Assembly: GCA_011525385.1 (NCBI GenBank)
Contig: WTGF01000094.1
Coordinates: 1 to 64,000 of the forward strand
From: Chloroflexota bacterium
GTDB lineage: Bacteria; Chloroflexota; Anaerolineae; Aggregatilineales; Phototrophicaceae
Reading direction: 5' to 3'
DNA length: 64,000 bases
A model generated the notes under the pieces. That model saw nothing but the letters and a program-made list of their open reading frames with translations. It was not told the DNA's origin and made no database searches. Below are positions 1 through 64,000 of this stretch, piece by piece (positions within the stretch are counted from its first letter, which is position 1; every line of letters begins with the position of its first letter). A program made the position numbers and the translations under genes.

Positions 1-165
1 GGCCCCGGCCCCCCTCGGTCCCCCCGCTAAACGGGGGGCGGAATTCCCACAGGGGAGGGAAGGGGAGCGCCAGGCGTGTTTCTCACATGAGACTTGAATT
101 GATGATGAATTGAGATAGACGACCCAATGGGTCGCCCCTACGTATTCGCGGTCTCGCGGTTTTGT

Positions 166-819
166 TTAATCGGTGGGCGGGACGGAGGCGAGGACGGGCA
201 GGCCAGCGGCGATTTCGACGTCTTCGCGGCGGCGCACGATGGCGCTTTCCAGGTATTCCAGCACGAAGACGACGATGCCGCCGACGAATACCCCGGCGAT
301 GAGACCGACCAGGGTGTTAATCAAGACGTTGGGACGGGCGCGGAAGGGCACAGGGTTGTCTTGCAGGGTGGCGACGATGCGATCTTCGCGGCGCGCTTGT
401 TGATTGAGCCGGTCGCGGTATTCCACCAGCAGGACGCCCCATTCGGCGGCGATGCGGCTGGCTTGGCCGGGGTCGGTGTGGTCGGCGTCGATCTGGATGA
501 GCAAGCTGTTGATATCGGGGGCGATGCGCACGTTGGACCGCAGTTGCTGCGGGACCATGTCCATCTGCAGGCGGTCGATGACCTCGGCGGCGCGCTGCGA
601 GCTATCGAGATAGGCAACATGGTTGTTGAGGGTCTGCTTGGCGGCCTGGGTCAAGCCGAAGTCGCTGCGGCTGGGCACGATCAGCACCTTTTGGGTGGCG
701 CGGTAGACCGGCGTCATGCCGCGGCTGAAGAGGAAGGCGGCGCCGGCGGCGATGATGCCGAGCAGCAGCATGATCCAGCCGCGGCGGATGAGGATGCTTC
801 CGTAGTCGATCAGGTTCAT
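166..819 (-). CDS. Wzz/chain-length-determinant-like (YveK-type) polysaccharide biosynthesis protein
   Basis: ORF with N-terminal TM (GWIMLLLGIIAAGAAFLF), YRATQKVLIV motif and C-terminal TM; typical Wzz topology. Confidence 0.75.
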   Translation of the reverse strand: MNLIDYGSILIRRGWIMLLLGIIAAGAAFLFSRGMTPVYRATQKVLIVPSRSDFGLTQAAKQTLNNHVAYLDSSQRAAEVIDRLQMDMVPQQLRSNVRIAPDINSLLIQIDADHTDPGQASRIAAEWGVLLVEYRDRLNQQARREDRIVATLQDNPVPFRARPNVLINTLVGLIAGVFVGGIVVFVLEYLESAIVRRREDVEIAAGLPVLASVPPTD

Positions 820-1242
820 GCGGGTAGTTTACCATAGAGACGGGTAAGCTGAGACGGCAGGATTGTCCGTCTTTGTCCGTTTTGCGGACAAAAAAAACAT
901 TTTTTCGGACAAAACGGCGATTTTCGCCCCCACAAGTTCTCCTTGCGAGCCTCTTTGTATACCCGACGCGGCCCCATTTCTCCCCAAAAAACCGCTATTT
1001 TTTGCCCTGCTGTCATGGCCGAATCCCTTGCTATCACTGGGTTTGCGAGTTTTGCGGTCGGGTTTTTCGCGATGGCAAATTTTTGGGCGATTTGGCGGGG
1101 CTGGTTATGCGGTTGTTAAGGCGCGATGAGTTTAGTTTAGCATAGGTCGGATGTGATTGCTAGATCAAATGTTCTCGTATGGGGAAATTTCATCGCAAGG
1201 GCGCGAAGGCACAGAGATTTTTTCACCGTAGAGGCACGAAGA

Positions 1243-2571
1243 TCACAGAGATAAGTTCTTCATAACATTGTTATATGAACGCCATTGTTCTTCTCGAAAC
1301 TGCTTCATAATCGAGTCATTCACTGACGGTGTTAAATCCTTTATTACGTTAGATATTGATGGCAGTGAATTCTTCATCGCGTCAGACAAAGTGGACTTCA
1401 TCATTGCTTCAGTTCTACGCCGCTGTTGCTCAAAAACGGGTTGAGTAATGTCGGCAAACGCTGTGGTTGCTGAAATTGAGTCAAGCAAGCCTTTGTTGGT
1501 CACGTCGGCTGAAAACGCTGCCATTGTGCTGGGCAAGGGCTTGTAGTCTTCGGTGAAAGCCGTGGCTGCTGAAATTGAGTCAAATATACCTTTGAAGCTT
1601 TCACCAACTGTAAGCCCGGCCAGTGAGCTAAACGAATTAGTGTAGCCATCTAACATACTCACCGCTGCTACTAAGTCCGAAAAATATCCGGTTGCCGCGA
1701 TCCTGCCAAAGTCCGGTGGAAGCACCCGTGTATGGCGGCGAACATAGTCGCCCGCGGCTGCTACGTGGCGCTGCCACCTCAAATACTTATCGGCGAGCCA
1801 CATGAATTTCTCGGATGTATATAAGTAAAAATCTACGCCAGCCTGATCACGCAACTCCTGCACAAGCTCGTGACGAGGACCTCTGGGTTCGCCGTTAGAT
1901 TTATAGAACCAGTCTTCACCGCTACTATCATCAGTAACCATTATGACGGGGCGTTTTGTTTCGTCTGCGTATTCGATAATTTGTTTCCAAGCAACCAGGT
2001 CACCATAGCAATCTGGTTCACCTTTTTTTATATCCTTGAATCCTGGAGGAATCCTGTTGTTGTAGCGAAATCTTCCCTCATTATAGATGCTGTCTAACCG
2101 TGACTGTGGAAACGGGTCTCCAATCTTGCCGTCTATGAGTCGCGCTATTCGATTGTCAGTATCATATTCGAAAAGCCTAGCAATATGTTGTTTTCGACCG
2201 CTTGACACCGCCTCAATGAGTTCTTGGTACAGTTCCTCAATTTTTGGAATGTACGGTGCAATTATTAGGCCGTTTCCGCTGTTCAATTGAAAAAGGCTTT
2301 TCATTGTCTTATCACGATAGCTTTGTAAATTCCCTCCAGCCACTCTGTATTGTCTGCTGACGCGATTCGCAATATTAGGTAAGTGTTTCTTATACTCATC
2401 ATAGAACTGGCGAGGTATAAATATTCTCTCGCTAAGATTCTCCAAAATATCTAACCGTTCTTCACTCGATCCAGCAGAACGCTCATGCAAATTGAGCAAT
2501 TCATTTGCATCAAGAACGATAATGGCAGTGTACCAAGGATCAAACAGAGCCATGAAGTGCGCCCGTAGCAT
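1243..2571 (-). CDS. PIN-like domain protein (DUF4935-like)
   Basis: N-terminal IIVLDANELLNL with IFIPRQFYDEY, KKGEPDCYGDLVAWKQIIEYA and VIMVTDDSSGEDWFYK acidic motifs of PIN_8-like nucleases. Confidence 0.7.
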   Translation of the reverse strand: MLRAHFMALFDPWYTAIIVLDANELLNLHERSAGSSEERLDILENLSERIFIPRQFYDEYKKHLPNIANRVSRQYRVAGGNLQSYRDKTMKSLFQLNSGNGLIIAPYIPKIEELYQELIEAVSSGRKQHIARLFEYDTDNRIARLIDGKIGDPFPQSRLDSIYNEGRFRYNNRIPPGFKDIKKGEPDCYGDLVAWKQIIEYADETKRPVIMVTDDSSGEDWFYKSNGEPRGPRHELVQELRDQAGVDFYLYTSEKFMWLADKYLRWQRHVAAAGDYVRRHTRVLPPDFGRIAATGYFSDLVAAVSMLDGYTNSFSSLAGLTVGESFKGIFDSISAATAFTEDYKPLPSTMAAFSADVTNKGLLDSISATTAFADITQPVFEQQRRRTEAMMKSTLSDAMKNSLPSISNVIKDLTPSVNDSIMKQFREEQWRSYNNVMKNLSL

Positions 2572-2636
2572 ACTTTTTTGTCACAACTCCATGATCATAC
2601 ATGACGAATGTAAGAGAACTATAAGAGACGCAGATG

Positions 2637-2993
2637 TCACCTTCTCTCCACTATCGCGATCTCATCCTCGCTCAGACCATACAGCCGGTACACCAACTCG
2701 TCGATCTTCCAATCCGTCCGCTCAATCCGCATCTCTGCTACCCGTCGTCCTTCCGCGCCCAAGTCCGGTAACTGCTCATGCAATTTCAGTATTTCATCGA
2801 CAAGCTCGACCATCTTGTCGTGCATGGCGACATCTGCTGGGTTGTCGAAGTCGATTGTGCGGATTGGGAGACGATCTGAATCTACCTTTTTGCTTGTGCG
2901 ATGCTTTCTCTGTTTGTCAAGGATTTCATTGGTAGATACTGTCCGACGCGGTAAAAATCTCTTCTTGCAGAACCTGGTGTACTCGGCACTCAT
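2637..2993 (-). pseudogene. C-terminal remnant of an Eco57I/TaqI-type (type IIG) N6-adenine DNA methyltransferase/restriction enzyme
   Basis: LPIRTIDFDNPADVAMHDKMVELVDEILKLHEQL...RIERTDWKIDELVYRLYGLSEDEIAIVE matches the characteristic C-terminal tail of such enzymes; the rest of the gene is absent upstream. Confidence 0.65.
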
Positions 2994-3003
2994 ACGTTAG
3001 CCA

Positions 3004-3120
3004 TCCGTATCGGTGACGATCTTGACAGCGCCTTCGTCTTGCAAGTGATGCAGTTCGTAGGCTTCCAGCAGTTCTCAAACTTGAAAGTATGGGTGATTAT
3101 GCGGGCAGAATTGACGGTGA
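3004..3120 (-). pseudogene. Diverged fragment homologous to the 3' end of the alcohol dehydrogenase gene at 4359
   Basis: Direct nucleotide similarity, e.g. GCGCCTTCGTCTTGCARGTGATGCARYTCGTARGC and AACTTGAAAGTATGGGTGATYATGCGGGC, to 4372-4475. Confidence 0.75.
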
Positions 3121-3130
3121 GGGGTTGCGG

Positions 3131-3736
3131 TCATTCCGCCATGAGCAGATTATGTTGATGTTCTGCCATACCGACAAGACGCGTCATGATGGCGGCGCCC
3201 ATGTTGAGTTCGCCTTCCGTACGTTTGAGGACATCAGAGGAGTTGGTTGTCGCAACGTCGAGACCCGGCAGCGCGCTGGCGCTTCCCTTGATGGCCGCAG
3301 CCAGATTGGATATTTGAGCGACAAGGCCGGGAATCCTGTCGCGGAGCCGCGTGAGTTCGTCAACCATATCGCGAATCTCAGTCGGATCGGCGTTGTCATT
3401 GTGTCCGGCGTCGAGGAGATAGAAGCTGACGCTCTGTTCCAATTCTGTCCACATTTGGTTCAGGGTTGAATCCGGATCGTGGGTGCTTGCAGCAAATTGA
3501 AGCAAGATATTGGAATAGCGCTGGACAATGTCGCGCTTCTGTTCGTGTATGTCGTCTGGATGGGGCGAAGATAGCAGCAGATCGATTGTTTCCTGCGAGA
3601 TGTCTCGGACTTGGACACGCAACTCGTCTGTCGCGTTTTGGAAGTATTCGACCTGCTCGCCGATGTTGCCCAATACCTTATCGGGCATTCCCCATAGGAT
3701 TACCCATTCCGGGACCTTGGCTTCTCTAGCGACCAT
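3131..3736 (-). CDS. Hypothetical helical protein, first half of a two-gene unit with 3749-4228
   Basis: ORF, 12-bp gap to the upstream gene on the same strand; alpha-helix-rich composition. Confidence 0.5.
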   Translation of the reverse strand: MVAREAKVPEWVILWGMPDKVLGNIGEQVEYFQNATDELRVQVRDISQETIDLLLSSPHPDDIHEQKRDIVQRYSNILLQFAASTHDPDSTLNQMWTELEQSVSFYLLDAGHNDNADPTEIRDMVDELTRLRDRIPGLVAQISNLAAAIKGSASALPGLDVATTNSSDVLKRTEGELNMGAAIMTRLVGMAEHQHNLLMAE

Positions 3737-3748
3737 GTCAGCGTCCTT

Positions 3749-4228
3749 TCATTTTCTCGCGGAAGGTTGGGTGATTATGCGTCTTGTAGTGGCTAGCGCG
3801 AAGCTACTTACCATGTTTGAGAAGACGTAATTGCCTTTTTCAGCACGTTCGATGACGCTCAACAGCTTCATAGATAGGCCAGATCTGTGATCGCCGTCTA
3901 CGATATAGGGAATCACGTTTTGCGACTTGATGTCAAACATGAGGTCGAGAGTCTGTGAGATCTGTATTGTCCTCTTGTTCAGGGTGTGCGCTATTCCCAA
4001 TTCGTATGTCACATTGGGATTACTCCCCGTGAGATCGGCGATGATGTAGTCGGCGTCCCACAGGTTTAGCACGATCTGGTCATAAATATTTTCGTAAAAG
4101 ACGGTGTTTTCGCTGGGATCGTCCGCACGGCTGACCCTGTATCCGGAATTTTCCAACGGATCTTTTATGAGATCACGGTAGACTGCATCGAACTCGCTGT
4201 CAAATGGCATGATTACAAAGACATTCAT
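3749..4228 (-). CDS. TIR/nucleoside 2-deoxyribosyltransferase-like nucleotide-binding protein
   Basis: MNVFVIMPFDSEFDAVY...ADYIIADLTGSNPNVTYELGIAHTLNKRTIQIS motif set. Confidence 0.7.
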   Translation of the reverse strand: MNVFVIMPFDSEFDAVYRDLIKDPLENSGYRVSRADDPSENTVFYENIYDQIVLNLWDADYIIADLTGSNPNVTYELGIAHTLNKRTIQISQTLDLMFDIKSQNVIPYIVDGDHRSGLSMKLLSVIERAEKGNYVFSNMVSSFALATTRRIITQPSARK

Positions 4229-4358
4229 GAAGGACCCAGCGCTGCAATGTAAGTGAGAATGAGCATAGAGATATTTTGTTCTATTGTCAAGTTAAATGCT
4301 GAATGTCTCGTTTTTTGAGCGATAGTCCGTTTATGCTTCTTCTGAAAATGCGTAGAAT

Positions 4359-5336
4359 CTATCCCTCCATGTCAATCACGATTTTGACCGCGCCTTCGTC
4401 TTGCAGGTGATGCAACTCGTAAGCCTCCAGCACGTCCTGGAACTTGAAAGTATGGGTGATCATGCGGGCGGTATCGACGGCGCCGCTGTTGATGTAATCC
4501 AGAGCCTGGCGGGTGCAGGCGTGGCCGGGGTCCTTGATGGCGCCGACGCGGGATTTCACCGTGAGCGATTTCCAGAAGCACTCGAAGATGGGGAAGTCCA
4601 TGGTGTCGAAGCGGGGCACGCCGAAGATGAGCAGGAAGCCGTCATGCGGGGCGATGGCGACGGCCAGGCGGATAGCTTCTTCTTCGCCGGCGGCTTCGAC
4701 CAGGACATCGGGGGGGTGGCCGTCATTGAGGTCGCGCAGAGCGTCCCGCAGAGACGCTGGCGACAGGCCAGCGTTGTGTATCGTGTGGGTAGCGCCGTAG
4801 CGCCGGCTGTAGTTGAGGCGGTAATCCTTGAGATCGAGGGCGATGATCTTGGCGGCGCCGCGCTGCTGCAGGGCGAAGTTGAACCACAAGCCGGCCGAAC
4901 CTTGGCCGATGACGGCGACGGTCTTGCCGTGCAGGTCGGGCAGGACTTGCGAAGCGTAGAGCACGGTGCCGAATTGCTGGGCTTGGACTGAGTGCTCCAG
5001 GGGCGTGGCGGGGTCGAGCGGCAGCAGGTGGTTGACAGGCGCCAGGTAGTATTCGCACATGGCGCGGTGATCGGGGGCCAGGCAGAGCACGCGCTGGCCG
5101 ACCTGGAAGCCGTTATGGGCGGGATCGATGGCTTCGATGCGGCCGACCATCTCGTGGCCGGTTTCGCCGATGGGGGAGGGGTAGCGGTCGTCCGGCAGGT
5201 AATGGATATGGCGGACATCGCTGCCGCAGAGGGACAGGCGCAGGGTCTTGATAATGGCGTGGTCGGCGATAAGTTGGGGCTTGGGCGTATCGACGAAGGC
5301 GGGTTTTCCGCGCTCGATAATCTGGACGGCTTTCAT
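4359..5336 (-). CDS. Zinc-dependent alcohol dehydrogenase family protein (MDR)
   Basis: LCGSDVRH, GHEMVGRIEAIDP, VAVIGQGSAGLWFNFALQQRGAAKIIALD Rossmann motif. Confidence 0.9.
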   Translation of the reverse strand: MKAVQIIERGKPAFVDTPKPQLIADHAIIKTLRLSLCGSDVRHIHYLPDDRYPSPIGETGHEMVGRIEAIDPAHNGFQVGQRVLCLAPDHRAMCEYYLAPVNHLLPLDPATPLEHSVQAQQFGTVLYASQVLPDLHGKTVAVIGQGSAGLWFNFALQQRGAAKIIALDLKDYRLNYSRRYGATHTIHNAGLSPASLRDALRDLNDGHPPDVLVEAAGEEEAIRLAVAIAPHDGFLLIFGVPRFDTMDFPIFECFWKSLTVKSRVGAIKDPGHACTRQALDYINSGAVDTARMITHTFKFQDVLEAYELHHLQDEGAVKIVIDMEG

Positions 5337-5475
5337 GGGCTGGGTTCTCCGGGCGTGTCGGGCACAATGGCAGAGTATAGCAGTATCGATGGGATTGGTC
5401 AGGCTGATTATGCTGGGGCAAAGTGGTACTGTATCGATTTCGGTTGAAAAAGAACAACAACCGCCTAACAGTCGG

Positions 5476-5551
5476 TAGGGGCGATCCGCTGGATCGCCCG
5501 ACGCGTAGAAACTGAATGAGTATCGGGCGACTCACCGAGTCGCCCCTACCA
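5476..5551. repeat. Composite dispersed palindromic repeat (two GGGCGAYY..RRTCGCCC palindromes separated by GACGCGTAGAAACTGA)
   Basis: GTAGGGGCGATCCGCTGGATCGCCCGACGCGTAGAAACTGAATGAGTATCGGGCGACTCACCGAGTCGCCCCTACC; related copies near 121, 7796, 15356 and 19974. Confidence 0.7.
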
Positions 5552-5760
5552 GATCGTTGGTATTTTGGGTTTAGGATCTCATATCAAGAACTGTAAAAAG
5601 TATTTCATATCGAAAAGGACACACTACCGGCAAAGTGGGTTAGGGAGCGATTCAGGGGAAGTTTTTATTTACATCTTACGCAGCTTTGCTATAACAAGGA
5701 GGTTACTTTTCGGCAACCGCATTCGGATGGCGGTATGCCATGTCATTTTAAGGAAGGAAA

Positions 5761-7788
5761 ATGAGCGAGCAATACATATTTCAAGCGGAGACGCAGGAAC
5801 TGCTGAATATCCTGATCCACTCCTTGTACACGGAAAAGGAGATCTTCCTGCGCGAGTTGATTTCGAACGCGTCGGATGCTTTGAATCGGCTGCAATTCCA
5901 GATGTTGACGGACGACAACGTTCAGGACGCCGGGGCGGACCTGGAGATTCATATTGAAGTCGATGAAGAGAAGAAGACGCTGAAGATCAGCGATACCGGC
6001 ATCGGCATGAATCGCGACGAGATCATCGACGGCTTGGGCACGATCGCCAAGTCGGGCGCCAAAGCCTTCTTGCAGGCGATGAAGGAGAAACCCGACGGCG
6101 GTTCGGCGGCGGACATCATCGGGCAATTCGGCGTGGGCTTTTATTCGGCCTTTATGGTGGCGAAGCAAGTGGATGTGGCGTCGCGCTCTTATCGCCCGGA
6201 GGACGAGGCGGTCAAATGGTCGGCGACCGGCGGCACCAATTACACGCTGGAAGCGGCGGAAAAGGATGTGCGCGGCACCGAGATCACGATTCATCTCAAG
6301 GATGATGAAGAAGAATTCACGCGCGCCTTCCGCATCAAGGACATCATCCGGCGGCATTCCGATTATGTGGCCTTTCCCATTTTTGTCGGCGAAGACGAAG
6401 AGCCGACGAACAAGCAGCAGGCGATCTGGCGGCGTAATCCCTCCGAGGTGGAAGACGAGGAATACGACAGCTTTTACAAGATGCTGACGATGGATTTCGC
6501 CGGGGCCAATCATCACATTCACATGCGCGCCGATGTGCCGATGCAGTTCTACGCCTTGCTCTTTGTGCCGAGCGGCGCGCAGCCCAACATGTTCAATCCG
6601 CGCGCCGAAGTCGGTTTGAAGCTCTATGCGCGCAAGGTGCTGATCGAAGAGTACAATCGCGATCTGCTGCCGGAATATCTGGGCTTCGTGCAGGGCGTGG
6701 TTGATAGTGAGGATCTGCCGCTGAGCGTCAGTCGGGAGAGCATCCAGGCCACGCGGGTGATGGCGAGCTTGAAGAAGTCGATCACGCGCCGGGTGCTTTC
6801 CGAGCTCAAACGGATGGCGAAGAACGACCGGGACAGCTATCTCCAGATATTTGGGGAATTCGGCGCTTATCTGAAGCAGGGCTTGGTGATGGAGAGCGAG
6901 GACCGCGGCGATCTGGAGCCGCTGATGTTCTTCCAGACCACGCATGATGAGGATCCGAATACCTATCACTCGCTGGAGGACTACGCCGAGCGCATGTCGG
7001 AGAATCAGGACGAGATCTATTATGTGGTGGCGGACGATTACAACAGCGGTTCGCGCAGCCCGCACCTGGATGCCTTTCGGCAGCGCGGGATCGAAGTGCT
7101 GTACTTCACGCATCCGGTCGACGCCATGTTGCCGATGGCTATGAACGACTTCCGGGGACACAAACTGGTCAGCGTCGACTCCGGCGATCTGGATTTGGGC
7201 GATGTCGGCGATGCCAGCGAGGCAGAAGAAGCGACTCGTGAAGCGCTCAAAGCGGATTCATTTGTGTCGCTGACCGAGCGCGTCAAGGCGACTTTGGGCG
7301 GTCGCGTCAGCGATGTGCGCGAGAGCAAGACGCTGGTCGATAGTCCGGCGCGCCTGGTGAGCGAAGACGAGAGCGGCAGCCGCTATATGTTCCGCATCAA
7401 TCGCCTGCTGGACAAGGACTACGAATTGCCGGTCAAGGCCTTGGAGCTCAATCCGCGGCATCCGCTCATGCACAACTTGAGCGCGATGATCGCGGATGGC
7501 GGCGAGGACGGGCTGATCGACGCGGTAGTGGAGCAAGTCTTCGAGACGGCGCTGCTGCAAGACGGCATTCATCCCGATCCGTCGAGCATGGCGGAGCGGC
7601 TGACCTTGCTGATGCAAGCCGCGACCGGTTCCGCGAGCGGGGAGTTGGACTTCGCCGACGTCCGGACGGTGATCAGCGAGCCGGCCGCAGATGATCACGA
7701 GGACTTGATCAAGCTGGATGACATCGAGGATGTGGACTTCGAGCCGGTCGAGCAGGAAGACGACGAATCAGCGCCGGAGAAGGAATAA
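5761..7788 (+). CDS. htpG: Molecular chaperone HtpG (Hsp90)
   Basis: YIFQAETQELLNILIHSLYTEKEIFLRELISNASDAL, DTGIGMNRDE, GQFGVGFYSAFMVA. Confidence 0.97.
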   Translation: MSEQYIFQAETQELLNILIHSLYTEKEIFLRELISNASDALNRLQFQMLTDDNVQDAGADLEIHIEVDEEKKTLKISDTGIGMNRDEIIDGLGTIAKSGAKAFLQAMKEKPDGGSAADIIGQFGVGFYSAFMVAKQVDVASRSYRPEDEAVKWSATGGTNYTLEAAEKDVRGTEITIHLKDDEEEFTRAFRIKDIIRRHSDYVAFPIFVGEDEEPTNKQQAIWRRNPSEVEDEEYDSFYKMLTMDFAGANHHIHMRADVPMQFYALLFVPSGAQPNMFNPRAEVGLKLYARKVLIEEYNRDLLPEYLGFVQGVVDSEDLPLSVSRESIQATRVMASLKKSITRRVLSELKRMAKNDRDSYLQIFGEFGAYLKQGLVMESEDRGDLEPLMFFQTTHDEDPNTYHSLEDYAERMSENQDEIYYVVADDYNSGSRSPHLDAFRQRGIEVLYFTHPVDAMLPMAMNDFRGHKLVSVDSGDLDLGDVGDASEAEEATREALKADSFVSLTERVKATLGGRVSDVRESKTLVDSPARLVSEDESGSRYMFRINRLLDKDYELPVKALELNPRHPLMHNLSAMIADGGEDGLIDAVVEQVFETALLQDGIHPDPSSMAERLTLLMQAATGSASGELDFADVRTVISEPAADDHEDLIKLDDIEDVDFEPVEQEDDESAPEKE

Positions 7789-7795
7789 AGGATCT

Positions 7796-7822
7796 TGGGC
7801 GACCCAGCGGGTCGCCCTTACC
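7796..7822. repeat. Dispersed GGGCGACCCAGCGGGTCGCCC palindrome
   Basis: Near-perfect palindrome just downstream of htpG; same family as 5476-5551. Confidence 0.6.
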
Positions 7823-7883
7823 GGGAAATTCACCTGCCGGAAGAGCGCTGTGGCGGGAATAGCGCCACGCGGGAGACAGCCAA

Positions 7884-8309
7884 ATGACCGAATTGAAGAC
7901 GCAGCGCAATGATGGCGATGTGCGCGCCTACCTCGATTCTGTGGAGAACAAGCGCCGCCGCGAGGACGCGCTGGCCTTGCTTGATTTGATGGGCGAGATA
8001 ACGGGCGAGCCGGCGGAGATGTGGGGCGGCAGCATCGTCGGCTTCGGCAGCTATCATTACGTATACGACAGCGGGCGCGAGGGCGACTGGTTCTTGACCG
8101 GTTTCGCGCCGCGCAAGGCTTCGATGACGCTCTACATTATGCCCGGCTTCGAGCATTACGACGATTTGCTGGCGCGGCTGGGCAAGCACAAGATCGGGCG
8201 GTCCTGCCTGTACATCAACAAGTTGGCGGACGTCGATATGGATGTTTTGCGAGACCTGGTTGCGGAGTCGGTGGCGCATATGCGGGGGACGCATGGCGCA
8301 ACCGAATGA
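7884..8309 (+). CDS. DUF1801 domain-containing protein
   Basis: MWGGSIVGFGSYHYVYDSGREGDWFLTGFAPRKASMTLYIMPGF and KHKIGRSCLYINKL. Confidence 0.8.
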   Translation: MTELKTQRNDGDVRAYLDSVENKRRREDALALLDLMGEITGEPAEMWGGSIVGFGSYHYVYDSGREGDWFLTGFAPRKASMTLYIMPGFEHYDDLLARLGKHKIGRSCLYINKLADVDMDVLRDLVAESVAHMRGTHGATE

Positions 8310-8417
8310 GCGCCCCTTCGTAATTATGAACACAGGGCATCCGCTAGGGGGCGAATCCTGTATAATGAGGGCAAATTGGAAACGCGATTCATTTAATCAG
8401 ACGCGGGATCAGACGCG

Positions 8418-8951
8418 ATGGATGGTCTGAAATTGCTCGGTCAAATTGGCAAGGGCATTGTCAAGACGGTGGAACTCGTCGGCAAGGGTATCGGTTTGAC
8501 GGGCAGAGCGATCAGTGACGGTTCAGTTGCAGTGAGGACAGCCATGCCAGTGACAGAATTGACCTCGGTGTTTAATACGACTGATGAGACGATCAGGTTT
8601 ATCAACCAGGAGTCCCCGCGGGATAGCAAGGAGATCTTGCCGCAGAGCGCAGTGTCGCTGAAAACCGACAAGACAGCGGGCGCCTGGGTGCCCTGGTTTC
8701 ATCCGCCGCGTTTTTCCCCCTTTAGCCGCAAGCGCATGGAGATCGTGGTGGACGATGTGGCGGTGATATACATGTGGCAGCGTGATGATCACATCTACTG
8801 GTGCAACCGGCTGGATAGCCAGGGCAATCCGGCCAAAGCCTACGAGGTGCCTGGCATTTCGCATGTGGGCGGCAAGCGCATGCTGGTGGTGCGCAATGAT
8901 CCGGAAAACGGCTACAGCGCTTTCTTGAGCGAGAGCGTGGAGAATAAGTAG
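8418..8951 (+). CDS. Hypothetical protein
   Basis: ORF with a TATAAT hexamer upstream (8361-8366). Confidence 0.5.
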   Translation: MDGLKLLGQIGKGIVKTVELVGKGIGLTGRAISDGSVAVRTAMPVTELTSVFNTTDETIRFINQESPRDSKEILPQSAVSLKTDKTAGAWVPWFHPPRFSPFSRKRMEIVVDDVAVIYMWQRDDHIYWCNRLDSQGNPAKAYEVPGISHVGGKRMLVVRNDPENGYSAFLSESVENK

Positions 8952-9061
8952 CGTATCAATTGTGCCCGAGGCGGTCCTGCCGACGAGGGTAGTAAATCAG
9001 ATTTTGCTGTACGCCGCATCCTTTGAAAGCTCAATATAACGCAGGACGTTGGAGTGAGTTA

Positions 9062-9448
9062 ATGATAACCACAATCGCAACCGTTTCCGTATTTGTCGAA
9101 GACCAGGACCGGGCCAAAGCCTTTTACACCGAAAAGCTGGGCATGAAGCTGACAAACGATTCGGAGATGTTCCCGGGATCGGGCATGCGCTGGATCACGG
9201 TCGCGCCGGAGGGCTGCCCGACCGAGCTGACGCTTTTCCCCATGGGCGAGCAATGGGAGCATTACCGCGCGGCCATGGGCAAGCCGCAGTGTTTCACCTT
9301 GCATTGCGATGATATCGACCAAACCTATCGCGAGCTCACAGAACGGGGCGTGCAGTTCCTGGGAGAGCCGCAGAAGCAGCAATGGGGCAGTTTTGCAATC
9401 CTGGTGGATTCCGAGGGCAACCAGATCGTTCTCGGGCAGCGGGGTTGA
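9062..9448 (+). CDS. VOC (glyoxalase/bleomycin resistance) family protein
   Basis: TVSVFVEDQDRAKAFYTEKLGM...GVQFLGEPQKQQWGSFAILVDSEGN. Confidence 0.88.
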   Translation: MITTIATVSVFVEDQDRAKAFYTEKLGMKLTNDSEMFPGSGMRWITVAPEGCPTELTLFPMGEQWEHYRAAMGKPQCFTLHCDDIDQTYRELTERGVQFLGEPQKQQWGSFAILVDSEGNQIVLGQRG

Positions 9449-9587
9449 TCAAATCCCACCTGGCTTGACTGAACGCCTTCAAGACAAGACAAGGCGACGG
9501 CCCCTTGTCCCCCGGTACGACGTCGGCTATTGCCTATCGCCCCCGCTTCCTTATACTTTTTGCAGCAAAGCGCATAGGAGACAAACA

Positions 9588-9977
9588 ATGATCAACAGAG
9601 TTGGAACCGTTTCGATCTTCGTGGAAGACCAAGACCGCGCCAAAGCCTTCTACACGGAAAAGCTGGGTATGGAATGCACGGCGGATAACGAGATGTGGCC
9701 GGGCGCGGATGCGCGCTGGCTCAGTGTCGCGCCTCCCGGCGCCGAGACGCAGATCGTGCTTTACAAGTTTGACGAGAATTGGGAGCACTATCGCGAGACC
9801 TTTGGCAAGTCGCAGTCGCTGACCTTGCAATGCGAGGATATCGACGAGACCTATCGCGTCTACAAGGAACGCGGTGTTCAATTCTTGGGTGAGCCAGAAA
9901 CGCAGTTCTGGGGTCGCTTCGTGATGATGGTAGATTGCGAAGGGAATACGCTGATCTTGGTTCAGGTCGCCCCTTGA
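9588..9977 (+). CDS. VOC family protein (tandem paralog of the preceding gene)
   Basis: TVSIFVEDQDRAKAFYTEKLGME...GVQFLGEPETQFWGRFVMMVDCEGN; ATG at 9588 after AGGAG. Confidence 0.88.
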   Translation: MINRVGTVSIFVEDQDRAKAFYTEKLGMECTADNEMWPGADARWLSVAPPGAETQIVLYKFDENWEHYRETFGKSQSLTLQCEDIDETYRVYKERGVQFLGEPETQFWGRFVMMVDCEGNTLILVQVAP

Positions 9978-10459
9978 TGGATTTGCTGGGCTTGTCGCGG
10001 CAGGTCGGCGCGGCCTTAAACCAGGCGGGCCTCACCGTTTCTACAGCCGAATCTTGCACGGGCGGGTTAATCCTCAGCAGCTTGACGGATGTTGCCGGCA
10101 GTTCCGCCTACGTTGAAGGCGGCCTGGTCACCTACTCCAACGAAGCAAAGATAAAAATGCTGGGCGTGCGCGAAACGACGCTGGTCGAAGTCGGCGCGGT
10201 CAGCGCGGCGACGGCGGGAGAAATGGCCTGCGGCGTCCGCGAAGTGTTTGATACGGATTATGCCTTGAGCGTGACGGGTATAGCTGGTCCAGGAGGCGGG
10301 ACGGAGGAAAAGCCCCTTGGATTGACCTATATCGGGCTGGCCGGACGCGAAGGACTAATAACCGTCGAGCGGCACATTTGGGATGGCGATCGGATTGCCA
10401 ACAAGACGCTGAGCGTCGATGCAGCGCTGCGACTGCTTTTAAAGCGATTGACCGCCTAG
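9977..10459 (+). CDS. pncC: CinA C-terminal domain / nicotinamide-nucleotide amidohydrolase
   Basis: TVSTAESCTGGLILSSLTDVAGSSAYVEGGLVTYSNEAKIKMLGV, ALSVTGIAGPGGGTEEKPLGLTYIGLA. Confidence 0.9.
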   Translation: MDLLGLSRQVGAALNQAGLTVSTAESCTGGLILSSLTDVAGSSAYVEGGLVTYSNEAKIKMLGVRETTLVEVGAVSAATAGEMACGVREVFDTDYALSVTGIAGPGGGTEEKPLGLTYIGLAGREGLITVERHIWDGDRIANKTLSVDAALRLLLKRLTA

Positions 10460-11053
10460 CCCGGACCCGCTTCTTCAAAACTGATGCCGCGATAGACCTC
10501 GGCCAGCGGCAATTCACAGTTGAGCATATACAGGGGAATCACGTCTTCGGGATCAGTATAGACTTGCAGCAGCCATCCAATGTCGGCGCGGATATACAGT
10601 TCTGCGCAGACGCGATGCTGGTCGATAACGAGATATGCCTGCATGGATGGAACTTCGCGGTAAAAATCGCGATTTGCAACGCGGTCGCGCTCGACTGAGG
10701 ACGGCGAAGTAACCTCGACTACCAGAATTGGATTGAGAAGCGAAGTCTCGCCTTCGTCTTCAAATTGTTCTACCCCGCAGACGGCGCTCAAATCGGGGTA
10801 GACATAGCGGTCTTCAGCCACTTTGACCCGCATGTCGCTTGTATGGACTGCGCAGATCGAATTGTCAAGCTGGCGACCTATTGCAATCATCGCGTTCGCC
10901 GCAACGCGACTATGCTTGCTCGTGCCGCCGGACATGGCGTAGACTTCGCCGTCAATGTACTCGTGTTTGATCTCGTTTTCCGCCTCCCAAGCCAAATACT
11001 CTTGGACAGTCAAGCGTGGTTTTACATTGGTAACCATGGTGCTCCTCGTCATC
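10456..11053 (-). CDS. Uma2 family (DUF820) restriction-endonuclease-fold protein
   Basis: LTVQEYLAWEAENEIKHEYIDGEVYAMSGGTSKHSRVAAN, PDLSAV, PILVVEVTSPSSVERDRVANRDFYREVPSMQAYLVID. Confidence 0.88.
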
Positions 11054-11136
11054 AATGTTGTCTCTGACAGTATAGCGGGCGCTAACTGAAAAATCACTCA
11101 TTCGGGTGACGGCTGTACTGGAGACGGTTCCGATGT

Positions 11137-11610
11137 CTACCACAGGCCTAGCGTACCGCGCAGAATGCCGAACTCGCCGATGTGATAGGAATTGTGGGCG
11201 GCGACCACCAGGATCTCGCGCAGGATGGAATGACCCGGCTGTCTATGCGGGATCTGGGCGCAGAGATCGCGCGCCGGGTCGTTTACGATGTTGATAAGGG
11301 ATTGCAGGTCAGCGCGAAACGCGGAGATCGTTTCATTCCAGGTTGTGGCGTCCGCTTCCATATTAAGGTCGGGCCAATAGTCGTCGGGGAAGGAGAGGTA
11401 TTGGTAGTCGGGATTTTCGATGTAGTCGAGGATATCCCATTGGCAGATTCGTATGTGCTCGAGCAAGTGCCAAAACGAATAGGGTATGTTTACCGGGCGG
11501 GTATTGAAGTGCGCTTTGGGAAAGTCACCCACGACTTGGTCGAAGCGCTGATGCGCCTGCCTTTTGACCAAGGCATTGACGAGTTGCTCGCGCAGATGAT
11601 GATCGTTCAT
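11137..11610 (-). CDS. DinB-like family protein
   Basis: SFWHLLEHIRICQWDILDYI and HNSYHIGEFGILR. Confidence 0.75.
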   Translation of the reverse strand: MNDHHLREQLVNALVKRQAHQRFDQVVGDFPKAHFNTRPVNIPYSFWHLLEHIRICQWDILDYIENPDYQYLSFPDDYWPDLNMEADATTWNETISAFRADLQSLINIVNDPARDLCAQIPHRQPGHSILREILVVAAHNSYHIGEFGILRGTLGLW

Positions 11611-11891
11611 GGCGGTACTTCCTTCATTAGAGCAGGACAGTTCAAAGAGTATAACCGCAAATTGCCGCGAGCTTCTTTGCGCGTCCGTGAGTCAAGCGTG
11701 CGTGTCTGGCGTCAGGTAAAACTGCGGCTGCTGGGAGAAGAAACCCGTTTTTCTGAGGAAACCGCGCCGATCAGCGCTATATGAGGATGTAGCCTCAGCG
11801 CAGGTTAATCGTCGGCTGAGCTAGAGAAGTTTCTTGGCAATTCCACTATAAGTTGCGATACAATACTTGTAAGTCGCAGGCGAGGATTCTT

Positions 11892-12365
11892 GTGTACGAT
11901 AGTTATCCACAGCACGATGTACCGCAGAACAATGTGATTCAGCGTTTTTTCACTCAACGTTGGAGCGCGATTGTCATTGAGATCCTCATGACGATTGTGA
12001 TCACCGTGGCGGCGGGTCGCGCCTTTGATATCTTCGGTCCCTTTGACAGGCCGGAAGATTCTGCGACCTCTTTCCAAGTAGAGGAAGCACTTCCGCCTGA
12101 ACTCATGCGTCCAGGTGACGGGATTGCGCTTGGGGCAGTGGAGCGAAAAGCCCGGGAGTATATTGAGAACGGGCAGCACGTCGAGGCCGTTGCAATGGTT
12201 GACCTGCTGTCGCTTGCCAAGCCGGAAGGCGCCGATCCCATGCGATATTTGGAGATTGCGCAGTTTTACGATACACTTGGCGAAAGTAGAAAAGCGTCGT
12301 TAAACTATCAGCGATATTTTGAGATTGTTGGCAAAAACGCGGAACTTGTGGCACAATCAGGATGA
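11892..12365 (+). CDS. Single-TM TPR-like protein; N-terminus paralogous to 12503-14233
   Basis: YPQHDVPQNNVIQRFFTQRWSAIVIEIL followed by TM and TPR-like region; GTG start assumed. Confidence 0.55.
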   Translation: MYDSYPQHDVPQNNVIQRFFTQRWSAIVIEILMTIVITVAAGRAFDIFGPFDRPEDSATSFQVEEALPPELMRPGDGIALGAVERKAREYIENGQHVEAVAMVDLLSLAKPEGADPMRYLEIAQFYDTLGESRKASLNYQRYFEIVGKNAELVAQSG

Positions 12366-12415
12366 GGTGCCATTAGGAGGCGCAGATTAGTACGGCTTTG
12401 AACTGACGAAGTAGC

Positions 12416-12446
12416 TTGACCACTACATAGTCAGATGTGTTATACT
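12416..12446 (+). promoter_or_regulatory. Candidate sigma70-type promoter for 12503-14233
   Basis: TTGACC ... TATACT, 19-bp spacing (TTATAC with 18). Confidence 0.4.
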
Positions 12447-12502
12447 AAGGTTCAAGCGATTGAACCGCCTTTGTCGGAAGCTGAAAGTGCGAGGTACTTA
12501 TT

Positions 12503-14233
12503 ATGACGAAACAGTATCCGGAATACGACATTCCCAAACGTTCCATAAAAGACCGCATCTTCAGCCAGCGCCCGAGCGCTCTAATCATAGAGGGTTTGTT
12601 GGTGCTGGTGGCCGTTGTTGTAACCATCGGGTTCTTGATGCCCGTAGCCCCGGTCGATGACAACCGTGATGAATTGATTGCGGAGCTTCAAGCGATTGTT
12701 GCCGCTCAAGAAGCTGCGTTGTCGAGTGCCGCCGAAGCAGTGCAAGCTGCGGAAGCCGCTGCCCAGCCGTCTGGCATGTTGAGCGCGTCCGCGTTGAAGA
12801 ATCTGGCTTGGTCGAATTTGTCGAACGAAGAATATCGCGCGGCTATCGCCTTGTACAGTATTCTGATCGCCAAGGGCGAGTACGACTCCAACACCTTTGC
12901 GGCGCGCGGTTATGCCTACAGCATGGTCGATGAACATGCCTTGGCAGCGCAGGACTACAGCGTTGTGCTGGAGATGGAACCAGGCAACCTGATGGCTCTG
13001 AACAATCGCTGCTGGGCATTCAGTGAAATTGATCATTACGAACAGGCGCTTGCGGACTGCAACCAGTTGATGTCGCAAGTACCGGAGGCGGACTATCCCT
13101 TCCTCAATCGTGGCATTGTCTACGAAAAGATGGGAGATATGGACAATGCGCTGCCGGACTATGTAGAGTGGATCAAGCGCATCAAGCAGCAGGTCGTCCG
13201 TAATGACAACCTGGTCTGGCAAGATAGTCTGGAAGTGCCGATGTCGGAGGGCGCCGTCTACTTCTTCCCCTTCACCGCGAGCGCGGGCCAGGATGTAGTC
13301 GTGACCGCCGTCAGCAGTCAACGCGACCTGGACGCCGATCCCTTGGTATTGATCCTGGATCCGCAAGGCCAGGCCTTTACCGCGAATGACGACACTGGCG
13401 AGTGGTGGGACAGTTACGTGAACTTCACCGCGCCGGCAAGCGGCGAATACGCAGTTGTCTTGACCCATGCCGGCGGCAGCACCGAGGGTATGATCGAGGT
13501 ATCGCTGGACGTATCCGGCGAGATCACCTTGGGCAACGAAATCGCTGCCTACAAGAGTTTGGCCTACCGCGCGTTGATGTCCGACGACTATGTGGCAGCT
13601 CTGTCCAACTTCCGCAGCGCCTTGAACCTCAATAGCCAGGATGCGGAAGCCATGAACTGGATGGGCGTAACTTACCGCTACATGGCCGAGTACGAGACGT
13701 CGCTGAATTACATCAGCATGGCCATGCGCCTAGATGACGACTACGCACTGCCGTATCTGTCGCGTGGTATCACCTACGAAATGATGGGCGAATCTTCGGC
13801 TAGCGCCGCGGACTATTACCACTATGCGATGCTCAACCGCAGCCGCAGCTTCTATCACAGCGAGTTGCAGGGCGACAATCAGTTCCAGTTGCCCATGCGT
13901 GAAGGTTGGGTTTACAGCATCCCGTTCACCGCGGAAAAGGGACAGACCGTCGACATAGATGTCGACACGGTTGAGCCGGGCTTTGTCGATCCTTTGATCG
14001 TGCTAGTCGGACCGGGCAACCGCGCCCTGATCGGCGATGACGATATTTCTCGCAACGAATATGACGCGAGCATTGACGGTTTCAGGCTGCCGGCGGATGG
14101 TCAATATGTTTTGATCGTCAGCCACGCCGAAGGCGGAGCCAACGGCAACATCAACATTGACATCGAATTGAACGATCCGGTACCGATGAGCGCTTACGAA
14201 TTTGGTTCCGGATGCTCAGGCGGCGGCTACTAA
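12503..14233 (+). CDS. Membrane-anchored TPR protein with two pre-peptidase C-terminal (PPC)-like domains
   Basis: TM near N-terminus, TPR-like repeats, two GxVYxxPFTAxxGQxVxxxV...DPLxxxxxPxxxxxxxDDD...YxxxVxHAxGxxxGxIxxxx domains. Confidence 0.75.
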   Translation: MTKQYPEYDIPKRSIKDRIFSQRPSALIIEGLLVLVAVVVTIGFLMPVAPVDDNRDELIAELQAIVAAQEAALSSAAEAVQAAEAAAQPSGMLSASALKNLAWSNLSNEEYRAAIALYSILIAKGEYDSNTFAARGYAYSMVDEHALAAQDYSVVLEMEPGNLMALNNRCWAFSEIDHYEQALADCNQLMSQVPEADYPFLNRGIVYEKMGDMDNALPDYVEWIKRIKQQVVRNDNLVWQDSLEVPMSEGAVYFFPFTASAGQDVVVTAVSSQRDLDADPLVLILDPQGQAFTANDDTGEWWDSYVNFTAPASGEYAVVLTHAGGSTEGMIEVSLDVSGEITLGNEIAAYKSLAYRALMSDDYVAALSNFRSALNLNSQDAEAMNWMGVTYRYMAEYETSLNYISMAMRLDDDYALPYLSRGITYEMMGESSASAADYYHYAMLNRSRSFYHSELQGDNQFQLPMREGWVYSIPFTAEKGQTVDIDVDTVEPGFVDPLIVLVGPGNRALIGDDDISRNEYDASIDGFRLPADGQYVLIVSHAEGGANGNINIDIELNDPVPMSAYEFGSGCSGGGY

Positions 14234-14256
14234 CCCCGAAGAAACATTAGCATCCG

Positions 14257-14290
14257 AAAAGGGCAGGTCAGGCGACCTGCCCTTTTTTAT
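14257..14290. terminator. Rho-independent terminator between convergent genes
   Basis: GGGCAGGTC AGGC GACCTGCCC TTTTTT. Confidence 0.9.
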
Positions 14291-15225
14291 CCTCCAGTCG
14301 CGGAAACGACGTTGCGGAAGATGTGCTGCAGTCTTGCGATGTGCTGCGGTGGTAGGGGCGGTCGCGCGAATGAGGCGATGTTAGCCGCGAGGTGACTTGG
14401 ATTGCTGGTGCCGGACAGGACAACATGTACGCCGGGCTCATCACGACAGAAGCGATAGGCGGCATCGGTTGTATCGGGAGCTGCGCCGTCGGTCCGTAAA
14501 AACCCCAAGGGAGCATCCAGGTCGATTTCGCGCGCGTCGAGTTCGCCACTTTCAATTAGCGATTCAAGTGTGCGGCGCAGTTGCTCCGGACGGCTAAGCG
14601 CCAGCCGAACAGCGAACATGATGAGCACGCCGATTTGTTTTTCGATCGCTTGTTTCAGCACAGTTTCCCGCGCGGTTTGATTGAGCAGATTGAAGCCGAC
14701 CATAAGCACGTCCCAGATGTCGTCTTGCAGCGCGCGCTGCAGCATGTTGTGTCCGAGATCGCGGCCCCAGGACTCGGTCACCCCTAGAAAGCGAATCATT
14801 CCCCGCCCTTGCAGGTCTTGCATAAGCGGAGCGATTTCGTTGGCGTAATAGTCATAGTGCTCGGGTCGCAAGCCGTGCAAGTGATAGATATCGACATAAT
14901 CAGTCCGCAATCTGCGCAGGCTATTTTCAAGTCCGGCGCGGACTTCGGCTCTGGTGATGGTGGTCCCGCCAAGGCGCTTCTTGGTGGAAATGATGATCGA
15001 AGCGCGATCGCGCTGGGCGACCGCCTTGCCGATGATGTCTTCGGTACGGTACGCTTCCGCCGTGTCGATGAAGTTGATACCGGCATCCAGGGCTTGCAGT
15101 ACGAGGGAGACTGATTCGGCTTCACTTTTGACCTCGTCCCTTTGACCGAGGCGACTGGGTCCGCCGGCGCCGAGCCCCATGACGGATACTTTCAATCCGG
15201 TGCGTCCCAAGATGCGAGTTTCCAT
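14287..15225 (-). CDS. Aldo/keto reductase
   Basis: METRILGRTGLKVSVMGLG, INFIDTAEAYRTEDIIGKAV, LRRLRTDYVDIYHLHG. Confidence 0.93.
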   Translation of the reverse strand: METRILGRTGLKVSVMGLGAGGPSRLGQRDEVKSEAESVSLVLQALDAGINFIDTAEAYRTEDIIGKAVAQRDRASIIISTKKRLGGTTITRAEVRAGLENSLRRLRTDYVDIYHLHGLRPEHYDYYANEIAPLMQDLQGRGMIRFLGVTESWGRDLGHNMLQRALQDDIWDVLMVGFNLLNQTARETVLKQAIEKQIGVLIMFAVRLALSRPEQLRRTLESLIESGELDAREIDLDAPLGFLRTDGAAPDTTDAAYRFCRDEPGVHVVLSGTSNPSHLAANIASFARPPLPPQHIARLQHIFRNVVSATGG

Positions 15226-15355
15226 GAGTATCCCTCGTATCGTGATTGCTACAAAAGTTGAATAAAGGTATTGTGCCGCAAAAGACAAGTTTTTTCGATG
15301 TTGCGAAAGATCCGGAGTGGGTATCGGGGCAACCTGGATTCAGTTCAGTGATTCT

Positions 15356-15405
15356 CGGGCGACCTGATAGGTCGCGTAGACACTGACCGCCGGTCGCCCC
15401 TACAT
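15356..15405. repeat. Dispersed composite palindromic repeat
   Basis: CGGGCGACCTGATAGGTCGCGTAGACACTGACCGCCGGTCGCCCCTAC; same GCGTAGANACTGA linker as 5476-5551. Confidence 0.6.
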
Positions 15406-15696
15406 TTTCACCATAAGTGAACCTGATAGGGGGCAGCTATTAGCTGACCCGTCACTATCTGCGAATTGATGAGGGCTGGCAGGTATTTCATATCCTCGAA
15501 ATTCACATTTCCTTATCACGGCCGCTCGGCGCGAAACCGGCGAATTTAGACTACCATGCTCACACAGAAGAACTAGCCTTCTCGTCGCATGAGCGACGCG
15601 GTTTGTTAAAAAAGTGATTTGCTCGATTTTCGTCAGTTGCCAATAGCGGGACAAAGTGCGCTATAATGCGAATCTCAGCGGAGATCTGAGGTTGCG

Positions 15697-16569
15697 ATGA
15701 ATATCAGTACCTTCTCCATAGTCGCATATGCGGAAGACGAAGAAGCCTGGGGCGTTGCGGTGGCTAGCAAGTTCCCGGCTGTGGGAGCGGTGGTCCCTTG
15801 GGCGCGGGCAGGGGCCGGAGCGGTGGCGACTCAGTCCTACGCCAAAATCGGCTATGGTCCTGATGGCTTGGATTTGCTGGAAAAAGGGGCTTCTGCGTCG
15901 GAGGCATTGGAGTCGCTTCTGGCGAGTGATGAGCAAGGGAAGGTTCGACAGGTAGCAATGGTTGACGCACAGGGGCAGGTCGCGGCGCATACCGGCAGCG
16001 ACTGTCACGACTGGGCCGGGCACAAGACCGGCAATGGCTTTAGTGTACAGGGCAATCTGCTGGCGGGCGAAGCTGTTATCGAAGCGATGGCAAGTGGCTT
16101 TCTCACGTCGGAAGGTGAATTGGCGGATCGCCTGGTGAGAGCGCTGCGCGCTGGCGAAGTCGCCGGTGGCGACCGCCGAGGCAAACAGTCGGCGGCAATG
16201 CACGTGGTACGCGCGAATGGCGGCTATGGTGCCGATAACGATCGCTATTTGGACTTGCGCGTTGATGACGCGCCGGAACCGGTTTTGGCGCTGATGGATC
16301 TCGTGCAATTGCATCATCTCTATTATCAATCGGCGAAGGCGGAGGATCTCTTGCCGATTGATGACGCGATCGCCCGCGAATTACAAACGATTATGATCGC
16401 GGAGGGATATATGACGGGCGAGATCAATGGCCTGTGGGATGAGGTTTGTCAGCAGGTCTTCTGGATGCTGATCGGTAACGAGAACCTGGAGATGCGTTGG
16501 ACGCTGGAGGAGAATCGACGCTCCATTGATCGCGTCGTGCTGGAATACCTGCGAAAGCGCTACGGCTGA
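15697..16569 (+). CDS. DUF1028 family (Ntn-hydrolase-like) protein with C-terminal peptidoglycan-binding-like region
   Basis: NISTFSIVAYAEDEEAWGVAVASKFPAVGAVVPWARAGAGAVATQSYA; TATAAT at 15662. Confidence 0.85.
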   Translation: MNISTFSIVAYAEDEEAWGVAVASKFPAVGAVVPWARAGAGAVATQSYAKIGYGPDGLDLLEKGASASEALESLLASDEQGKVRQVAMVDAQGQVAAHTGSDCHDWAGHKTGNGFSVQGNLLAGEAVIEAMASGFLTSEGELADRLVRALRAGEVAGGDRRGKQSAAMHVVRANGGYGADNDRYLDLRVDDAPEPVLALMDLVQLHHLYYQSAKAEDLLPIDDAIARELQTIMIAEGYMTGEINGLWDEVCQQVFWMLIGNENLEMRWTLEENRRSIDRVVLEYLRKRYG

Positions 16570-16604
16570 GCGCTATCCCGCGGAAATGATTGACCATCGG
16601 AGCT

Positions 16605-18044
16605 ATGAATAGCGTTTTTGCTCGACTATTGATTGTTCTCCTGGCGAGCGTACTGCAATTTCATCAACTGGGACGCGATATCCGCTTCCATCCCGATGAA
16701 GCCAGCTTCATGACCTACGCGCGCGGCGCCGCGGTCAACGGCGACTGGCTGCTGCCGGGCGCGCTGGACAAACCGCCGCTTGCCATTTATCTGGGCGCGG
16801 TCAGCATGGTCGCGACAGGCGTGGTTGCCGATGACAAGGGTGTATTGCACCTGGACCCGCTGGTGGGCGAGTTTGCCGCGCGCCTGCCCAATGTCATGAT
16901 GGCGATCTTGCTCGCAGGACTGATGATGCGGCTGTCGTGGGCCGCGTTTAACGATGAAGCTGCCGCGCTGGTAGCGGGGCTGTTAACAGCGTTGTCACCC
17001 TATGTCCTGGCGTTTGGCGCCACCGCTTTCACGGATGTGGGCTTGCTGTTTTTCTCGGTGCTGGCTTTGTACTGCTTGGAATGTCAAGGCTATAGAAAGG
17101 CTGGATTGGCGCTGGGTCTGGCGTTCTGGTGCAAACAGCAGGCGCTGTTGCTTCTGCCTTTGGTCGTATTGCTGCTCTGGGCCAAGGGTGCGAGACGCGC
17201 TTCGATTATTCGCCTGGCGCAACCACTGGCGCTGCTAGCGCTGCTGCTCTTTGTATGGGATGCGGCGCGCCCGGAAACCAGCCTGTTCCTGCTGGGATCA
17301 GTCAATAATATGCCGATGCAATGGATTGTCGATCCCGCGGAGTGGCCGGGACGACTGATGGAATGGGTGCGCTTGGGCGTCTGGCTGCTCGGTCCGCCGG
17401 TCGTGACAGCGTCGTTGCTGGGGCTGGCGGCATTGAGTCCTTTCGTCGTCAGGGCTGCGCGCCCGAAGGGGAGCCACGCGTCAATCTATGTGATTTATTC
17501 CGTCGCCTACATTGCACTACACAGCGCGCTCGAGTTCAATCAGTATGATCGCTACTTGTTGCCCCTCTTGCCGCCCTTGATCCTGGTCGCGAGCAGTCAT
17601 TTGCCAGCGCTGCTGCTGCGCGGCCGCTTGTGGAAAGGACTGTCGCTTTCTTTGGCAATTGTACTCGTATTAGCCGCCTTTTGGTCCTTAGGCAATGGAC
17701 TGCCGATAGGAGGAGATCGCGGTCGGCATGATGGCATTGACGACCTGGCGCGCTATCTCAACAGCAAACCGGTGGCAACGGTGATTTATGATCCCTGGCT
17801 GGGATGGGAATTGGGATATTACTTGGGGCAGTGGAACAACAAACGCCGGGTACATTTTCCGACCGCGGAAGCGCTGGCCGAAGGCGCTTTGGCGCTGAAT
17901 GAGTTCGGCGATCGTTATCTGGTTGCGCTCGTCGATCGCGGGCATGAGGATTGGATTGCGGCTTTGGAAGCCGCTGGCTTCATATTGACCGTTGATTATG
18001 AGCAAAATCGCTACATAGTATATCGTATCTCGCGCGCTGGATAG
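16605..18044 (+). CDS. Glycosyltransferase family 39 / ArnT-like membrane protein
   Basis: Multi-TM; RFHPDEASFMTYARG, DKPPLAIYLGA motifs. Confidence 0.8.
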   Translation: MNSVFARLLIVLLASVLQFHQLGRDIRFHPDEASFMTYARGAAVNGDWLLPGALDKPPLAIYLGAVSMVATGVVADDKGVLHLDPLVGEFAARLPNVMMAILLAGLMMRLSWAAFNDEAAALVAGLLTALSPYVLAFGATAFTDVGLLFFSVLALYCLECQGYRKAGLALGLAFWCKQQALLLLPLVVLLLWAKGARRASIIRLAQPLALLALLLFVWDAARPETSLFLLGSVNNMPMQWIVDPAEWPGRLMEWVRLGVWLLGPPVVTASLLGLAALSPFVVRAARPKGSHASIYVIYSVAYIALHSALEFNQYDRYLLPLLPPLILVASSHLPALLLRGRLWKGLSLSLAIVLVLAAFWSLGNGLPIGGDRGRHDGIDDLARYLNSKPVATVIYDPWLGWELGYYLGQWNNKRRVHFPTAEALAEGALALNEFGDRYLVALVDRGHEDWIAALEAAGFILTVDYEQNRYIVYRISRAG

Positions 18045-18114
18045 TTGGTAATCGGTTGAGCCCCTCATTAATTGGGGGCAGCAAGCGCCATTTTCCGTTT
18101 TATACTGAATACAG

Positions 18115-18288
18115 ATGTATGTTGCGGAGCCAGTGGTGGGTTGTTTGGCGCTCTTGATTCTGGCGTTTCTTTTCCGCGGGCTGATCTTTGCGGTGCTATC
18201 CGCGTTGCTTTCGCTGACCCTTAAACTAGGTGTATTCGGTTTTATTTTCTTCGCGATAATCTTGATTAGCGCCGCCATGGCGGACTAA
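18115..18288 (+). CDS. Small hydrophobic membrane protein (57 aa), absent from the supplied ORF track
   Basis: ATG-TAA ORF: MYVAEPVVGCLALLILAFLFRGLIFAVLSALLSLTLKLGVFGFIFFAIILISAAMAD, 10 bp upstream of nfeD-like gene. Confidence 0.55.
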   Translation: MYVAEPVVGCLALLILAFLFRGLIFAVLSALLSLTLKLGVFGFIFFAIILISAAMAD

Positions 18289-18298
18289 AGGACGCATT

Positions 18299-18910
18299 AT
18301 GGAAATGCTTCAAGATCCCAACCTGATTTATTTGTTGTTGATGGCCGGGCTATGGGTTAGCGCTACCGGCACCTATATTCCCGGCACGGGACTTGCAGAA
18401 TTTGTGGGCGCCGCTTTGATCCTGGGCACGCTGTATTTGTTGAGCGCCCTTGCCGTGAATTGGATTGCCGTCATCGCGATTATTGTTGGCGCGGCGCTAT
18501 TTTTCTTGCTGCCGCTGTTAAAGTCGGAGTGGGAGTCTTTTGCCATCGGCGGGCTGGCAGTCCAGGTTGTCGCGAGCTTTTTTCTTTTTGCCGACGTGTC
18601 GGTTTCGCCAGTGCTCATCGTCTTGGGCGTGGTCTTGGCTTGGCTGTATCACCGGGGTATATTGCGGGCGATACTGCGGCAGCAGCGCGAGCTCTCGTCG
18701 ACGCAGAAGGATGAATTCCTTGTTGGCGCTCGGGGGCGCGTGATGGGTACGATGGAGGATCGGCTTACGGTGCATGTCAACGGCGAATTGTGGACGGCGC
18801 GCAGCCGGTCGCGGTTGGAGAGCGGAACGGAGGTAGTGGTGACACAACGAGATGGGCTGGAACTGCAAGTAGAAAAAGCCAAACGGAGCGCTTCTGATGA
18901 AGGCGCGTGA
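18299..18910 (+). CDS. NfeD family membrane protein
   Basis: Four TM segments then OB-fold region GARGRVMGTMEDRLTVHVNGELWTARSRSRLESGTEVVVTQRDGLELQVE; paired with stomatin. Confidence 0.88.
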   Translation: MEMLQDPNLIYLLLMAGLWVSATGTYIPGTGLAEFVGAALILGTLYLLSALAVNWIAVIAIIVGAALFFLLPLLKSEWESFAIGGLAVQVVASFFLFADVSVSPVLIVLGVVLAWLYHRGILRAILRQQRELSSTQKDEFLVGARGRVMGTMEDRLTVHVNGELWTARSRSRLESGTEVVVTQRDGLELQVEKAKRSASDEGA

Positions 18911-18955
18911 ATCAATGTTAGCAAGTTTAGACAAGAAGATAGTCTAAGGAGATAA

Positions 18956-19954
18956 GTGATGAATATCGACGGTTTAACACAAGCGTTGCAGTCGGGCGGG
19001 CAAGCGGTCATTCTGGTTGTCCTGCTGCTGGTCATATTTGGGATATTGCGCAGCGCCATCCGCGCGGTCAAGGAATACGAACGGCTGGTGATCTTTTTTA
19101 TTGGTCGCTTCCGCACGGTCCGCGGTCCCGGCTTGACCTTTGTCATACCTTTCGTCGAGCAGGCGCTGAAAGTGGATATGCGCGAGCGGTTTTTCGATAT
19201 CGAGAAACAGACCGCCATTACCAAGGACAATGCGTCGATCGGCATCGACTTCCTGGTTTACTTCCGGATTACTGATCCGGAGTTGTCGACCACCAAGGTC
19301 AAGGATGTCGTTGAGGCGACGACCAATATCGCCATTACCACCTTGCGCGCGGTCATCGGCGACATCGTTCTCGACGATGTCTTGTCGCGCCGCGAACAGA
19401 TCAACGATGTGCTGCGCGTCAAACTGGACGAGACCACTGAGCGCTGGGGCATCAAGATCACCACGGTGGAAATCCGCGAGATTGACCCGCCCAGGGCGAT
19501 TCAGGAATCGATGAACCGCCAGATGAGCGCCGAGCGCGACCGCCGCGCCGAGGTAATCCTGGCGGAGGGCGAGCGGCAGGCGGCCATTGAGCGCGCCGAG
19601 GGCAGCAAGCAGTCGGCGATTTTGGAAGCGGAGGGCCAGCAGAAGTCGCAGATTCTGCGCGCGGAGGGCGAGCGGCAGGCGCAGCTTTTGCGGGCGGAGG
19701 GTTATGCCGCGGCCTTGCATGCCATTTACGAGCAGGCGCGCGATATCGATAACAAGACGATGGCGCTGCAATATATGGAGATGTTGCAAAATGTCGGCAG
19801 CAGCCCGTCTACCAAGTTCGTGCTGCCGATGGAACTAACCGGCATGGTCCAGAATATGATGGCGACGATGAGCGGGATGGCGATCGCCGCCGACGGCGCG
19901 AACGGGTCCGACGGGGCATTGACGGAAAGCAAGGTGGAAACTGTAGAAGCCTGA
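18956..19954 (+). CDS. SPFH/Band 7 (stomatin/QmcA-like) protein
   Basis: AVKEYERLVIFFIGRFRTVRGPGLTFVIPFV, RAVIGDIVLDDVLSRREQIN, EAEGQQKSQILRAEGERQAQLLRAEG. Confidence 0.95.
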   Translation: MMNIDGLTQALQSGGQAVILVVLLLVIFGILRSAIRAVKEYERLVIFFIGRFRTVRGPGLTFVIPFVEQALKVDMRERFFDIEKQTAITKDNASIGIDFLVYFRITDPELSTTKVKDVVEATTNIAITTLRAVIGDIVLDDVLSRREQINDVLRVKLDETTERWGIKITTVEIREIDPPRAIQESMNRQMSAERDRRAEVILAEGERQAAIERAEGSKQSAILEAEGQQKSQILRAEGERQAQLLRAEGYAAALHAIYEQARDIDNKTMALQYMEMLQNVGSSPSTKFVLPMELTGMVQNMMATMSGMAIAADGANGSDGALTESKVETVEA

Positions 19955-20115
19955 TGCGCGACATGGCTAAAGAGGGGCGATTCCAGTGAATCGCTCCTTA
20001 TTGGGCTCGCCATGTCGCAAGCCGCCGCGCATTCCCCCAGCCGGAATACAGTGAAGCGATGGTCCCGCTTCTTGTCAGAGCTTTTGCTCCTTGTCTCATG
20101 TATATGTTTTGTAAA

Positions 20116-21285
20116 CTAATGCTGAGGCACCGGCAGAGTTACTAGCAACTGTTTCGATTCAAGGTTCCATATCCACAGTCTGCCATCTGGACCGATTGAC
20201 ACCATTAACTCGCCATTTGGGTAGATTGCTGCCGCCCGGCCGGGATATTCGGTGATTTCAAAGTTGCTTTTGATATTCCATACGGCGATTCCAGATTCTC
20301 CGCTCCCAATCATGAACCCACCATTCAAAGTAAATGACGCTGGAGTATAGGCATAATTCAAGGCCTCAATTACGGGCTCGTCGGTCGCCATATTCCAAAC
20401 CCATGTCCATTCCTCGAACAGACACTTGTAGACTAACAAGAGAAGGGAATTATTGTAGCTAAATCGCAATCTATTCCGGGCTCCGCAGTCGGGCTCGCTA
20501 GTCAGCTTGCTGGTTTTCAATGCCCATGTATCGGTCTCGTAAACCAGTACCTTTACTTTACCTGTCATGAACAAATCCGCTGTTACGACGGCAAACAAGG
20601 TGCCATCTGGGCTGAAGGCACCTGTTCTGCCATGCTCTGTCAAGTTTGCCAGCGACTGCCCGAGACCGTTTTCAATATCAAACTCGTAAATGTGTGCGTT
20701 GTCGCTTGGTCCCGACCATCTCGCCAACTGGCTCCAATCGGGGCTTAGCCAAGTATAGTAAACCCGCTCTCTCCCACGTTGGGCATCAATTGCGTGGATT
20801 TGTTGGCCCGTATGTATATTCCATATCGACATCTTGCTGTCCCTAAACCACCAGTCACTAAAGGTCATGACATAGTTACTGTCAGGGCTGAAAGAAGTCC
20901 GCCCAAAGTCAGTCGGCGGCTCTGTCGATGTTCTTTGGAGATCGAGGATGCTAAGGCCCTCCTCTATGTCGAAGATAGCCAACTCGGGCAAACTTGCCAC
21001 GGCAAGATAGCGATTATTCGGGCTAAAGATCATCCTTGCGCTACTCGCGATGCCTCCTCCCAGAAACCGAGGTGGCAGCAGGAGATTTTCCAGATCGTAA
21101 ACCCAGATTTCATGAGCCGCATTCGGATATTCGGTCCCCTTGACACCAGACTGTATAGCCAAGTACCGTCCGTTTTCGGACATGGCAATGGCTATGACTT
21201 GCCATGATGGAGCTTGTTCTTGCGCTTGACTTATGTGAAGACAACAGGCAAGCGACAGAAAAAAACACCGATCGCTAGAATCCAT
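20116..21285 (-). CDS. Module A1: secreted WD40-like beta-propeller protein
   Basis: Signal-peptide-like N-terminus, repeated FSPDxxxxxxxS and WDxxTG-type blades, C-term IWNLESKQLLVTLPVPQH. Confidence 0.75.
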   Translation of the reverse strand: MDSSDRCFFLSLACCLHISQAQEQAPSWQVIAIAMSENGRYLAIQSGVKGTEYPNAAHEIWVYDLENLLLPPRFLGGGIASSARMIFSPNNRYLAVASLPELAIFDIEEGLSILDLQRTSTEPPTDFGRTSFSPDSNYVMTFSDWWFRDSKMSIWNIHTGQQIHAIDAQRGRERVYYTWLSPDWSQLARWSGPSDNAHIYEFDIENGLGQSLANLTEHGRTGAFSPDGTLFAVVTADLFMTGKVKVLVYETDTWALKTSKLTSEPDCGARNRLRFSYNNSLLLLVYKCLFEEWTWVWNMATDEPVIEALNYAYTPASFTLNGGFMIGSGESGIAVWNIKSNFEITEYPGRAAAIYPNGELMVSIGPDGRLWIWNLESKQLLVTLPVPQH

Positions 21286-21312
21286 TTTTGTATGTGCATA
21301 GATACATCCTCT

Positions 21313-22806
21313 CTACGTACTCGATTCCGTACTTACGTAAAAGAGACCAGGGATTCTCTCCGGATCTATGTTTTCGCCGTATAGGCGCTCATCATTATTC
21401 TGAGACAGAGTGCTGCGTTCGGCATACCCAAAAAAGAAATGGACGAAATCGGGATCGCTTCGATAAGTTTGCAGCGCATCTGCCATCTCCCCTGGCTTTT
21501 TCGAGCCATAGTACACAATTGCTAAATCCAGGTGCTGATTATTGTGGTAGTCCTTGGTGTTCACGTACGGGAGCTTCTCCCCTGTTTCAGGGTGTATGTT
21601 ATTGGGGTCTGTCAGTCCTGTGTTCCCGGTTTTTCCTATGATGGCTTCGTCCTGAGTATCGATAATCTTGCCGGGATAGATGTGCTCGGTATTGATTTCG
21701 GATAGGTGACCATAGGCAATGAATATCCTTCCATCTTCCCGCCATTGTCCCGGACTATGGTTGGTGTCACTTGACAAACTTCGCATAATTGTTTCGTCTT
21801 CCAAGTATACTGACGCTGGAAAACTGATGACAACATAGTTTCCTAATGCTGTATCGTTGGATGCCGCTGGGACAACAAATTCCACTCTGACATCCGGACC
21901 AACTACAGGTGACTGCACTTGAAATGGTCTATATATATCGGTTATCTTGTTATAATCCTGTGAAATCACACCCGCTCCGCTTGCGTCGTACGGCGCGAAA
22001 GACATTTTGACCGGCACTTCTTCATCATCGGCTACGATCGATTGCAGTATATACTCCGTTGGAGTGGCAGTAAGATCTGGAGCATCAGTGGCGATGATTT
22101 GCGCAGATGTTTGTGTAGGATAGTTCTCACGCTCTACAAATGGAACGAGGTCAAATTCAGCGTCTGGATCTAAAGTGTAAATCCAGTATTCTTCGTTGTC
22201 TATTTCAATCAGATACGCTGCGTTACCCGAATCCGATGTTCGCAGATACCTAAATTGCGCTGGCGTGCCGGAGATTTCATAAGTCATGTGAGGTGAATCC
22301 ACACCTGGCACAAATGTTTCTTGCTTGTAGGCCCTCAGAATCCCTAAAACTTCTATCCCAATACTAGGCTGTTCCCTCGTGTTGTCCGCCAGGTCTTGCG
22401 CCGTCGTCTCGACCGGCGCCGAATCCGCTTGCGCCAACCTCTTATCCCAATCCGAGTGTCTGACTTCGTCAAGCAATTCCAACGCACGTCGATCAGATTC
22501 ATCGTCCAAGCCCGATCCCGCGAACTGGGACATATACTCAGCATATTGTTCCTTGGACGGCAAGCCATACTCTTTGACAACCACCAGGGCAACCCATGCC
22601 AGGTCATCATCCACTATGCTCAAGAGATAATCGATATGCTGTCTTTGCCCTTCGCTTACAGCTGTGTAGCCAGTCAAAGACGTCGATTCTTCCGGCTCGA
22701 AGTCCAGTAGTCCCGCTTCGCTGATATCGCGTATTCCTTCGTGCTCCGAGAAGCCGGCAATAGCTTGCCCGCCTGAATTTGCGGCGAGGGCGTAGCACTT
22801 ACTCAA
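21313..22806 (-). CDS. Module B1: N-terminally truncated copy of the B3-type protein with M23-like C-terminal domain
   Basis: ALAANSGGQAIAGFSEHEG...then GNYVVISFPASV, IAYGHLSEI, IIGKTGNTG, HLDLAIVY; only TTG start available. Confidence 0.65.
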   Translation of the reverse strand: MSKCYALAANSGGQAIAGFSEHEGIRDISEAGLLDFEPEESTSLTGYTAVSEGQRQHIDYLLSIVDDDLAWVALVVVKEYGLPSKEQYAEYMSQFAGSGLDDESDRRALELLDEVRHSDWDKRLAQADSAPVETTAQDLADNTREQPSIGIEVLGILRAYKQETFVPGVDSPHMTYEISGTPAQFRYLRTSDSGNAAYLIEIDNEEYWIYTLDPDAEFDLVPFVERENYPTQTSAQIIATDAPDLTATPTEYILQSIVADDEEVPVKMSFAPYDASGAGVISQDYNKITDIYRPFQVQSPVVGPDVRVEFVVPAASNDTALGNYVVISFPASVYLEDETIMRSLSSDTNHSPGQWREDGRIFIAYGHLSEINTEHIYPGKIIDTQDEAIIGKTGNTGLTDPNNIHPETGEKLPYVNTKDYHNNQHLDLAIVYYGSKKPGEMADALQTYRSDPDFVHFFFGYAERSTLSQNNDERLYGENIDPERIPGLFYVSTESST

Positions 22807-22834
22807 GCCTAGGAATCGTGATCACCTTTTGTCT

Positions 22835-22945
22835 AAACATCCAGTTGATTTGTGAATCAGCGAGATGAGGCTCGCCCTGTCGCAAGCCGCCGCGCGTCTC
22901 CCTGCCGGATTACGGTAAAGCGGATGGTCCCGCCTCAAATGAATG
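22835..22945 (-). repeat. Leader element E2 (hybrid hairpin)
   Basis: GGGAGACGCGCGGCGGCTTGCGACAGGGCGAGCCTCATCTCGC + TTCACA + TGGATGTTTAG on minus strand. Confidence 0.75.
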
Positions 22946-22959
22946 AACCAGCGTTTGTA

Positions 22960-24156
22960 CTAGGCTGAGTGGTAGACGAAATACAAGCCCCAACCCAATG
23001 TTTTACTGCCCTCTACAAGAAAACGTCCATCGGGACTGAATTGCATTACTGTCCCTTGATTATCTTCATCCCTATAGTCCAATTGCGGGATGAATATTTC
23101 TGTATCGGCGGTCAGATCCCAAGCCCGGATTTGGCCACATTCATCGACCGTCATCAGCAGACTCCGGTCAGGGCTTATATCACCATCAGTGATACGGCAG
23201 GGGCGCTTGTCCGGATGTGATTGCAATTCTCGTAGCAGATTCAAAGTATTGCCGGAGCGCGACCAACGGCTGACAGTTGCATCTTCTAGGACAATCAGTT
23301 GGGAATCATCATCTGTAAACAACAATTCCGCAAGCGATTCGGCGCCTAAATCGGCTGAGGCTTCGGGCGTCCAGGAAACCGTGTCCCAGATCTGGATGAC
23401 CCCGTTTCCAGCAGTGGCCAAGAGCCGGCCGCCATCCGAAAAGGCCAAAGCATCCAGCATTAGATCGTCGTCCGTTTGCAGGTCGATTTCGGAGACCGAG
23501 TGCGATGCGAGGTCAAATCGGAACAGCCTCTCATGATCAATCGCGACCAGCAGCCATTCTTCCGAGGGGTGCAGCAATAGTTCGCTGACATTCCCTTCAG
23601 CAATGTGAATGTCATAAGAGAACTTTTCTTTTACCTGTTCCCATTTGCCGGAGTTCCATATATCGTCGTCCCGAGCGTAGCGTTCCCATTCGTCGGTGTC
23701 CCAATTGCCGATGCCCCAATTGCCGATGTCCAGAAAGTAAAGGCTGCCGGCATTCGTCCCGAGGATAATTTTGTGGTTTACAAGTTCCAGTTGATCGACG
23801 GGCATGTTGACCGCGATATACTTGCCCCTAATTTCAATTGGCTGAAAATAGCGCACGTCGACTACATCAGCATGAAAGACCCTCGAGACGGACAGATCAC
23901 CATCCCCATCTATGGGACATGGCGGGTATAGGTGTTCAAGACAATAGTAACCCAACAGAATGATGATGGGTTCGGTCTTGTGCCACCTCGCTTCCTTTAA
24001 TGACGGAACATCTCCGCCGAAGGTGCGAATTCGGTGAACATTGTCGGCGGAGAACTCTCCGTGGAGAGTACAGGCATCCTGGCACAGTATATTTTGACCG
24101 TGCGCGTCACTGACAGCAAATGCGAATATTAAAGCGACGATTGTTTTCCACAACAT
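22960..24156 (-). CDS. Module C1: secreted WD40-like beta-propeller protein
   Basis: MLWKTIVALIFAFAVSDAHGQ signal peptide, FSDGGRLLATAGNGVIQIWDT, GDISPDRSLLMTVDECGQIRAWDL. Confidence 0.75.
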   Translation of the reverse strand: MLWKTIVALIFAFAVSDAHGQNILCQDACTLHGEFSADNVHRIRTFGGDVPSLKEARWHKTEPIIILLGYYCLEHLYPPCPIDGDGDLSVSRVFHADVVDVRYFQPIEIRGKYIAVNMPVDQLELVNHKIILGTNAGSLYFLDIGNWGIGNWDTDEWERYARDDDIWNSGKWEQVKEKFSYDIHIAEGNVSELLLHPSEEWLLVAIDHERLFRFDLASHSVSEIDLQTDDDLMLDALAFSDGGRLLATAGNGVIQIWDTVSWTPEASADLGAESLAELLFTDDDSQLIVLEDATVSRWSRSGNTLNLLRELQSHPDKRPCRITDGDISPDRSLLMTVDECGQIRAWDLTADTEIFIPQLDYRDEDNQGTVMQFSPDGRFLVEGSKTLGWGLYFVYHSA

Positions 24157-24166
24157 CAATTGCTTC

Positions 24167-24685
24167 CTACCTGAGCATTGCCGCCAACTGCAAGAACCAA
24201 CGCTCAGTCTCTTCAAATGGGCTATTGGGATCAAAATCGAAGCTCGCCTCCTGCTTTGTGATGGAACGATCGTCGGCAAACCAGGTTTCGTCAACCAGAT
24301 CGTAGCGCACCCAGTTTACGCCGTTTATGCCAACAGCGTTCCAGAGATGAACGGCATCATCATTGTCATCTTTAGTGCGTCCATACAGGATGACCTCTGT
24401 GCCTTTCTGCAGGTAAGCGATTTTCTTCCCTTTGTCCGAAGGAATTGATCGGACGACAGCACCCCTCTTGGGTTCAATCGTTCCAATCCCGATGACCGGC
24501 GGCAGCATATCTTCTTCGGCGAAGAATCTCATCACATTGGGATCATCAAGCGCATTATGGACAATCGCATTTCGGATCGCCACATCCATATTCTGGTCCA
24601 TAAACTGCTGCCAGTTCAGACCTGCCTGGTCCGGCGTGAAGCCATACAGTCCCCCGGTGCTTTGATGGTAAAACCAGTTTAGCAC
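24167..24685 (-). CDS. Module D1: SH3b-like domain protein; frame open upstream to 24865 without a canonical start
   Basis: ADAVLNWFYHQSTGGLYGFTPDQAGLNWQQFMD; SH3b-like region GAVVRSIPSDKGKKIAYLQKGTEVILYG. Confidence 0.6.
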   Translation of the reverse strand: MLNWFYHQSTGGLYGFTPDQAGLNWQQFMDQNMDVAIRNAIVHNALDDPNVMRFFAEEDMLPPVIGIGTIEPKRGAVVRSIPSDKGKKIAYLQKGTEVILYGRTKDDNDDAVHLWNAVGINGVNWVRYDLVDETWFADDRSITKQEASFDFDPNSPFEETERWFLQLAAMLR

Positions 24686-24889
24686 AGCATCGGCTGTGAT
24701 TTCATTTCTGCCAACCAGCCTATCATACGGAACGTCGTCCGGGTCATATACTTCCAGACTTTGTTGCAGTGATTGAATCTGCGTCGCGATATGCGGCGCC
24801 TTGTCAAAGATGAAATGATCTGGCGACGGCGCTCCGATCTGTTGATAGATCTGAGGCAGGGGTATAGCTCTTTCCTTTCTAAAGCATCA

Positions 24890-25025
24890 AAAGGATCTGT
24901 GAATGGGAGCCGCGCAGCTCGCCCTGTCGCAAGCCGCCGCGCATCTCCCTGCCGGAATACGGTAAAGCGGATGGTCCCGCTTGTTGTCAGTGCTTTTGCT
25001 TCTTATCTTATGTATATGTTTTGTA
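24890..25025 (-). repeat. Leader element E3
   Basis: Hairpin 24905-24949 GGGAGATGCGCGGC-GGCTTGCGACAGGGCGA-GCTGCGCGGCTCCC, then TTCACAGAT, TGATGCTTTAG. Confidence 0.8.
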
Positions 25026-25027
25026 AA

Positions 25028-26200
25028 CTAATGGCGAGGCACCGGCAGAGTTACTAACAACTGCTTCGATTTGATATTCCATATCGATACCCTGCCATCT
25101 GGAGCGATAGTCGCCATCAACTCGCTGTTGGGGTGGAGTTTAGGATCTTTACCCGGGTAGATAGTCAACTCAAAATCTCGTGGCACGTTCCAGACATGAA
25201 TCGATGAATTCTCTGGCGACAGACCAATGGTACTGGCAATTAAATGCTCATCGTCCAACGTAAATACAGGGTCAGCACTGAAAGTTTCAGCCAGGAAAAT
25301 CACTTCATTGGTCTCAAAATTCCAAACCGACACTGCTTTATCGGGACGACAACTGGCAGCAAGTAATGGTTTGCTGTGACTGAATCCAAAACGCACACCG
25401 AGATCGCCGCAGGGAGTTTTATGGTGCTGTATCTTGTTTTTCAAGGTCCATGTATAGGTCTCATATACTTGGACTTCACCTTCCCATGTTGCAAAAGCAA
25501 ATAATGAACCATCCGGGCTGAAGGCCGCTCCTGCATCTACCGCGGAGATGCCAACTAAAAGCTGACCCAGTCCCTGTTCAATATCAAATTCGTATATTAC
25601 GGCTAGTTCATGCCTTGACCAATCTACAAATTGAGTCCAGTCGGGACTTAGCCACGGACGCTGCACCCACTGCTGGGAGCGGAGAGCCGCAACAGCATGG
25701 ACTCGCTGACCGGTATGGACATTCCATATCGACATCTCATGATCATATGTCCACCAGTCGCTATAGGACATGATATAGTTACTATCTGGACTAAATGTAA
25801 TCCATTTGAAGTCAGTACGTAGCGCAGTGACTGAGTTCGGAAGGCCGAGGACCGTGACTTTGCTATCCGCGTTAAAGACCAATAATCTGTAATACCCACC
25901 GAGGGCAACGTACCGACTGTCTGGGCTAAAGACCATTCTAGCCTCAGGATCCAGCATTTCTCCCAGATATTGAGGCGGCAGCAGCAAATCCTCAAGATCA
26001 TAAATCCATATTCCATGATGGAACTCTCGGTGCCCTGGGATGTTCTCGCCATATTTCACGGCGAGATATCGCCCATTGTTTGACATCGAAATGGATATAG
26101 CCCGCCATGCAGCATCTTCTTGCGCCTGCAAGACATAGTGAAAGCAAGTTAGATAGAAAAGCAGGGCTGTGATGATTTGTACAGGTTTATTCCTGAGCAT
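25028..26200 (-). CDS. Module H1: secreted WD40-like protein
   Basis: MLRNKPVQIITALLFYLTCFHYVLQAQ signal peptide; FSPDSRYVALGG, C-term IWNIKSKQLLVTLPVPRH. Confidence 0.75.
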   Translation of the reverse strand: MLRNKPVQIITALLFYLTCFHYVLQAQEDAAWRAISISMSNNGRYLAVKYGENIPGHREFHHGIWIYDLEDLLLPPQYLGEMLDPEARMVFSPDSRYVALGGYYRLLVFNADSKVTVLGLPNSVTALRTDFKWITFSPDSNYIMSYSDWWTYDHEMSIWNVHTGQRVHAVAALRSQQWVQRPWLSPDWTQFVDWSRHELAVIYEFDIEQGLGQLLVGISAVDAGAAFSPDGSLFAFATWEGEVQVYETYTWTLKNKIQHHKTPCGDLGVRFGFSHSKPLLAASCRPDKAVSVWNFETNEVIFLAETFSADPVFTLDDEHLIASTIGLSPENSSIHVWNVPRDFELTIYPGKDPKLHPNSELMATIAPDGRVSIWNIKSKQLLVTLPVPRH

Positions 26201-27554
26201 AGAGACTCCTCCCTCTTGCGTCTTTAGCGAATTCTGATTCGTCAAGATGGGTCCAAACTCTTACCGGATCAATGTTTTCGGCATATAGCGTACGGTTCGG
26301 ATGAGGATCTGGATAGACAAAGTTGCTGCGTTGCGCGAATCCGAAGAGAGAGTTGGCATCTCTAGAAGGAGACAGTATTGCCATTGCAGTTTCCATTTGG
26401 TCTGTACCACTATCTTGTGACCCAACGTACACAATGGCCAGATCCAAATGATTAATCTGTGTTCCAGTGTTTCCAGTCACTCCTATTAGAGCGTTACTCT
26501 CAATTGACGCGCCTGGTTGAATATGGTCCTCAATTTTTGACAAGTGAGCAAATCCCATGAATATCCTGCCGTCCTCTTGCCAATTCCCAATCTTATGGTC
26601 GGGGTCTTCTGCCAACCTTTGCATAACGCCCTTGTGTGCTCGGAGGACGCTGGCGGGAAAGCTAATGACAACATAATTGCCTAGATCCTTGTGTCCTTCG
26701 GCGCGAATTTCAACTCTTACATCCGGTCCCACTGTAGGTGACTGAAGTTGAAATTCAAAAGTATCGTTGTGAGGATTTAGGTCGCGCGTGAGTATTCCTT
26801 TTCCACCGCTATCGACCCACAGTGAATGAGATAACTCGATATCCAAGGTTCCGCCCTCAGCTTCGTCGTTAACTACAAATGATTGTAGCAGAGGTGGAAT
26901 TGTTGCCGCTATCAGTGCGTTTTGAAAGTCGAATGAAGTGTTATCATAGCTTTGTCCAGATACTTGTACACGTCGTGAAGTGAATGGACTAGACGCTAAG
27001 TCAACTCGACGAAACTCTAGTTCAGCGTCGGAGTCTCTTAGATCAATCCAGAACTCACTTCCACCGAATTCGATCTTGACGGCGTAGGGATCTGAGTGGG
27101 ATTGGTCCAATACCCTTAATCTGGTTTCGTCAAATGAAAAAGACCAGTCAGGAATCGCCTCACTGCGAAGAACAGCTTCTTCATTTCCGTACAAGTTTAA
27201 ATTTCCTTTTACGTGCACCGCTACATATTGCTCTTCCTGCAGCATCATCCACTCCGGCGGATTGAGCCGGTCCATCCGCGTCTGCGCCCACGACCTGGCT
27301 TCCAACAGCGCATGTTCCTCCGCCGTCCCCGGAGCCACTTCATAACTGGCTTCCTCGGCGCGTATACGAATCATTCCGCGCGCGCCACGAACGTAGACAT
27401 ATTCGTAGCCTTGTGGCGTCACGACCATCAGCATCTCCGCGCCCGCCGCGAAAGCCGCGCGCAAGTCCGCCTCCGAGGCATCGCTGCCATTGGGATGATT
27501 ATGTATGAAGATCAGGTCGAGTCCCTTAAAGGCTTCGACCTCGTAATCCTGCAA
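26187..27554 (-). CDS. Module G1: truncated JAB/MPN-like N-terminus plus degenerate M23-like domain
   Basis: IFIHNHPNGSDASEADLRAAFAAGAEMLMVVTP (HxHP-x6-SxxD JAMM signature) and GNYVVISFPASV, FAHLSKI, LIGVTGNTG, HLDLAIVYVGS. Confidence 0.7.
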   Translation of the reverse strand: MQDYEVEAFKGLDLIFIHNHPNGSDASEADLRAAFAAGAEMLMVVTPQGYEYVYVRGARGMIRIRAEEASYEVAPGTAEEHALLEARSWAQTRMDRLNPPEWMMLQEEQYVAVHVKGNLNLYGNEEAVLRSEAIPDWSFSFDETRLRVLDQSHSDPYAVKIEFGGSEFWIDLRDSDAELEFRRVDLASSPFTSRRVQVSGQSYDNTSFDFQNALIAATIPPLLQSFVVNDEAEGGTLDIELSHSLWVDSGGKGILTRDLNPHNDTFEFQLQSPTVGPDVRVEIRAEGHKDLGNYVVISFPASVLRAHKGVMQRLAEDPDHKIGNWQEDGRIFMGFAHLSKIEDHIQPGASIESNALIGVTGNTGTQINHLDLAIVYVGSQDSGTDQMETAMAILSPSRDANSLFGFAQRSNFVYPDPHPNRTLYAENIDPVRVWTHLDESEFAKDARGRSLYAQE

Positions 27555-27607
27555 GCCTACATACTGCAGACCGTCAGCGCCTAGAACGCCATCATCTATC
27601 CTCGCTA

Positions 27608-27755
27608 AAGCATCAAGTCGATCTGTGAATGGGAGCCGCGCAGCTCGCCCTGTCGCAAGCCGCGGCGCATCTCCCCCAGCCGGAATACAGTGAAGCGATG
27701 GTCCCGCTTCTTGTCAGTGCTTTTGCTTCTTATCTTATGTATATGTTTTGTAAAC
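27608..27755 (-). repeat. Leader element E4
   Basis: Hairpin 27631-27675 with loop GGCTTGCGACAGGGCGA. Confidence 0.8.
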
Positions 27756-28957
27756 TAATGGCGAGGCACCGGCAGAGTTACTAGCAACTGTTTCGATTTG
27801 ATATTCCATATCCATACCTTGCCATCTGGACCGATAGTCGCCATTAGTTCTCCATTAGGATGAACTTGCGGATTGGTTCCCGGATAGACCGACGTTTCAA
27901 AATTGTCTTTCGCATCCCAGACAATGATCTCAGAATATGCAGATACTCGGCCAAGCAATCCAGCTACCAAAACACCATCATCTTGAGTGATATATCTGAA
28001 TTGTCCTGATCTTTCGGTTTGAAGCAGCAGTGCGCCAGTTTCGATATCCCAAACGAGCAACCGATTACATTCGTAAATCAACCATGGATTAATATGTCCA
28101 AAAGCCAGGGTTACATCCGCTCCGCCACAGGAATGTTCGCCGAGGACTTGTATGAACGACAATTCCCAAGTGTCTGTCCGATACACCTTTATCTCGCCAT
28201 CCGGAATCACCAGCCCAAACAGGGAACTATCCGGGCTGAAAGCGATGCCTCGTACATCGATTGTGTCGATCGGAACGACGCCAAGAGGTGAGCCAAGCCC
28301 CTGTTGGACATCAAACGCGCGCAATTGTACGCCCTCAGGATGCCACCAATCCAGAAACTGTCGCCAATCAGGACTTAGCTTGGGGAGTTGCCAGGACTGC
28401 CCGACTCGTTCAGCGGGAATAGACAGGATTCGCGACCCCGTGTCAATATCCCATATCGACAATTCATGATCCCTTGTTGCCCACCAGTCGCTCAAGAACA
28501 TGATGGACAAACCATCAGCGCTAAAAGAGATCGTACTTAGGTCTAATGGTTTTTCGGTTGCAGTTCGCTGCATGTCGAGTATTAGAGAGTTATCTCCTAA
28601 ATTGAAAATCTCTAATCGTTCGTATTCAGCAAGCGAGATATATCGACTGTCAGGGCTAATAGCTATATAGGTGTCGGAAAAGCTTGTTCCCCGAAGGTAG
28701 CGCGGCGGGGACAAAAGGTCGTCAAGATCGTATATCCATACTCCGCTATCGTAGCCCGATTCGTCTCTGTCTTCTTTCTTCACATAAGCGCCATACTTGA
28801 CGGCCATATGCTGACCAGCGTTGGACATTAAGATCTTGACGGCTTCCCAAGGGACCCGTTCTTGCGCCTGTACCAGATAGGGCAGGCATGCGAGGAAACA
28901 GACTAGAATCGCTATGGTGTATGCTCGATTATTCATCTTCAAAGTAAATACTGTCAT
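27755..28957 (-). CDS. Module A2: secreted WD40-like protein
   Basis: MNNRAYTIAILVCFLACLPYLVQAQ; beta-propeller blades; LLVTLPVPRH end. Confidence 0.75.
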   Translation of the reverse strand: MTVFTLKMNNRAYTIAILVCFLACLPYLVQAQERVPWEAVKILMSNAGQHMAVKYGAYVKKEDRDESGYDSGVWIYDLDDLLSPPRYLRGTSFSDTYIAISPDSRYISLAEYERLEIFNLGDNSLILDMQRTATEKPLDLSTISFSADGLSIMFLSDWWATRDHELSIWDIDTGSRILSIPAERVGQSWQLPKLSPDWRQFLDWWHPEGVQLRAFDVQQGLGSPLGVVPIDTIDVRGIAFSPDSSLFGLVIPDGEIKVYRTDTWELSFIQVLGEHSCGGADVTLAFGHINPWLIYECNRLLVWDIETGALLLQTERSGQFRYITQDDGVLVAGLLGRVSAYSEIIVWDAKDNFETSVYPGTNPQVHPNGELMATIGPDGKVWIWNIKSKQLLVTLPVPRH

Positions 28958-30509
28958 TCGGATCTCCGTCTTTGTTAAAGTATTGAGCGAGTCTAAAAGT
29001 GTCAAGTTCGGGGTGAGTCCTCGCGGTGTCGAGATTTTCAATGTACAAGATAGAATTGCCGTTTGGGAAAAGCTGGCTCGCTGCAGCTAAACTGAAAAAG
29101 TGCTCGACAGATTGGGAGTTTTCATCTACATACTTTCCCCTTAGCCAATCCAGTTTGCTGTCTAACGCACCGCTACCTGGTTCACTTGAACCAACGTACA
29201 GCTCAAGCAAATCCAAGTGATGGTATTTTATGTACTTTCCTGTATTGCCAGTTTTACCGATGAGTGATTTGTCTGCATCATTAATGACTTGCCCGGGAAC
29301 AATATGGGGTTCGATACGGGATAAGTGCGCGTACGCTATCATTATCCTGCCGCCTTCCTGCCAACGTTCAGGATTATGTTCTGTTAAGCGCGACATACGC
29401 CGCATTCTCGCACGCTCATCTTCCGTCAGATGATTCGCCAGACTTCGGTTCCACAAACGCTGCGACGCCAAATTCTGCATCTCTAATTGGTGCATGATCT
29501 CCGGGTCTGATAGGTATACCGACGCCGGAAAACTTATCACAACATAATTGCCTAAACTTGATTCAGGATTCGATTCAGCTCGAATAACCAGTTCGACTCT
29601 CACATCAGGTCCAATTACGGGTGACTGCACCTCAAATTCAGTATTCGTCCTGGTATTGTAATCACGTGTTAGCGTACCTAATTGGCTTAGGGTCCTATCT
29701 GCATAGACTCTATACGATATTTCGACATCTTCCGTTTCGGTATCTTCACCAGGAACAATAGACTGTCTTTCGTAGTCTGTAGAATAACCGCTGGCGACGA
29801 CTTGCTTGGTGGTATGTGGATACTGATCCTCATTCTCTACAAATGGAACGAGGACAATTTCAGCGTCTGGATCAAAAGTGTCTATCCAGTATTCTTCGTT
29901 GTCTATTTCAATCAGATACGCTGCGTTACCCGAATCCGATGTTCGCAGATACCTAAATTGCGCTGGCGTGCCGGAGATTTCATAAGTCATGTGAGGTGAA
30001 TCCACACCTGGCACAAATGTTTCTTGCTTGTAGGCCCTCAGAATCCCTAAAACTTCTATCCCAATACTAGGCTGTTCCCTCGTGTTGTCCGCCAGGTCTT
30101 GCGCCGTCGTCTCGACCGGCGCCGAATCCGCTTGCGCCAACCTCTTATCCCAATCCGAGTGTCTGACTTCGTCAAGCAATTCCAACGCACGTCGATCAGA
30201 TTCATCGTCCAAGCCCGATCCCGCGAACTGGGACATATACTCAGCGTACTGTTCCTTGGACGGCAGGCCATACTCTTTGATAACCACCAGGGCAACCCAT
30301 GCCAAGTCATCATCCACTGTGCTCAAGAGATAATCGATATGCTGCCTTTGTCCTTCGCTTACAGCTGTGTAGCCGGTCAAAGAAGTCGCTTCCTCCGGCT
30401 CGAAGTCTATCAGTCCCGCTTCGCTGATATCGCGTATTCCTTCGTGTTCCGAGAAGCCGGCAATAGCTTGCCCGCCTGAATTTGCGGCGAGGGCGTAGCA
30501 CTTACTCAA
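28929..30509 (-). CDS. Module B2: N-terminally truncated B-type protein with M23-like domain
   Basis: N-terminal ~220 aa almost identical to B1 and to the interior of B3; GNYVVISFPASVYLSDPEIM, IAYAHLSRI, LIGKTGNTG, HHLDLLELYVGSS. Confidence 0.65.
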   Translation of the reverse strand: MSKCYALAANSGGQAIAGFSEHEGIRDISEAGLIDFEPEEATSLTGYTAVSEGQRQHIDYLLSTVDDDLAWVALVVIKEYGLPSKEQYAEYMSQFAGSGLDDESDRRALELLDEVRHSDWDKRLAQADSAPVETTAQDLADNTREQPSIGIEVLGILRAYKQETFVPGVDSPHMTYEISGTPAQFRYLRTSDSGNAAYLIEIDNEEYWIDTFDPDAEIVLVPFVENEDQYPHTTKQVVASGYSTDYERQSIVPGEDTETEDVEISYRVYADRTLSQLGTLTRDYNTRTNTEFEVQSPVIGPDVRVELVIRAESNPESSLGNYVVISFPASVYLSDPEIMHQLEMQNLASQRLWNRSLANHLTEDERARMRRMSRLTEHNPERWQEGGRIMIAYAHLSRIEPHIVPGQVINDADKSLIGKTGNTGKYIKYHHLDLLELYVGSSEPGSGALDSKLDWLRGKYVDENSQSVEHFFSLAAASQLFPNGNSILYIENLDTARTHPELDTFRLAQYFNKDGDPNDSIYFEDE

Positions 30510-30529
30510 GCCTAGGAATCGTGATCACC

Positions 30530-30610
30530 TTTTGTCTAAACATCCAGTTGATTTGTGAATCAGCGAGATGAGGCTCGCCCTGTCGCAAGCCGCCTCATCT
30601 CGTTGAAGCA
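30530..30610 (-). repeat. Leader element E5
   Basis: Perfect 11-bp stem CGAGATGAGGC/GCCTCATCTCG (30564-30602) around loop GGCTTGCGACAGGGCGA. Confidence 0.85.
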
Positions 30611-30704
30611 TTTCGGATTATTGAATTTGCTGCGGATCTTGGTCAATCGTAACTGCTGATACTGTTACCAATTCTGTTTCTCCTATGTTGATCGGCTATC
30701 CAAC

Positions 30705-31796
30705 TTACTGGGGTTGGTGAATGATCCACAAACCCCAGCCAAAGCTGCCGCCGGTAAACAGGAGACGCCCATCTGGATTGAACCGAATGATTTCTCCCCG
30801 AACAGGGGGCTCTGTAAAATCCAATTGCGGGATGTATATTTCCGCGTCCGCAGCCAAGTCCCAAGCGCGAATTTGACCGCAATCATCTGTTGTCATCAGC
30901 AGGCTCCCATCCGGGCTGATATCGCCATCGTTGATGAAACAATAACGCCTGCCAGCATTGGGTTCCAGCTTGCGAAGGAAATCCAGGCGCTTGTCAACAA
31001 GCGACCAGCGGTTGACAGAGGCATAGGAAATGACAAGCAAATGCGAGTCGTCGTCTGTAAAGCGCAGCACTTGGGCCGAGTCCGCAGATAAGGGACGCGG
31101 CTCCCAGGCTTCCCACGTGTCTGTATGCCAAATGCCGAGCATCCCGCTCCCGGCCGCGGCCAGGAGCTGACCGTCGCTGGAAAAAGCCAGGGCGTTGAAA
31201 TCCTGAAGTTCGTTCGCCTGCAACTGTATTTCTGCAACAGTCTGCGATTCTAGATCAACTCGAATCAGCTTCCGATGATCCGTGACGACAAGCAGCCACT
31301 CGTGGCTTGGATGAAGCAAGACCTCAGTGACCCATCCGCCGTTGACCCAATCGTCGCTGATCTGAAGATCAAGCAGGAACTTATCTTGCTCCAAGTCCCA
31401 AAACTCAAGCTTGCCAATTGTTGTCCCAATGACGGCTTTATCCGATGTGACAGCCAGTTTTGTATAGGTGTGGTTGAACCTGAGCGGTTCCTTCTTTCCG
31501 GTGAATGTAGCATACCCATTAACGTATTCCAGTCGCCAGATATCCACGTAGTCTGGTATCGCCCTACGGCCTGAAATCAGCGCGAGCAATGGTTCGGTTT
31601 TATGCCAGCTCGCCTCGAGATAGCCTTCGCCATCTATGCCTACCGTGTTATGGGTATGATGGACGTTATCGGCGGAAAAGGCCGGACCCGGCACACAAGT
31701 CTCATAATCCCAGCGAAAGCACATCAATTCATCGTGCGCGGAGCTGATGCAGTGGAGAAACAGAAACACGAGCATGGCTGCCATCTTATTGAGCAT
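30705..31796 (-). CDS. Module C2: secreted WD40-like protein
   Basis: MLNKMAAMLVFLFLHCISSAH; FSSDGQLLAAAGSGMLGIWHT; GDISPDGSLLMTTDDCGQIRAWDL. Confidence 0.75.
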   Translation of the reverse strand: MLNKMAAMLVFLFLHCISSAHDELMCFRWDYETCVPGPAFSADNVHHTHNTVGIDGEGYLEASWHKTEPLLALISGRRAIPDYVDIWRLEYVNGYATFTGKKEPLRFNHTYTKLAVTSDKAVIGTTIGKLEFWDLEQDKFLLDLQISDDWVNGGWVTEVLLHPSHEWLLVVTDHRKLIRVDLESQTVAEIQLQANELQDFNALAFSSDGQLLAAAGSGMLGIWHTDTWEAWEPRPLSADSAQVLRFTDDDSHLLVISYASVNRWSLVDKRLDFLRKLEPNAGRRYCFINDGDISPDGSLLMTTDDCGQIRAWDLAADAEIYIPQLDFTEPPVRGEIIRFNPDGRLLFTGGSFGWGLWIIHQPQ

Positions 31797-32322
31797 TTGC
31801 CACTCCTTCGCCAAGATATCGCGCCAAATCGAAGAAGAGATCCCATTCTTCTTCAGCGGAGCTGCCGGGATCAAAGTCGAAAAACGGATCGTCTTGACCC
31901 ACTTGCGCGGGTTCATTTTCCATTGGGATCAAAAGATATGAAGCCACCCAACGTTTTCTGCCATTCCAGATGATCGCTGTCCAATTGTTGTCTTTTCCAT
32001 TGAATTCGCCCACGGTTTGCCCAATTACAGCGACCTGTTCGTCCAGCTTCAAGGAATGAATCGCGGGGTTGTCCGTCGAAGGCCCGGTCCGAACGTTAAT
32101 CCAATTATCTTTGCCAGATGTAAATCCAGCAAAATGCGGCAATGTCTTCTCTTCCACGAAGAAAGGTATATGGCTATTATCTCGCAGCGCATTGTAGACA
32201 ACCGCATTTCGGATCGCCTCGTCCATAGTATCGTCCATAAACTGCTGCCAGTTCAGACCTGCCTGGTCCGGCGTGAAGCCATATAGTCCCCCGGTGCTTT
32301 GATGGTAAAACCAGTTTAGCAC
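31786..32322 (-). CDS. Module D2: SH3b domain protein; frame open upstream to 32502 without a canonical start
   Basis: DNWINVRTGPSTDNPAIHSLKLDEQVAVIGQT...WTAIIWNGRKRWVASYLL SH3b signature. Confidence 0.65.
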   Translation of the reverse strand: MLNWFYHQSTGGLYGFTPDQAGLNWQQFMDDTMDEAIRNAVVYNALRDNSHIPFFVEEKTLPHFAGFTSGKDNWINVRTGPSTDNPAIHSLKLDEQVAVIGQTVGEFNGKDNNWTAIIWNGRKRWVASYLLIPMENEPAQVGQDDPFFDFDPGSSAEEEWDLFFDLARYLGEGVANAQ

Positions 32323-32509
32323 GGCATCGGCTGTGATTTCATTTCTGCCAACCAGTCTATCATACGGAACGTCGTCCGGGTCATATACTTCCAGACTTTG
32401 TTGCAGTGATTGAATCTGCGTCGCGATATGCGGCGCCTTGTCAAAGATGAAATGATCTGGCGACGGCGCTCCGATCTGTTGATAGATCTGAGGCAGGGGT
32501 ATAGCTCTT

Positions 32510-32662
32510 TCCTTTCTAAAGCATCAAAAGGATCTGTGAATGGGAGCCGCGCAGCTCGCCCTGTCGCAAGCCGCCGCGCATCTCCCTGCCGGAATACGGT
32601 AAAGCGGATGGTCCCGCTTGTTGTCAGTGCTTTTGCTTCTTATCTTATGTATATGTTTTGTA
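32510..32662 (-). repeat. Leader element E6
   Basis: Hairpin 32542-32586, near-identical to E3. Confidence 0.8.
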
Positions 32663-32664
32663 AA

Positions 32665-33831
32665 CTAATGGCGAGGCACCGGCAGAGTTACTAGCAACTG
32701 CTGCGATTTGATATTCCATATCGATACCCTCTGATCAGGATTTATTGCTGCCATTAGCTCGCCATTCGGATGCAACTGCGGAATTAATCCTGGATAGGTG
32801 GACTTTTCAAACCCGTTGTTCGCATCCCAGACTGATATCTTGTACTCGACAGGTATATGAATGATATGGTCTGCAAACAGCACTCCATCGTCTAACGAGA
32901 TATGGCTGAAGGTCCCGTCTGGTTTATCTCTGAGCAGCAATTCGCCGGTCTCGATATCCCAAACATGTAACCATCCTTCCCCGTAACATACGAACCACGG
33001 CTTGACATGTCCGAAAGCGAGAGTCACTAAACTGTCGCCGCACTTGTGTACATCTTTTGCTTGTATAAATGTCAGGTCCCAAGTGTCAGTCCGAAACACC
33101 TTTATGTCGCCTTCGGTCGTAGCGAGCGCAAAGAGCGAGCTATCTGGGCTGAAAGCCGCGCCGCTCGCCGCATCCGAAAAAGTTGCTAGACGTGAACCAA
33201 GCCCTTTTTCGATATCGAAATCATATATTCTTACGCCGTCGGAATGCGACCAATGCAAAAACTGACGCCAATCAGGACTTAGCCAAGGGCGTTCCACAAT
33301 CTCCTGGGATTGGTGAACAGGAACCGCGAAAATACGAGCGCCCGTTTCGATATCCCATATCGACATCTCACTATAGTGAGTGCGCCAAACGTAGCTGAAG
33401 GCCATAATGTTTTCGCCGTCAGGGCTAAATGACTGTAGTCTAAAGACTGCAGATCCTTCGGTTAAAGGATTCGAGATTTTGATAATATGTGAGTTGCCTT
33501 CTGTTCTGAAAATCCTCAATCGTTTCCTGTCGGCGACTGCGATCTTCGTACTGTCAGGACTAAATGACAAGTTGGCTCTATCGTCGTCTAACTGCGCAAG
33601 AAACTGAGGCGGGGACGAACGATCAGCGAGATTGTATGTCCATACTTCTCTTACGAAATTGTAGCCATCCCATTCATCAGTGGCGTATATGACGGCCAAG
33701 TGCCGTCCGTTGGTCGACATGGCAATGGATTCGGCCAACCAAGGCGCATTCTCTTGCGCTTGGGCCGTAATGTCGAAACGCGCGAGACAACAGACCAGAA
33801 GAACAGCCATTAGGATCCGGTTATTGCGCAT
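32665..33831 (-). CDS. Module H2: secreted WD40-like protein
   Basis: MRNNRILMAVLLVCCLARFDITAQAQE; FSPDSTKIAVAD; LLVTLPVPRH. Confidence 0.75.
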   Translation of the reverse strand: MRNNRILMAVLLVCCLARFDITAQAQENAPWLAESIAMSTNGRHLAVIYATDEWDGYNFVREVWTYNLADRSSPPQFLAQLDDDRANLSFSPDSTKIAVADRKRLRIFRTEGNSHIIKISNPLTEGSAVFRLQSFSPDGENIMAFSYVWRTHYSEMSIWDIETGARIFAVPVHQSQEIVERPWLSPDWRQFLHWSHSDGVRIYDFDIEKGLGSRLATFSDAASGAAFSPDSSLFALATTEGDIKVFRTDTWDLTFIQAKDVHKCGDSLVTLAFGHVKPWFVCYGEGWLHVWDIETGELLLRDKPDGTFSHISLDDGVLFADHIIHIPVEYKISVWDANNGFEKSTYPGLIPQLHPNGELMAAINPDQRVSIWNIKSQQLLVTLPVPRH

Positions 33832-35305
33832 AAATGCTATAGCCCTTCATATACTCAGCGATGCCTGATTCGTCAAGTTCAGGATGAAGTCTTGCTGAGT
33901 CCATGTTCTCAGCGTATAGAATGAAACGATTATTTGTCGGGTAAAGTTGGCTCCGTTCCACCAAGCCGAAGAAGTAGGAGACTGAATTAGATCCCTTCCT
34001 TTTGTATTCCGATCGCAGGATATTCAGTTCTGTCTCCATCGCGCCGCTACCTGGATTGCTAGAACCAACATACAGTATAGCTAAATCCAAATGATGTTGG
34101 TTTGTTCCAGATTTGCCTGTCAAGCCTATTATCGCCCGATCTCGACTATTAATCGTTTCTTCAGCATTTACATAGATTTTGGATAGGTGAGCAAATGCAT
34201 AGAATATCCTCCCGTCTTCGTGCCAACGATCAGGATTGTGATCAGCTATGCTCGCCATGCGCTCCATTTTCGAACGCTCTTCCTCCGTCAGATGCGGCGC
34301 CAGACTTTGATTATTCAAATGCGCGGCTGCCTGCCCTTGCATCGCCAATTGCTGCATGATCTCTTCGTCCGATTGATAAACAGACGCCGGGAAACTGATC
34401 ACGACGTAATTCCCCAGCGTTTCATGACCGCGAACTACAAACTCAACTCTCACATCTGGCCCAATTACCGGCGACTGTAATTGAAATGATTCATGGATTT
34501 TCTCTGGGTCATCTTCATCGGGAACATGATTATAGTCACGTGACAGCAATCCTCGCTTGGTCTTAGGATCATTGTCGCGTCCCGTTCTATCTGCCCACTC
34601 TTCATCGGATGTTTCGATATTCGACGATCCGCCATGTGCTCTCTCATCAGGAACGATAGGCAGTATCTCATAGCCCGATGGAGCGCCAGTGGCGACGACT
34701 TCCTCCATCGTTTTCGTAGAACTGTCGCCATGCTCCATAAGTGGAACAAAGGTCATTTCAGCGTCCGGGTCTGAGATGTCTACCCAGAATTTCCAGTCCC
34801 CTAATTCAATCCATACGGCATGAGGATTCAACTGAGAATACCCAAATACCCTCAACGGCGGTGAATTGTCAGCAGCTATAACTGGCAGGAAGGGTGTGTC
34901 AACTCGGTCAAACAGCTCATCAGGGTAGAGTCTCAGGGTCCCAGAAACCTTTAGCCCAATAGTCGGAACGTATGGTTCTCGTTCCTCTTGCAGCATCATC
35001 CACTCCGGCGGATTAAGCCGATCCGCCTGCGTCTGCGCCCACGACCTGGCTTCCAACAGCGCATGTTCCTCCGCCGTCCCCGGAGCCACTTCATAACTGG
35101 CTTCCTCGGCGCGTATACGAATCATTCCGCGCGCGCCACGAACGTAGACATATTCGTAGCCTTGTGGCGTCACGACCATCAGCATCTCCGCGCCCGCCGC
35201 GAAAGCCGCGCGCAAGTCCGCCTCCGAGGCATCGCTGCCATTGGGATGATTATGTATGAAGATCAGGTCGAGTCCCTTAAAGGCTTCGACCTCGTAATCC
35301 TGCAA
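33821..35305 (-). CDS. Module G2: truncated JAB/MPN-like N-terminus plus degenerate M23-like domain
   Basis: N-terminus near-identical to G1; C-terminal GNYVVISFPASVYQS, FAHLSKI, IIGLTGKSG, HHLDLAILYVGSS. Confidence 0.7.
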   Translation of the reverse strand: MQDYEVEAFKGLDLIFIHNHPNGSDASEADLRAAFAAGAEMLMVVTPQGYEYVYVRGARGMIRIRAEEASYEVAPGTAEEHALLEARSWAQTQADRLNPPEWMMLQEEREPYVPTIGLKVSGTLRLYPDELFDRVDTPFLPVIAADNSPPLRVFGYSQLNPHAVWIELGDWKFWVDISDPDAEMTFVPLMEHGDSSTKTMEEVVATGAPSGYEILPIVPDERAHGGSSNIETSDEEWADRTGRDNDPKTKRGLLSRDYNHVPDEDDPEKIHESFQLQSPVIGPDVRVEFVVRGHETLGNYVVISFPASVYQSDEEIMQQLAMQGQAAAHLNNQSLAPHLTEEERSKMERMASIADHNPDRWHEDGRIFYAFAHLSKIYVNAEETINSRDRAIIGLTGKSGTNQHHLDLAILYVGSSNPGSGAMETELNILRSEYKRKGSNSVSYFFGLVERSQLYPTNNRFILYAENMDSARLHPELDESGIAEYMKGYSIYAQ

Positions 35306-35354
35306 GCCTACATACTGCAGACCGTCAGCGCCTAGAACGCCATCATCTATCCTC

Positions 35355-35505
35355 GCTAAAGCATCAAGTCGATCTGTGAATGGGAGCCGCGCAGCTCGCC
35401 CTGTCGCAAGCCGCGGCGCATCTCCCCCAGCCGGAATACAGTGAAGCGATGGTCCCGCTTCTTGTCAGTGCTTTTGCTTCTTATCTTATGTATATGTTTT
35501 GTAAA
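35355..35505 (-). repeat. Leader element E7
   Basis: Hairpin 35382-35426, near-identical to E4. Confidence 0.8.
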
Positions 35506-36717
35506 CTAATGGCGAGGCACCGGCAGAGTTACTAGCAACTGTTTCGATTTGATATTCCATATCCATACCTTGCCATCAGGACCGATAGCAACCATTAACT
35601 CGCTGTTGGGGTGGATTTGCGGATTTATTCCCGGATAGACCGACATCTCAAAATCGTTTTTTGCATCCCAGACTTCAATCGTAGAACCTCCAGGTAAATT
35701 GCCACTTTGAGTTACCAAAACTCTATCGTCTAGGGTGATGAATCTGATTCGCCCTGCTTCTTCGGATTGAAGCAGCAATGCGCCGGTTTCGATATCCCAA
35801 ACGAGTAATCGTCCGTACCAATCGCACTTGAAAATCAGCCAGGGATTAATATGTCCGAAAGCCAGGGTCACATCCGCATTGCCGCAGGAATGTGCGCCGA
35901 GCATCTGTACGTACGTCAATTCCCAAGTGTCTGTCCGAAAGATCCTTATCTCGTCATCCGGTGTCACGAGCGCAAACAGCGAACTATCCGGGCTGAAAGC
36001 GACGCCTCTTTCATCACGAATATCGACTGAAACAGAACCGAGAGTTGAGCCAAGCCCCTGTTGAATATCAAATTCATGTATCTGGATCCCGTCAGGATGC
36101 CACCAATCCAAAAACTGTCGCCAATCAGGACTTAACCGGGGGAGAGGTAACCTCGACTGCGCAGCTCGTGCTGAGGGAATAGTCAGTATTCGCGCCCCCG
36201 CGCCAATATCCCATATCGACATTTCATGATCGTCCGTTGCCCACCAGTCGCTTAAGGACATGATGAACTTACCATCCGCGCTATAAGAGACCGTACTGAA
36301 GTCCGAAGCTATTTCGGTAGCAGTACTCGGCAGGTCAAGTATTGGGGTGTTTTCTGCTATGTTGAAAATCTGCAATCGGTGATGTTCGGCGAGTGAGATA
36401 TGCCGGCTGTCAGGACTGAAAGCTATTAAGGTTCCGTAAAATTCTGCCCCCCGAAGATGACGCGGTGGGGATAAAAGATCGTTAAGATTGTATATCCATA
36501 CGCCGCTATCGTAACCCGACTCATTCCTATCTTCTTTCTCCACATGAGCACCATATTTTACGGCTAAACGCCGTCCATCGTTGGATATTGAGATTGAGAC
36601 AGCTTCCCAAGGATCCTGTTCTTGCGTCTGTATCCGATAGGGCAAACATGCAAGGAAACAGACTAAAAGCGCAAAAATGTATGCTCGATTATTCATCTTC
36701 AAAGTAGATGCTGGCAT
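35506..36717 (-). CDS. Module A3: secreted WD40-like protein
   Basis: MNNRAYIFALLVCFLACLPYRIQTQ; propeller blades; LLVTLPVPRH. Confidence 0.75.
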   Translation of the reverse strand: MPASTLKMNNRAYIFALLVCFLACLPYRIQTQEQDPWEAVSISISNDGRRLAVKYGAHVEKEDRNESGYDSGVWIYNLNDLLSPPRHLRGAEFYGTLIAFSPDSRHISLAEHHRLQIFNIAENTPILDLPSTATEIASDFSTVSYSADGKFIMSLSDWWATDDHEMSIWDIGAGARILTIPSARAAQSRLPLPRLSPDWRQFLDWWHPDGIQIHEFDIQQGLGSTLGSVSVDIRDERGVAFSPDSSLFALVTPDDEIRIFRTDTWELTYVQMLGAHSCGNADVTLAFGHINPWLIFKCDWYGRLLVWDIETGALLLQSEEAGRIRFITLDDRVLVTQSGNLPGGSTIEVWDAKNDFEMSVYPGINPQIHPNSELMVAIGPDGKVWIWNIKSKQLLVTLPVPRH

Positions 36718-38575
36718 TCGGATCTCCTCCGCTGGTAGGAAACTCAGCAATTCTGAATTCGTCAAGTTCTGGGTGGATCCTTGCGGATTCAAGGTTTTCA
36801 GCGTATAGGACAGAAACACCATTCGGGTAAAGCTGGCTCATTTGAGCTAAATCGAAAAAGTATTCTACAGACCGGGAACCCGTATCTTCAAATCTCTTCC
36901 GTTTGTCATTCAGAATTTCTTCCATTGCGCCGCTACCGGGTTGGCTTGAGCCAATGTAAAGGATTGCCAAATCTAAATGATGCGTTATTCCTTCCTTGCC
37001 TGTGTTACCTGTCTTGCCGATTATAGCCTTGCTCTCACTATCAATGATTTCTCCGGCATTCACATAGATTTCGGATAGGTGAGCAAACGCATAGAATATC
37101 CGCCCGTCTTCGTGCCAGCGATCAGGATTGTGATCAACTGAATTTACAAGGCGCTCTTGGTCCGGCCGCTCAGCCCTTAAACGCTGCGCCGCTAGTCCCT
37201 GCCATTCCAATTGCCGCATAATCTCGTCGTTTGATTGGTAAACAAACGACGGGAAACTAATTACGACATAATTGCCCAAGTCCTTGTGACCAGTGACAAC
37301 AAACTCTACTCTTACATCTGGACCAATTACCGGCGACTGAAGTCTGAACGAGTTATAAATATCTCTTCTGCGGTTGTAATCACGCGTACGCACCCCCAAT
37401 TTACTGGTGGTTCTATCCGCCCAAGGTCTATCCGATATTTCAATATCCAACGGTCCGCCATGAGCTTTCTCATCAGGAATAATGGGCAGTATCTCATAGC
37501 CCGATGGAGCATCAGTGGCGATGATTTCCGCAGATGTTTGTGTAGGATAGTTCTCATTCTCTACAAATGGAACGAGGACAAATTCGGCGTCTGGATCAAA
37601 AGTGTCTATCCAGTATTCTTCGTTGTCTATTTCAATCAGATACGCTGCGTTACCCGAATCCGATGTTCGCAGATACCTAAATTGCGCTGGCGTGCCGGAG
37701 ATTTCATAAGTCATGTGAGGTGAATCCACACCTGGCACAAATGTTTCTTGCTTGTAGGCCCTCAGAATCCCTAAAACTTCTATCCCAATACTAGGCTGTT
37801 CCCTCGTGTTGTCCGCCAGGTCTTGCGCCGTCGTCTCGACCGGCGCCGAATCCGCTTGCGCCAACCTCTTATCCCAATCCGAGTGTCTGACTTCGTCAAG
37901 CAATTCCAACGCACGTCGATCAGATTCATCGTCCAAGCCCGATCCCGCGAACTGGGACATATACTCAGCGTACTGTTCTTTGGACGGCAGGCCATACTCT
38001 TTGATAACCGCCAAGGCAACCCATGCCAAGTCATCATCCACTATGTTCAAGAGATAATCGATATGCTGTCTTTGCCCTTCGCTTACAGCTGTGTAGCCGG
38101 TCAAAGAAGTCGCTTCCTCCGGCTCGAAATCTATCAGTCCCGCTTCGCTGATATCGCGTGTTCCTTCGTGCTCCGAGAAGCCGGCAATAGCTTGCTCGCC
38201 TGTACCGGCGGCGAGGGCGTCTCTCTTCTTCTTCTTCTTTTTGTCCTTGGGCTCACCAACTCCCGCCACCACATAATTGAAATCCTGGTTCAGCATGTTG
38301 TTCTGCTGGTGAGTCGTTGCAGGCGCCGGTTGGCTGTTTGGCGTCGTCGACGCTGGCGGTTTCGGCGCTGGTGGCGGACTATAACCCGGCGTTGGCGTGT
38401 AACCGGATATATCTATCCCTGGCGGCGGCGCCGGAAGATGCTCTGCTGGCGGCGCTGGCGGACTATAACCCGGCGTTGGTGTATAACCGGGTATATCTAT
38501 CCCCGGCGGCGGAGTTGGAGTTGGTTCTGGCTTTGGTTTTGGTGGCCTGTAACCGCCACCACCTTGCATTGGCAT
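36689..38575 (-). CDS. Module B3: full-length protein with Pro-rich PGYTPTPGYSPP repeats, K-rich linker, conserved B region and M23-like C-terminal domain
   Basis: ATG with AGAAAGGA RBS; MPMQGGGGYRPPKPKPEPTPTPPPGIDIPGYTPTPGYSPPAP...; FAHLSEIYVNAGEIIDSESKAIIGKTGNTGKEGITHHLDLAILYIGSS. Confidence 0.75.
   Translation of the reverse strand: MPMQGGGGYRPPKPKPEPTPTPPPGIDIPGYTPTPGYSPPAPPAEHLPAPPPGIDISGYTPTPGYSPPPAPKPPASTTPNSQPAPATTHQQNNMLNQDFNYVVAGVGEPKDKKKKKKRDALAAGTGEQAIAGFSEHEGTRDISEAGLIDFEPEEATSLTGYTAVSEGQRQHIDYLLNIVDDDLAWVALAVIKEYGLPSKEQYAEYMSQFAGSGLDDESDRRALELLDEVRHSDWDKRLAQADSAPVETTAQDLADNTREQPSIGIEVLGILRAYKQETFVPGVDSPHMTYEISGTPAQFRYLRTSDSGNAAYLIEIDNEEYWIDTFDPDAEFVLVPFVENENYPTQTSAEIIATDAPSGYEILPIIPDEKAHGGPLDIEISDRPWADRTTSKLGVRTRDYNRRRDIYNSFRLQSPVIGPDVRVEFVVTGHKDLGNYVVISFPSFVYQSNDEIMRQLEWQGLAAQRLRAERPDQERLVNSVDHNPDRWHEDGRIFYAFAHLSEIYVNAGEIIDSESKAIIGKTGNTGKEGITHHLDLAILYIGSSQPGSGAMEEILNDKRKRFEDTGSRSVEYFFDLAQMSQLYPNGVSVLYAENLESARIHPELDEFRIAEFPTSGGDPNASIYFEDE
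38373..38512 (-). repeat. Two in-frame repeats encoding PPPGID.xGYTPTPGYSPP
   Basis: GGACTATAACCCGGCGTTGG(C/T)GT(G/A)TAACCGG(A/G)TATATCTATCCC(T/C)GGCGGCGG present twice. Confidence 0.85.
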
Positions 38576-38594
38576 CGTCTGTTCCTTTCTAAAA

Positions 38595-38684
38595 CATCAA
38601 ATGGATCTGTGAATGGGGGGATGCGCAGCCTGCCCTGTCACAAGCCGCTGCGCATGCCCCCAACCGAATTACGGTGAAGCGCTG
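38595..38684 (-). repeat. Leader element E8
   Basis: Long stem ATGCGCAGC/GCTGCGCAT flanked by G/C runs (38615-38661), loop GGCTTGTGACAGGGC. Confidence 0.85.
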
Positions 38685-38685
38685 A

Positions 38686-39123
38686 CTAGACCGCGCCCCA
38701 GGTCGGCGCTGTGCCCGTCGCCGGCTGCAAGGTCGCCGTGAACATCACCGCCCCGCCGGTCGTGATCTGCGGACGGTAGCTCGACACCAGGAACTCCCCG
38801 CTGTACTTGGGATCGTTCGTGGTCGGCGCCGCGTTGTTGCCCACCTGCACCTCCAGCGAGACCTGGCTCCCGGCCGCGAAGGCGCCCTGGATGACCGTGT
38901 GCGTGCCGGTGTCTGCGGTGGTCGTCAGATAACCCTGAATCGTCACCGGCGCCCGCAACTGCCCGTTGATATACTGGTGCACTTCGTCGCCGAAGCCGGT
39001 GACATCGAACTGGTCGTAGGTCAGTCCCAGGTCGATGCTGCGGATGTCCCCATCCGCGAAGGTACGCAAGGTACCGCTGCTGTCGTCCATCTTTACGATG
39101 ACGTGATCTCCTGACAATGCCAT
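38686..39123 (-). CDS. Phage tail tube-like protein
   Basis: MALSGDHVIVKMDDSSGTLRTF..DQFDVTGFGDEVHQYINGQLRAPVTIQGYLTTTAD.GTHTVIQGAF..GSQVSLEVQVG. Confidence 0.65.
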   Translation of the reverse strand: MALSGDHVIVKMDDSSGTLRTFADGDIRSIDLGLTYDQFDVTGFGDEVHQYINGQLRAPVTIQGYLTTTADTGTHTVIQGAFAAGSQVSLEVQVGNNAAPTTNDPKYSGEFLVSSYRPQITTGGAVMFTATLQPATGTAPTWGAV

Positions 39124-39165
39124 GATATGTTTCTCCTTTTTGTGCGTTGGTTTTTGTACTGATTG

Positions 39166-41418
39166 CTAGATGTTAAATTGCGAACTCTGCGCTGTGGCGG
39201 TAGCGTAATCGGACCAAGGTCCCCTGCCGCCCCGATTGATAGCCGCTACTCTGAATCTGTAGTCGCCGGAAGTCGCGCCCGTCACAGTGTGAGATAGCGA
39301 GTTGATGTTCGGCAGATGAAGTTGCTCGTTTACACCGTGGCGAACGTCAAGTTCATAGGTTGTGATCGGCGCCCCGCCTTGCGCGGGCGGGGTGATGGCG
39401 GCAGTAATTTCCCCGCTGCGAACAGTCAGGGCCGGCGGCTGCGGTTTGCCGGGCGGCTCTATGACCTCCGGCCGGTTGCCCGCGACAATCCAATCCTTGG
39501 CTCGATTCGCCTGCCCGCTGTCGGCCACCAGAACACGGATCGACGAAGCATACGCGATGCTTGTCGGGCGCGCTGTCGAAGCAAATCTCAAGCTCTCGTC
39601 ATTGCTAAGGGTGTTGGCTGAAACGGGAAACTCATAGATCTGGTTGTCGCCGTACAAGTAGATATAGAACGAGGCGCTGGACAACAATGAAGGAATGAGC
39701 TGCCACTCCTGCACGGACATCCCGCTGAACTCAAGCAACGACTCCGTTTTCCAATCCACTATTTGTACTTCGATGTCCGTGTTCTTGCTGTTCGTCTTTG
39801 TCAAATTCAACCAGCGACTACCGGTGACTTGGTCGAAATTGCCCAACAACGTGTTACAGCTTGGATCACGCGATGTGAACTCAAAGTCAGTCAGCAGCCC
39901 TTGTGGCGGGGGTGGCAACATGATGTTGCCGTAGTCGGACCAAGTTCCCCTGCCAGCCCGATTGATGGCCACCACCCGGAACTCGTAGGACGTGCCGTTG
40001 GTCAAACCCATCACTGTGTGAGACAGCGCGTTGAGGTTTGGCACATGCATATGTGATCCGGTTGACCCGGTCTCGCGATAGCTCAGTTCATAGGTTGTGA
40101 TAGGCGATCCTCCTCGCGCAGGCGGGGTGATCGTCACGGTGGCCCGCTCGGCGCCGGCGACCAGGCTCGGTGGCTGTGGCTTGTCAGGCGGCGCTACAGT
40201 CTCGGGCTGGTTGCCCGCCGCGATCCAGTTCTTGATTCGACTCGCCTGACTGCTATTCGCAACCAATAGGCGAATCTGCGAGCCAGTCACGATGCTTGCC
40301 GGACGCGGAGTTGAACTAAAACCCATGGACCGACCACCAAGCGCTGAATTGGCGTTCATAGCAAACTCAAAGATTTCATTGCTATTGGGCAGATGGATGT
40401 AGAATGAAGAGTTTGGTAGAAGCGAGGGCAGTAGCTCCCATTCATGCTCTTCCCAACCCTCGAATTCAGGTTGGCGGTGGGGAAGAGGCGAGGCATCTGT
40501 ACCCCAAACCAGCGCCTCTAAGGAAATGTCTGTCCTCAGACCACCCGTTTTTGTCAAATTTAACCAACGAGTGCCGGTATGGTTGCTACTACCATTCAAC
40601 AGGTAGGGCGGCTCTCCTTCATTCGGATCGCGCGAGGCGAACTTAAAGTCAGCCAGCAATCCCTGGGGGAAGGGAACTGGCTTATGAATCCGAATCAGCG
40701 AAATTGCGATTTTGATGCGATCCCGCGCGGCTGGGTCGGCTGTGGTCACCCAGCGCACATAGCGAGGGATTATCTTGTTGATCTTGACCTGCTCGGAGCC
40801 GAGGGCCCGCCCATCCAGCGCGAAGGTCGCCAAAACGCTTTCTTCGCCGGCGAAGGCGCCGCTGTCCGAACCTTCAATGCTGAATGTATAGGCATCGCTG
40901 GCGGCGGCGTCAAGCACATGCAGACAAGCCAAGCCGCCCCCATCCGTAGAAGCGCCGTTGTCCAATGCGCTCCCGCTGGATGACCCGATCACATGACGCG
41001 GATTCGCCAGCGCAATGCCCCAGCCGCCGTCGTCGCCTCGATTGGCGAAGACTGCCCGGAATGGAATCACCTGATTGACTTGGGGCAAGGCGCCATAACG
41101 CCCCTGTCGCGTCAGCATACTGAAGACCGGATCGCCCACCGCCGGTTCCGCGTTCTCCCGCACATAGATCGAGAAGAGCCCAGCAAGATCCGCCCCTTTA
41201 AGCACTGGATGCGAGCCCGCTTCACCGCTGTTCATGAAGCCGGCGTGCTGCACCGCCATCATGCGCTGCCCGGGGATGAATTTGCGCACCTCGTCTTTAA
41301 AGGCGGTGATATCAAAGACATCGCGGTCCTCATTGATGCTGACGTGATTGCTGTCGCCGGTGATGTCATAGCCATCAACCAGGACTTGTACATGATCGCT
41401 TGAAAGTTTCGACATCAT
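39166..41418 (-). CDS. Tail tube-like N-terminal domain fused to Fn3-containing repeats
   Basis: DHVQVLVDGYDITGDSNHVSINEDRDVFDITAFKDEVRKFIPGQRMMAVQHAGFMNSGEAGSHPVLKG; two Fn3-like PPGKPQPPxL...APITTYEL...YRFRVAAINRGGRGPWSDY. Confidence 0.65.
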   Translation of the reverse strand: MMSKLSSDHVQVLVDGYDITGDSNHVSINEDRDVFDITAFKDEVRKFIPGQRMMAVQHAGFMNSGEAGSHPVLKGADLAGLFSIYVRENAEPAVGDPVFSMLTRQGRYGALPQVNQVIPFRAVFANRGDDGGWGIALANPRHVIGSSSGSALDNGASTDGGGLACLHVLDAAASDAYTFSIEGSDSGAFAGEESVLATFALDGRALGSEQVKINKIIPRYVRWVTTADPAARDRIKIAISLIRIHKPVPFPQGLLADFKFASRDPNEGEPPYLLNGSSNHTGTRWLNLTKTGGLRTDISLEALVWGTDASPLPHRQPEFEGWEEHEWELLPSLLPNSSFYIHLPNSNEIFEFAMNANSALGGRSMGFSSTPRPASIVTGSQIRLLVANSSQASRIKNWIAAGNQPETVAPPDKPQPPSLVAGAERATVTITPPARGGSPITTYELSYRETGSTGSHMHVPNLNALSHTVMGLTNGTSYEFRVVAINRAGRGTWSDYGNIMLPPPPQGLLTDFEFTSRDPSCNTLLGNFDQVTGSRWLNLTKTNSKNTDIEVQIVDWKTESLLEFSGMSVQEWQLIPSLLSSASFYIYLYGDNQIYEFPVSANTLSNDESLRFASTARPTSIAYASSIRVLVADSGQANRAKDWIVAGNRPEVIEPPGKPQPPALTVRSGEITAAITPPAQGGAPITTYELDVRHGVNEQLHLPNINSLSHTVTGATSGDYRFRVAAINRGGRGPWSDYATATAQSSQFNI

Positions 41419-41424
41419 CGCCTC

Positions 41425-41808
41425 CTAGATATGTTGATAACGGTTGACATAACCGTGCAGGACGATGGCGTTGGCCGCGGTGGCGAAGGCGCGGACAAGC
41501 GCGCCATTCTGCAGCACATGGCCCGGGATGACTTCCGTGAAGCCGTTCTCCGCCGGAATCGTGACTTCGATGAGATCATCCGGGGCGCTCGTCCCGCCCC
41601 ATTCCACCGTCAATTTGACCGGGGCAGCCGACGTGTTCACCGCCTGAATAAAGATCTCATCCCATTCATTGGCCGCGATACTGCTCAGCGCCGTGTGGAC
41701 CAGGGTGCCGGGGCTGCTGCCCGCCGCTACTTTGATGCCGCGTCCGTCAGTGCTGCCGCTCAGCTTGCGTTTCTGGTAATCGCGATAGTCGCGCATGTCA
41801 TGTGGCAT
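41425..41808 (-). CDS. Small phage-structural-like protein
   Basis: ORF between phage-like genes on the same strand; beta-rich; MPHDMRDYRDYQKRKLSG start. Confidence 0.5.
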   Translation of the reverse strand: MPHDMRDYRDYQKRKLSGSTDGRGIKVAAGSSPGTLVHTALSSIAANEWDEIFIQAVNTSAAPVKLTVEWGGTSAPDDLIEVTIPAENGFTEVIPGHVLQNGALVRAFATAANAIVLHGYVNRYQHI

Positions 41809-41854
41809 ATTGTTTCTCCTTTCTTGCTCCTTGAGCATGCTAATGGAAGGATGC

Positions 41855-42331
41855 CTAAATCTCCCGCACCCAGAATTGGGCGCCGCCAAGCAGACGTATT
41901 CCATCACGCTGAGTCTTGTATTGAAGTTTGAAGGTATGGTTGCCAGCGCTCAGGTTCTGAATCAAGTGGGTAAAACTCAAATCATGATAGTAGCTGTATA
42001 GCCGGGTTGATAAAATGCCTTTATCGCCGCCTTGGCGATTTCCATCGACATCAATATCAAAATCGCAATCTGTGTCTCCACTTCTACGTCTCCCTGTGCC
42101 GTGAAGATGAACCAAAACATCTCCACCAGCTGTCGTAATCGACAGGTTCAGGTTATCGCCGTCTACATCGGTAAACTCAGGAGCGTGTAGAACAGTAATC
42201 TCCTCCGTCGTCGTGTAGACGGCGGTCGCCGGATTCTTAAGCGTCGCCAGGTTCTCGCCGACCTCGTTCATATCGCTGGCGGCAATCAGCGCTCCGGTCT
42301 CCCAATCCGTTTTGGGTGTTGTCCAAGCCAT
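41855..42331 (-). CDS. Array paralog 6: phage minor structural/jelly-roll-like protein
   Basis: MAWTTPKTDWETGALIAASDMNEVGENLATLK...SAGNHTFKLQ...AQFWVREI. Confidence 0.65.
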   Translation of the reverse strand: MAWTTPKTDWETGALIAASDMNEVGENLATLKNPATAVYTTTEEITVLHAPEFTDVDGDNLNLSITTAGGDVLVHLHGTGRRRSGDTDCDFDIDVDGNRQGGDKGILSTRLYSYYHDLSFTHLIQNLSAGNHTFKLQYKTQRDGIRLLGGAQFWVREI

Positions 42332-42415
42332 TGTATGTCCTCCTGTTTTCAACTTTTGTCATTTCTCGTGTATAGTGGATTTGCCCTGCCAAACATCAAG
42401 CAGGTTTGTGAAATT

Positions 42416-42456
42416 GTCGTGTGAACTTCGCCCTGCCACAAACCAGTCCACAGGAC
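42416..42456 (-). repeat. Leader element E9 hairpin
   Basis: GTCCTGTGG..GGTTTGTGGCAGGGC..TTCACACGAC (imperfect stem). Confidence 0.7.
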
Positions 42457-42539
42457 ACCCTCTCTCTGCTAGGTACTCTGTAATCTCCCATTTCTTATTG
42501 TCTCACCTGCACCTCCTCCTTTTTATATTTGCTGATCTC

Positions 42540-42998
42540 TTAGATCTCCCGCACCCAGAATTGGGCGTGGGAGCGCAGAGTCGTTGCATGGTTTCTGCCT
42601 TGGAGCTTGAAAGTATGAGATCCGGCGCTCAAATTCTGAACCAGGTGAGTAAAACTCACAAGCTCATGATTTACGTCCCCACGTCTCAAACCATACTCGT
42701 CTTGACCCAGTCGGGTCCCATCAACTTCAACATCAATCCTGAATTGCTTGTTTACCACCACGCCATGAAAATGAACCATGACATCTCCACCTGCGGTGGT
42801 AATCGTCAGATTGAGGTTGCTATGGATATCGACGAACGTTCTGCTGTTCGCAATAGCTATATCCGCCGTCGTCGTGTGGGCTGCAACCGCATTTCGTACT
42901 CTGCCGAGTTCTACCAAATTTTCGCCGACCGCGTTCATAGCGCCGGACCTCATCAGCTCTCCGACCTCCCAATCCGTTTTGGGTGTTGTCCAAGCCAT
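42540..42998 (-). CDS. Array paralog 5
   Basis: MAWTTPKTDWEVGELMRSGAMNAVGENL...AQFWVREI. Confidence 0.65.
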   Translation of the reverse strand: MAWTTPKTDWEVGELMRSGAMNAVGENLVELGRVRNAVAAHTTTADIAIANSRTFVDIHSNLNLTITTAGGDVMVHFHGVVVNKQFRIDVEVDGTRLGQDEYGLRRGDVNHELVSFTHLVQNLSAGSHTFKLQGRNHATTLRSHAQFWVREI

Positions 42999-43082
42999 TG
43001 TATGTTCTCCTTTTATCGACTTTTGTCATTTCTCATGTATACCGGATTTGTCCTGCGAAACATCAAGCAGGTTCGTGAAATT

Positions 43083-43123
43083 GTCCTGTGGACTTCGCCC
43101 TGTCGCAAGCCGGCCTACAAGAC
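43083..43123 (-). repeat. Leader element E10 hairpin
   Basis: GTCTTGTAGG..GGCTTGCGACAGGGC..CCACAGGAC. Confidence 0.7.
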
Positions 43124-43204
43124 ACAAGCGTGTGCTGCGTACTCTGTAATCTCCTAGTTCTTATTGTCTCATCTACGCCTCCTCTCTTCGTACTTGCTGA
43201 TCCT

Positions 43205-43669
43205 TTAGATCTCCCTCACCCAGAATTGGGCGCCGGCGCGCAGAGTCGTTCCTCTCTTTGTCTGAAGTTTGAAGGTGTGTGAGCCAGCGTTCAAACCCTG
43301 TATCAGACGGGTAAAGCTCACAAAATGCCACTGGCTATTGTCTGTAGTCATCATGCCATTGTTGGTATCACCTCGTCGGGTTCCATCTACTTCAACATCA
43401 ATGATAACGACCCCACGAGTGAACGGACCGTGGAAATGAATCAGTACATCTCCACCGGTGGTGGTAATCGTCAGATTCAGGTTGTCGCTATCGATGTCGT
43501 CAAATGTGTTATTGGTGTTTGGCGTTACAATATCTGCCGTCGTCGTGTGCGCTGCTACCGTCTTTCGTACTCTGTCGAGTTCTGCCAGGTTCTCGCTGAC
43601 TGCGTTCAGATCGCCGGGGCTCACCAGCTCTCCGACCTCCCAATCCGTTTTGGGTGTTGTCCAAGCCAT
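43205..43669 (-). CDS. Array paralog 4
   Basis: MAWTTPKTDWEVGELVSPGDLNAVSENLAEL...AQFWVREI. Confidence 0.65.
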   Translation of the reverse strand: MAWTTPKTDWEVGELVSPGDLNAVSENLAELDRVRKTVAAHTTTADIVTPNTNNTFDDIDSDNLNLTITTTGGDVLIHFHGPFTRGVVIIDVEVDGTRRGDTNNGMMTTDNSQWHFVSFTRLIQGLNAGSHTFKLQTKRGTTLRAGAQFWVREI

Positions 43670-43752
43670 TGTATGTTCTCCTTTTATCGACTTTTGTCAT
43701 TTCTCATGTATACCGGATTTGTCCTGCGAAACATCAAGCACTTCGTGAAATT

Positions 43753-43792
43753 GTCCTGTGGACTTGGCCCTGTCACAAACCAGCCACAGGAC
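43753..43792 (-). repeat. Leader element E11 hairpin
   Basis: Perfect GTCCTGTGG/CCACAGGAC stem around GGTTTGTGACAGGGC. Confidence 0.8.
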
Positions 43793-43874
43793 ACAAGTGT
43801 GTGCTGCGTACTCTGTAATCTTCCTAGTTCTTATTGTCTCATCTGCACCTCCTCTCTTCGTACTTGCTGAACCT

Positions 43875-44360
43875 TTAGATCTCCCGTACCCAGAATTGGG
43901 CGTCAGGATATAGTATGAGTCCACGACCAGCGTGATTCCCTTTCCACTGTATTTTGAAGGTATGGGATCCAGCGCTTAAGCCCTGAATCAATCGGTCAAA
44001 AGACAGGGAATGACGGCGATCGCCGTGGTGAAGATCGATATGTGTAAGTCCATCGTCACCGCCTTGGCGAGTTCCGTCGACATCAATGTCGAAATGACAG
44101 CGGCTGACGCTAACATTACGTGTCATTGCACCGTCAAAATGAACCAGCACGTCTCCGCCTGTTGTCGTAATCGTCAGATTCAAGTTGGTGCTGTCAAGAT
44201 CGGAAAATTCATTACCGATTACTCTGATCTCCTCGGTCGTCGTGTAGATGGCGGTCGCCGGATTCTTAAGCGTCGCCAGGTTCTCGCCGACCTCGTTCAT
44301 ATCGCTGGCGGCAATCAGTTCTCCGGTCTCCCAATCCGTTTTGGGTGTCGTCCAAGCCAT
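43875..44360 (-). CDS. Array paralog 3
   Basis: MAWTTPKTDWETGELIAASDMNEVGENLATLK...AQFWVREI. Confidence 0.65.
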   Translation of the reverse strand: MAWTTPKTDWETGELIAASDMNEVGENLATLKNPATAIYTTTEEIRVIGNEFSDLDSTNLNLTITTTGGDVLVHFDGAMTRNVSVSRCHFDIDVDGTRQGGDDGLTHIDLHHGDRRHSLSFDRLIQGLSAGSHTFKIQWKGNHAGRGLILYPDAQFWVREI

Positions 44361-44445
44361 TGTATGTTCTCCTTTTTTACGATTTTGTTACTTTCTCGCG
44401 TATACTGGATTTGCCCTGCTAAACATCAAGCAGGTTTGTGAAATT

Positions 44446-44486
44446 GTCGCGTGGGCCTCGCCCTGTCACAAGCCGGTCCACAAGAC
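44446..44486 (-). repeat. Leader element E12 hairpin
   Basis: GTCTTGTGGACC..GGCTTGTGACAGGGCGA..GGCCCACGCGAC. Confidence 0.75.
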
Positions 44487-44567
44487 ACAAGTGTGTGCTG
44501 CGTACTCTGTAATCTCCCAGTTCTTATTGTCTCTTGCGCGCTGCCTCCTTTCGTATTCGCTGATCCC

Positions 44568-45026
44568 TTAGATCTCCCGCACCCAGAATTGGGCGCCAAT
44601 TCGCAATGTAGTTCCATACCTTGCTTGGAGTTTGAAAGTATGTGATCCGGCGCTAAGGTTTTGAATCAGGCGAGTAAAGCTCACAATGGGATTACGGTTC
44701 CAGCCGGTGCGCAAAATGCCATCGTCGGTACCACCATGTCGGACACCATCAACTTCGATATCAAAAGTACAATGCCCATCTGTCTGCGAACCATGAAAAT
44801 GAACCAGAACATCCCTACCTGTAGTGGTTATTGTCAAGTTCAGATTGTTGCTATCCACATCTTCAAACGTGCCATCATTTGGAAGACTTATCGCCTCTGT
44901 CGTGGTGTAGGCCGCTGCCGCAAGACCCTCCTTAAGCGCCACCAGATTTTCCCCGACCGCGTTCAGATCGCCGGGGCTCACCAGCTCCCCGACCTCCCAA
45001 TCCGTTTTGGGTGTTGTCCAAGCCAT
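44568..45026 (-). CDS. Array paralog 2
   Basis: MAWTTPKTDWEVGELVSPGDLNAVGENLVALK...AQFWVREI. Confidence 0.65.
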   Translation of the reverse strand: MAWTTPKTDWEVGELVSPGDLNAVGENLVALKEGLAAAAYTTTEAISLPNDGTFEDVDSNNLNLTITTTGRDVLVHFHGSQTDGHCTFDIEVDGVRHGGTDDGILRTGWNRNPIVSFTRLIQNLSAGSHTFKLQARYGTTLRIGAQFWVREI

Positions 45027-45109
45027 TGTATGACCTCCTTTTTCCGACTTTTGTCATTTCTCGTGTGTACTGGATTTGTCCTGCTCAACATCAAGCACTT
45101 TGTGAAATT

Positions 45110-45150
45110 GTCGCGCGGGCCTCGCCCTGTCACAAGCCGGTCCACAAGAC
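45110..45150 (-). repeat. Leader element E13 hairpin
   Basis: GTCTTGTGGACC..GGCTTGTGACAGGGCGA..GGCCCGCGCGAC. Confidence 0.75.
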
Positions 45151-45221
45151 ACAAGTGTGTGCTGCGTACTCTGTAATCTCCCAGTTCTCATTGTCTCTTG
45201 CGCGCTTCCTCCGCTGATCCC

Positions 45222-45710
45222 TTAAACCTCCTGTACACCGAATTGGGCGCCGGCACGAAACCTTACTCTCCCGCCCCCTTTCATCTGAAGCTTAAAAATA
45301 TGGGAGCCAGCGCTTAGATTCTGAATCAGGTAGGTAAAACTCACATTATGCGAATAGTTACGGTCAATTGTGAATCGTATGATTTCACCAACATCGCCAC
45401 CTTGCAGAACGCCATCGACATCAATATCAAAGTGGAGGTGCATACCTTTATTAGTATCATCGCGATATGCTGAGCTAGAAAAGTGTGCCAGTACATCCCT
45501 ACCAGAGGTCTCAATTGTCAGGTTGAAATTCTCGCTATCAACATCGGTAAATGTGCTTGAATTCCTAAGAATATCTTCTGTCGATCTACCAGCTGCTGCT
45601 GCTGGCGCCTGATTTCTCAACATCGCTAGATTCTCGCCAATCGCATTCAAATGAGCGGCGGTAATTAGTTCGCCGTCGGCCCAATCGGTCTTAGGTGTTG
45701 TCCTAGCCAT
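45222..45710 (-). CDS. Array paralog 1 (most diverged)
   Basis: MARTTPKTDWADGELITAAHLNAIGENLAMLRN...AQFGVQEV. Confidence 0.65.
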   Translation of the reverse strand: MARTTPKTDWADGELITAAHLNAIGENLAMLRNQAPAAAAGRSTEDILRNSSTFTDVDSENFNLTIETSGRDVLAHFSSSAYRDDTNKGMHLHFDIDVDGVLQGGDVGEIIRFTIDRNYSHNVSFTYLIQNLSAGSHIFKLQMKGGGRVRFRAGAQFGVQEV

Positions 45711-45792
45711 ACTTTTCTCCTTTCTTCAATCTTTGTTACTTTCTTGCATATAATGGACTTGCCCTGCTAAACATCAAGCACTTTGTGAAACT

Positions 45793-45832
45793 GTCCTGTG
45801 GATTTGCCCTGTCGCAAGCCAGCCCACAGGAC
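45793..45832 (-). repeat. Leader element E14 hairpin
   Basis: Perfect 9-bp stem GTCCTGTGG/CCACAGGAC around GGCTTGCGACAGGGC. Confidence 0.85.
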
Positions 45833-45948
45833 ACAAACGCGTCCTTCCGCAATTGAAATCAGTCCTCAGCGATCCTTTGATGATCTTCTCCTTTATCACT
45901 TCTAGTTTGATGATATGCACCAATAATAGCACGTTTGTGCTAATAAGC

Positions 45949-45969
45949 GCGACTGTTTAGTCGCTTTTT
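45949..45969 (+). terminator. Hairpin plus T-run (orphan terminator-like)
   Basis: GCGACT GTTT AGTCGC TTTTT. Confidence 0.5.
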
Positions 45970-46302
45970 ATAAATCGAACCGAGTTCTTTCTATTTTCAC
46001 ACCGTTTATGAATGATTTAAGCCAGTCCTGCGTAACTGCCGACGCACTGCCTCGGAATGCGTACCACGAAGGCTGTCAAGCGCTAGGCGGGATCGACGTA
46101 TCCACTATGTTTGCTGACCATGAGCCGCCCACATCACCTCTTTCGTTGGCGAGCGCGTAACAGGGTATTCCATACAGTTGCCGTTGAATGGCTTGACCCC
46201 GGTATCGGACAAGCCTTTTTGCTTTCGAGTTTAGAATCGGTTCTTTGTACTCTGGAATACAAACAACACTTGGTAGCGCGTTTTTTGTTTCTCGGGGGAT
46301 TC

Positions 46303-49300
46303 CTAGGCCAGGGTGATGCTCCAGGAAGATACGCCAACGACGACGCCGCCGTCTTTGACGAAGATGACCGGCACCACTTCCGCGTCGGGCGCGACAAAGG
46401 GAATGCCCGCTCCAATCTGCGAATCATTGAAATAAGCGAAGATGATACCCGTGAGGGGATCGCGGTCCAGGCGCAAGCGCGCGATGACGGCGTTGACCGA
46501 GCGTTGGCTGACGAAATCCGCTTGGTTATTGGCATAGAGCGCGAGGTTGATCACATTGGGGCCGATGGCCTGCACTTGAATCCCGGCGTTTTCTCCCCCG
46601 CTCGTGCTTTGGAATAGGATGCCAAAGTAGACGTCTTCGCCGCTGACTACGGCCGGGTTGAAACTGCGCAGCGTTAGATCGGCTTCTATGCGGCTGATCC
46701 GTCGCGGCGCTCGGTTGCCGTACTGGCTGTCGAGCAGATCCGGCGGCGGGAAATGGAAGGCGGTTTCGCCGTCAGTCTGGCTGGCAATGCCGAGCCGCCA
46801 GGACCCGTCTTGCGATGAGAAGCGTTCTTCGTTCCAGAAGGGCGAGGCGAGCGAGCTGTGGTATAGATCGAGCAGGTTTTGAGCGCCACGAAGTCCTTCA
46901 GGCGGCAAGGGGGGCGTGGGAGTCGAGGTAGGCAAGGGCGTCTGCGTGGGCACAGCTGTGGCGGTCGGCAGATCCGTCGCCGTGGGCTCCGGTATGTCGG
47001 TGGGCTCCGGCGCCTCAGTATTGGCAGGCGCGACATCCTTCTGCTTCTCAACGTCGTCGTCGCTACCCGACGCGTCCGAAACCGCCTGCGCTGCCCCGGA
47101 ATCAGCGTTCGCTTCGTCTGATTCGCTTTTGTCTTTCTCTGAGCCAGTTGTATCCATCGCCTCTTGAGCGACGATGGTAACCGCCGGCACGGTTTTGGTT
47201 GGCAAAGCGGTCTCGCTGGGGTTCGGGGCTATGTCTGCCAGGAGACTTTCGAGATTGCCATCGGCGGACAGCGAAATCAAGCCGCCAACAACGAGGACGA
47301 CGCCGACAACAGCGGCCATGTTGAAGAGCAGTCGGCTCATGCCGGCGCGCTTGCCATTGGTTATGGTGGCGGGCAGATCCGCGACAGCCGGTTCTACCTC
47401 GGCGACGGCCTCCGTCGTAGCTCCATCATCCGCGTCCAGCAAGGACTCGGTCTCGGTTTCGGGCTCTTCGGGCGAGCTTTCGACCAGGCGATACCAATGG
47501 CGGAAGAGAGCATAAGCCGGATTGCGTTCGATAAACAGCGCTTTGAACAGTTCGTTCATGTCGTCGAGCTTTTGGCTGCGGCGCATGTTGCTGGTGTAGA
47601 TGTCCAGAAATTGCTCGTAGGTATCGCGCCAGGACAGCATGGCTTGCGCATGTGGCTGCCCCAGCAACTCGTCTGTCAATTTTGCCTGGGTGTGGATGGC
47701 CTCTCGTATCGACGCTTGTGGTTCGTCGGATTGGCGGTCTATATCTTGCAGCAAGCCGCGTCGTTTGACGCTCAACTCCGCTAGCGCCTTCTGCAATTCC
47801 ATCATCCAGTCGCGATAGCCAGTTAGTGCAATGTTCGCGTTGGCCTCGGTTTCGGTGATCGCGCGCAGCACTTGTTCAATCTTGCTGCCAGCCGCGCGGA
47901 ACTCGGCGCTTGCCCAATCCTGTACCGCCGCTTCCAGCGTTCGCAGACTGTGAACACCGGGCGCCAGCAAACGCTCCTGCGGATTTTCTTCAAGTTGTTT
48001 AACGATCTCGTCGATTTGCTCCAGCGCTTGCTTGTTGTTTACGGAATCAAGCAGGCTCTGCGCCGCCGACAATGCTTGGCGCCGCTCTATGAATTCATCC
48101 AATTTGCGTATGGCAGGTTGACGATCTTCTGACTCGGGCAAGGCGCGGTCTGCCGCCGCCCGCCAGAATCGCGCGTCTTCAATGATGCCATCATGGGCGT
48201 CCAAGACGCCACAAAGCACATATTGGGCGAAGAGTATGCGCAGCGACGCGGTATTGCTATTGCCGAAGGCTTGTACGAGACCCTGGCCCATCGCTTTGAG
48301 ATAGGTGTCTGTACTGGGCATTTGGCTGGCGAAGTCGCCAATGGCTTGGTCTTCTTCTTCTGTGTAGAGGTGTTCGATATCCAGCAGCGTCTTTTGCGTA
48401 CGGCTTTCGCTTTCGACGCCGTTGCGTTCGACCCATTCACGCAGGATATGGGAGAGTCTAAAGAGACGATCGGCGATCGCTTGCTCGTTGTCGCTGCGCG
48501 CGATTTCTATCGCTTGCTGGCCGAGGCGCTCCGCATCCGCCAACTGTCCATTGTCAAAGGCTGTCCACCCATCGGCCAGCGTCCGTCCCAGATGGCCTGG
48601 AACGGAATGGCGTTCCACATAACTGGCGCCTTCTATCACGCTATAAAGCTGGTCAAACCAACTGGAGAGCGTCGGGCTGATGGTAGAGACCGATTTCGCG
48701 GCTGTGGCCAAGACATTGAGCGCTTCGTTCTTATTGCCAGCGACAATGACGTCTTGATAGCGTTGCCAAGCTACTTGGGCAGCTTGGATATTTTCCAGCA
48801 TTTCGCTCAGCATTTTGTCAAAGAGATGTTCGGAGAATGGCGCGAGTTCGTCGTGCTTTTCCCCCAACCATCTGGACAAATCGGAACCATCAACTGCCGG
48901 TACGAAGGTTTGACTGCTTTGAAGGATCTCATAAAGGTGGCTGAGTGAATCCTCGATCTGGTCCCAGACCGGATTAGGCGGGTCAATGGCGCGGCTGGCA
49001 TCGAGAGCAGTGAGCGCATCGCGCGGGTTGTTCGCGGCTTGCTTGCCGATGACGTGCATATTGTCCGCCAGCGCCATAGCGGCGTTGAGCGCGCGCGTCA
49101 GCGCATTAAGCGGCAGACGGCGTTCGGAGAATTCGTGCTGCAGGCTGAGCGTTTGCAGCTTCGAGCTAAGCGAACTTATGCTCTCGACCACCTCACCATA
49201 GATATCGCGCAATTCAGCAGCGCCGGGTTTGTCCATTTCCTCGGTCTGATCCAGGATGCGAACGATGCCTTGTAGTATGGCCCTTAACTCCTCTACGGGG

Positions 49301-50655
49301 ATACCCTCGGCGCCCAGTTGACGAACAGCATTGTCCAGCCGTCTGATATTGGGCCGTAACAGTAAGATTTCGGAAAAGCGCGCGGAAATGCGCTCTGCCA
49401 ATTGCCACTGCAACTCGCGCGTGCTGATAGCGTCCGGGCGGTCGACCATCAGTACATTAGCTGCTTTATCGGGTTTGTACTCGAAGAGCAACATCGTGCT
49501 TTCCGGGATGGCGGCTGGAATCTCGTCCAGTTGTGTATCGATCAAAAGCATGCACCAGTCCAGCAGAAGGTGCACAATGCCGGAGGTCTTGGTTCCAGTG
49601 CGCTCGCGCATGTCGTTGAGCAACTCCGCCGCCCGGGACCAGTTGCCATTGCCCATGTATATTTTTACGGCATCCAGATCGGCAGAGACCTCCAGATCGC
49701 GCAGGCGGTCAACAATGTCCGAGTGGGTGGAGCGGGCGACCGGATAGGCGGGGTTTTGACGAATCGCCGATTCAAGTTGGTTTTGCAGCGTAAGCAATTC
49801 GTTGCGGCTGAGATTGGGGTTCTTGAGCCTGGTAATGGTACGGGATACGATCGCGTTGCGAACGTGTTCCAAGGGAGTGCGATAACGTGACAGGTCGGCG
49901 TTTAGCGCTTTCAAAGACGTATAGCGAAAGCGCGCGTTGGGATGTACGGCTTTGCTGACGATTTCTTGCAGGCGGTGGTTGACATTCTGGGCATCTTGAT
50001 GAAAGTCCAGCCTGAAATCGTGCCCGGCATCGCGCGGGACATCTACCCGGTGTCCACCAGACAAGATGAAATACAGTAACTCTCCGACTTGGTAAATGTC
50101 GGTCTGGCGGCTGATACCTTGCGAAGTTGCTTCGTCGCCCTCAAGGAAAACCGCATTACCCCAATCAATTACCTTGAGCGTATAGTTTTCTCGATTCCAA
50201 AAGAGATGCTTGGCATCTACATCGTTATAGACGATGTCTTTATCATGCGCGGCTTGCAACAGATGGATGAGTCGGTCGACAATTTCCATCATTTCCAGTT
50301 CTGGCAGGCGTTCGTTTTGCGCGGCAAGCCGGACGACTTCATCGGCGACGATAATGCCTTCCGCGCGTTCCATCACGATGTATTGGTGCGGGATGCCGCC
50401 AACGAAGAATTGCCCGCTGCCGACCAGTTCAGTTAAAGTTGGATGACCGGCGAGGCGGGATAGCGCTTCGCGTTCGTTGACGATGCTGACTTCTTGGCCG
50501 GCGCGGATGGGTGGCGCGTCGTTGGGCGCGGGGCGCTTAATCACTACGGGACGGTCGTCAGCCGCTGTGTCCACCGCGCGTAATGTTTCACCGGAGCGCC
50601 CGCGCGGATAAATGAAATTGTACCGGTAGCGGTTATCGAATAGGCTGTCCGCCAT
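46303..50655 (-). CDS. Large Ser/Thr protein kinase-like membrane protein with C-terminal extracellular LamG-like domain
   Basis: VVIKRP, QYIVMERAEG, IVYNDVDAKHLFWNRENYTLKVIDWGNAVF, SRQTDIYQVGELLYFILSGG; single TM near aa 1110; Pro/Thr/Glu-rich linker. Confidence 0.8.
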   Translation of the reverse strand: MADSLFDNRYRYNFIYPRGRSGETLRAVDTAADDRPVVIKRPAPNDAPPIRAGQEVSIVNEREALSRLAGHPTLTELVGSGQFFVGGIPHQYIVMERAEGIIVADEVVRLAAQNERLPELEMMEIVDRLIHLLQAAHDKDIVYNDVDAKHLFWNRENYTLKVIDWGNAVFLEGDEATSQGISRQTDIYQVGELLYFILSGGHRVDVPRDAGHDFRLDFHQDAQNVNHRLQEIVSKAVHPNARFRYTSLKALNADLSRYRTPLEHVRNAIVSRTITRLKNPNLSRNELLTLQNQLESAIRQNPAYPVARSTHSDIVDRLRDLEVSADLDAVKIYMGNGNWSRAAELLNDMRERTGTKTSGIVHLLLDWCMLLIDTQLDEIPAAIPESTMLLFEYKPDKAANVLMVDRPDAISTRELQWQLAERISARFSEILLLRPNIRRLDNAVRQLGAEGIPVEELRAILQGIVRILDQTEEMDKPGAAELRDIYGEVVESISSLSSKLQTLSLQHEFSERRLPLNALTRALNAAMALADNMHVIGKQAANNPRDALTALDASRAIDPPNPVWDQIEDSLSHLYEILQSSQTFVPAVDGSDLSRWLGEKHDELAPFSEHLFDKMLSEMLENIQAAQVAWQRYQDVIVAGNKNEALNVLATAAKSVSTISPTLSSWFDQLYSVIEGASYVERHSVPGHLGRTLADGWTAFDNGQLADAERLGQQAIEIARSDNEQAIADRLFRLSHILREWVERNGVESESRTQKTLLDIEHLYTEEEDQAIGDFASQMPSTDTYLKAMGQGLVQAFGNSNTASLRILFAQYVLCGVLDAHDGIIEDARFWRAAADRALPESEDRQPAIRKLDEFIERRQALSAAQSLLDSVNNKQALEQIDEIVKQLEENPQERLLAPGVHSLRTLEAAVQDWASAEFRAAGSKIEQVLRAITETEANANIALTGYRDWMMELQKALAELSVKRRGLLQDIDRQSDEPQASIREAIHTQAKLTDELLGQPHAQAMLSWRDTYEQFLDIYTSNMRRSQKLDDMNELFKALFIERNPAYALFRHWYRLVESSPEEPETETESLLDADDGATTEAVAEVEPAVADLPATITNGKRAGMSRLLFNMAAVVGVVLVVGGLISLSADGNLESLLADIAPNPSETALPTKTVPAVTIVAQEAMDTTGSEKDKSESDEANADSGAAQAVSDASGSDDDVEKQKDVAPANTEAPEPTDIPEPTATDLPTATAVPTQTPLPTSTPTPPLPPEGLRGAQNLLDLYHSSLASPFWNEERFSSQDGSWRLGIASQTDGETAFHFPPPDLLDSQYGNRAPRRISRIEADLTLRSFNPAVVSGEDVYFGILFQSTSGGENAGIQVQAIGPNVINLALYANNQADFVSQRSVNAVIARLRLDRDPLTGIIFAYFNDSQIGAGIPFVAPDAEVVPVIFVKDGGVVVGVSSWSITLA

Positions 50656-51000
50656 GGGTCTGTTCCAAACAGTCGGACTAATTCAGCCAGAAATTCGCTC
50701 CATGACTTGGCTCTCGTTGCTGGATGGTGAGATTGGCATGTCGAGAAAAAACGGATTCCTGGGACGCGTTTCGCTGCAAAATCGCTTGTCGCAGCAGGTC
50801 GAACGTCTTTCATTGTATGCTGATTCTGAAGGCGCGCAAGGGATATAGGCCCTGTTTTTTGGGATATAATGACAGAAACTTGGGATATCCATGTGGCAAT
50901 TCCTCTGGCTGGCGCATATTAACGCGCCTGTGTATAACAAACAGTCGTTGCTTCAATTGGAGCAGCGTAGCAGTTGAAGACGGAGTTCCGAATCTATCCG

Positions 51001-54000
51001 ATGACAAGGGACCTGTGGCGCCGCATCCTTCCGGATCTGAGCCTGATCGTATTATTGTTGATATTTCCACTGTTGATGTTCCATCAGCAAACTTTGGGCG
51101 ACCGTACGCTGCTGCCAACCGAGAATCTCTATCAGTTTCTGCCGCATGCCGCCTACCGCGAAGTCGTCGGCGCGCCCGCCGTACCGCAGAACCACTTGAT
51201 CTCGGACATGGTGCTGCAGAATTACCAGTGGAAGTCATTCATCCGGGAGCAGATCTCTCAAGGGGAAATCCCCCTTTGGAACCCGCATCTCTTTGCCGGT
51301 GTACCTTTCTGGGCGGCGGGGCAGCATTCCGCTTTGTATCCACTCAGCATTATTTATTATGTGCTGCCCTTGAGCAGCGCTTACGGCTGGTTCATCGTGC
51401 TCAGCCTCTGGATGGCTGGGGTATTCATGGCCGGTTATTTGCGGAGTTTGGGCAGCAATCGCTTCGGCGCGGCGCTGGCGGGCTTGGTCTATCAGTTGTC
51501 GGGATTCTTGATCGCGAGCGCGCTCTTCCCCATGGTGGCCGCCGCCGCCGTCTGGTTGCCACTGGCTCTTTGGATGGTCGAGAACATCCTGCATGGCCGC
51601 ACGTTGTGGATCTTCCGCGGCACCGCCATTCCCTGGGTTGTGATTGGGGCGGCTGCGATTGCCTGTAATATCTTCGCCGGGCACATTGAAGTTTCCATAT
51701 ATACGATGATGACCACCTTGGTCTATGCGGGCTTGCGTCTGCTCTATGAGCTTGCTAGACGTTGGAAAACCGATGGGGCCGTTCCCTTTCGCTGGGCGGT
51801 GAAGAATGCGATCTGGTTGTTATTGATCCTGCTGTTGGGGACCGGTTTGGCCGGGCTGCAGTTAGCGCCCTTGGTCGAATTCGCGGGGACTAATTGGCGG
51901 GCCGAGCGCGACAACATTGAGGCGGTGTTGGATTATGCGCTTAAGCCGCGCGACATATTGCAGTTTCTGCTGCCGAACTTCTACGGCAACCCCACCCACC
52001 ATAGTTATGTCGACGTATTCACGATGGAACGCGTCAGCGATTTAAGGAACGCCGCCGGGCAATCCATTGATTACATCAATTGGAGCATCAAGAACTATGT
52101 GGAAAGCGCGCTTTACCTGGGCGTATTGCCCTTGATCTTTGCGGCTTACGCGTTTTTTGCCGGCATTAGACGCTGGCAATTCGCCGGGGTCGTGATCGCG
52201 TTGACGCTGATCGCCCTGTCGGCGCTCTCTTTCATGTTCGGCGCGCCAACTTATGCTTTTGTATTTAGCCTGCCGGGCATGAATCAGTTGAATTCGCCTT
52301 TTCGTTGGGTGTATGTGTTAACCATGGCGGTTGCGGCCATGTCGGGACTTGGGCTTCATCTTTTGGTTGAGCGGCGCCGCAGCTTCTTCCCGATTGGTGT
52401 CTTGGGGCTGCTGATCTTGGCGCTTGGCGGCGCTCTTTTGGGTGGAGCGGTCTACAGTTACAACAACTTCGAACAATTGCAGCCGCTCTTTGACAGGATC
52501 GTCGCGGAATTGGCTGGCGCTGACAGGGCTTTTGCTGATGGACGCATGTTTTTCAGCTATCAGTTTCCGCAGTTCGTCGTGCTGGCGGCAGTCTTGCTCG
52601 CCAGTGGGGTGATTTTTCTCTGGGCGGCACGATGGCGATCACGCGTATGGATGGCTCTCGCCTTGCTGATAAGCGCCATCGATTTGTTCATCGCGAGTTA
52701 CGGTTTCAATCCTGCCAGCGATCCGCTGCTCCTGGAGTTCACGCCGCCGGCGATAGAGTACTTACAGGGCCAAGATGGGCATTTTCGAATAACGAGCCTG
52801 GAAGCCGATCCGGAGCAGCCGCCCATCCTTAGTCCCAATGTGAGCATGGGCTATGGACTGGATGATATCCGCGGTTACGAAAGCATCATACCCGCCAGGT
52901 ATGTGGCGACCATGCGCGCCCTGCAGCCGCAGCGTTTTCTGGACCACAATCAGATATCACCGGTCTACACCTTGCCGGACTGGAATCACGCCGGCGGATA
53001 TGAAGCTGTGCTCGCTGCCGATCTCTTCAATTTGCTTAATATCCGCTATATTTTGACCCCGCGCGACTGGCAAAGCCCCCCGGCTGGTTGGAAGACCGTT
53101 TACGACGACGAAGCAGTAACTATTTGGGAGAACCAGTCTTTTATGCCACGGGCTTTCGCAGTTGCCAAAGACGATTGGGATCCGCGCTGGCTTGCCGAAC
53201 CGGGCGGGGGCTTCAGATTTGGCGAATTCGCCAATACCGCTTCTACCTTGCATATCCCCAGATATCAGCCGGCGTCAATCTCCCGCGATACCGCGCGTGA
53301 AAAATTCGTTGACGTAAGCCTGGACGAAGCGAGCTGGCTGGTGATCAGCGAGAGCTATGCCCCGGGCTGGCGCGCCTTCGCCCGTCCCTGGGGAAGCGGA
53401 GAATCGGCGGAGTATGGATTGGCGGTGCGTCTGGTGCTGGCGAACCTCCAGGGAGTGGAATTGTCGCCGGGGCATTGGACGGTGAGGCTGGTATACAGCC
53501 CGGCAAGCGTGCATCTGGGTATGTTTGCCTCGACGATCTGCGTCGTTTTGACCGTGCTATTATTTGGCGCCTGGTTTTGGCGGGCTTATATTGGCATGAA
53601 TACCGAGGGTTCGTCGAGCGTGGCCAAAGTCGCGCGGAATAGCCTGGCGCCAATTATTCTCAACTTGTTCAACCGCGGTATTGATATGGCTTTTGCCATA
53701 GTGATGTACAGACTGCTGCAACCGTTTGAAATTGGCATTTACAGTTTTGCGGTGGTCTTGTTCGTCTGGTTCGACATTTTTACGAATTTTGGCCTGGATC
53801 TGTTTCTGATCCGCGAAGCATCTCAGCGCAAGAGTCGCGCCGGACATTATTTCTACAATACATCCTTCTTTCGTCTGTTTTTGAGTCTTGTCGGCGCGCC
53901 GATGCTAGCCGGGGCGCTGCTGCTGTGGCAAAGCTCCGGAGTGGAAGCCATTAGCGCGGAGGGTCTGAACGCGATTGGCTTGCTCTACCTGGGATTGTTC

Positions 54001-55095
54001 CCTGCCAGCTTGTCCAAGGGCATGACATCGCTCTTTTATGCGAACGAACAGGCGGAAAAACCGGCGGCCATCGCCACCATTACAACCGTCAACAAGGCGA
54101 TCTTTGGGGTTATCGCGCTCTTGCTGGGGCATGGCATCGTTGGCTTGGCGACAGTCAGCATCTTCAACAATATCTTGACGCTACTGGTTCTTGTGTGGGC
54201 GGGACGGCGCTTGATCGGCAAGATCGCTCAGCGGCTGCCCGATCGCAAATTGATCGGCGAAATGGTGGGCGAGAGCTTCCCCTTGATGCTCAATCACTTC
54301 CTGGCCACTATTTTTTTCCAGATCGATATCGTCATATTGCAAGCGATCAAAGGCGCGGAAACCGTCGCCCAATACAGCACAGCCTATAAGTGGCTCTTGG
54401 CTATCAACATCGTTCCGGCTTTTTTCACACAGGCGCTCTTCCCGGTGATGTCGCGTCAGGCAAAAGAAAACCTCTCGGCATTAACGCGCAGTTGCACATT
54501 TGGCATCAAATTGCTATTCGCCATTACCTTGCCCCTGGCTATGATATTCACTGCATTGGCTGAACCATTGACGCTGATCTTGGGCGGCGCCAGGTATGTG
54601 CCGGACGGCGCGATCGCATTGCAATTGATGATCTGGAGCATTCCTTTCGGCTGGATGAACAGTTTGATGCAGTACGTGCTGGTCGCGCTGGGGCGGCAGC
54701 GGCTGATCACGCGCGCCTTTGGGGTCGCGGTCATATTCAACATCGCCGCCAATCTGATATTCATCCCGCAATACGGCTTTCAGGCAGCGGCGATCGCTAC
54801 CATCGCTTCCGAAGTGGTTCTGTTCCTGCCATTTATTTATCTGCTGCGCCGATCGCTGCGGGGGGTGGGGGTGGTCAGTTTGCTGTGGCGTCCCCTAGCC
54901 GCATTCGCGGCCATGTTCTTGGTGATGATGGTATTCGGTCAAAGCCTACTTGCCCTGGCGATTGCAACGCTTTTGTACGCCTTGATACTCATCGTCTTGC
55001 GCCCTTTGGATGCCGCAGAAGGCGCGGCGCTGCTTGCGCTGATGCCCGAGGGCATGCGCAGGTTCCGGTTGGCGCGATGGCTTGGCGGGGCATAA
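51001..55095 (+). CDS. Fusion: YfhO-like membrane protein (N-term) plus Wzx/MATE-like oligosaccharide flippase (C-term)
   Basis: N-term GEIPLWNPHLFAGVPFWAAGQHSALYPL...FRITSLE...LNIRYILTPRDW; C-term NLFNRGIDMAFAIVMYRLLQPFEIGIYSFAVVLF...RQAKENLSALTRS. Confidence 0.82.
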   Translation: MTRDLWRRILPDLSLIVLLLIFPLLMFHQQTLGDRTLLPTENLYQFLPHAAYREVVGAPAVPQNHLISDMVLQNYQWKSFIREQISQGEIPLWNPHLFAGVPFWAAGQHSALYPLSIIYYVLPLSSAYGWFIVLSLWMAGVFMAGYLRSLGSNRFGAALAGLVYQLSGFLIASALFPMVAAAAVWLPLALWMVENILHGRTLWIFRGTAIPWVVIGAAAIACNIFAGHIEVSIYTMMTTLVYAGLRLLYELARRWKTDGAVPFRWAVKNAIWLLLILLLGTGLAGLQLAPLVEFAGTNWRAERDNIEAVLDYALKPRDILQFLLPNFYGNPTHHSYVDVFTMERVSDLRNAAGQSIDYINWSIKNYVESALYLGVLPLIFAAYAFFAGIRRWQFAGVVIALTLIALSALSFMFGAPTYAFVFSLPGMNQLNSPFRWVYVLTMAVAAMSGLGLHLLVERRRSFFPIGVLGLLILALGGALLGGAVYSYNNFEQLQPLFDRIVAELAGADRAFADGRMFFSYQFPQFVVLAAVLLASGVIFLWAARWRSRVWMALALLISAIDLFIASYGFNPASDPLLLEFTPPAIEYLQGQDGHFRITSLEADPEQPPILSPNVSMGYGLDDIRGYESIIPARYVATMRALQPQRFLDHNQISPVYTLPDWNHAGGYEAVLAADLFNLLNIRYILTPRDWQSPPAGWKTVYDDEAVTIWENQSFMPRAFAVAKDDWDPRWLAEPGGGFRFGEFANTASTLHIPRYQPASISRDTAREKFVDVSLDEASWLVISESYAPGWRAFARPWGSGESAEYGLAVRLVLANLQGVELSPGHWTVRLVYSPASVHLGMFASTICVVLTVLLFGAWFWRAYIGMNTEGSSSVAKVARNSLAPIILNLFNRGIDMAFAIVMYRLLQPFEIGIYSFAVVLFVWFDIFTNFGLDLFLIREASQRKSRAGHYFYNTSFFRLFLSLVGAPMLAGALLLWQSSGVEAISAEGLNAIGLLYLGLFPASLSKGMTSLFYANEQAEKPAAIATITTVNKAIFGVIALLLGHGIVGLATVSIFNNILTLLVLVWAGRRLIGKIAQRLPDRKLIGEMVGESFPLMLNHFLATIFFQIDIVILQAIKGAETVAQYSTAYKWLLAINIVPAFFTQALFPVMSRQAKENLSALTRSCTFGIKLLFAITLPLAMIFTALAEPLTLILGGARYVPDGAIALQLMIWSIPFGWMNSLMQYVLVALGRQRLITRAFGVAVIFNIAANLIFIPQYGFQAAAIATIASEVVLFLPFIYLLRRSLRGVGVVSLLWRPLAAFAAMFLVMMVFGQSLLALAIATLLYALILIVLRPLDAAEGAALLALMPEGMRRFRLARWLGGA

Positions 55096-55143
55096 GCCCG
55101 GTCAGAAGACTCGGGCTATCGAAATTCATTCGCTGGTGGCGCC

Positions 55144-56055
55144 TCATCTTGAACTGGCGGACTCGTCAGAACTGCTATCATTGTGATCCGTAACGCCGGC
55201 GCTCGCCGGGCGGGCCCAGAGTTTGCTAAAGACCAGGTCGCCAACCGCAGTTGGCGCCGAGTCTTCGTCCATGAGCATGTTCAAGATTGGAATAGACAGT
55301 TGGATCATCTCGCCTGATGCCAACTCCAGGTGTAGACCGATGCTGGAGCCGGGTTTCAAGTCGGTCTTCAGTTGCCGCAACATGATGTGCAAGCCCCCCG
55401 GGCGGAGCTCGAGCCTCTCGCCAGCCGGAATGACCAGGCTCTCGACAGCTTCCATGCGCGCAATGTCATCGTCGACGACGCTGCGGTGAAACTCGACCTG
55501 ATGGGCAGCGGCGCTGTTGGCCGCGGCAATGACGACGGCTGAGGCGCCGCTGTTTTCGATTTGCATGTAGACAGCGCTGGATTCGCCTGGCGTACCGTTG
55601 CGCTCTGCGTCGTCCATCCGCTGGCTTTCCCGACCGTTGTGATCCATCGTCGGCATCTCGTGATCCCCGGCTTGCGAGAGGATCTCGTAGCGGAAACTCT
55701 CCGTAACCTGTTCGCCCGAATCCATGGTCAGGTTGGCTTCCAGGATCCAGGTGCCGGCCATGGTCCATTCAAATGGCAAGGTGAAAACGCCTTTGATCGC
55801 TTGGCTCGATTCGGCGAAGACCGGCGCCATGCCGGCGTGATCCATATCGCCACGCAGGGCAATAGTGCCCGGGTTTTCAATCGCATTGCCATTTTTGTCG
55901 CGAATGCTGACGCTGATTTGGGACTGGCCCACCAGCAGTCCGTTGACGGAGATATCAAGACTAATGTCGCTGGAAGACAAGTGTTGCTGTCGGCAGGCTG
56001 TCAAGAGCAGAACGAAGGTGAGGATGCAGCTAATTTGTCGCAGGGTTGCAATCAA
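55144..56055 (-). CDS. Lipoprotein with YtkA-like and PCuAC copper-chaperone-like domains
   Basis: LLLTACRQ lipobox; HQVEFHRSVVDDDIARMEAVESLVIPAGERLELRPGGLHIMLRQL. Confidence 0.8.
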   Translation of the reverse strand: MIATLRQISCILTFVLLLTACRQQHLSSSDISLDISVNGLLVGQSQISVSIRDKNGNAIENPGTIALRGDMDHAGMAPVFAESSQAIKGVFTLPFEWTMAGTWILEANLTMDSGEQVTESFRYEILSQAGDHEMPTMDHNGRESQRMDDAERNGTPGESSAVYMQIENSGASAVVIAAANSAAAHQVEFHRSVVDDDIARMEAVESLVIPAGERLELRPGGLHIMLRQLKTDLKPGSSIGLHLELASGEMIQLSIPILNMLMDEDSAPTAVGDLVFSKLWARPASAGVTDHNDSSSDESASSR

Positions 56056-56064
56056 CGCGATGGC

Positions 56065-57171
56065 CTACGCTGGCATTTCAACTGGCGAGGCGGGTGGGTG
56101 GACGAGCAAACTCAGTCCGTAGCCAAATGCGCCAGCCAGCACCGGCGCGCCCAGCCACATGTGTACTTCCCACCAGAGGCCGCCTTTTCCCCAGGCGCCG
56201 ACGCCCAGGATGTGAATCACAAGCAGTGCGCCCATACTGAATACGAAAGGGACCAGACAAGAAAACAGACGCAAGCCCTTAGTCGTTTCGATGATCTTGC
56301 GGCTGAGCAGCCAATCGCAGAGCAGACCGACGATAGCGGCGTTAATGACCAGTATAAACTCGGCGTTCGCGCCCAGGTGCATCCAGGTCATCAACAGGGC
56401 ATTGACCGCGTACATCAGCGTGAAGACGCCAAAGGGCAAGCGCCAGCGCCGGCTGCTGAAAAGAACGACGCCGAGCAGGATGTTGCTATGCACCACCAGC
56501 GCCAGCACGCCATAGACGTCGTACAAGCTGTGAGCATCGGGTCTGGGACCGGTTAGTTCGTGCATCCTGCCGGTGACAGCGGCGAAGGACATAAAAAAGG
56601 TGAAGACCGAGGCGGTCATGATCAGCGCGAGGATGGCCGGCAGCAGGCTGCGCCAGTTGTCCTCGCTTTGGCGCTGCCACATCGCGCGGATGGGACCGGT
56701 GATAATCAGCAGGCCGGATGCGGCCAGCAGGAGATGCGTCGGGCTCAGCAGCGCCTCAATGCTTTCTTCAATGCCGAATAAGCCGTGCCAGACCATATCG
56801 CCCAGGCCGCCCATGGCGAAAAGCAGGGCGCCCCCTAGCGCGGGCATATAGCCGGCGGGCAAGGCCCGCCTCCAGTGAAAGCCCTTGCCGACATTGCGGA
56901 AGTGAACGGCGATCAAGGTGATCGCGGAAACGCCGTAAGCGCTATACAAAATCGCGTGCCAGGGCGTGAAAAAGCTGTCATCGACGCGATCATGATTGTG
57001 CGCCCAGCCATCAATGAAGAGGCCGAAGATCATGACACAGGCTACAATCGCCATCCAGCAGTCCAACCTCGGGTTATCCGCGGGCTGTCCACTTCGCGCG
57101 GTCGGCAATCCACTTTCCATTGCGCGCGTCTTAACTGCCGGGATTGATGACATGGCTCTTGATCCCTTCAC
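56065..57171 (-). CDS. Multi-TM His-rich membrane protein of unknown function, paired with the PCuAC-like gene
   Basis: GWAHNHDRVDDSFFTPWHAILYSAYG, GDMVWHGLFGIEESIEALLSPTHLLL. Confidence 0.65.
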   Translation of the reverse strand: MKGSRAMSSIPAVKTRAMESGLPTARSGQPADNPRLDCWMAIVACVMIFGLFIDGWAHNHDRVDDSFFTPWHAILYSAYGVSAITLIAVHFRNVGKGFHWRRALPAGYMPALGGALLFAMGGLGDMVWHGLFGIEESIEALLSPTHLLLAASGLLIITGPIRAMWQRQSEDNWRSLLPAILALIMTASVFTFFMSFAAVTGRMHELTGPRPDAHSLYDVYGVLALVVHSNILLGVVLFSSRRWRLPFGVFTLMYAVNALLMTWMHLGANAEFILVINAAIVGLLCDWLLSRKIIETTKGLRLFSCLVPFVFSMGALLVIHILGVGAWGKGGLWWEVHMWLGAPVLAGAFGYGLSLLVHPPASPVEMPA

Positions 57172-57229
57172 AACCCTAATCGAAGAAGGGCGCTATGAAG
57201 TCTCTATGCGAAACCGAGTAGGACCATCA

Positions 57230-57291
57230 AAGTCATGCAACACCAAAATAATAGCCGCCCCTATGGCTCGACGTCGGAAATTGCATGACTT
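57230..57291. promoter_or_regulatory. Inverted repeat in divergent intergenic region
   Basis: AAGTCATGCAA ... TTGCATGACTT, perfect 11-bp arms. Confidence 0.5.
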
Positions 57292-57423
57292 ACCTGATTT
57301 TACTACTATGCAGCTATTATAGCACTGGAAGGCGCAGTTTGTCAGTCCAACGGCAGTCGCGTAGCGCGATTCACATCTTGATGTAAAATCAGTTTAGTTG
57401 TTCGCTCGCGCGATGATTCTCGT

Positions 57424-59532
57424 ATGGCATTTGAATTGGAAGCTTTGGTCGGCCACCTTTATATTATCGGGGGCCGACCGATCAATGTTAACCCGCCCGG
57501 CGCGCTGGTCGTGGTAGCGCCGCAGGACGCCGCCCGAGGCCGTGAGGGCGATACTTTTTTCACGTTGATTGTCCCCTCGGGAACGATTGCGCCAACCACG
57601 TTTTATGAGCAATTGGCGGTATTGGCGGCGGAACGCTATTTCAATACCGGCGGCAGCGTCACGATTGCCATGCGAACGATGTTTCAAGTGCTTAACCGCA
57701 ACCTTTACGAACACAATCAAGCGCATAGCGAGTATGAGCAGCAGCAATTTGAGGCCAGCGCCATCGTTGCCGTCCTGCATGGGGACGATATGTACGTCGC
57801 GCGCGTTGGTCCGGTCGTCTCGGTATTGCAGACAGTTGGCTTGACCCTAACTTTCCCCGATGATTTTACCCAGGAAGAATCGCTCTACAGCGCGCCTTTG
57901 GGCATCTCGCCGGAACCGGAAGTTGCTATGGTGCGTTATGGCGTCGATGCGGGCAGCCGTCTGGTGCTCGCTGATGCCAACCTGTGTGAGATCCCTGTCG
58001 ATCAGCTAACCAGCATATTGTTGGAAAACGACATTAAACAAGTCTTGGACAGTCTGCGCAATACGATCAGGGTACAGGGACAATTGATGCTGGTGGAATT
58101 GGTTCCGCCGAACATCGAAAGCCCGGTACCGGCAGCGCCAGGCGAATCTTCGCTTGAGGTAAGCGCGAAGTTGAACGAAGCTCGGCTGCAATTGGAAAGC
58201 GACGGGTCGAGCGGACCGGTTCAGCGCAAGCGCGGATTGAGCGCCGTTTTGCGTTGGGGATTGGCGCGGTTGGCAGGGCGCGCGGCAGCCGTCGTTGGTG
58301 GCCTAAGCCGCTTGTTTCAGCGCTTTCTACCCTTGCCGCAACCTGGCAGTGACCGCAATCCCGCTGCGGGTTCGATGGCTTTGGCTGTCCTGCTGATACC
58401 CTTGTTCATTGTTGCTGTTGTCGTATTCTCCTGGGTCTCCAATACCGGGGAATCCGAATTTGAACAGTGCCTGCAACGATTGCAGGAGACAGCGAGCCTG
58501 GCGCGCTCTATGGACAACAGTAATCGCAGGAGTATCACCTCTGCCTGGAATGCGGCGCTGCAAGTCGTCGATGTTTGCGACAATATGCGACCTGACGATC
58601 CCGTGATCGAAGCGATGCGTCAAGAAGCGCAGGATGTTGTTGATACGCTCAACAATGTGCAGCGTCGCGTCGCTAATCCGTTGACGAATTTCCAGAATGC
58701 CAGCATCGCGCGTCTCCGGCTCAAGGGCACCGACATGTATGCGCTGGATACCAAGAATCACCTGGTATATCGTATAAAGATCTCGGACGATGGCACGGAG
58801 GCGGAGCGACAGGAGCCGGTGCCCAACATGCGGCGCGGAGCCACGGTAGACGGATTCAGCATCGGGCAAATCGTCGATATCGCCTTTGACGATGTTTCCA
58901 ACGAACTGGCGATGATCGACGAAAATGGCACGCTGGTTCGTTGCCGGCCACAGTTTATCATGATCTGCAACGCGCAGCGCATTCTGGGCGTCGAGCAGTG
59001 GGAAAACCCGTCGGCGCTGACGGTTTGGGGACGCCGACTGTACATACTGGATAGCGAAGGTGGGCAAATCTGGAAGTACGATCCCTCCGGCGCCAGTTAT
59101 CCCAGCGCGCCTCGGGAATATTTCACCAAGGACGCGCGTCCAAATCTGCGCAACGTCGTCGATTTCACCATCAGCCAGGCTGGCGATGTTTACGTCTTGT
59201 ACGATGACGGGGTCATGAAGAAATACAATGCCGGTGAAGAGAGGGCCTTCGCTTTTAGCGGATTCAACGAGGGCAGTGAACTTTACACGACCATGACCGA
59301 GGGCTTTTATCTCAATGACAGTCCCTTTGCGCCAGCATTTTTTGTGATTAGTCGCGGCGCCCGCGCGGTATACGAGACAACGCTTGCGGGTACTTTTATG
59401 GACAGCTATCAAGCGGTGGAGCAAGACAAATTTGAATTGCTCTCTGCCATAGTAGCCTATCCGATCCACGATATCATCTATGTGGCTTCTGGAAACAGCA
59501 TATTCCGCTTGCACAAGAGTCCCAATACCTAG
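57424..59532 (+). CDS. PP2C-like N-terminal domain, single TM, C-terminal beta-propeller/NHL-like domain
   Basis: ASAIVAVLHGDDMYVARVGPVVSVLQ, GSRLVLADANLCEI; TM AVLLIPLFIVAVVVFSWV; repeats LYILDSEGGQIWKYD, DVYVLYDDGVMKKY. Confidence 0.65.
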   Translation: MAFELEALVGHLYIIGGRPINVNPPGALVVVAPQDAARGREGDTFFTLIVPSGTIAPTTFYEQLAVLAAERYFNTGGSVTIAMRTMFQVLNRNLYEHNQAHSEYEQQQFEASAIVAVLHGDDMYVARVGPVVSVLQTVGLTLTFPDDFTQEESLYSAPLGISPEPEVAMVRYGVDAGSRLVLADANLCEIPVDQLTSILLENDIKQVLDSLRNTIRVQGQLMLVELVPPNIESPVPAAPGESSLEVSAKLNEARLQLESDGSSGPVQRKRGLSAVLRWGLARLAGRAAAVVGGLSRLFQRFLPLPQPGSDRNPAAGSMALAVLLIPLFIVAVVVFSWVSNTGESEFEQCLQRLQETASLARSMDNSNRRSITSAWNAALQVVDVCDNMRPDDPVIEAMRQEAQDVVDTLNNVQRRVANPLTNFQNASIARLRLKGTDMYALDTKNHLVYRIKISDDGTEAERQEPVPNMRRGATVDGFSIGQIVDIAFDDVSNELAMIDENGTLVRCRPQFIMICNAQRILGVEQWENPSALTVWGRRLYILDSEGGQIWKYDPSGASYPSAPREYFTKDARPNLRNVVDFTISQAGDVYVLYDDGVMKKYNAGEERAFAFSGFNEGSELYTTMTEGFYLNDSPFAPAFFVISRGARAVYETTLAGTFMDSYQAVEQDKFELLSAIVAYPIHDIIYVASGNSIFRLHKSPNT

Positions 59533-59656
59533 CGACGCTCGTCAGGCGCGGCTCACGTTCCCGATCCCAGCGGCGCGCCCAGCGAAGAACATGTAAAATC
59601 CAGCCACGGGCGTCTATACTGTGGCAAATTAGCTAGCGATTGAAGGTGGAGCGAAC

Positions 59657-60313
59657 ATGAGCAAGAGAGTACTGATCGTTTATGGCGGCTGGGACGGTCA
59701 CGATCCCAATGAGACCTCACATTTATTCGCGGGACTGATGAAAGACGCGGGGGTGGACGTGACGCTCTCGAAATCATTGGATAGCTTCCTTGACGCCGAT
59801 CTGATGGGATCTGTCGATATGGTCGTGCCGGTGTACACCATGAGCACAATTACAGCCGAGCAAGAAGCGGGTTTGCTGAATGCGGTCCGCGAAGGTGGCG
59901 TTCATGTCGCGGGATGGCATGGCGGCATGGCGGATGCTTTCCGCCAGAATACCGAGTATCAGTTCATGGTTGGCGGGCAGTGGGTGGCGCATCCGGGCAA
60001 TATCATCGATTATCGCGTCAACATTCGCGATCAGACGCATCCGATCACGGCGGGCATCGCCGATTTTGATATGCATTCGGAGCAGTACTATATGCATACC
60101 GACCCATCAAACCAGGTCCTCGCAACAACGACGTTCAGCGGTGATCACGCCGACTGGGTCGATGGCACAGTGATGCCTGTGGTTTGGACGCGGCGGTATG
60201 GAAAGGGCAAGGTATTCTATTGCTCGCTGGGGCATGTCATAGGCGATTTCGATGTCCCGGAAGCCCGCGAAATTGTGCGCCGCGGTCTACTATGGACGAT
60301 TGATTGCCTGTAG
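59657..60313 (+). CDS. ThuA-like domain protein
   Basis: [50 protein letters not shown]. Confidence 0.88.
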
Positions 60314-60327
60314 AAGCGGGGCTTGCT

Positions 60328-61107
60328 TTATTCTGTGTCGCAGGGCGCCATGCGCCGCCGAATTGGGGAGAGATCGCGGTGGCGGAACATGATCTGTAGG
60401 ACGCGCAGCGCCGCCTCCCCGGCGATAGAGGGCGACATCTTGGACACGCCGCGCTCGCGGTCCGGAAAATGTATCGGGATCTCCTTGATCCTGTAACCGA
60501 GTCTGTACATCACATAGATGACTTCTACTTGAAAGACGTACCCGTTTGCCTTGATCCGGTCCAGGTCCAGGCCGATGAGGCAATTGCGATGGAACAGCCG
60601 GAACCCGCCCGTGGTATCACGGACAGGAATCCCCAGGATGCTCGGCGTATAAAGCCGATTCGCCCACCAGCTGAGCAGCTTGCGGATGGGACCCCAGCGC
60701 TCGTCTACGCTGCCGCCGGCGACATAACGCGACCCTAGTACGACATCGTGTGTTCGCGCTTCTTCCAGCAATTGCGGGATGTATTTGGGCTGATGTGAGA
60801 AATCGGCATCCATCTGAATGATCAGTTGAGCGTCGAGGACCAACGCGCGTTTGTAGCCCGCTATGTACGCCGGTCCCAAGCCTTGCTTTTGCGGTCGATG
60901 CAGGACGTTGACCTTGCCCCGGTATGCTTGGCTTTGGGCGATTTGATCGGCGATTTTGCCCGTGCCGTCCGGGGAATTGTCGTCGACGATCAGCAGATGG
61001 AAGTTCCTAATATCTAGCCTGAAAAGAGCGTCGACAAGTTCAGGTATGTTTTCCCGCTCATTGTAGGTCGGCAGGATGACCATCACTTTAGGGAACTCGG
61101 CAGACAT
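60328..61107 (-). CDS. Polyprenol monophosphomannose synthase-like GT2 glycosyltransferase
   Basis: VMVILPTYNERENIPELV, LLIVDDNSPDGTGKIAD, IIQMDADFSHQPKYIP, GSRYVAGGSV, DTTGGFRLFHR. Confidence 0.93.
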   Translation of the reverse strand: MSAEFPKVMVILPTYNERENIPELVDALFRLDIRNFHLLIVDDNSPDGTGKIADQIAQSQAYRGKVNVLHRPQKQGLGPAYIAGYKRALVLDAQLIIQMDADFSHQPKYIPQLLEEARTHDVVLGSRYVAGGSVDERWGPIRKLLSWWANRLYTPSILGIPVRDTTGGFRLFHRNCLIGLDLDRIKANGYVFQVEVIYVMYRLGYRIKEIPIHFPDRERGVSKMSPSIAGEAALRVLQIMFRHRDLSPIRRRMAPCDTE

Positions 61108-61272
61108 ATCATTCTCGCCCTGGGTTCGCTCAAGCGCCTCGCCAGGTGAAGTGGTCTCTTCCAAAATCATCCGTCACTGTCCATGCCGAGAGACTGAGCG
61201 CGATGGTACCCCGCCGTGAATATCCATTGTATATTCGTCTCAGTTAGATCTGGATGGAAATCAGGAGGCTTT

Positions 61273-63276
61273 CTAGTCGTCGAGAAGCGAATTGACGGCT
61301 TCGGCAACATGCCCCGGTGTAAGACCGAGTTCTTCGTAGATTCTCGTGTAGGGCGAGCTGGCCCCGAAGCGGTCGATCCCCAGCGCGATCCCTTCGTCGC
61401 CGATGTAGCGTTCCCAACCGAGCGTGGCCCCTGCTTCAATGCTGACGCGGCGACTTATGTCGGCGGGCAAGACGCTCTCGCGATAGTCGTCGTCCTGCTC
61501 TTCAAAACGCTTCCAACAGGGCATCGAAACTACCCGCACGCGGATATCCGACTCTTCGAGCAGTTCTGCGGCTGCCAGCGCGATGCTTACTTCGCTGCCG
61601 GTCGCCATAATGATCGCGTCAATATCGCCTGACGCATGTTCGGAAAGGACGTATGCGCCGCGGGTAACGCCTTCATGTATGCCTCGGTCGTTGCCGGCGA
61701 GCACCGGCAGATCCTGCCGACTGAGCACGATAGCCGCCGGATGATCAAGCTCGGCAATAGTCGCCCAGGCGCCGACGGTCTCCGTGGCGTCTGCCGGCCG
61801 GAATACATAAAGATTGGGCATGGCGCGCAGCGCCATCAAATGTTCAATGGGTTGATGGGTCGGTCCGTCTTCGCCAAGGCCGATACTGTCGTGCGTGAAG
61901 ACGTAGACAGTTGGGATGTCCATCAGCGCGCCCAGGCGCAGCGCCGGACGCATGTAGTCGCTGAAAGTAAAGAATGTGGCGCTATATGGCTTGACGATTC
62001 CCCCGTGCAGAGCCAGACCGTTGACGATAGCTCCCATCCCGTGTTCCCGGACGCCGAAGCGCAAGTTTCGTTCGGCCGCCCGTCCGGGACCCGTATCATT
62101 GGCGCCTTTGATCAAGGTCTTGGTACTGCCAGCCAAGTCGGCATCGCCGCCGATCATGGTCGGCGCATGGCGGGCTAGCGCATTCAGCGCGTCACCGCCG
62201 GCGTTGCGCGTGGCGACCTGTTGACCGGCTTGCCAACTAGGCAATTGGTCGCGCCAACCCTCGTTGAATTGCCCGGCTTGGGCGCGATCCCATTCGCTTG
62301 CCAAATCGGAATATGCGCCGCGCCAAGCGTCAAACGCGAGATTCCATTCCGCTTCGGCAGCCGCGCCCGCATCAAGGGCGCTGCGGAAGTGCTGCAAAGC
62401 CTCTGTCGGAATGAAGAATTTGGCATCCGGATCCCAGCCGAGAGCTTCTTTCGCCAGTCTTACTTCGTCGGCGCCGAGCGGACTGCCATGCGCGTCACTG
62501 GTTCCCTGCTTGTTGGGGCTGCCGTGACCGATGATGGTGCGTACCGCGATCAGGCTCGGTTTGTCCGTGACGGACTTCGCCGCTGTTATTGCTTGATCAA
62601 TTGCTGCGACGTCCGTACCGTCAGGTACACGGCTATAATGCCATCCCATCGCCCGGAAGCGCATGGCGATATCTTCGGTGAGAATCATGTCGGCATCACC
62701 GTCCAATGTGATTTGATTGTCGTCGTACAGGAATATCAGCTTGCCTAAGCCCCAATGACCGGCCAAGGCCGTTGCTTCTATACAGACGCCTTCCATTAGG
62801 TCGCCGTCGCTGACTAAGGCATAGGTGTAGTGATCAACAATCGTTCGACCGTCCCGGTTGAAGTGTTTGGCGAGATACGCTTCCGCCAGCGCCAAGCCTA
62901 CGGCCGTGGCCGCGCCTTGCCCCAGCGGGCCCGTTGTAGTCTCTACGCCTGGCGTATCGCCGTATTCCGGATGTCCCGGGGTGCTGCTGCCGAATTGCCG
63001 GAAATTCTTTATTTCCTCAAGTGACAGGTCGTAACCAGTAAGATGCAAAAGCGAATAAAGCAGCATCGAACCATGCCCGGCGCTCAATACGAAGCGATCG
63101 CGATTTGCCCAGTTCGGGTTTTTCGGGTTATGGCGGAGGTGCTTCGTCCACAGCGCGTACGCTAGTGGCGCCGCGCCCATCGGCAAGCCCGGATGGCCAC
63201 TGTTTGCCTTTTGCACCGCATCCATTGACAGGGTCCGGATCGTATTGATCGCCAAAGTCGCTAATTCTGCCACCAC
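61273..63276 (-). CDS. tkt: Transketolase
   Basis: [77 protein letters not shown]. Confidence 0.97.
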
Positions 63277-63514
63277 ATCGCTCCAATCTTGTGTCCACTC
63301 GCGTTGCCCTGTGCATTATAACACCGGTTAATGGATGATGGTTGAGCAGGTTTTGCTGAAACGCCAGGAGGCCGTATCAACCAGAAGTGGCGTCAAGCGC
63401 CAAGTTTACTTTGTCAGGGATACCGCAAGAGTGAAGGCGGATCACTGCGGTTCGGTCAATATTATGGAGGCTCGGCTGGTCGAGAGGATTCGTTCAGGTA
63501 TCGCCGAAAACAAA

Positions 63515-63538
63515 AAGGTGAATACTGGTATTCACCTT
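63515..63538 (-). terminator. Rho-independent terminator downstream of spoVS
   Basis: AAGGTGAATA CCAG TATTCACCTT TTTGTTTT on minus strand. Confidence 0.85.
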
Positions 63539-63594
63539 CTCGTCGACATTTGCTGATTGCTTGGCGATCGCCAACCAGGATGATCAACTGCTCT

Positions 63595-63933
63595 TTAGGG
63601 ACGCGGTTCAACGCGGAAGCGAACCGCCGTGCGCTCTTGACCGTCGATATCGACCTCTGTGAAGTAGGGCGTGCTGACGATGTCGATTTCATCCCGTTCC
63701 AGGTATCCCCTGGCAATTGCCAACGCTTTCACGGCTTGGTTAACCGCGCCCGCGCCAATGGCTTGAACCTCGGCAAGATGATGCTGTCGCATAACACCGG
63801 CAATGGCGCCTGCCACCGCGGTCGATCGCGAACGAGCCGAGACCTTGATTATATCCGGTTTATCTTCCGAGTATGGTCCAACGTCTTCTAGGTAAGAATC
63901 GGTCAGGGGTACGTGGCTTTCGTATTCGGACAT
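63595..63933 (-). CDS. spoVS: Stage V sporulation protein S family
   Basis: DIIKVSARSRSTAVAGAIAGVMRQHHLAEVQAIGAGAVNQAVKALAIARGYLERDEIDIVSTPYFTEVDIDGQERTAVRFRVEPRP. Confidence 0.93.
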   Translation of the reverse strand: MSEYESHVPLTDSYLEDVGPYSEDKPDIIKVSARSRSTAVAGAIAGVMRQHHLAEVQAIGAGAVNQAVKALAIARGYLERDEIDIVSTPYFTEVDIDGQERTAVRFRVEPRP

Positions 63934-64000
63934 TCATCCCCCCTCTTGTCGGGAACAACCTTCGCAATACATAGAATAGCGTTAACGCAATTTTACAACT

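What the first reader, a model, noticed from the sequence alone, without database searches (positions are those of the whole stretch)
20000..45840. One leader element with a fixed loop and changing but mostly complementary stems precedes 13 transcription units in two unrelated gene arrays
On the minus strand nearly every unit from 45.8 to 22.8 kb is preceded by the same ~100-nt element. Its hairpin has loop GGCTTGYGACAGGGC(GA). Stem sequences differ but usually pair: GTCCTGTGG/CCACAGGAC (E11, E14), CGAGATGAGGC/GCCTCATCTCG (E5), GGGAG..GCGC/GCGC..CTCCC (E3, E4, E6, E7), ATGCGCAGC/GCTGCGCAT (E8). A further decayed copy (E1, ~20.0 kb, loop GACATGGC) closes the array. A constant loop with compensating stem changes suggests selection on a folded nucleic acid, either a cis-regulatory RNA/attenuator or a folded-ssDNA recombination site. 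I found no match to a known family from memory.
Basis: seen in the sequence. Interest (0 to 1): 0.9.

Follow-up and report, generated by a model that had tools for sequence, protein, structure and literature searches.

The report
Folded RNA leader on weapon genes
A genus of Chloroflexota bacteria (from sponges, to judge by the sample labels) places the same folded RNA tag in front of nearly every gene of a DNA-damage-controlled set of phage-tail-like and toxin-like genes, a new regulatory RNA family whose exact way of working is still to be tested.

Summary
The window holds 13 good copies plus one decayed one (E1), all on the minus strand. The genome holds 31, and 18 of 34 genomes of the genus carry it; I found none elsewhere. 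Over 131 distinct copies all 15 stem pairs show two-sided compensatory changes (535 such cells against 220 shuffled), around an almost invariant 15-nt loop and a conserved TTCACARA...TTGATG tail. Rfam has no match.

At least 108 of 132 distinct copies lie 80-152 nt (from the model's first position) before a start codon that has a Shine-Dalgarno sequence. First genes of units often carry an SOS box overlapping the -10; the same kind of box stands before recA. Copies inside operons, some only 6-22 nt after the previous stop codon, are conserved about as well, so each gene seems to carry its own element.

The genes are C1q/TNF-like receptor-binding heads, tail proteins, and modular proteins with variable M23 or AHH ends. 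Six of seven such units in the window (E2-E7) look like silent orphan modules.

Best reading: a new cis-acting mRNA leader acting after transcription, gene by gene. A put-like antiterminator is the main rival; attenuator and ssDNA recombination site are disfavoured. The loop-tail pseudoknot I tested is not supported.

The parts
45763..45838 (-). leader element E14, first of the receptor-binding-head operon
   Evidence: CM match 76.7 bits; SOS box upstream
45080..45156 (-). leader element E13 (internal)
   Evidence: CM match 71.2 bits
44415..44492 (-). leader element E12 (internal)
   Evidence: CM match 83.5 bits
43723..43798 (-). leader element E11 (internal)
   Evidence: CM match 62.5 bits
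43052..43129 (-). leader element E10 (internal)
   Evidence: CM match 74.6 bits
42385..42462 (-). leader element E9 (internal)
   Evidence: CM match 78 bits
38586..38665 (-). leader element E8, between the tail-protein stop codon and the toxin-like gene
   Evidence: CM match 76.7 bits; stop codon of 38686-39123 only ~20 nt upstream
35353..35430 (-). leader element E7, orphan module
   Evidence: CM match 73.5 bits
32513..32590 (-). leader element E6, orphan module
   Evidence: CM match 76 bits
30532..30609 (-). leader element E5, orphan module
   Evidence: CM match 73.2 bits
27602..27679 (-). leader element E4, duplicate of E7
   Evidence: CM match 73.5 bits
24876..24953 (-). leader element E3, duplicate of E6
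   Evidence: CM match 76 bits
22829..22906 (-). leader element E2, chimeric with broken stem
   Evidence: CM match 57.9 bits; arms from E3 and E5 types
20009..20023 (-). E1, decayed remnant (loop GGCTTGCGACATGGC)
   Evidence: pattern match only; not found by the CM
45923..45941 (-). SOS box overlapping the -10: AGCACAAACGTGCTATTAT
   Evidence: closely similar box (AGAACAAAAGTGCTATGAT) upstream of recA
45949..45964 (-). second palindrome GCGACTAAACAGTCGC, possible activator site
   Evidence: seen; same arrangement in other loci
45222..45710 (-). MARTTPKTDW protein, 162 aa, predicted C1q/TNF-like head
44568..45026 (-). MAWTTPKTDW protein, 152 aa (the one modelled)
43875..44360 (-). MAWTTPKTDW protein, 161 aa
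43205..43669 (-). MAWTTPKTDW protein, 154 aa
42540..42998 (-). MAWTTPKTDW protein, 152 aa
41855..42331 (-). MAWTTPKTDW protein, 158 aa
39166..41418 (-). phage major-tail-like protein with FN3 and tail-fibre J-like parts
38686..39123 (-). phage major-tail-like protein, 145 aa
   Evidence: phrog_10528, 2.2e-15
36689..38575 (-). full-length toxin-like protein: Pro-rich N-terminus, weak M23-like C-terminus
35506..36822 (-). WD40 protein, candidate immunity partner (inferred)
33821..35305 (-). orphan toxin-like C-terminal module, no proper in-frame start
31786..32322 (-). orphan C-terminal module with SH3
28929..30509 (-). orphan toxin-like C-terminal module
26187..27554 (-). orphan toxin-like C-terminal module
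24167..24685 (-). orphan C-terminal module
21313..22806 (-). orphan toxin-like C-terminal module

Best explanation
The element is a new structured mRNA leader: a hairpin of about 13-15 bp whose stem may drift as long as it pairs, an almost invariant 15-nt apical loop (GGCUUGUGACAGGGC), and a conserved single-stranded tail (AUUCACARAYC...UUGAUG) ending at or before the Shine-Dalgarno sequence. It marks each gene of a phage-tail/toxin-like gene set whose first promoters carry an SOS box. After DNA damage lifts LexA repression (inferred from the shared box), the leader most likely acts on the transcript, cistron by cistron: a trans-acting factor (RNA-binding protein, or possibly a small molecule) recognises the loop and tail and decides whether that cistron is translated or its mRNA is stabilised or processed. 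Shown: fold, conservation, position, SOS box, gene context. Inferred: RNA-level action, action after transcription, a trans factor, and the direction (on or off).
For: Covariation: all 15 stem pairs change on both sides, 535 double-change cells against 220 +- 15 shuffled, 83.4% paired against <=44% when slid; alignment-free arm swapping -21.3 against -12.6 +- 0.5 kcal/mol. 108 of 132 distinct copies have an SD-preceded ORF start 80-152 nt after the model start on the same strand, clustered at 83-92, 113 and 130-132. Internal copies lack an SOS box; at least 14 of them start 6-22 nt after the previous same-strand stop codon, leaving little room for a promoter, yet loop conservation does not differ significantly from promoter-proximal copies (35/51 against 39/48, p=0.17). 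No T-run follows the hairpin. In SOS-box copies the box and its -10 lie upstream, so the element would be transcribed.
Against: No transcript or expression data. The stem does not change predicted SD accessibility, so simple SD masking is not the mechanism. An excess of G-U over A-C mismatches, which would mark RNA on the sense strand, is only a trend (101 against 53 cells; 55 against 42 by cluster, p=0.22). No partner protein or ligand was identified. The comparison is underpowered. A distant, SOS-boxed single-copy relative of the head gene has no element, so the element is not needed for the SOS link.
Confidence: 0.52

Rival explanations
1. A put-like processive antiterminator: the nascent leader RNA binds RNA polymerase and lets it read through terminators in long phage-like operons.
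For: Phage-derived genes; hairpin transcribed soon after the promoter in many units; loop strongly conserved; class A (head-gene) leaders carry a second short hairpin CTGC/GCAG, and put RNAs are ~70 nt with two stem-loops (PMC9378689).
Against: Copies deep inside operons are conserved about as well as first ones, whereas one copy per transcript should suffice; no excess of terminators in the window arrays; the second hairpin is not evident in class B leaders.
Confidence: 0.2
2. An mRNA processing or stability site: the hairpin is cut or protected so that each cistron gets its own 5' end.
For: Occurs between cistrons, close behind stop codons; long stems with freely drifting sequence fit RNase III-type sites.
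Against: Such sites do not need a 15-nt invariant loop plus a conserved tail; no transcript ends known.
Confidence: 0.15
3. A folded single-stranded DNA recombination site (attC-like) that builds and shuffles the gene arrays.
For: Arrays of units; E2 is a chimera joined within the loop region.
Against: Only one clear arm-swapped copy (E2) among 133 unique arm pairs, nearly all others keep matching arms; no attC-type stem ends; element sits at set distances before start codons; stem types follow gene classes. The breakpoint scan was ungapped and inconclusive.
Confidence: 0.06
4. A metabolite-binding riboswitch (for example for a signalling nucleotide).
For: Aptamer-like: invariant loop, variable stem, 5' UTR position.
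Against: No Rfam match; no expression platform seen; repeated at nearly every cistron, unusual for riboswitches.
Confidence: 0.07

Closest known systems
HK022 put RNA (cis-acting antiterminator leader of a lambdoid phage)
   Same: Short structured nascent-RNA element in leaders of phage-type operons
   Different: put is two stem-loops placed once behind each early promoter; this one is repeated before individual cistrons, has one long drifting stem with an invariant loop, and lies in a Chloroflexota genus
Bacterial cis-regulatory RNA leaders (riboswitches, protein-binding leaders) of Rfam
   Same: 5'-UTR position, covarying stem, conserved loop near the SD
   Different: No Rfam family matches; many copies per genome, confined to one gene set
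SOS-controlled phage and tailocin gene sets
   Same: Promoters with an SOS box overlapping the -10; tail-like and hydrolase-like genes
   Different: Here a shared RNA leader is added to each gene
Polymorphic toxin systems with orphan modules (CDI/Rhs; PMC3150448, abstract only)
   Same: Constant N-terminal and middle parts, exchangeable C-terminal domain, following partner gene, downstream modules without starts
   Different: Each orphan keeps an RNA leader; partners here are WD40 proteins that look secreted; toxin and immunity roles are untested

Membership tests
Any Rfam 15 family | CM score at or above the gathering threshold | tested here: not met
   no hit at threshold, none credible below it
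Structured RNA family | compensatory base changes above chance in a defined stem | tested here: met
Loop-tail pseudoknot (TTGTGA/TCACAA) | compensatory changes between loop and tail | tested here: not met
   97% paired but only one-sided G-U changes; divergent genome G033 has loop TTATGA with tail TCACGA
Intrinsic-terminator attenuator | T-run directly after the hairpin | tested here: not met
   hairpin is followed by ATTCACARA or close variants
SD-masking thermosensor or switch | predicted structure changes SD accessibility | tested here: not met
   0.744 against 0.729 and 0.494 against 0.464 with the 5' arm scrambled
HK022 put RNA | two stem-loops | tested here: inconclusive
   class A has a second CTGC/GCAG hairpin, class B none evident
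HK022 put RNA | suppresses termination and pausing through RNA polymerase | not testable with these tools
   needs transcription assays
Integron attC site | conserved GTTRRRY / RYYYAAC ends of the fold | tested here: not met
   conserved columns lie in the loop and 3' tail; stem ends vary
Integron attC site | integrase gene in the same system | not tested
   no search with an integrase model was run
SOS gene set | operator shared with recA | tested here: met
   AGAACAAAAGTGCTA upstream of recA in G000 and G032; similar boxes before leader units
Polymorphic toxins | exchangeable C-terminal toxin domains with a following immunity gene | tested here: inconclusive
   M23 in 5 and AHH in 2 of 30; shared N-terminal/middle parts and orphan modules; activity and immunity untested

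The most novel reading that the evidence does not exclude
A bacterial symbiont genus uses one RNA tag as a second key on a dispersed weapon-like gene set: the SOS response opens transcription, and a dedicated factor that reads the tag licenses (or withholds) each cistron's translation, so that units copied or moved with their tag join the set automatically.
Probability: 0.3. Interest if true: 0.8.

Novelty: new variant of a known kind. Interest (0 to 1): 0.62.

Why it matters
Structured leaders are usually known from one or a few operons tied to metabolism. Here one undescribed RNA family marks up to 31 places per genome, nearly all examined ones belonging to phage-tail-derived and toxin-like genes, including cistrons inside operons and start-less orphan modules. 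It offers a sequence-defined way to find the members of such a gene set, and a tractable case for asking how a gene set scattered over a genome is controlled after transcription.

Tried and rejected
Pseudoknot between loop TTGTGA and tail TCACAA: looked perfect at first, but no compensating changes and contrary pairs in G033 and in the TTGCGA copies. SD sequestration: rejected by folding. Intrinsic terminator: no T-run. Known Rfam families: none. Recombination site: the breakpoint scan used ungapped extension and mostly stopped at indels, so it is inconclusive; rarity of arm-swapped stems is the better argument. The first arm-swap runs failed or were distorted by a bad tail search and are replaced. 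Strand test by G-U against A-C: weak trend only. Viral and phage origins: no element in viral contigs, no relative of a tail protein in viral contigs or of two tail proteins in the phage collection. Weak CM hits outside the genus (E 2e-4 to 7e-3) are taken as chance but were not inspected one by one. The genome-wide pattern scan used the exact loop and cannot see diverged relatives. Literature searches found nothing on this element. The simple gene caller behind one search also picks false ORFs on the opposite strand, so its strand tally was not used.

Full report
What is there. The loop GGCTTGYGACAGGGC occurs on the minus strand at 13 well-preserved elements plus one remnant (model search). 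In the same genome it recurs on contigs C15 (9 copies), C74, C82, C84, C98 (2) and C130. A covariance model (R1) finds 31 copies in this genome and 1-28 in 17 other genomes of the genus, with 16 of 34 having none. In 298 genomes of the class nothing outside the genus scores better than E = 2e-4. A scan of 84,980 species genomes with the exact loop plus tail gives 57 stretches, all from Chloroflexota assemblies; their sample labels suggest sponge symbionts, which is my inference. No match in viral contigs.

Structure. The alignment A2 (38 copies) and the model-fitted A3 (131 distinct copies) both give a 15-pair stem in which nearly every pair changes on both sides: 102 double-change cells against 40 +- 5 shuffled (counted together with the tested pseudoknot, which contributed none) and 535 against 220 +- 15, with slid controls far lower. 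A3 is fitted to the stem and leans towards it, and related copies count many times; the alignment-free arm-swap test is therefore useful: own arms pair at -21.3 kcal/mol against -12.6 +- 0.5 when exchanged, still p about 1e-4 with 10 cluster representatives. The loop and the tail TTCACARA are almost invariant. A pseudoknot between them, which I first suspected, is not supported: changes are one-sided, and the divergent genome G033 has loop TTATGA with tail TCACGA.

Position. 108 of 132 distinct copies have an SD-preceded ORF start 80-152 nt after the model start on the same strand, clustered at 83-92 nt (toxin-like genes), 113 nt, and 130-132 nt (MAWTTPKTDW genes). The rest are copies cut by locus ends, orphan modules, or genes that my simple rule missed. 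The hairpin is not followed by a T-run. Predicted SD accessibility does not depend on the stem.

Promoters. First elements of units often lie behind a palindrome such as AGAACATATATTCTATCAT or AGCACAAACGTGCTATTAT overlapping a -10. The same kind of box precedes recA in two genomes and a stand-alone LexA-type HTH gene, so I call it an SOS box; that LexA binds it is inferred. Many units also have a second palindrome GCGAC-N6-GTCGC just upstream. Elements inside operons lack the box; at least 14 start 6-22 nt after the previous same-strand stop codon, and their loops are not significantly less conserved (35/51 against 39/48 exact, p=0.17). This is the main reason for preferring an action on each cistron over a single action per transcript.

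Genes. The MAWTTPKTDW proteins have a helix and a C1q/TNF-like jelly-roll head (AlphaFold2 pLDDT 87.9; best Foldseek hits C1q heads, BclA and phage spike or receptor-binding proteins, E about 3e-5 to 4e-4, TM about 0.5). Neighbours match phage major and minor tail proteins. The other class has Pro-rich N-termini, shared middle parts and variable C-terminal parts, with M23 peptidase in 5 and AHH nuclease in 2 of 30, followed by small conserved genes or WD40 genes, several of which look to begin with signal peptides by eye. In the window one full-length copy (E8) is followed by six modules (E7-E2) whose first frame lacks a proper in-frame start, as in orphan modules of polymorphic toxins; toxin and immunity roles are inferred. 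A related single-copy head gene is found across the family (42 of 61 genomes have a match); the copy in this genome has an SOS box about 30 nt before its start and no element.

Judgement. A new, genus-confined structured leader RNA is well supported. How it acts is open: per-cistron control after transcription is my first choice, a put-like antiterminator second, processing or stability third. An intrinsic-terminator attenuator is excluded on anatomy and a folded-DNA recombination site is unlikely.

Noticed in passing
window 20116-38575: Array of WD40 genes, each behind a toxin-like C-terminal module; one full-length copy and six start-less orphan modules, with E7-E6-E5 duplicated as E4-E3-E2.
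   Followed up: partly
window 45949-45964; L127, L129, L135: Second palindrome GCGACTNNNNAGTCGC just upstream of the SOS box in many units, placed like an activator site; binding protein unknown.
   Followed up: no
L151 (G000:C72:24010-24272); L142:5454-5696: Stand-alone LexA-type DNA-binding proteins without a peptidase part; one has its own SOS box, the other lies directly upstream of an element-bearing operon.
   Followed up: partly
window 22829-22906: Element E2 is a chimera joined within the loop region, with the 5' arm of the E3 type and the 3' arm of the E5 type.
   Followed up: partly
window 46303-50655; L129:18482-22843: A ~1450 aa ORF (protein kinase domain in the window copy) lies directly upstream of the array here and in G032.
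   Followed up: no
L207:15867-16382 (G000:C81); Family-wide single-copy relative of the head gene; the copy in this genome has an SOS box and no leader element.
   Followed up: partly
L129:2800-2877, L129:8318-8395; window E2-E7: Several elements before orphan modules carry altered loops (GGCTTTCGACAGGGC, GGCTTGCGACAGGGC), possibly relaxed selection; the overall difference is not significant.
   Followed up: partly

What the first reader, a model, noticed from the sequence alone, without database searches (positions are those of the whole stretch)
22835..22945. E2 is a chimeric hairpin: left half of one leader type, right half of another
On minus, E2 reads GGGAGACGCGCGGC (E3/E6-like arm), loop GGCTTGCGACAGGGCGA, then GCCTCATCTCGC (E5 arm). 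The two arms no longer pair well although both parental types do. The switch point lies in the conserved loop, as expected from recombination at the loop core.
Basis: seen in the sequence. Interest (0 to 1): 0.75.

Follow-up and report, generated by a model that had tools for sequence, protein, structure and literature searches.

The report
Old chimeric copy of toxin-gene leader
E2 is a real but broken hybrid of two versions of an apparently new folded RNA leader that sits in front of dozens of toxin-like and tail-fibre-like genes in one genus of uncultured Chloroflexota bacteria; the same hybrid occurs in two other species, so it is an inherited scar of gene-array duplication and not a sign of ongoing rearrangement.

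Summary
At 22874-22888(-) lies GGCTTGCGACAGGGC. E2's right side is identical to E5 over about 110 nt and 97% identical over 766 nt, and that match stops at the core. Its left arm is E3/E6-type (43 of 45 nt). The joined arms do not fold better than shuffled sequence (z -0.45; E5 -5.3).

The element is a family of about 70-nt 5' leaders: a covarying stem, a two-purine bulge and a conserved apical loop, followed by UUCAC, UUGAUG, a Shine-Dalgarno site and a start codon. It has no Rfam match and was found in 18 of 34 species of one Chloroflexota genus, with nothing credible outside it. It precedes polymorphic-toxin-like and tail-fibre-like genes. Stand-alone copies follow promoters carrying a TAGAAC-N4-GTTCTA operator that also precedes dinB.

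The "recombination at the loop core" reading is only partly right. Only 3 of 105 close comparisons break at the core, all involving these chimeras. No recombinase was found on this contig. Best reading: an old tandem-duplication joint between two leaders, now decaying. Leader function is inferred, not shown.

The parts
22889..22933 (-). E2 left half: type-A leader upstream part and left stem arm (GCGGGACC...GGGAGACGCGCGGC)
   Evidence: 43/45 identical to the left half of E3/E6; block boundary at GAG|GCGGG shown by G009, where the same upstream gene tail runs on into other sequence
22874..22888 (-). E2 conserved core GGCTTGCGACAGGGC, the switch point
22838..22873 (-). E2 right half: type-B (E5) right arm GCCTCATCTC plus UUCAC and UGGAUG motifs
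   Evidence: identical to the same part of E5; CM R1 match 22838-22906, 63.7 bits
21313..22806 (-). Gene X2 behind E2 (497 aa, TTG start); body 97% identical to X5 and 96% to X8; N-terminally shorter than X8
   Evidence: X2/X5 226 codons, 12 synonymous and 9 nonsynonymous codon changes, no indel
22960..24294 (-). WD40 beta-propeller gene upstream of E2 (3' part of module Z3)
   Evidence: Pfam WD40; tail 89% identical in G009:C29
30541..30609 (-). E5, intact type-B leader (donor type of E2's right half)
   Evidence: CM R1 72.2 bits, folding z -5.32
24885..24953 (-). E3, intact type-A leader (donor type of E2's left half)
   Evidence: CM R1 73.0 bits
32522..32590 (-). E6, type-A leader, same sequence as E3
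   Evidence: CM R1 73.0 bits
27611..27679 (-). E4, type-A leader
   Evidence: CM R1 72.8 bits
35362..35430 (-). E7, type-A leader, same sequence as E4
   Evidence: CM R1 72.8 bits
38595..38664 (-). E8, type-A leader of the full-length gene X8 (36689-38575)
   Evidence: CM R1 74.6 bits; folding z -4.41
20004..20068 (-). E1, half leader at the array end: type-A left half and core fused to a terminator-like hairpin; same arrangement in four other species
   Evidence: CM R1 partial match 16.2 bits
42394..45838 (-). Six type-C leaders (42394-42462, 43061-43129, 43732-43798, 44424-44492, 45089-45156, 45772-45838), each before an approx. 155-aa MAWTTPKTDW gene
   Evidence: CM R1 57-79 bits; genes

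Best explanation
E2 is the joint left by recombination between two members of a repeated 5' leader RNA family inside a tandem gene array. The left half comes from a type-A leader (E3/E6-like, or the array-end half leader E1). The right half, with the start of gene X, comes from a type-B leader (E5-like). The shared core of about 20 nt provided the matching sequence. An unequal crossover of this kind duplicates the block in between and leaves exactly one chimeric leader at the new joint. The event is old, because the same combination is found in two other species. The chimera no longer forms the stem and its core is decaying in at least one of them, so it is most likely a silent or weak leader. 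The intact element is most likely an RNA-level translation or stability control leader. It is transcribed from a promoter with a LexA-type operator when stand-alone, or as part of an operon when in an array. A trans-acting factor, probably an RNA-binding protein, would read the stem with its GGCUUGYGACAGGGC apex and co-regulate toxin-like and tail-fibre-like genes. Shown: the chimera, its presence in three species, poor folding, stem covariation, position upstream of genes, association with the operator. Inferred: unequal crossover as mechanism, loss of function of E2, RNA-level action, SOS control, the trans-acting factor.
For: Chimera: block boundary at the core; same junction in G017 and G032; upstream 700 nt of the G017 chimera is 94% identical to the upstream side of window E1 and stops at core+5; the G032 chimera's left arm GGCAGGGGAATGCACGGC is identical to that genome's own array-end half leader; array-end half leaders in five species; XYZ block duplicated in tandem. 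Leader RNA: stem with 109 doubly changed cells against 47.5 +/- 6.8 shuffled and at most 33 when slid; also in a divergent subfamily; an open frame on the same strand begins shortly downstream in nearly all copies, with SD and start; -35/-10 plus operator in 26 of 30 type-D copies, 2 of 35 A, 0 of 12 B, 0 of 49 C; the operator also precedes DNA polymerase IV and a LexA-like HTH gene.
Against: The window's own E2 has a different upstream gene tail from the one before E1, so further exchange must have happened after the joint formed. Independent formation of the three chimeras is not excluded, since gene bodies and upstream tails differ between them. The strand test for RNA (G-U versus A-C mismatches in the stem) is in the expected direction but not significant (62 vs 46, p = 0.15). 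Gene X2 still shows purifying selection against X5, so the module behind E2 may not be silent, or it is kept by gene conversion. The SOS link rests on one dinB gene, one LexA-like HTH gene and the operator shape; the full-length lexA (C46) lacks a clear box.
Confidence: 0.7

Rival explanations
1. The core is a true site-specific recombination site (attC-like or similar) and modules are cassettes exchanged at it; E2 and E1 are natural products of that exchange.
For: E1 and E2 both break at the core, and the array ends in a half leader in five species. Modules are tandem and co-oriented.
Against: Only 3 of 105 close comparisons end at the core, all involving the same chimera type. The four tyrosine recombinases found in the genome are on other contigs; no serine recombinase was found. 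Stem arms covary in pairs, which frequent exchange at the core would destroy. Many copies are single, with their own promoter and start site. The conserved part is the apex, and no R-box-like GTT...AAC pair is seen at the stem base.
Confidence: 0.07
2. E2 is an ordinary decayed leader whose left arm drifted, not a recombinant.
For: E2's relatives in G017 and G032 show point changes and a 2-nt deletion in the core.
Against: The left arm is 43/45 identical to E3/E6 and unlike the E5 left half, while the right side is identical to E5. Drift cannot produce that.
Confidence: 0.03
3. Assembly artefact: repeats collapsed or mis-joined in this metagenome-type assembly.
For: Highly similar repeats in a fragmented assembly are a classic source of mis-joins.
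Against: The same A/B combination occurs in two other assemblies with different neighbours. E2 and E5 blocks differ by 3%, and E2's left half differs from E3/E6 at 2 sites, so it is not a copy of either.
Confidence: 0.05
4. Gene conversion or short-patch replacement of the leader's left half, rather than unequal crossover, made the chimera.
For: In the window the A-type left half is a 45-nt island between an unrelated gene tail and the core. In G009 the same gene tail continues into other sequence at exactly that boundary.
Against: In G017 the homology to the E1 side runs 700 nt upstream, as expected for a crossover or duplication joint.
Confidence: 0.3
5. The leader works through a pseudoknot: loop UUGUGA pairs with downstream UCACAA, switching access to the ribosome site.
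For: 95% of cells pair in the main set, and most changes at the downstream A positions are A to G opposite U.
Against: C in the loop (12 copies) is matched by G in only 2. The pairing is not kept in the divergent subfamily. The 4-nt linker is short for a 12-bp stem.
Confidence: 0.12

Closest known systems
Structured cis-acting 5' leader RNAs of bacteria (Rfam cis-regulatory families)
   Same: Covarying stem, conserved apical sequence, fixed place between promoter and ribosome site, many copies before related genes
   Different: No Rfam family matches; confined to one genus; dozens of copies per genome, one per gene even inside operons; ligand or binding partner unknown
Polymorphic toxin loci with standalone cassettes (PMC3482391)
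   Same: Long modular proteins with diverse C-terminal toxin domains (AHH nuclease, CdiA_C, M23 peptidase), N-terminally shorter copies in tandem arrays, partner gene (WD40) behind most
   Different: Each module carries its own structured leader; immunity role of the WD40 partner untested; delivery system unknown
SOS-controlled bacteriocins and tailocins (colicin and pyocin type)
   Same: Operator of the GAAC-N4-GTTC type inside the promoter, shared with a dinB gene, in front of toxin-like genes; phage-tail-like genes in the same window
   Different: No lysis gene or complete tail cluster examined; LexA binding not shown
Integron gene-cassette arrays (attC)
   Same: Tandem co-oriented modules separated by imperfect hairpins
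   Different: Apex rather than stem base is conserved; no linked integrase; breakpoints are rarely at the core; single copies have their own promoters

Membership tests
Structured 5' leader RNA (cis-regulatory type) | Compensatory base changes in the stem | tested here: met
   109 doubly changed cells, 0/500 shuffles, slid controls at most 33; in divergent subfamily
Structured 5' leader RNA (cis-regulatory type) | Lies between promoter and ribosome site of a gene, same strand | tested here: met
Structured 5' leader RNA (cis-regulatory type) | Transcribed and affects expression of the gene behind it | not testable with these tools
   No expression data held
Any described Rfam family | Match at gathering score | tested here: not met
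   Window: 0 matches. Four further loci at E up to 5: only low-scoring matches to unrelated families, all below their gathering scores
Integron attC array | Integron-type tyrosine recombinase with the array | tested here: not met
   PF00589 gives 4 genes, none on C41 or C15; a trans-acting one is not excluded
Integron attC array | Conserved R boxes at the stem base and variable loop | tested here: not met
   Here the apex is conserved and the stem base varies by type
Integron attC array | Exchange breakpoints concentrated at the site | tested here: not met
   3 of 105 close comparisons end at the core
Polymorphic toxin locus | Shared N-terminal parts with diverse C-terminal toxin domains | tested here: met
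   Curated cut-off passed by AHH in two proteins, CdiA_C in one and M23 in two; several other AHH matches and one M23 match were below cut-off; many proteins have no family match
Polymorphic toxin locus | Adjacent immunity gene | tested here: inconclusive
   WD40 gene follows most modules, but function untested; no PADLOC match
SOS (LexA) regulon | Operator shared with canonical SOS genes | tested here: met
   Same palindrome before DNA polymerase IV and a LexA-like HTH gene
SOS (LexA) regulon | LexA binding and induction by DNA damage | not testable with these tools
   No binding or expression data held

The most novel reading that the evidence does not exclude
A genus-specific RNA regulon: one dedicated factor reads the GGCUUGYGACAGGGC hairpin in front of about 20-30 toxin-like and tail-fibre-like genes per genome and sets their translation after DNA-damage induction. 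Module shuffling at leaders switches individual genes off by making non-pairing chimeras such as E2.
Probability: 0.3. Interest if true: 0.72.

Novelty: new member of a known kind. Interest (0 to 1): 0.45.

Why it matters
The chimera alone is an ordinary duplication scar. The element it breaks is more useful: an apparently undescribed structured leader family that marks a large toxin-like and fibre-like gene set in uncultured Chloroflexota. It gives a simple sequence handle for finding these genes and predicts that they form one regulon joined to the DNA-damage response. E2 and its relatives in G017 and G032 serve as natural loss-of-structure variants.

Tried and rejected
Rfam at gathering score on the window and at E up to 5 on four loci: nothing credible. 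Viral contigs: no match. Class-wide search of 250 genomes with the covariance model: seven weak hits outside the genus (24.8-30.2 bits) that look like chance; they are not in front of related genes. Pseudoknot between loop and UUCAC motif: not sustained. G-U versus A-C strand test for RNA: not significant. General core breakpoint hot spot: rejected. Non-ATG start codons (AUU/AUA) as a special feature of type-B genes: considered, dropped because the frame does not stay open and TTG fits better. Literature searches found no description of this element.

Full report
WHAT WAS CHECKED. The finding says that E2 (22835-22945, minus strand) joins the left half of one hairpin type to the right half of another, with the switch in a conserved loop. 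The sequence is as described. The core GGCTTGCGACAGGGC occurs 19 times in the window at up to 3 mismatches against 2.6 expected. With C or T at the seventh base it occurs 26 times exactly in the genome, against none for the reversed control.

THE CHIMERA. Self-comparison of the array gives a 766-nt block, 22126-22891 against 29829-30594, at 97% identity. It ends 3 nt past the core. On the other side, E2's left half matches the E3 and E6 left halves at 43 of 45 nt and is unlike that of E5. Right halves of E2 and E5 are identical over about 110 nt. Cognate arms in 126 elements form 14.3 arm pairs on average and randomly re-assorted arms 9.4; E2 forms 9 and is among the lowest four. Against shuffled sequence, E2 has z -0.45, E5 -5.32, E8 -4.41 and E3 -2.35.

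THE ARRAY. On the minus strand the array reads E8-X8, E7-Y7, E6-Z6, E5-X5, E4-Y4, E3-Z3, E2-X2, E1. Each module is a leader, a gene, then in most modules a WD40 gene. Blocks X, Y and Z recur at about 7.6-7.8 kb, so the array grew by tandem duplication of a three-module block. It ends in E1, a left half plus core fused to a terminator-like hairpin. The same kind of end is present in G009, G017, G021 and G032.

THE CHIMERA IS OLD. A DNA search of 34 genomes of the genus found the same A-left/B-right leader in G017:C67 and G032:C56. The surrounding genes differ: the gene behind the G017 chimera is different, the G032 one is 94% identical to X2, and the upstream tails are not those of E2. The G032 core has decayed to GGCTAGACAGGGT and the G017 core to GGCTTGCGGCAGGGC. 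Neither chimera folds better than shuffled sequence (z -0.61 and +0.25). The combination is therefore shared between species, or formed repeatedly, and in either case is not a fresh event of one assembly.

WHERE BREAKPOINTS FALL. Among 105 gene-anchored comparisons of leaders at 85% identity or more, homology ended upstream of the leader in 57, at the leader's 5' edge in 16, inside the gene in 15, ran through in 14, and ended at the core in 3. All three involve chimeric X leaders. The one comparison anchored on the other side that ends at the core joins the G017 chimera to window E1: 94% over 700 nt, ending at core+5. This fits an unequal crossover between an array-end half leader and a type-B leader, which leaves exactly an A-left/B-right joint. 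In G032 the chimera's left arm is identical to that genome's own array-end half leader. In the window the A-type left half is a 45-nt island below a different gene tail, so some later exchange must be assumed. No serine recombinase was found in the genome, and its four tyrosine recombinases are on other contigs.

WHAT THE ELEMENT IS. Across 36 diverse copies the stem has 109 cells with changes on both sides, against 47.5 +/- 6.8 in shuffles and at most 33 in slid controls. A divergent subfamily in front of other MAWTTPKTDW genes keeps the same stem. There the apical helix UUG/CAG shows C-G for U-G, U-A for U-G and one A-U for G-C, and in two copies a different triloop. The consensus is: stem, GGC-UUG-YGA-CAG-GGC, two purines, stem, then UUCAC(A/G), UUGAUG, a Shine-Dalgarno site and a start codon. 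An open frame on the same strand follows nearly every copy. A covariance model finds it in 18 of 34 species of the genus, up to about 30 per genome, and nothing credible elsewhere. A pattern search of GTDB genomes found it in Chloroflexota MAGs, apart from one record labelled Azoarcus (L051) that was treated as chance. Isolate codes of several of these MAGs suggest marine sponge samples, but the source was not checked. Rfam has no match.

WHAT IT PRECEDES. (a) Long modular proteins with C-terminal AHH nuclease, CdiA_C or M23 peptidase domains, which is the pattern of polymorphic toxins (PMC3482391). (b) Proteins of about 155 aa starting MAWTTPKTDW, weakly similar to phage tail-fibre families. 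In the window the two sets flank genes with matches to phage tail families. Every species of the genus has at least one diverged member of set (b), and leader-rich species have up to 21. The diverged copy in this genome has the operator but no leader.

PROMOTER AND OPERATOR. In 26 of 30 type-D (mostly stand-alone) leaders a -35/-10 promoter contains TAGAAC-N4-GTTCTA; this is so in 2 of 35 type A, 0 of 12 B and 0 of 49 C. The same palindrome precedes a DNA polymerase IV gene and a LexA-like HTH gene. GAAC-N4-GTTC is the LexA motif of Gram-positive bacteria (PMC3323433). SOS control is therefore likely, but not shown.

MECHANISM. Most likely the leader acts as RNA at the level of translation or stability, because it precedes each gene even where no promoter is seen, and lies between promoter and ribosome site where one is. 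A trans-acting reader, probably a protein, is inferred from the invariant apex. E2 cannot form the stem and should be a weak or non-functional leader. Selection on X2 is still purifying relative to X5 (12 synonymous and 9 nonsynonymous codon changes), which leaves room for another way of expression or for gene conversion. The strand test for RNA was not significant, and a pseudoknot between apex and UUCAC motif is not sustained.

VERDICT.

Noticed in passing
20004-20068; L135 approx. 3077; L137 approx. 16331; L133 approx. 4299; L138 approx. 3976: The array ends in a half leader (left arm plus core) fused to a terminator-like hairpin in five species.
   Followed up: partly
L011, L012, L013, L014, L015 upstream of the core; L116; L132: LexA-type operator TAGAAC-N4-GTTCTA inside promoters of stand-alone leaders, and also before DNA polymerase IV and a 75-aa LexA-like HTH gene.
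   Followed up: partly
window 38686-41907: Genes on the minus strand between the fibre-like array and the toxin-like array match PHROG families: major tail protein, minor tail protein and one of unknown function.
   Followed up: no
L199, L200, L201, L202, L203, L205-L208: Divergent leader subfamily with altered apex (for example TGTTTATGACAGAAC, TGCTTGCCTCAGAAC) but a conserved stem before other MAWTTPKTDW genes.
   Followed up: partly
L127 (G000:C81:47869-48375): A diverged MAWTTPKTW gene with the operator but no leader; a similar diverged copy is found in all 34 species, a possible founder of the expanded family.
   Followed up: partly
window 20116-21285, 22960-24294, 25028-26245, 27755-29041, 30705-31916: WD40 beta-propeller genes follow the toxin-like genes in the array; role (immunity or other) unknown.
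   Followed up: no
window 33821-35305 and 26187-27554: Genes Y7 and Y4 start inside a domain with a HNHPNG motif (JAMM-like by eye) that in a relative (L063) is preceded by a longer N-terminus; they look N-terminally shortened.
   Followed up: no
window 46303-50655: 1450-aa protein with a protein kinase domain (Pfam Pkinase) next to the arrays.
   Followed up: no
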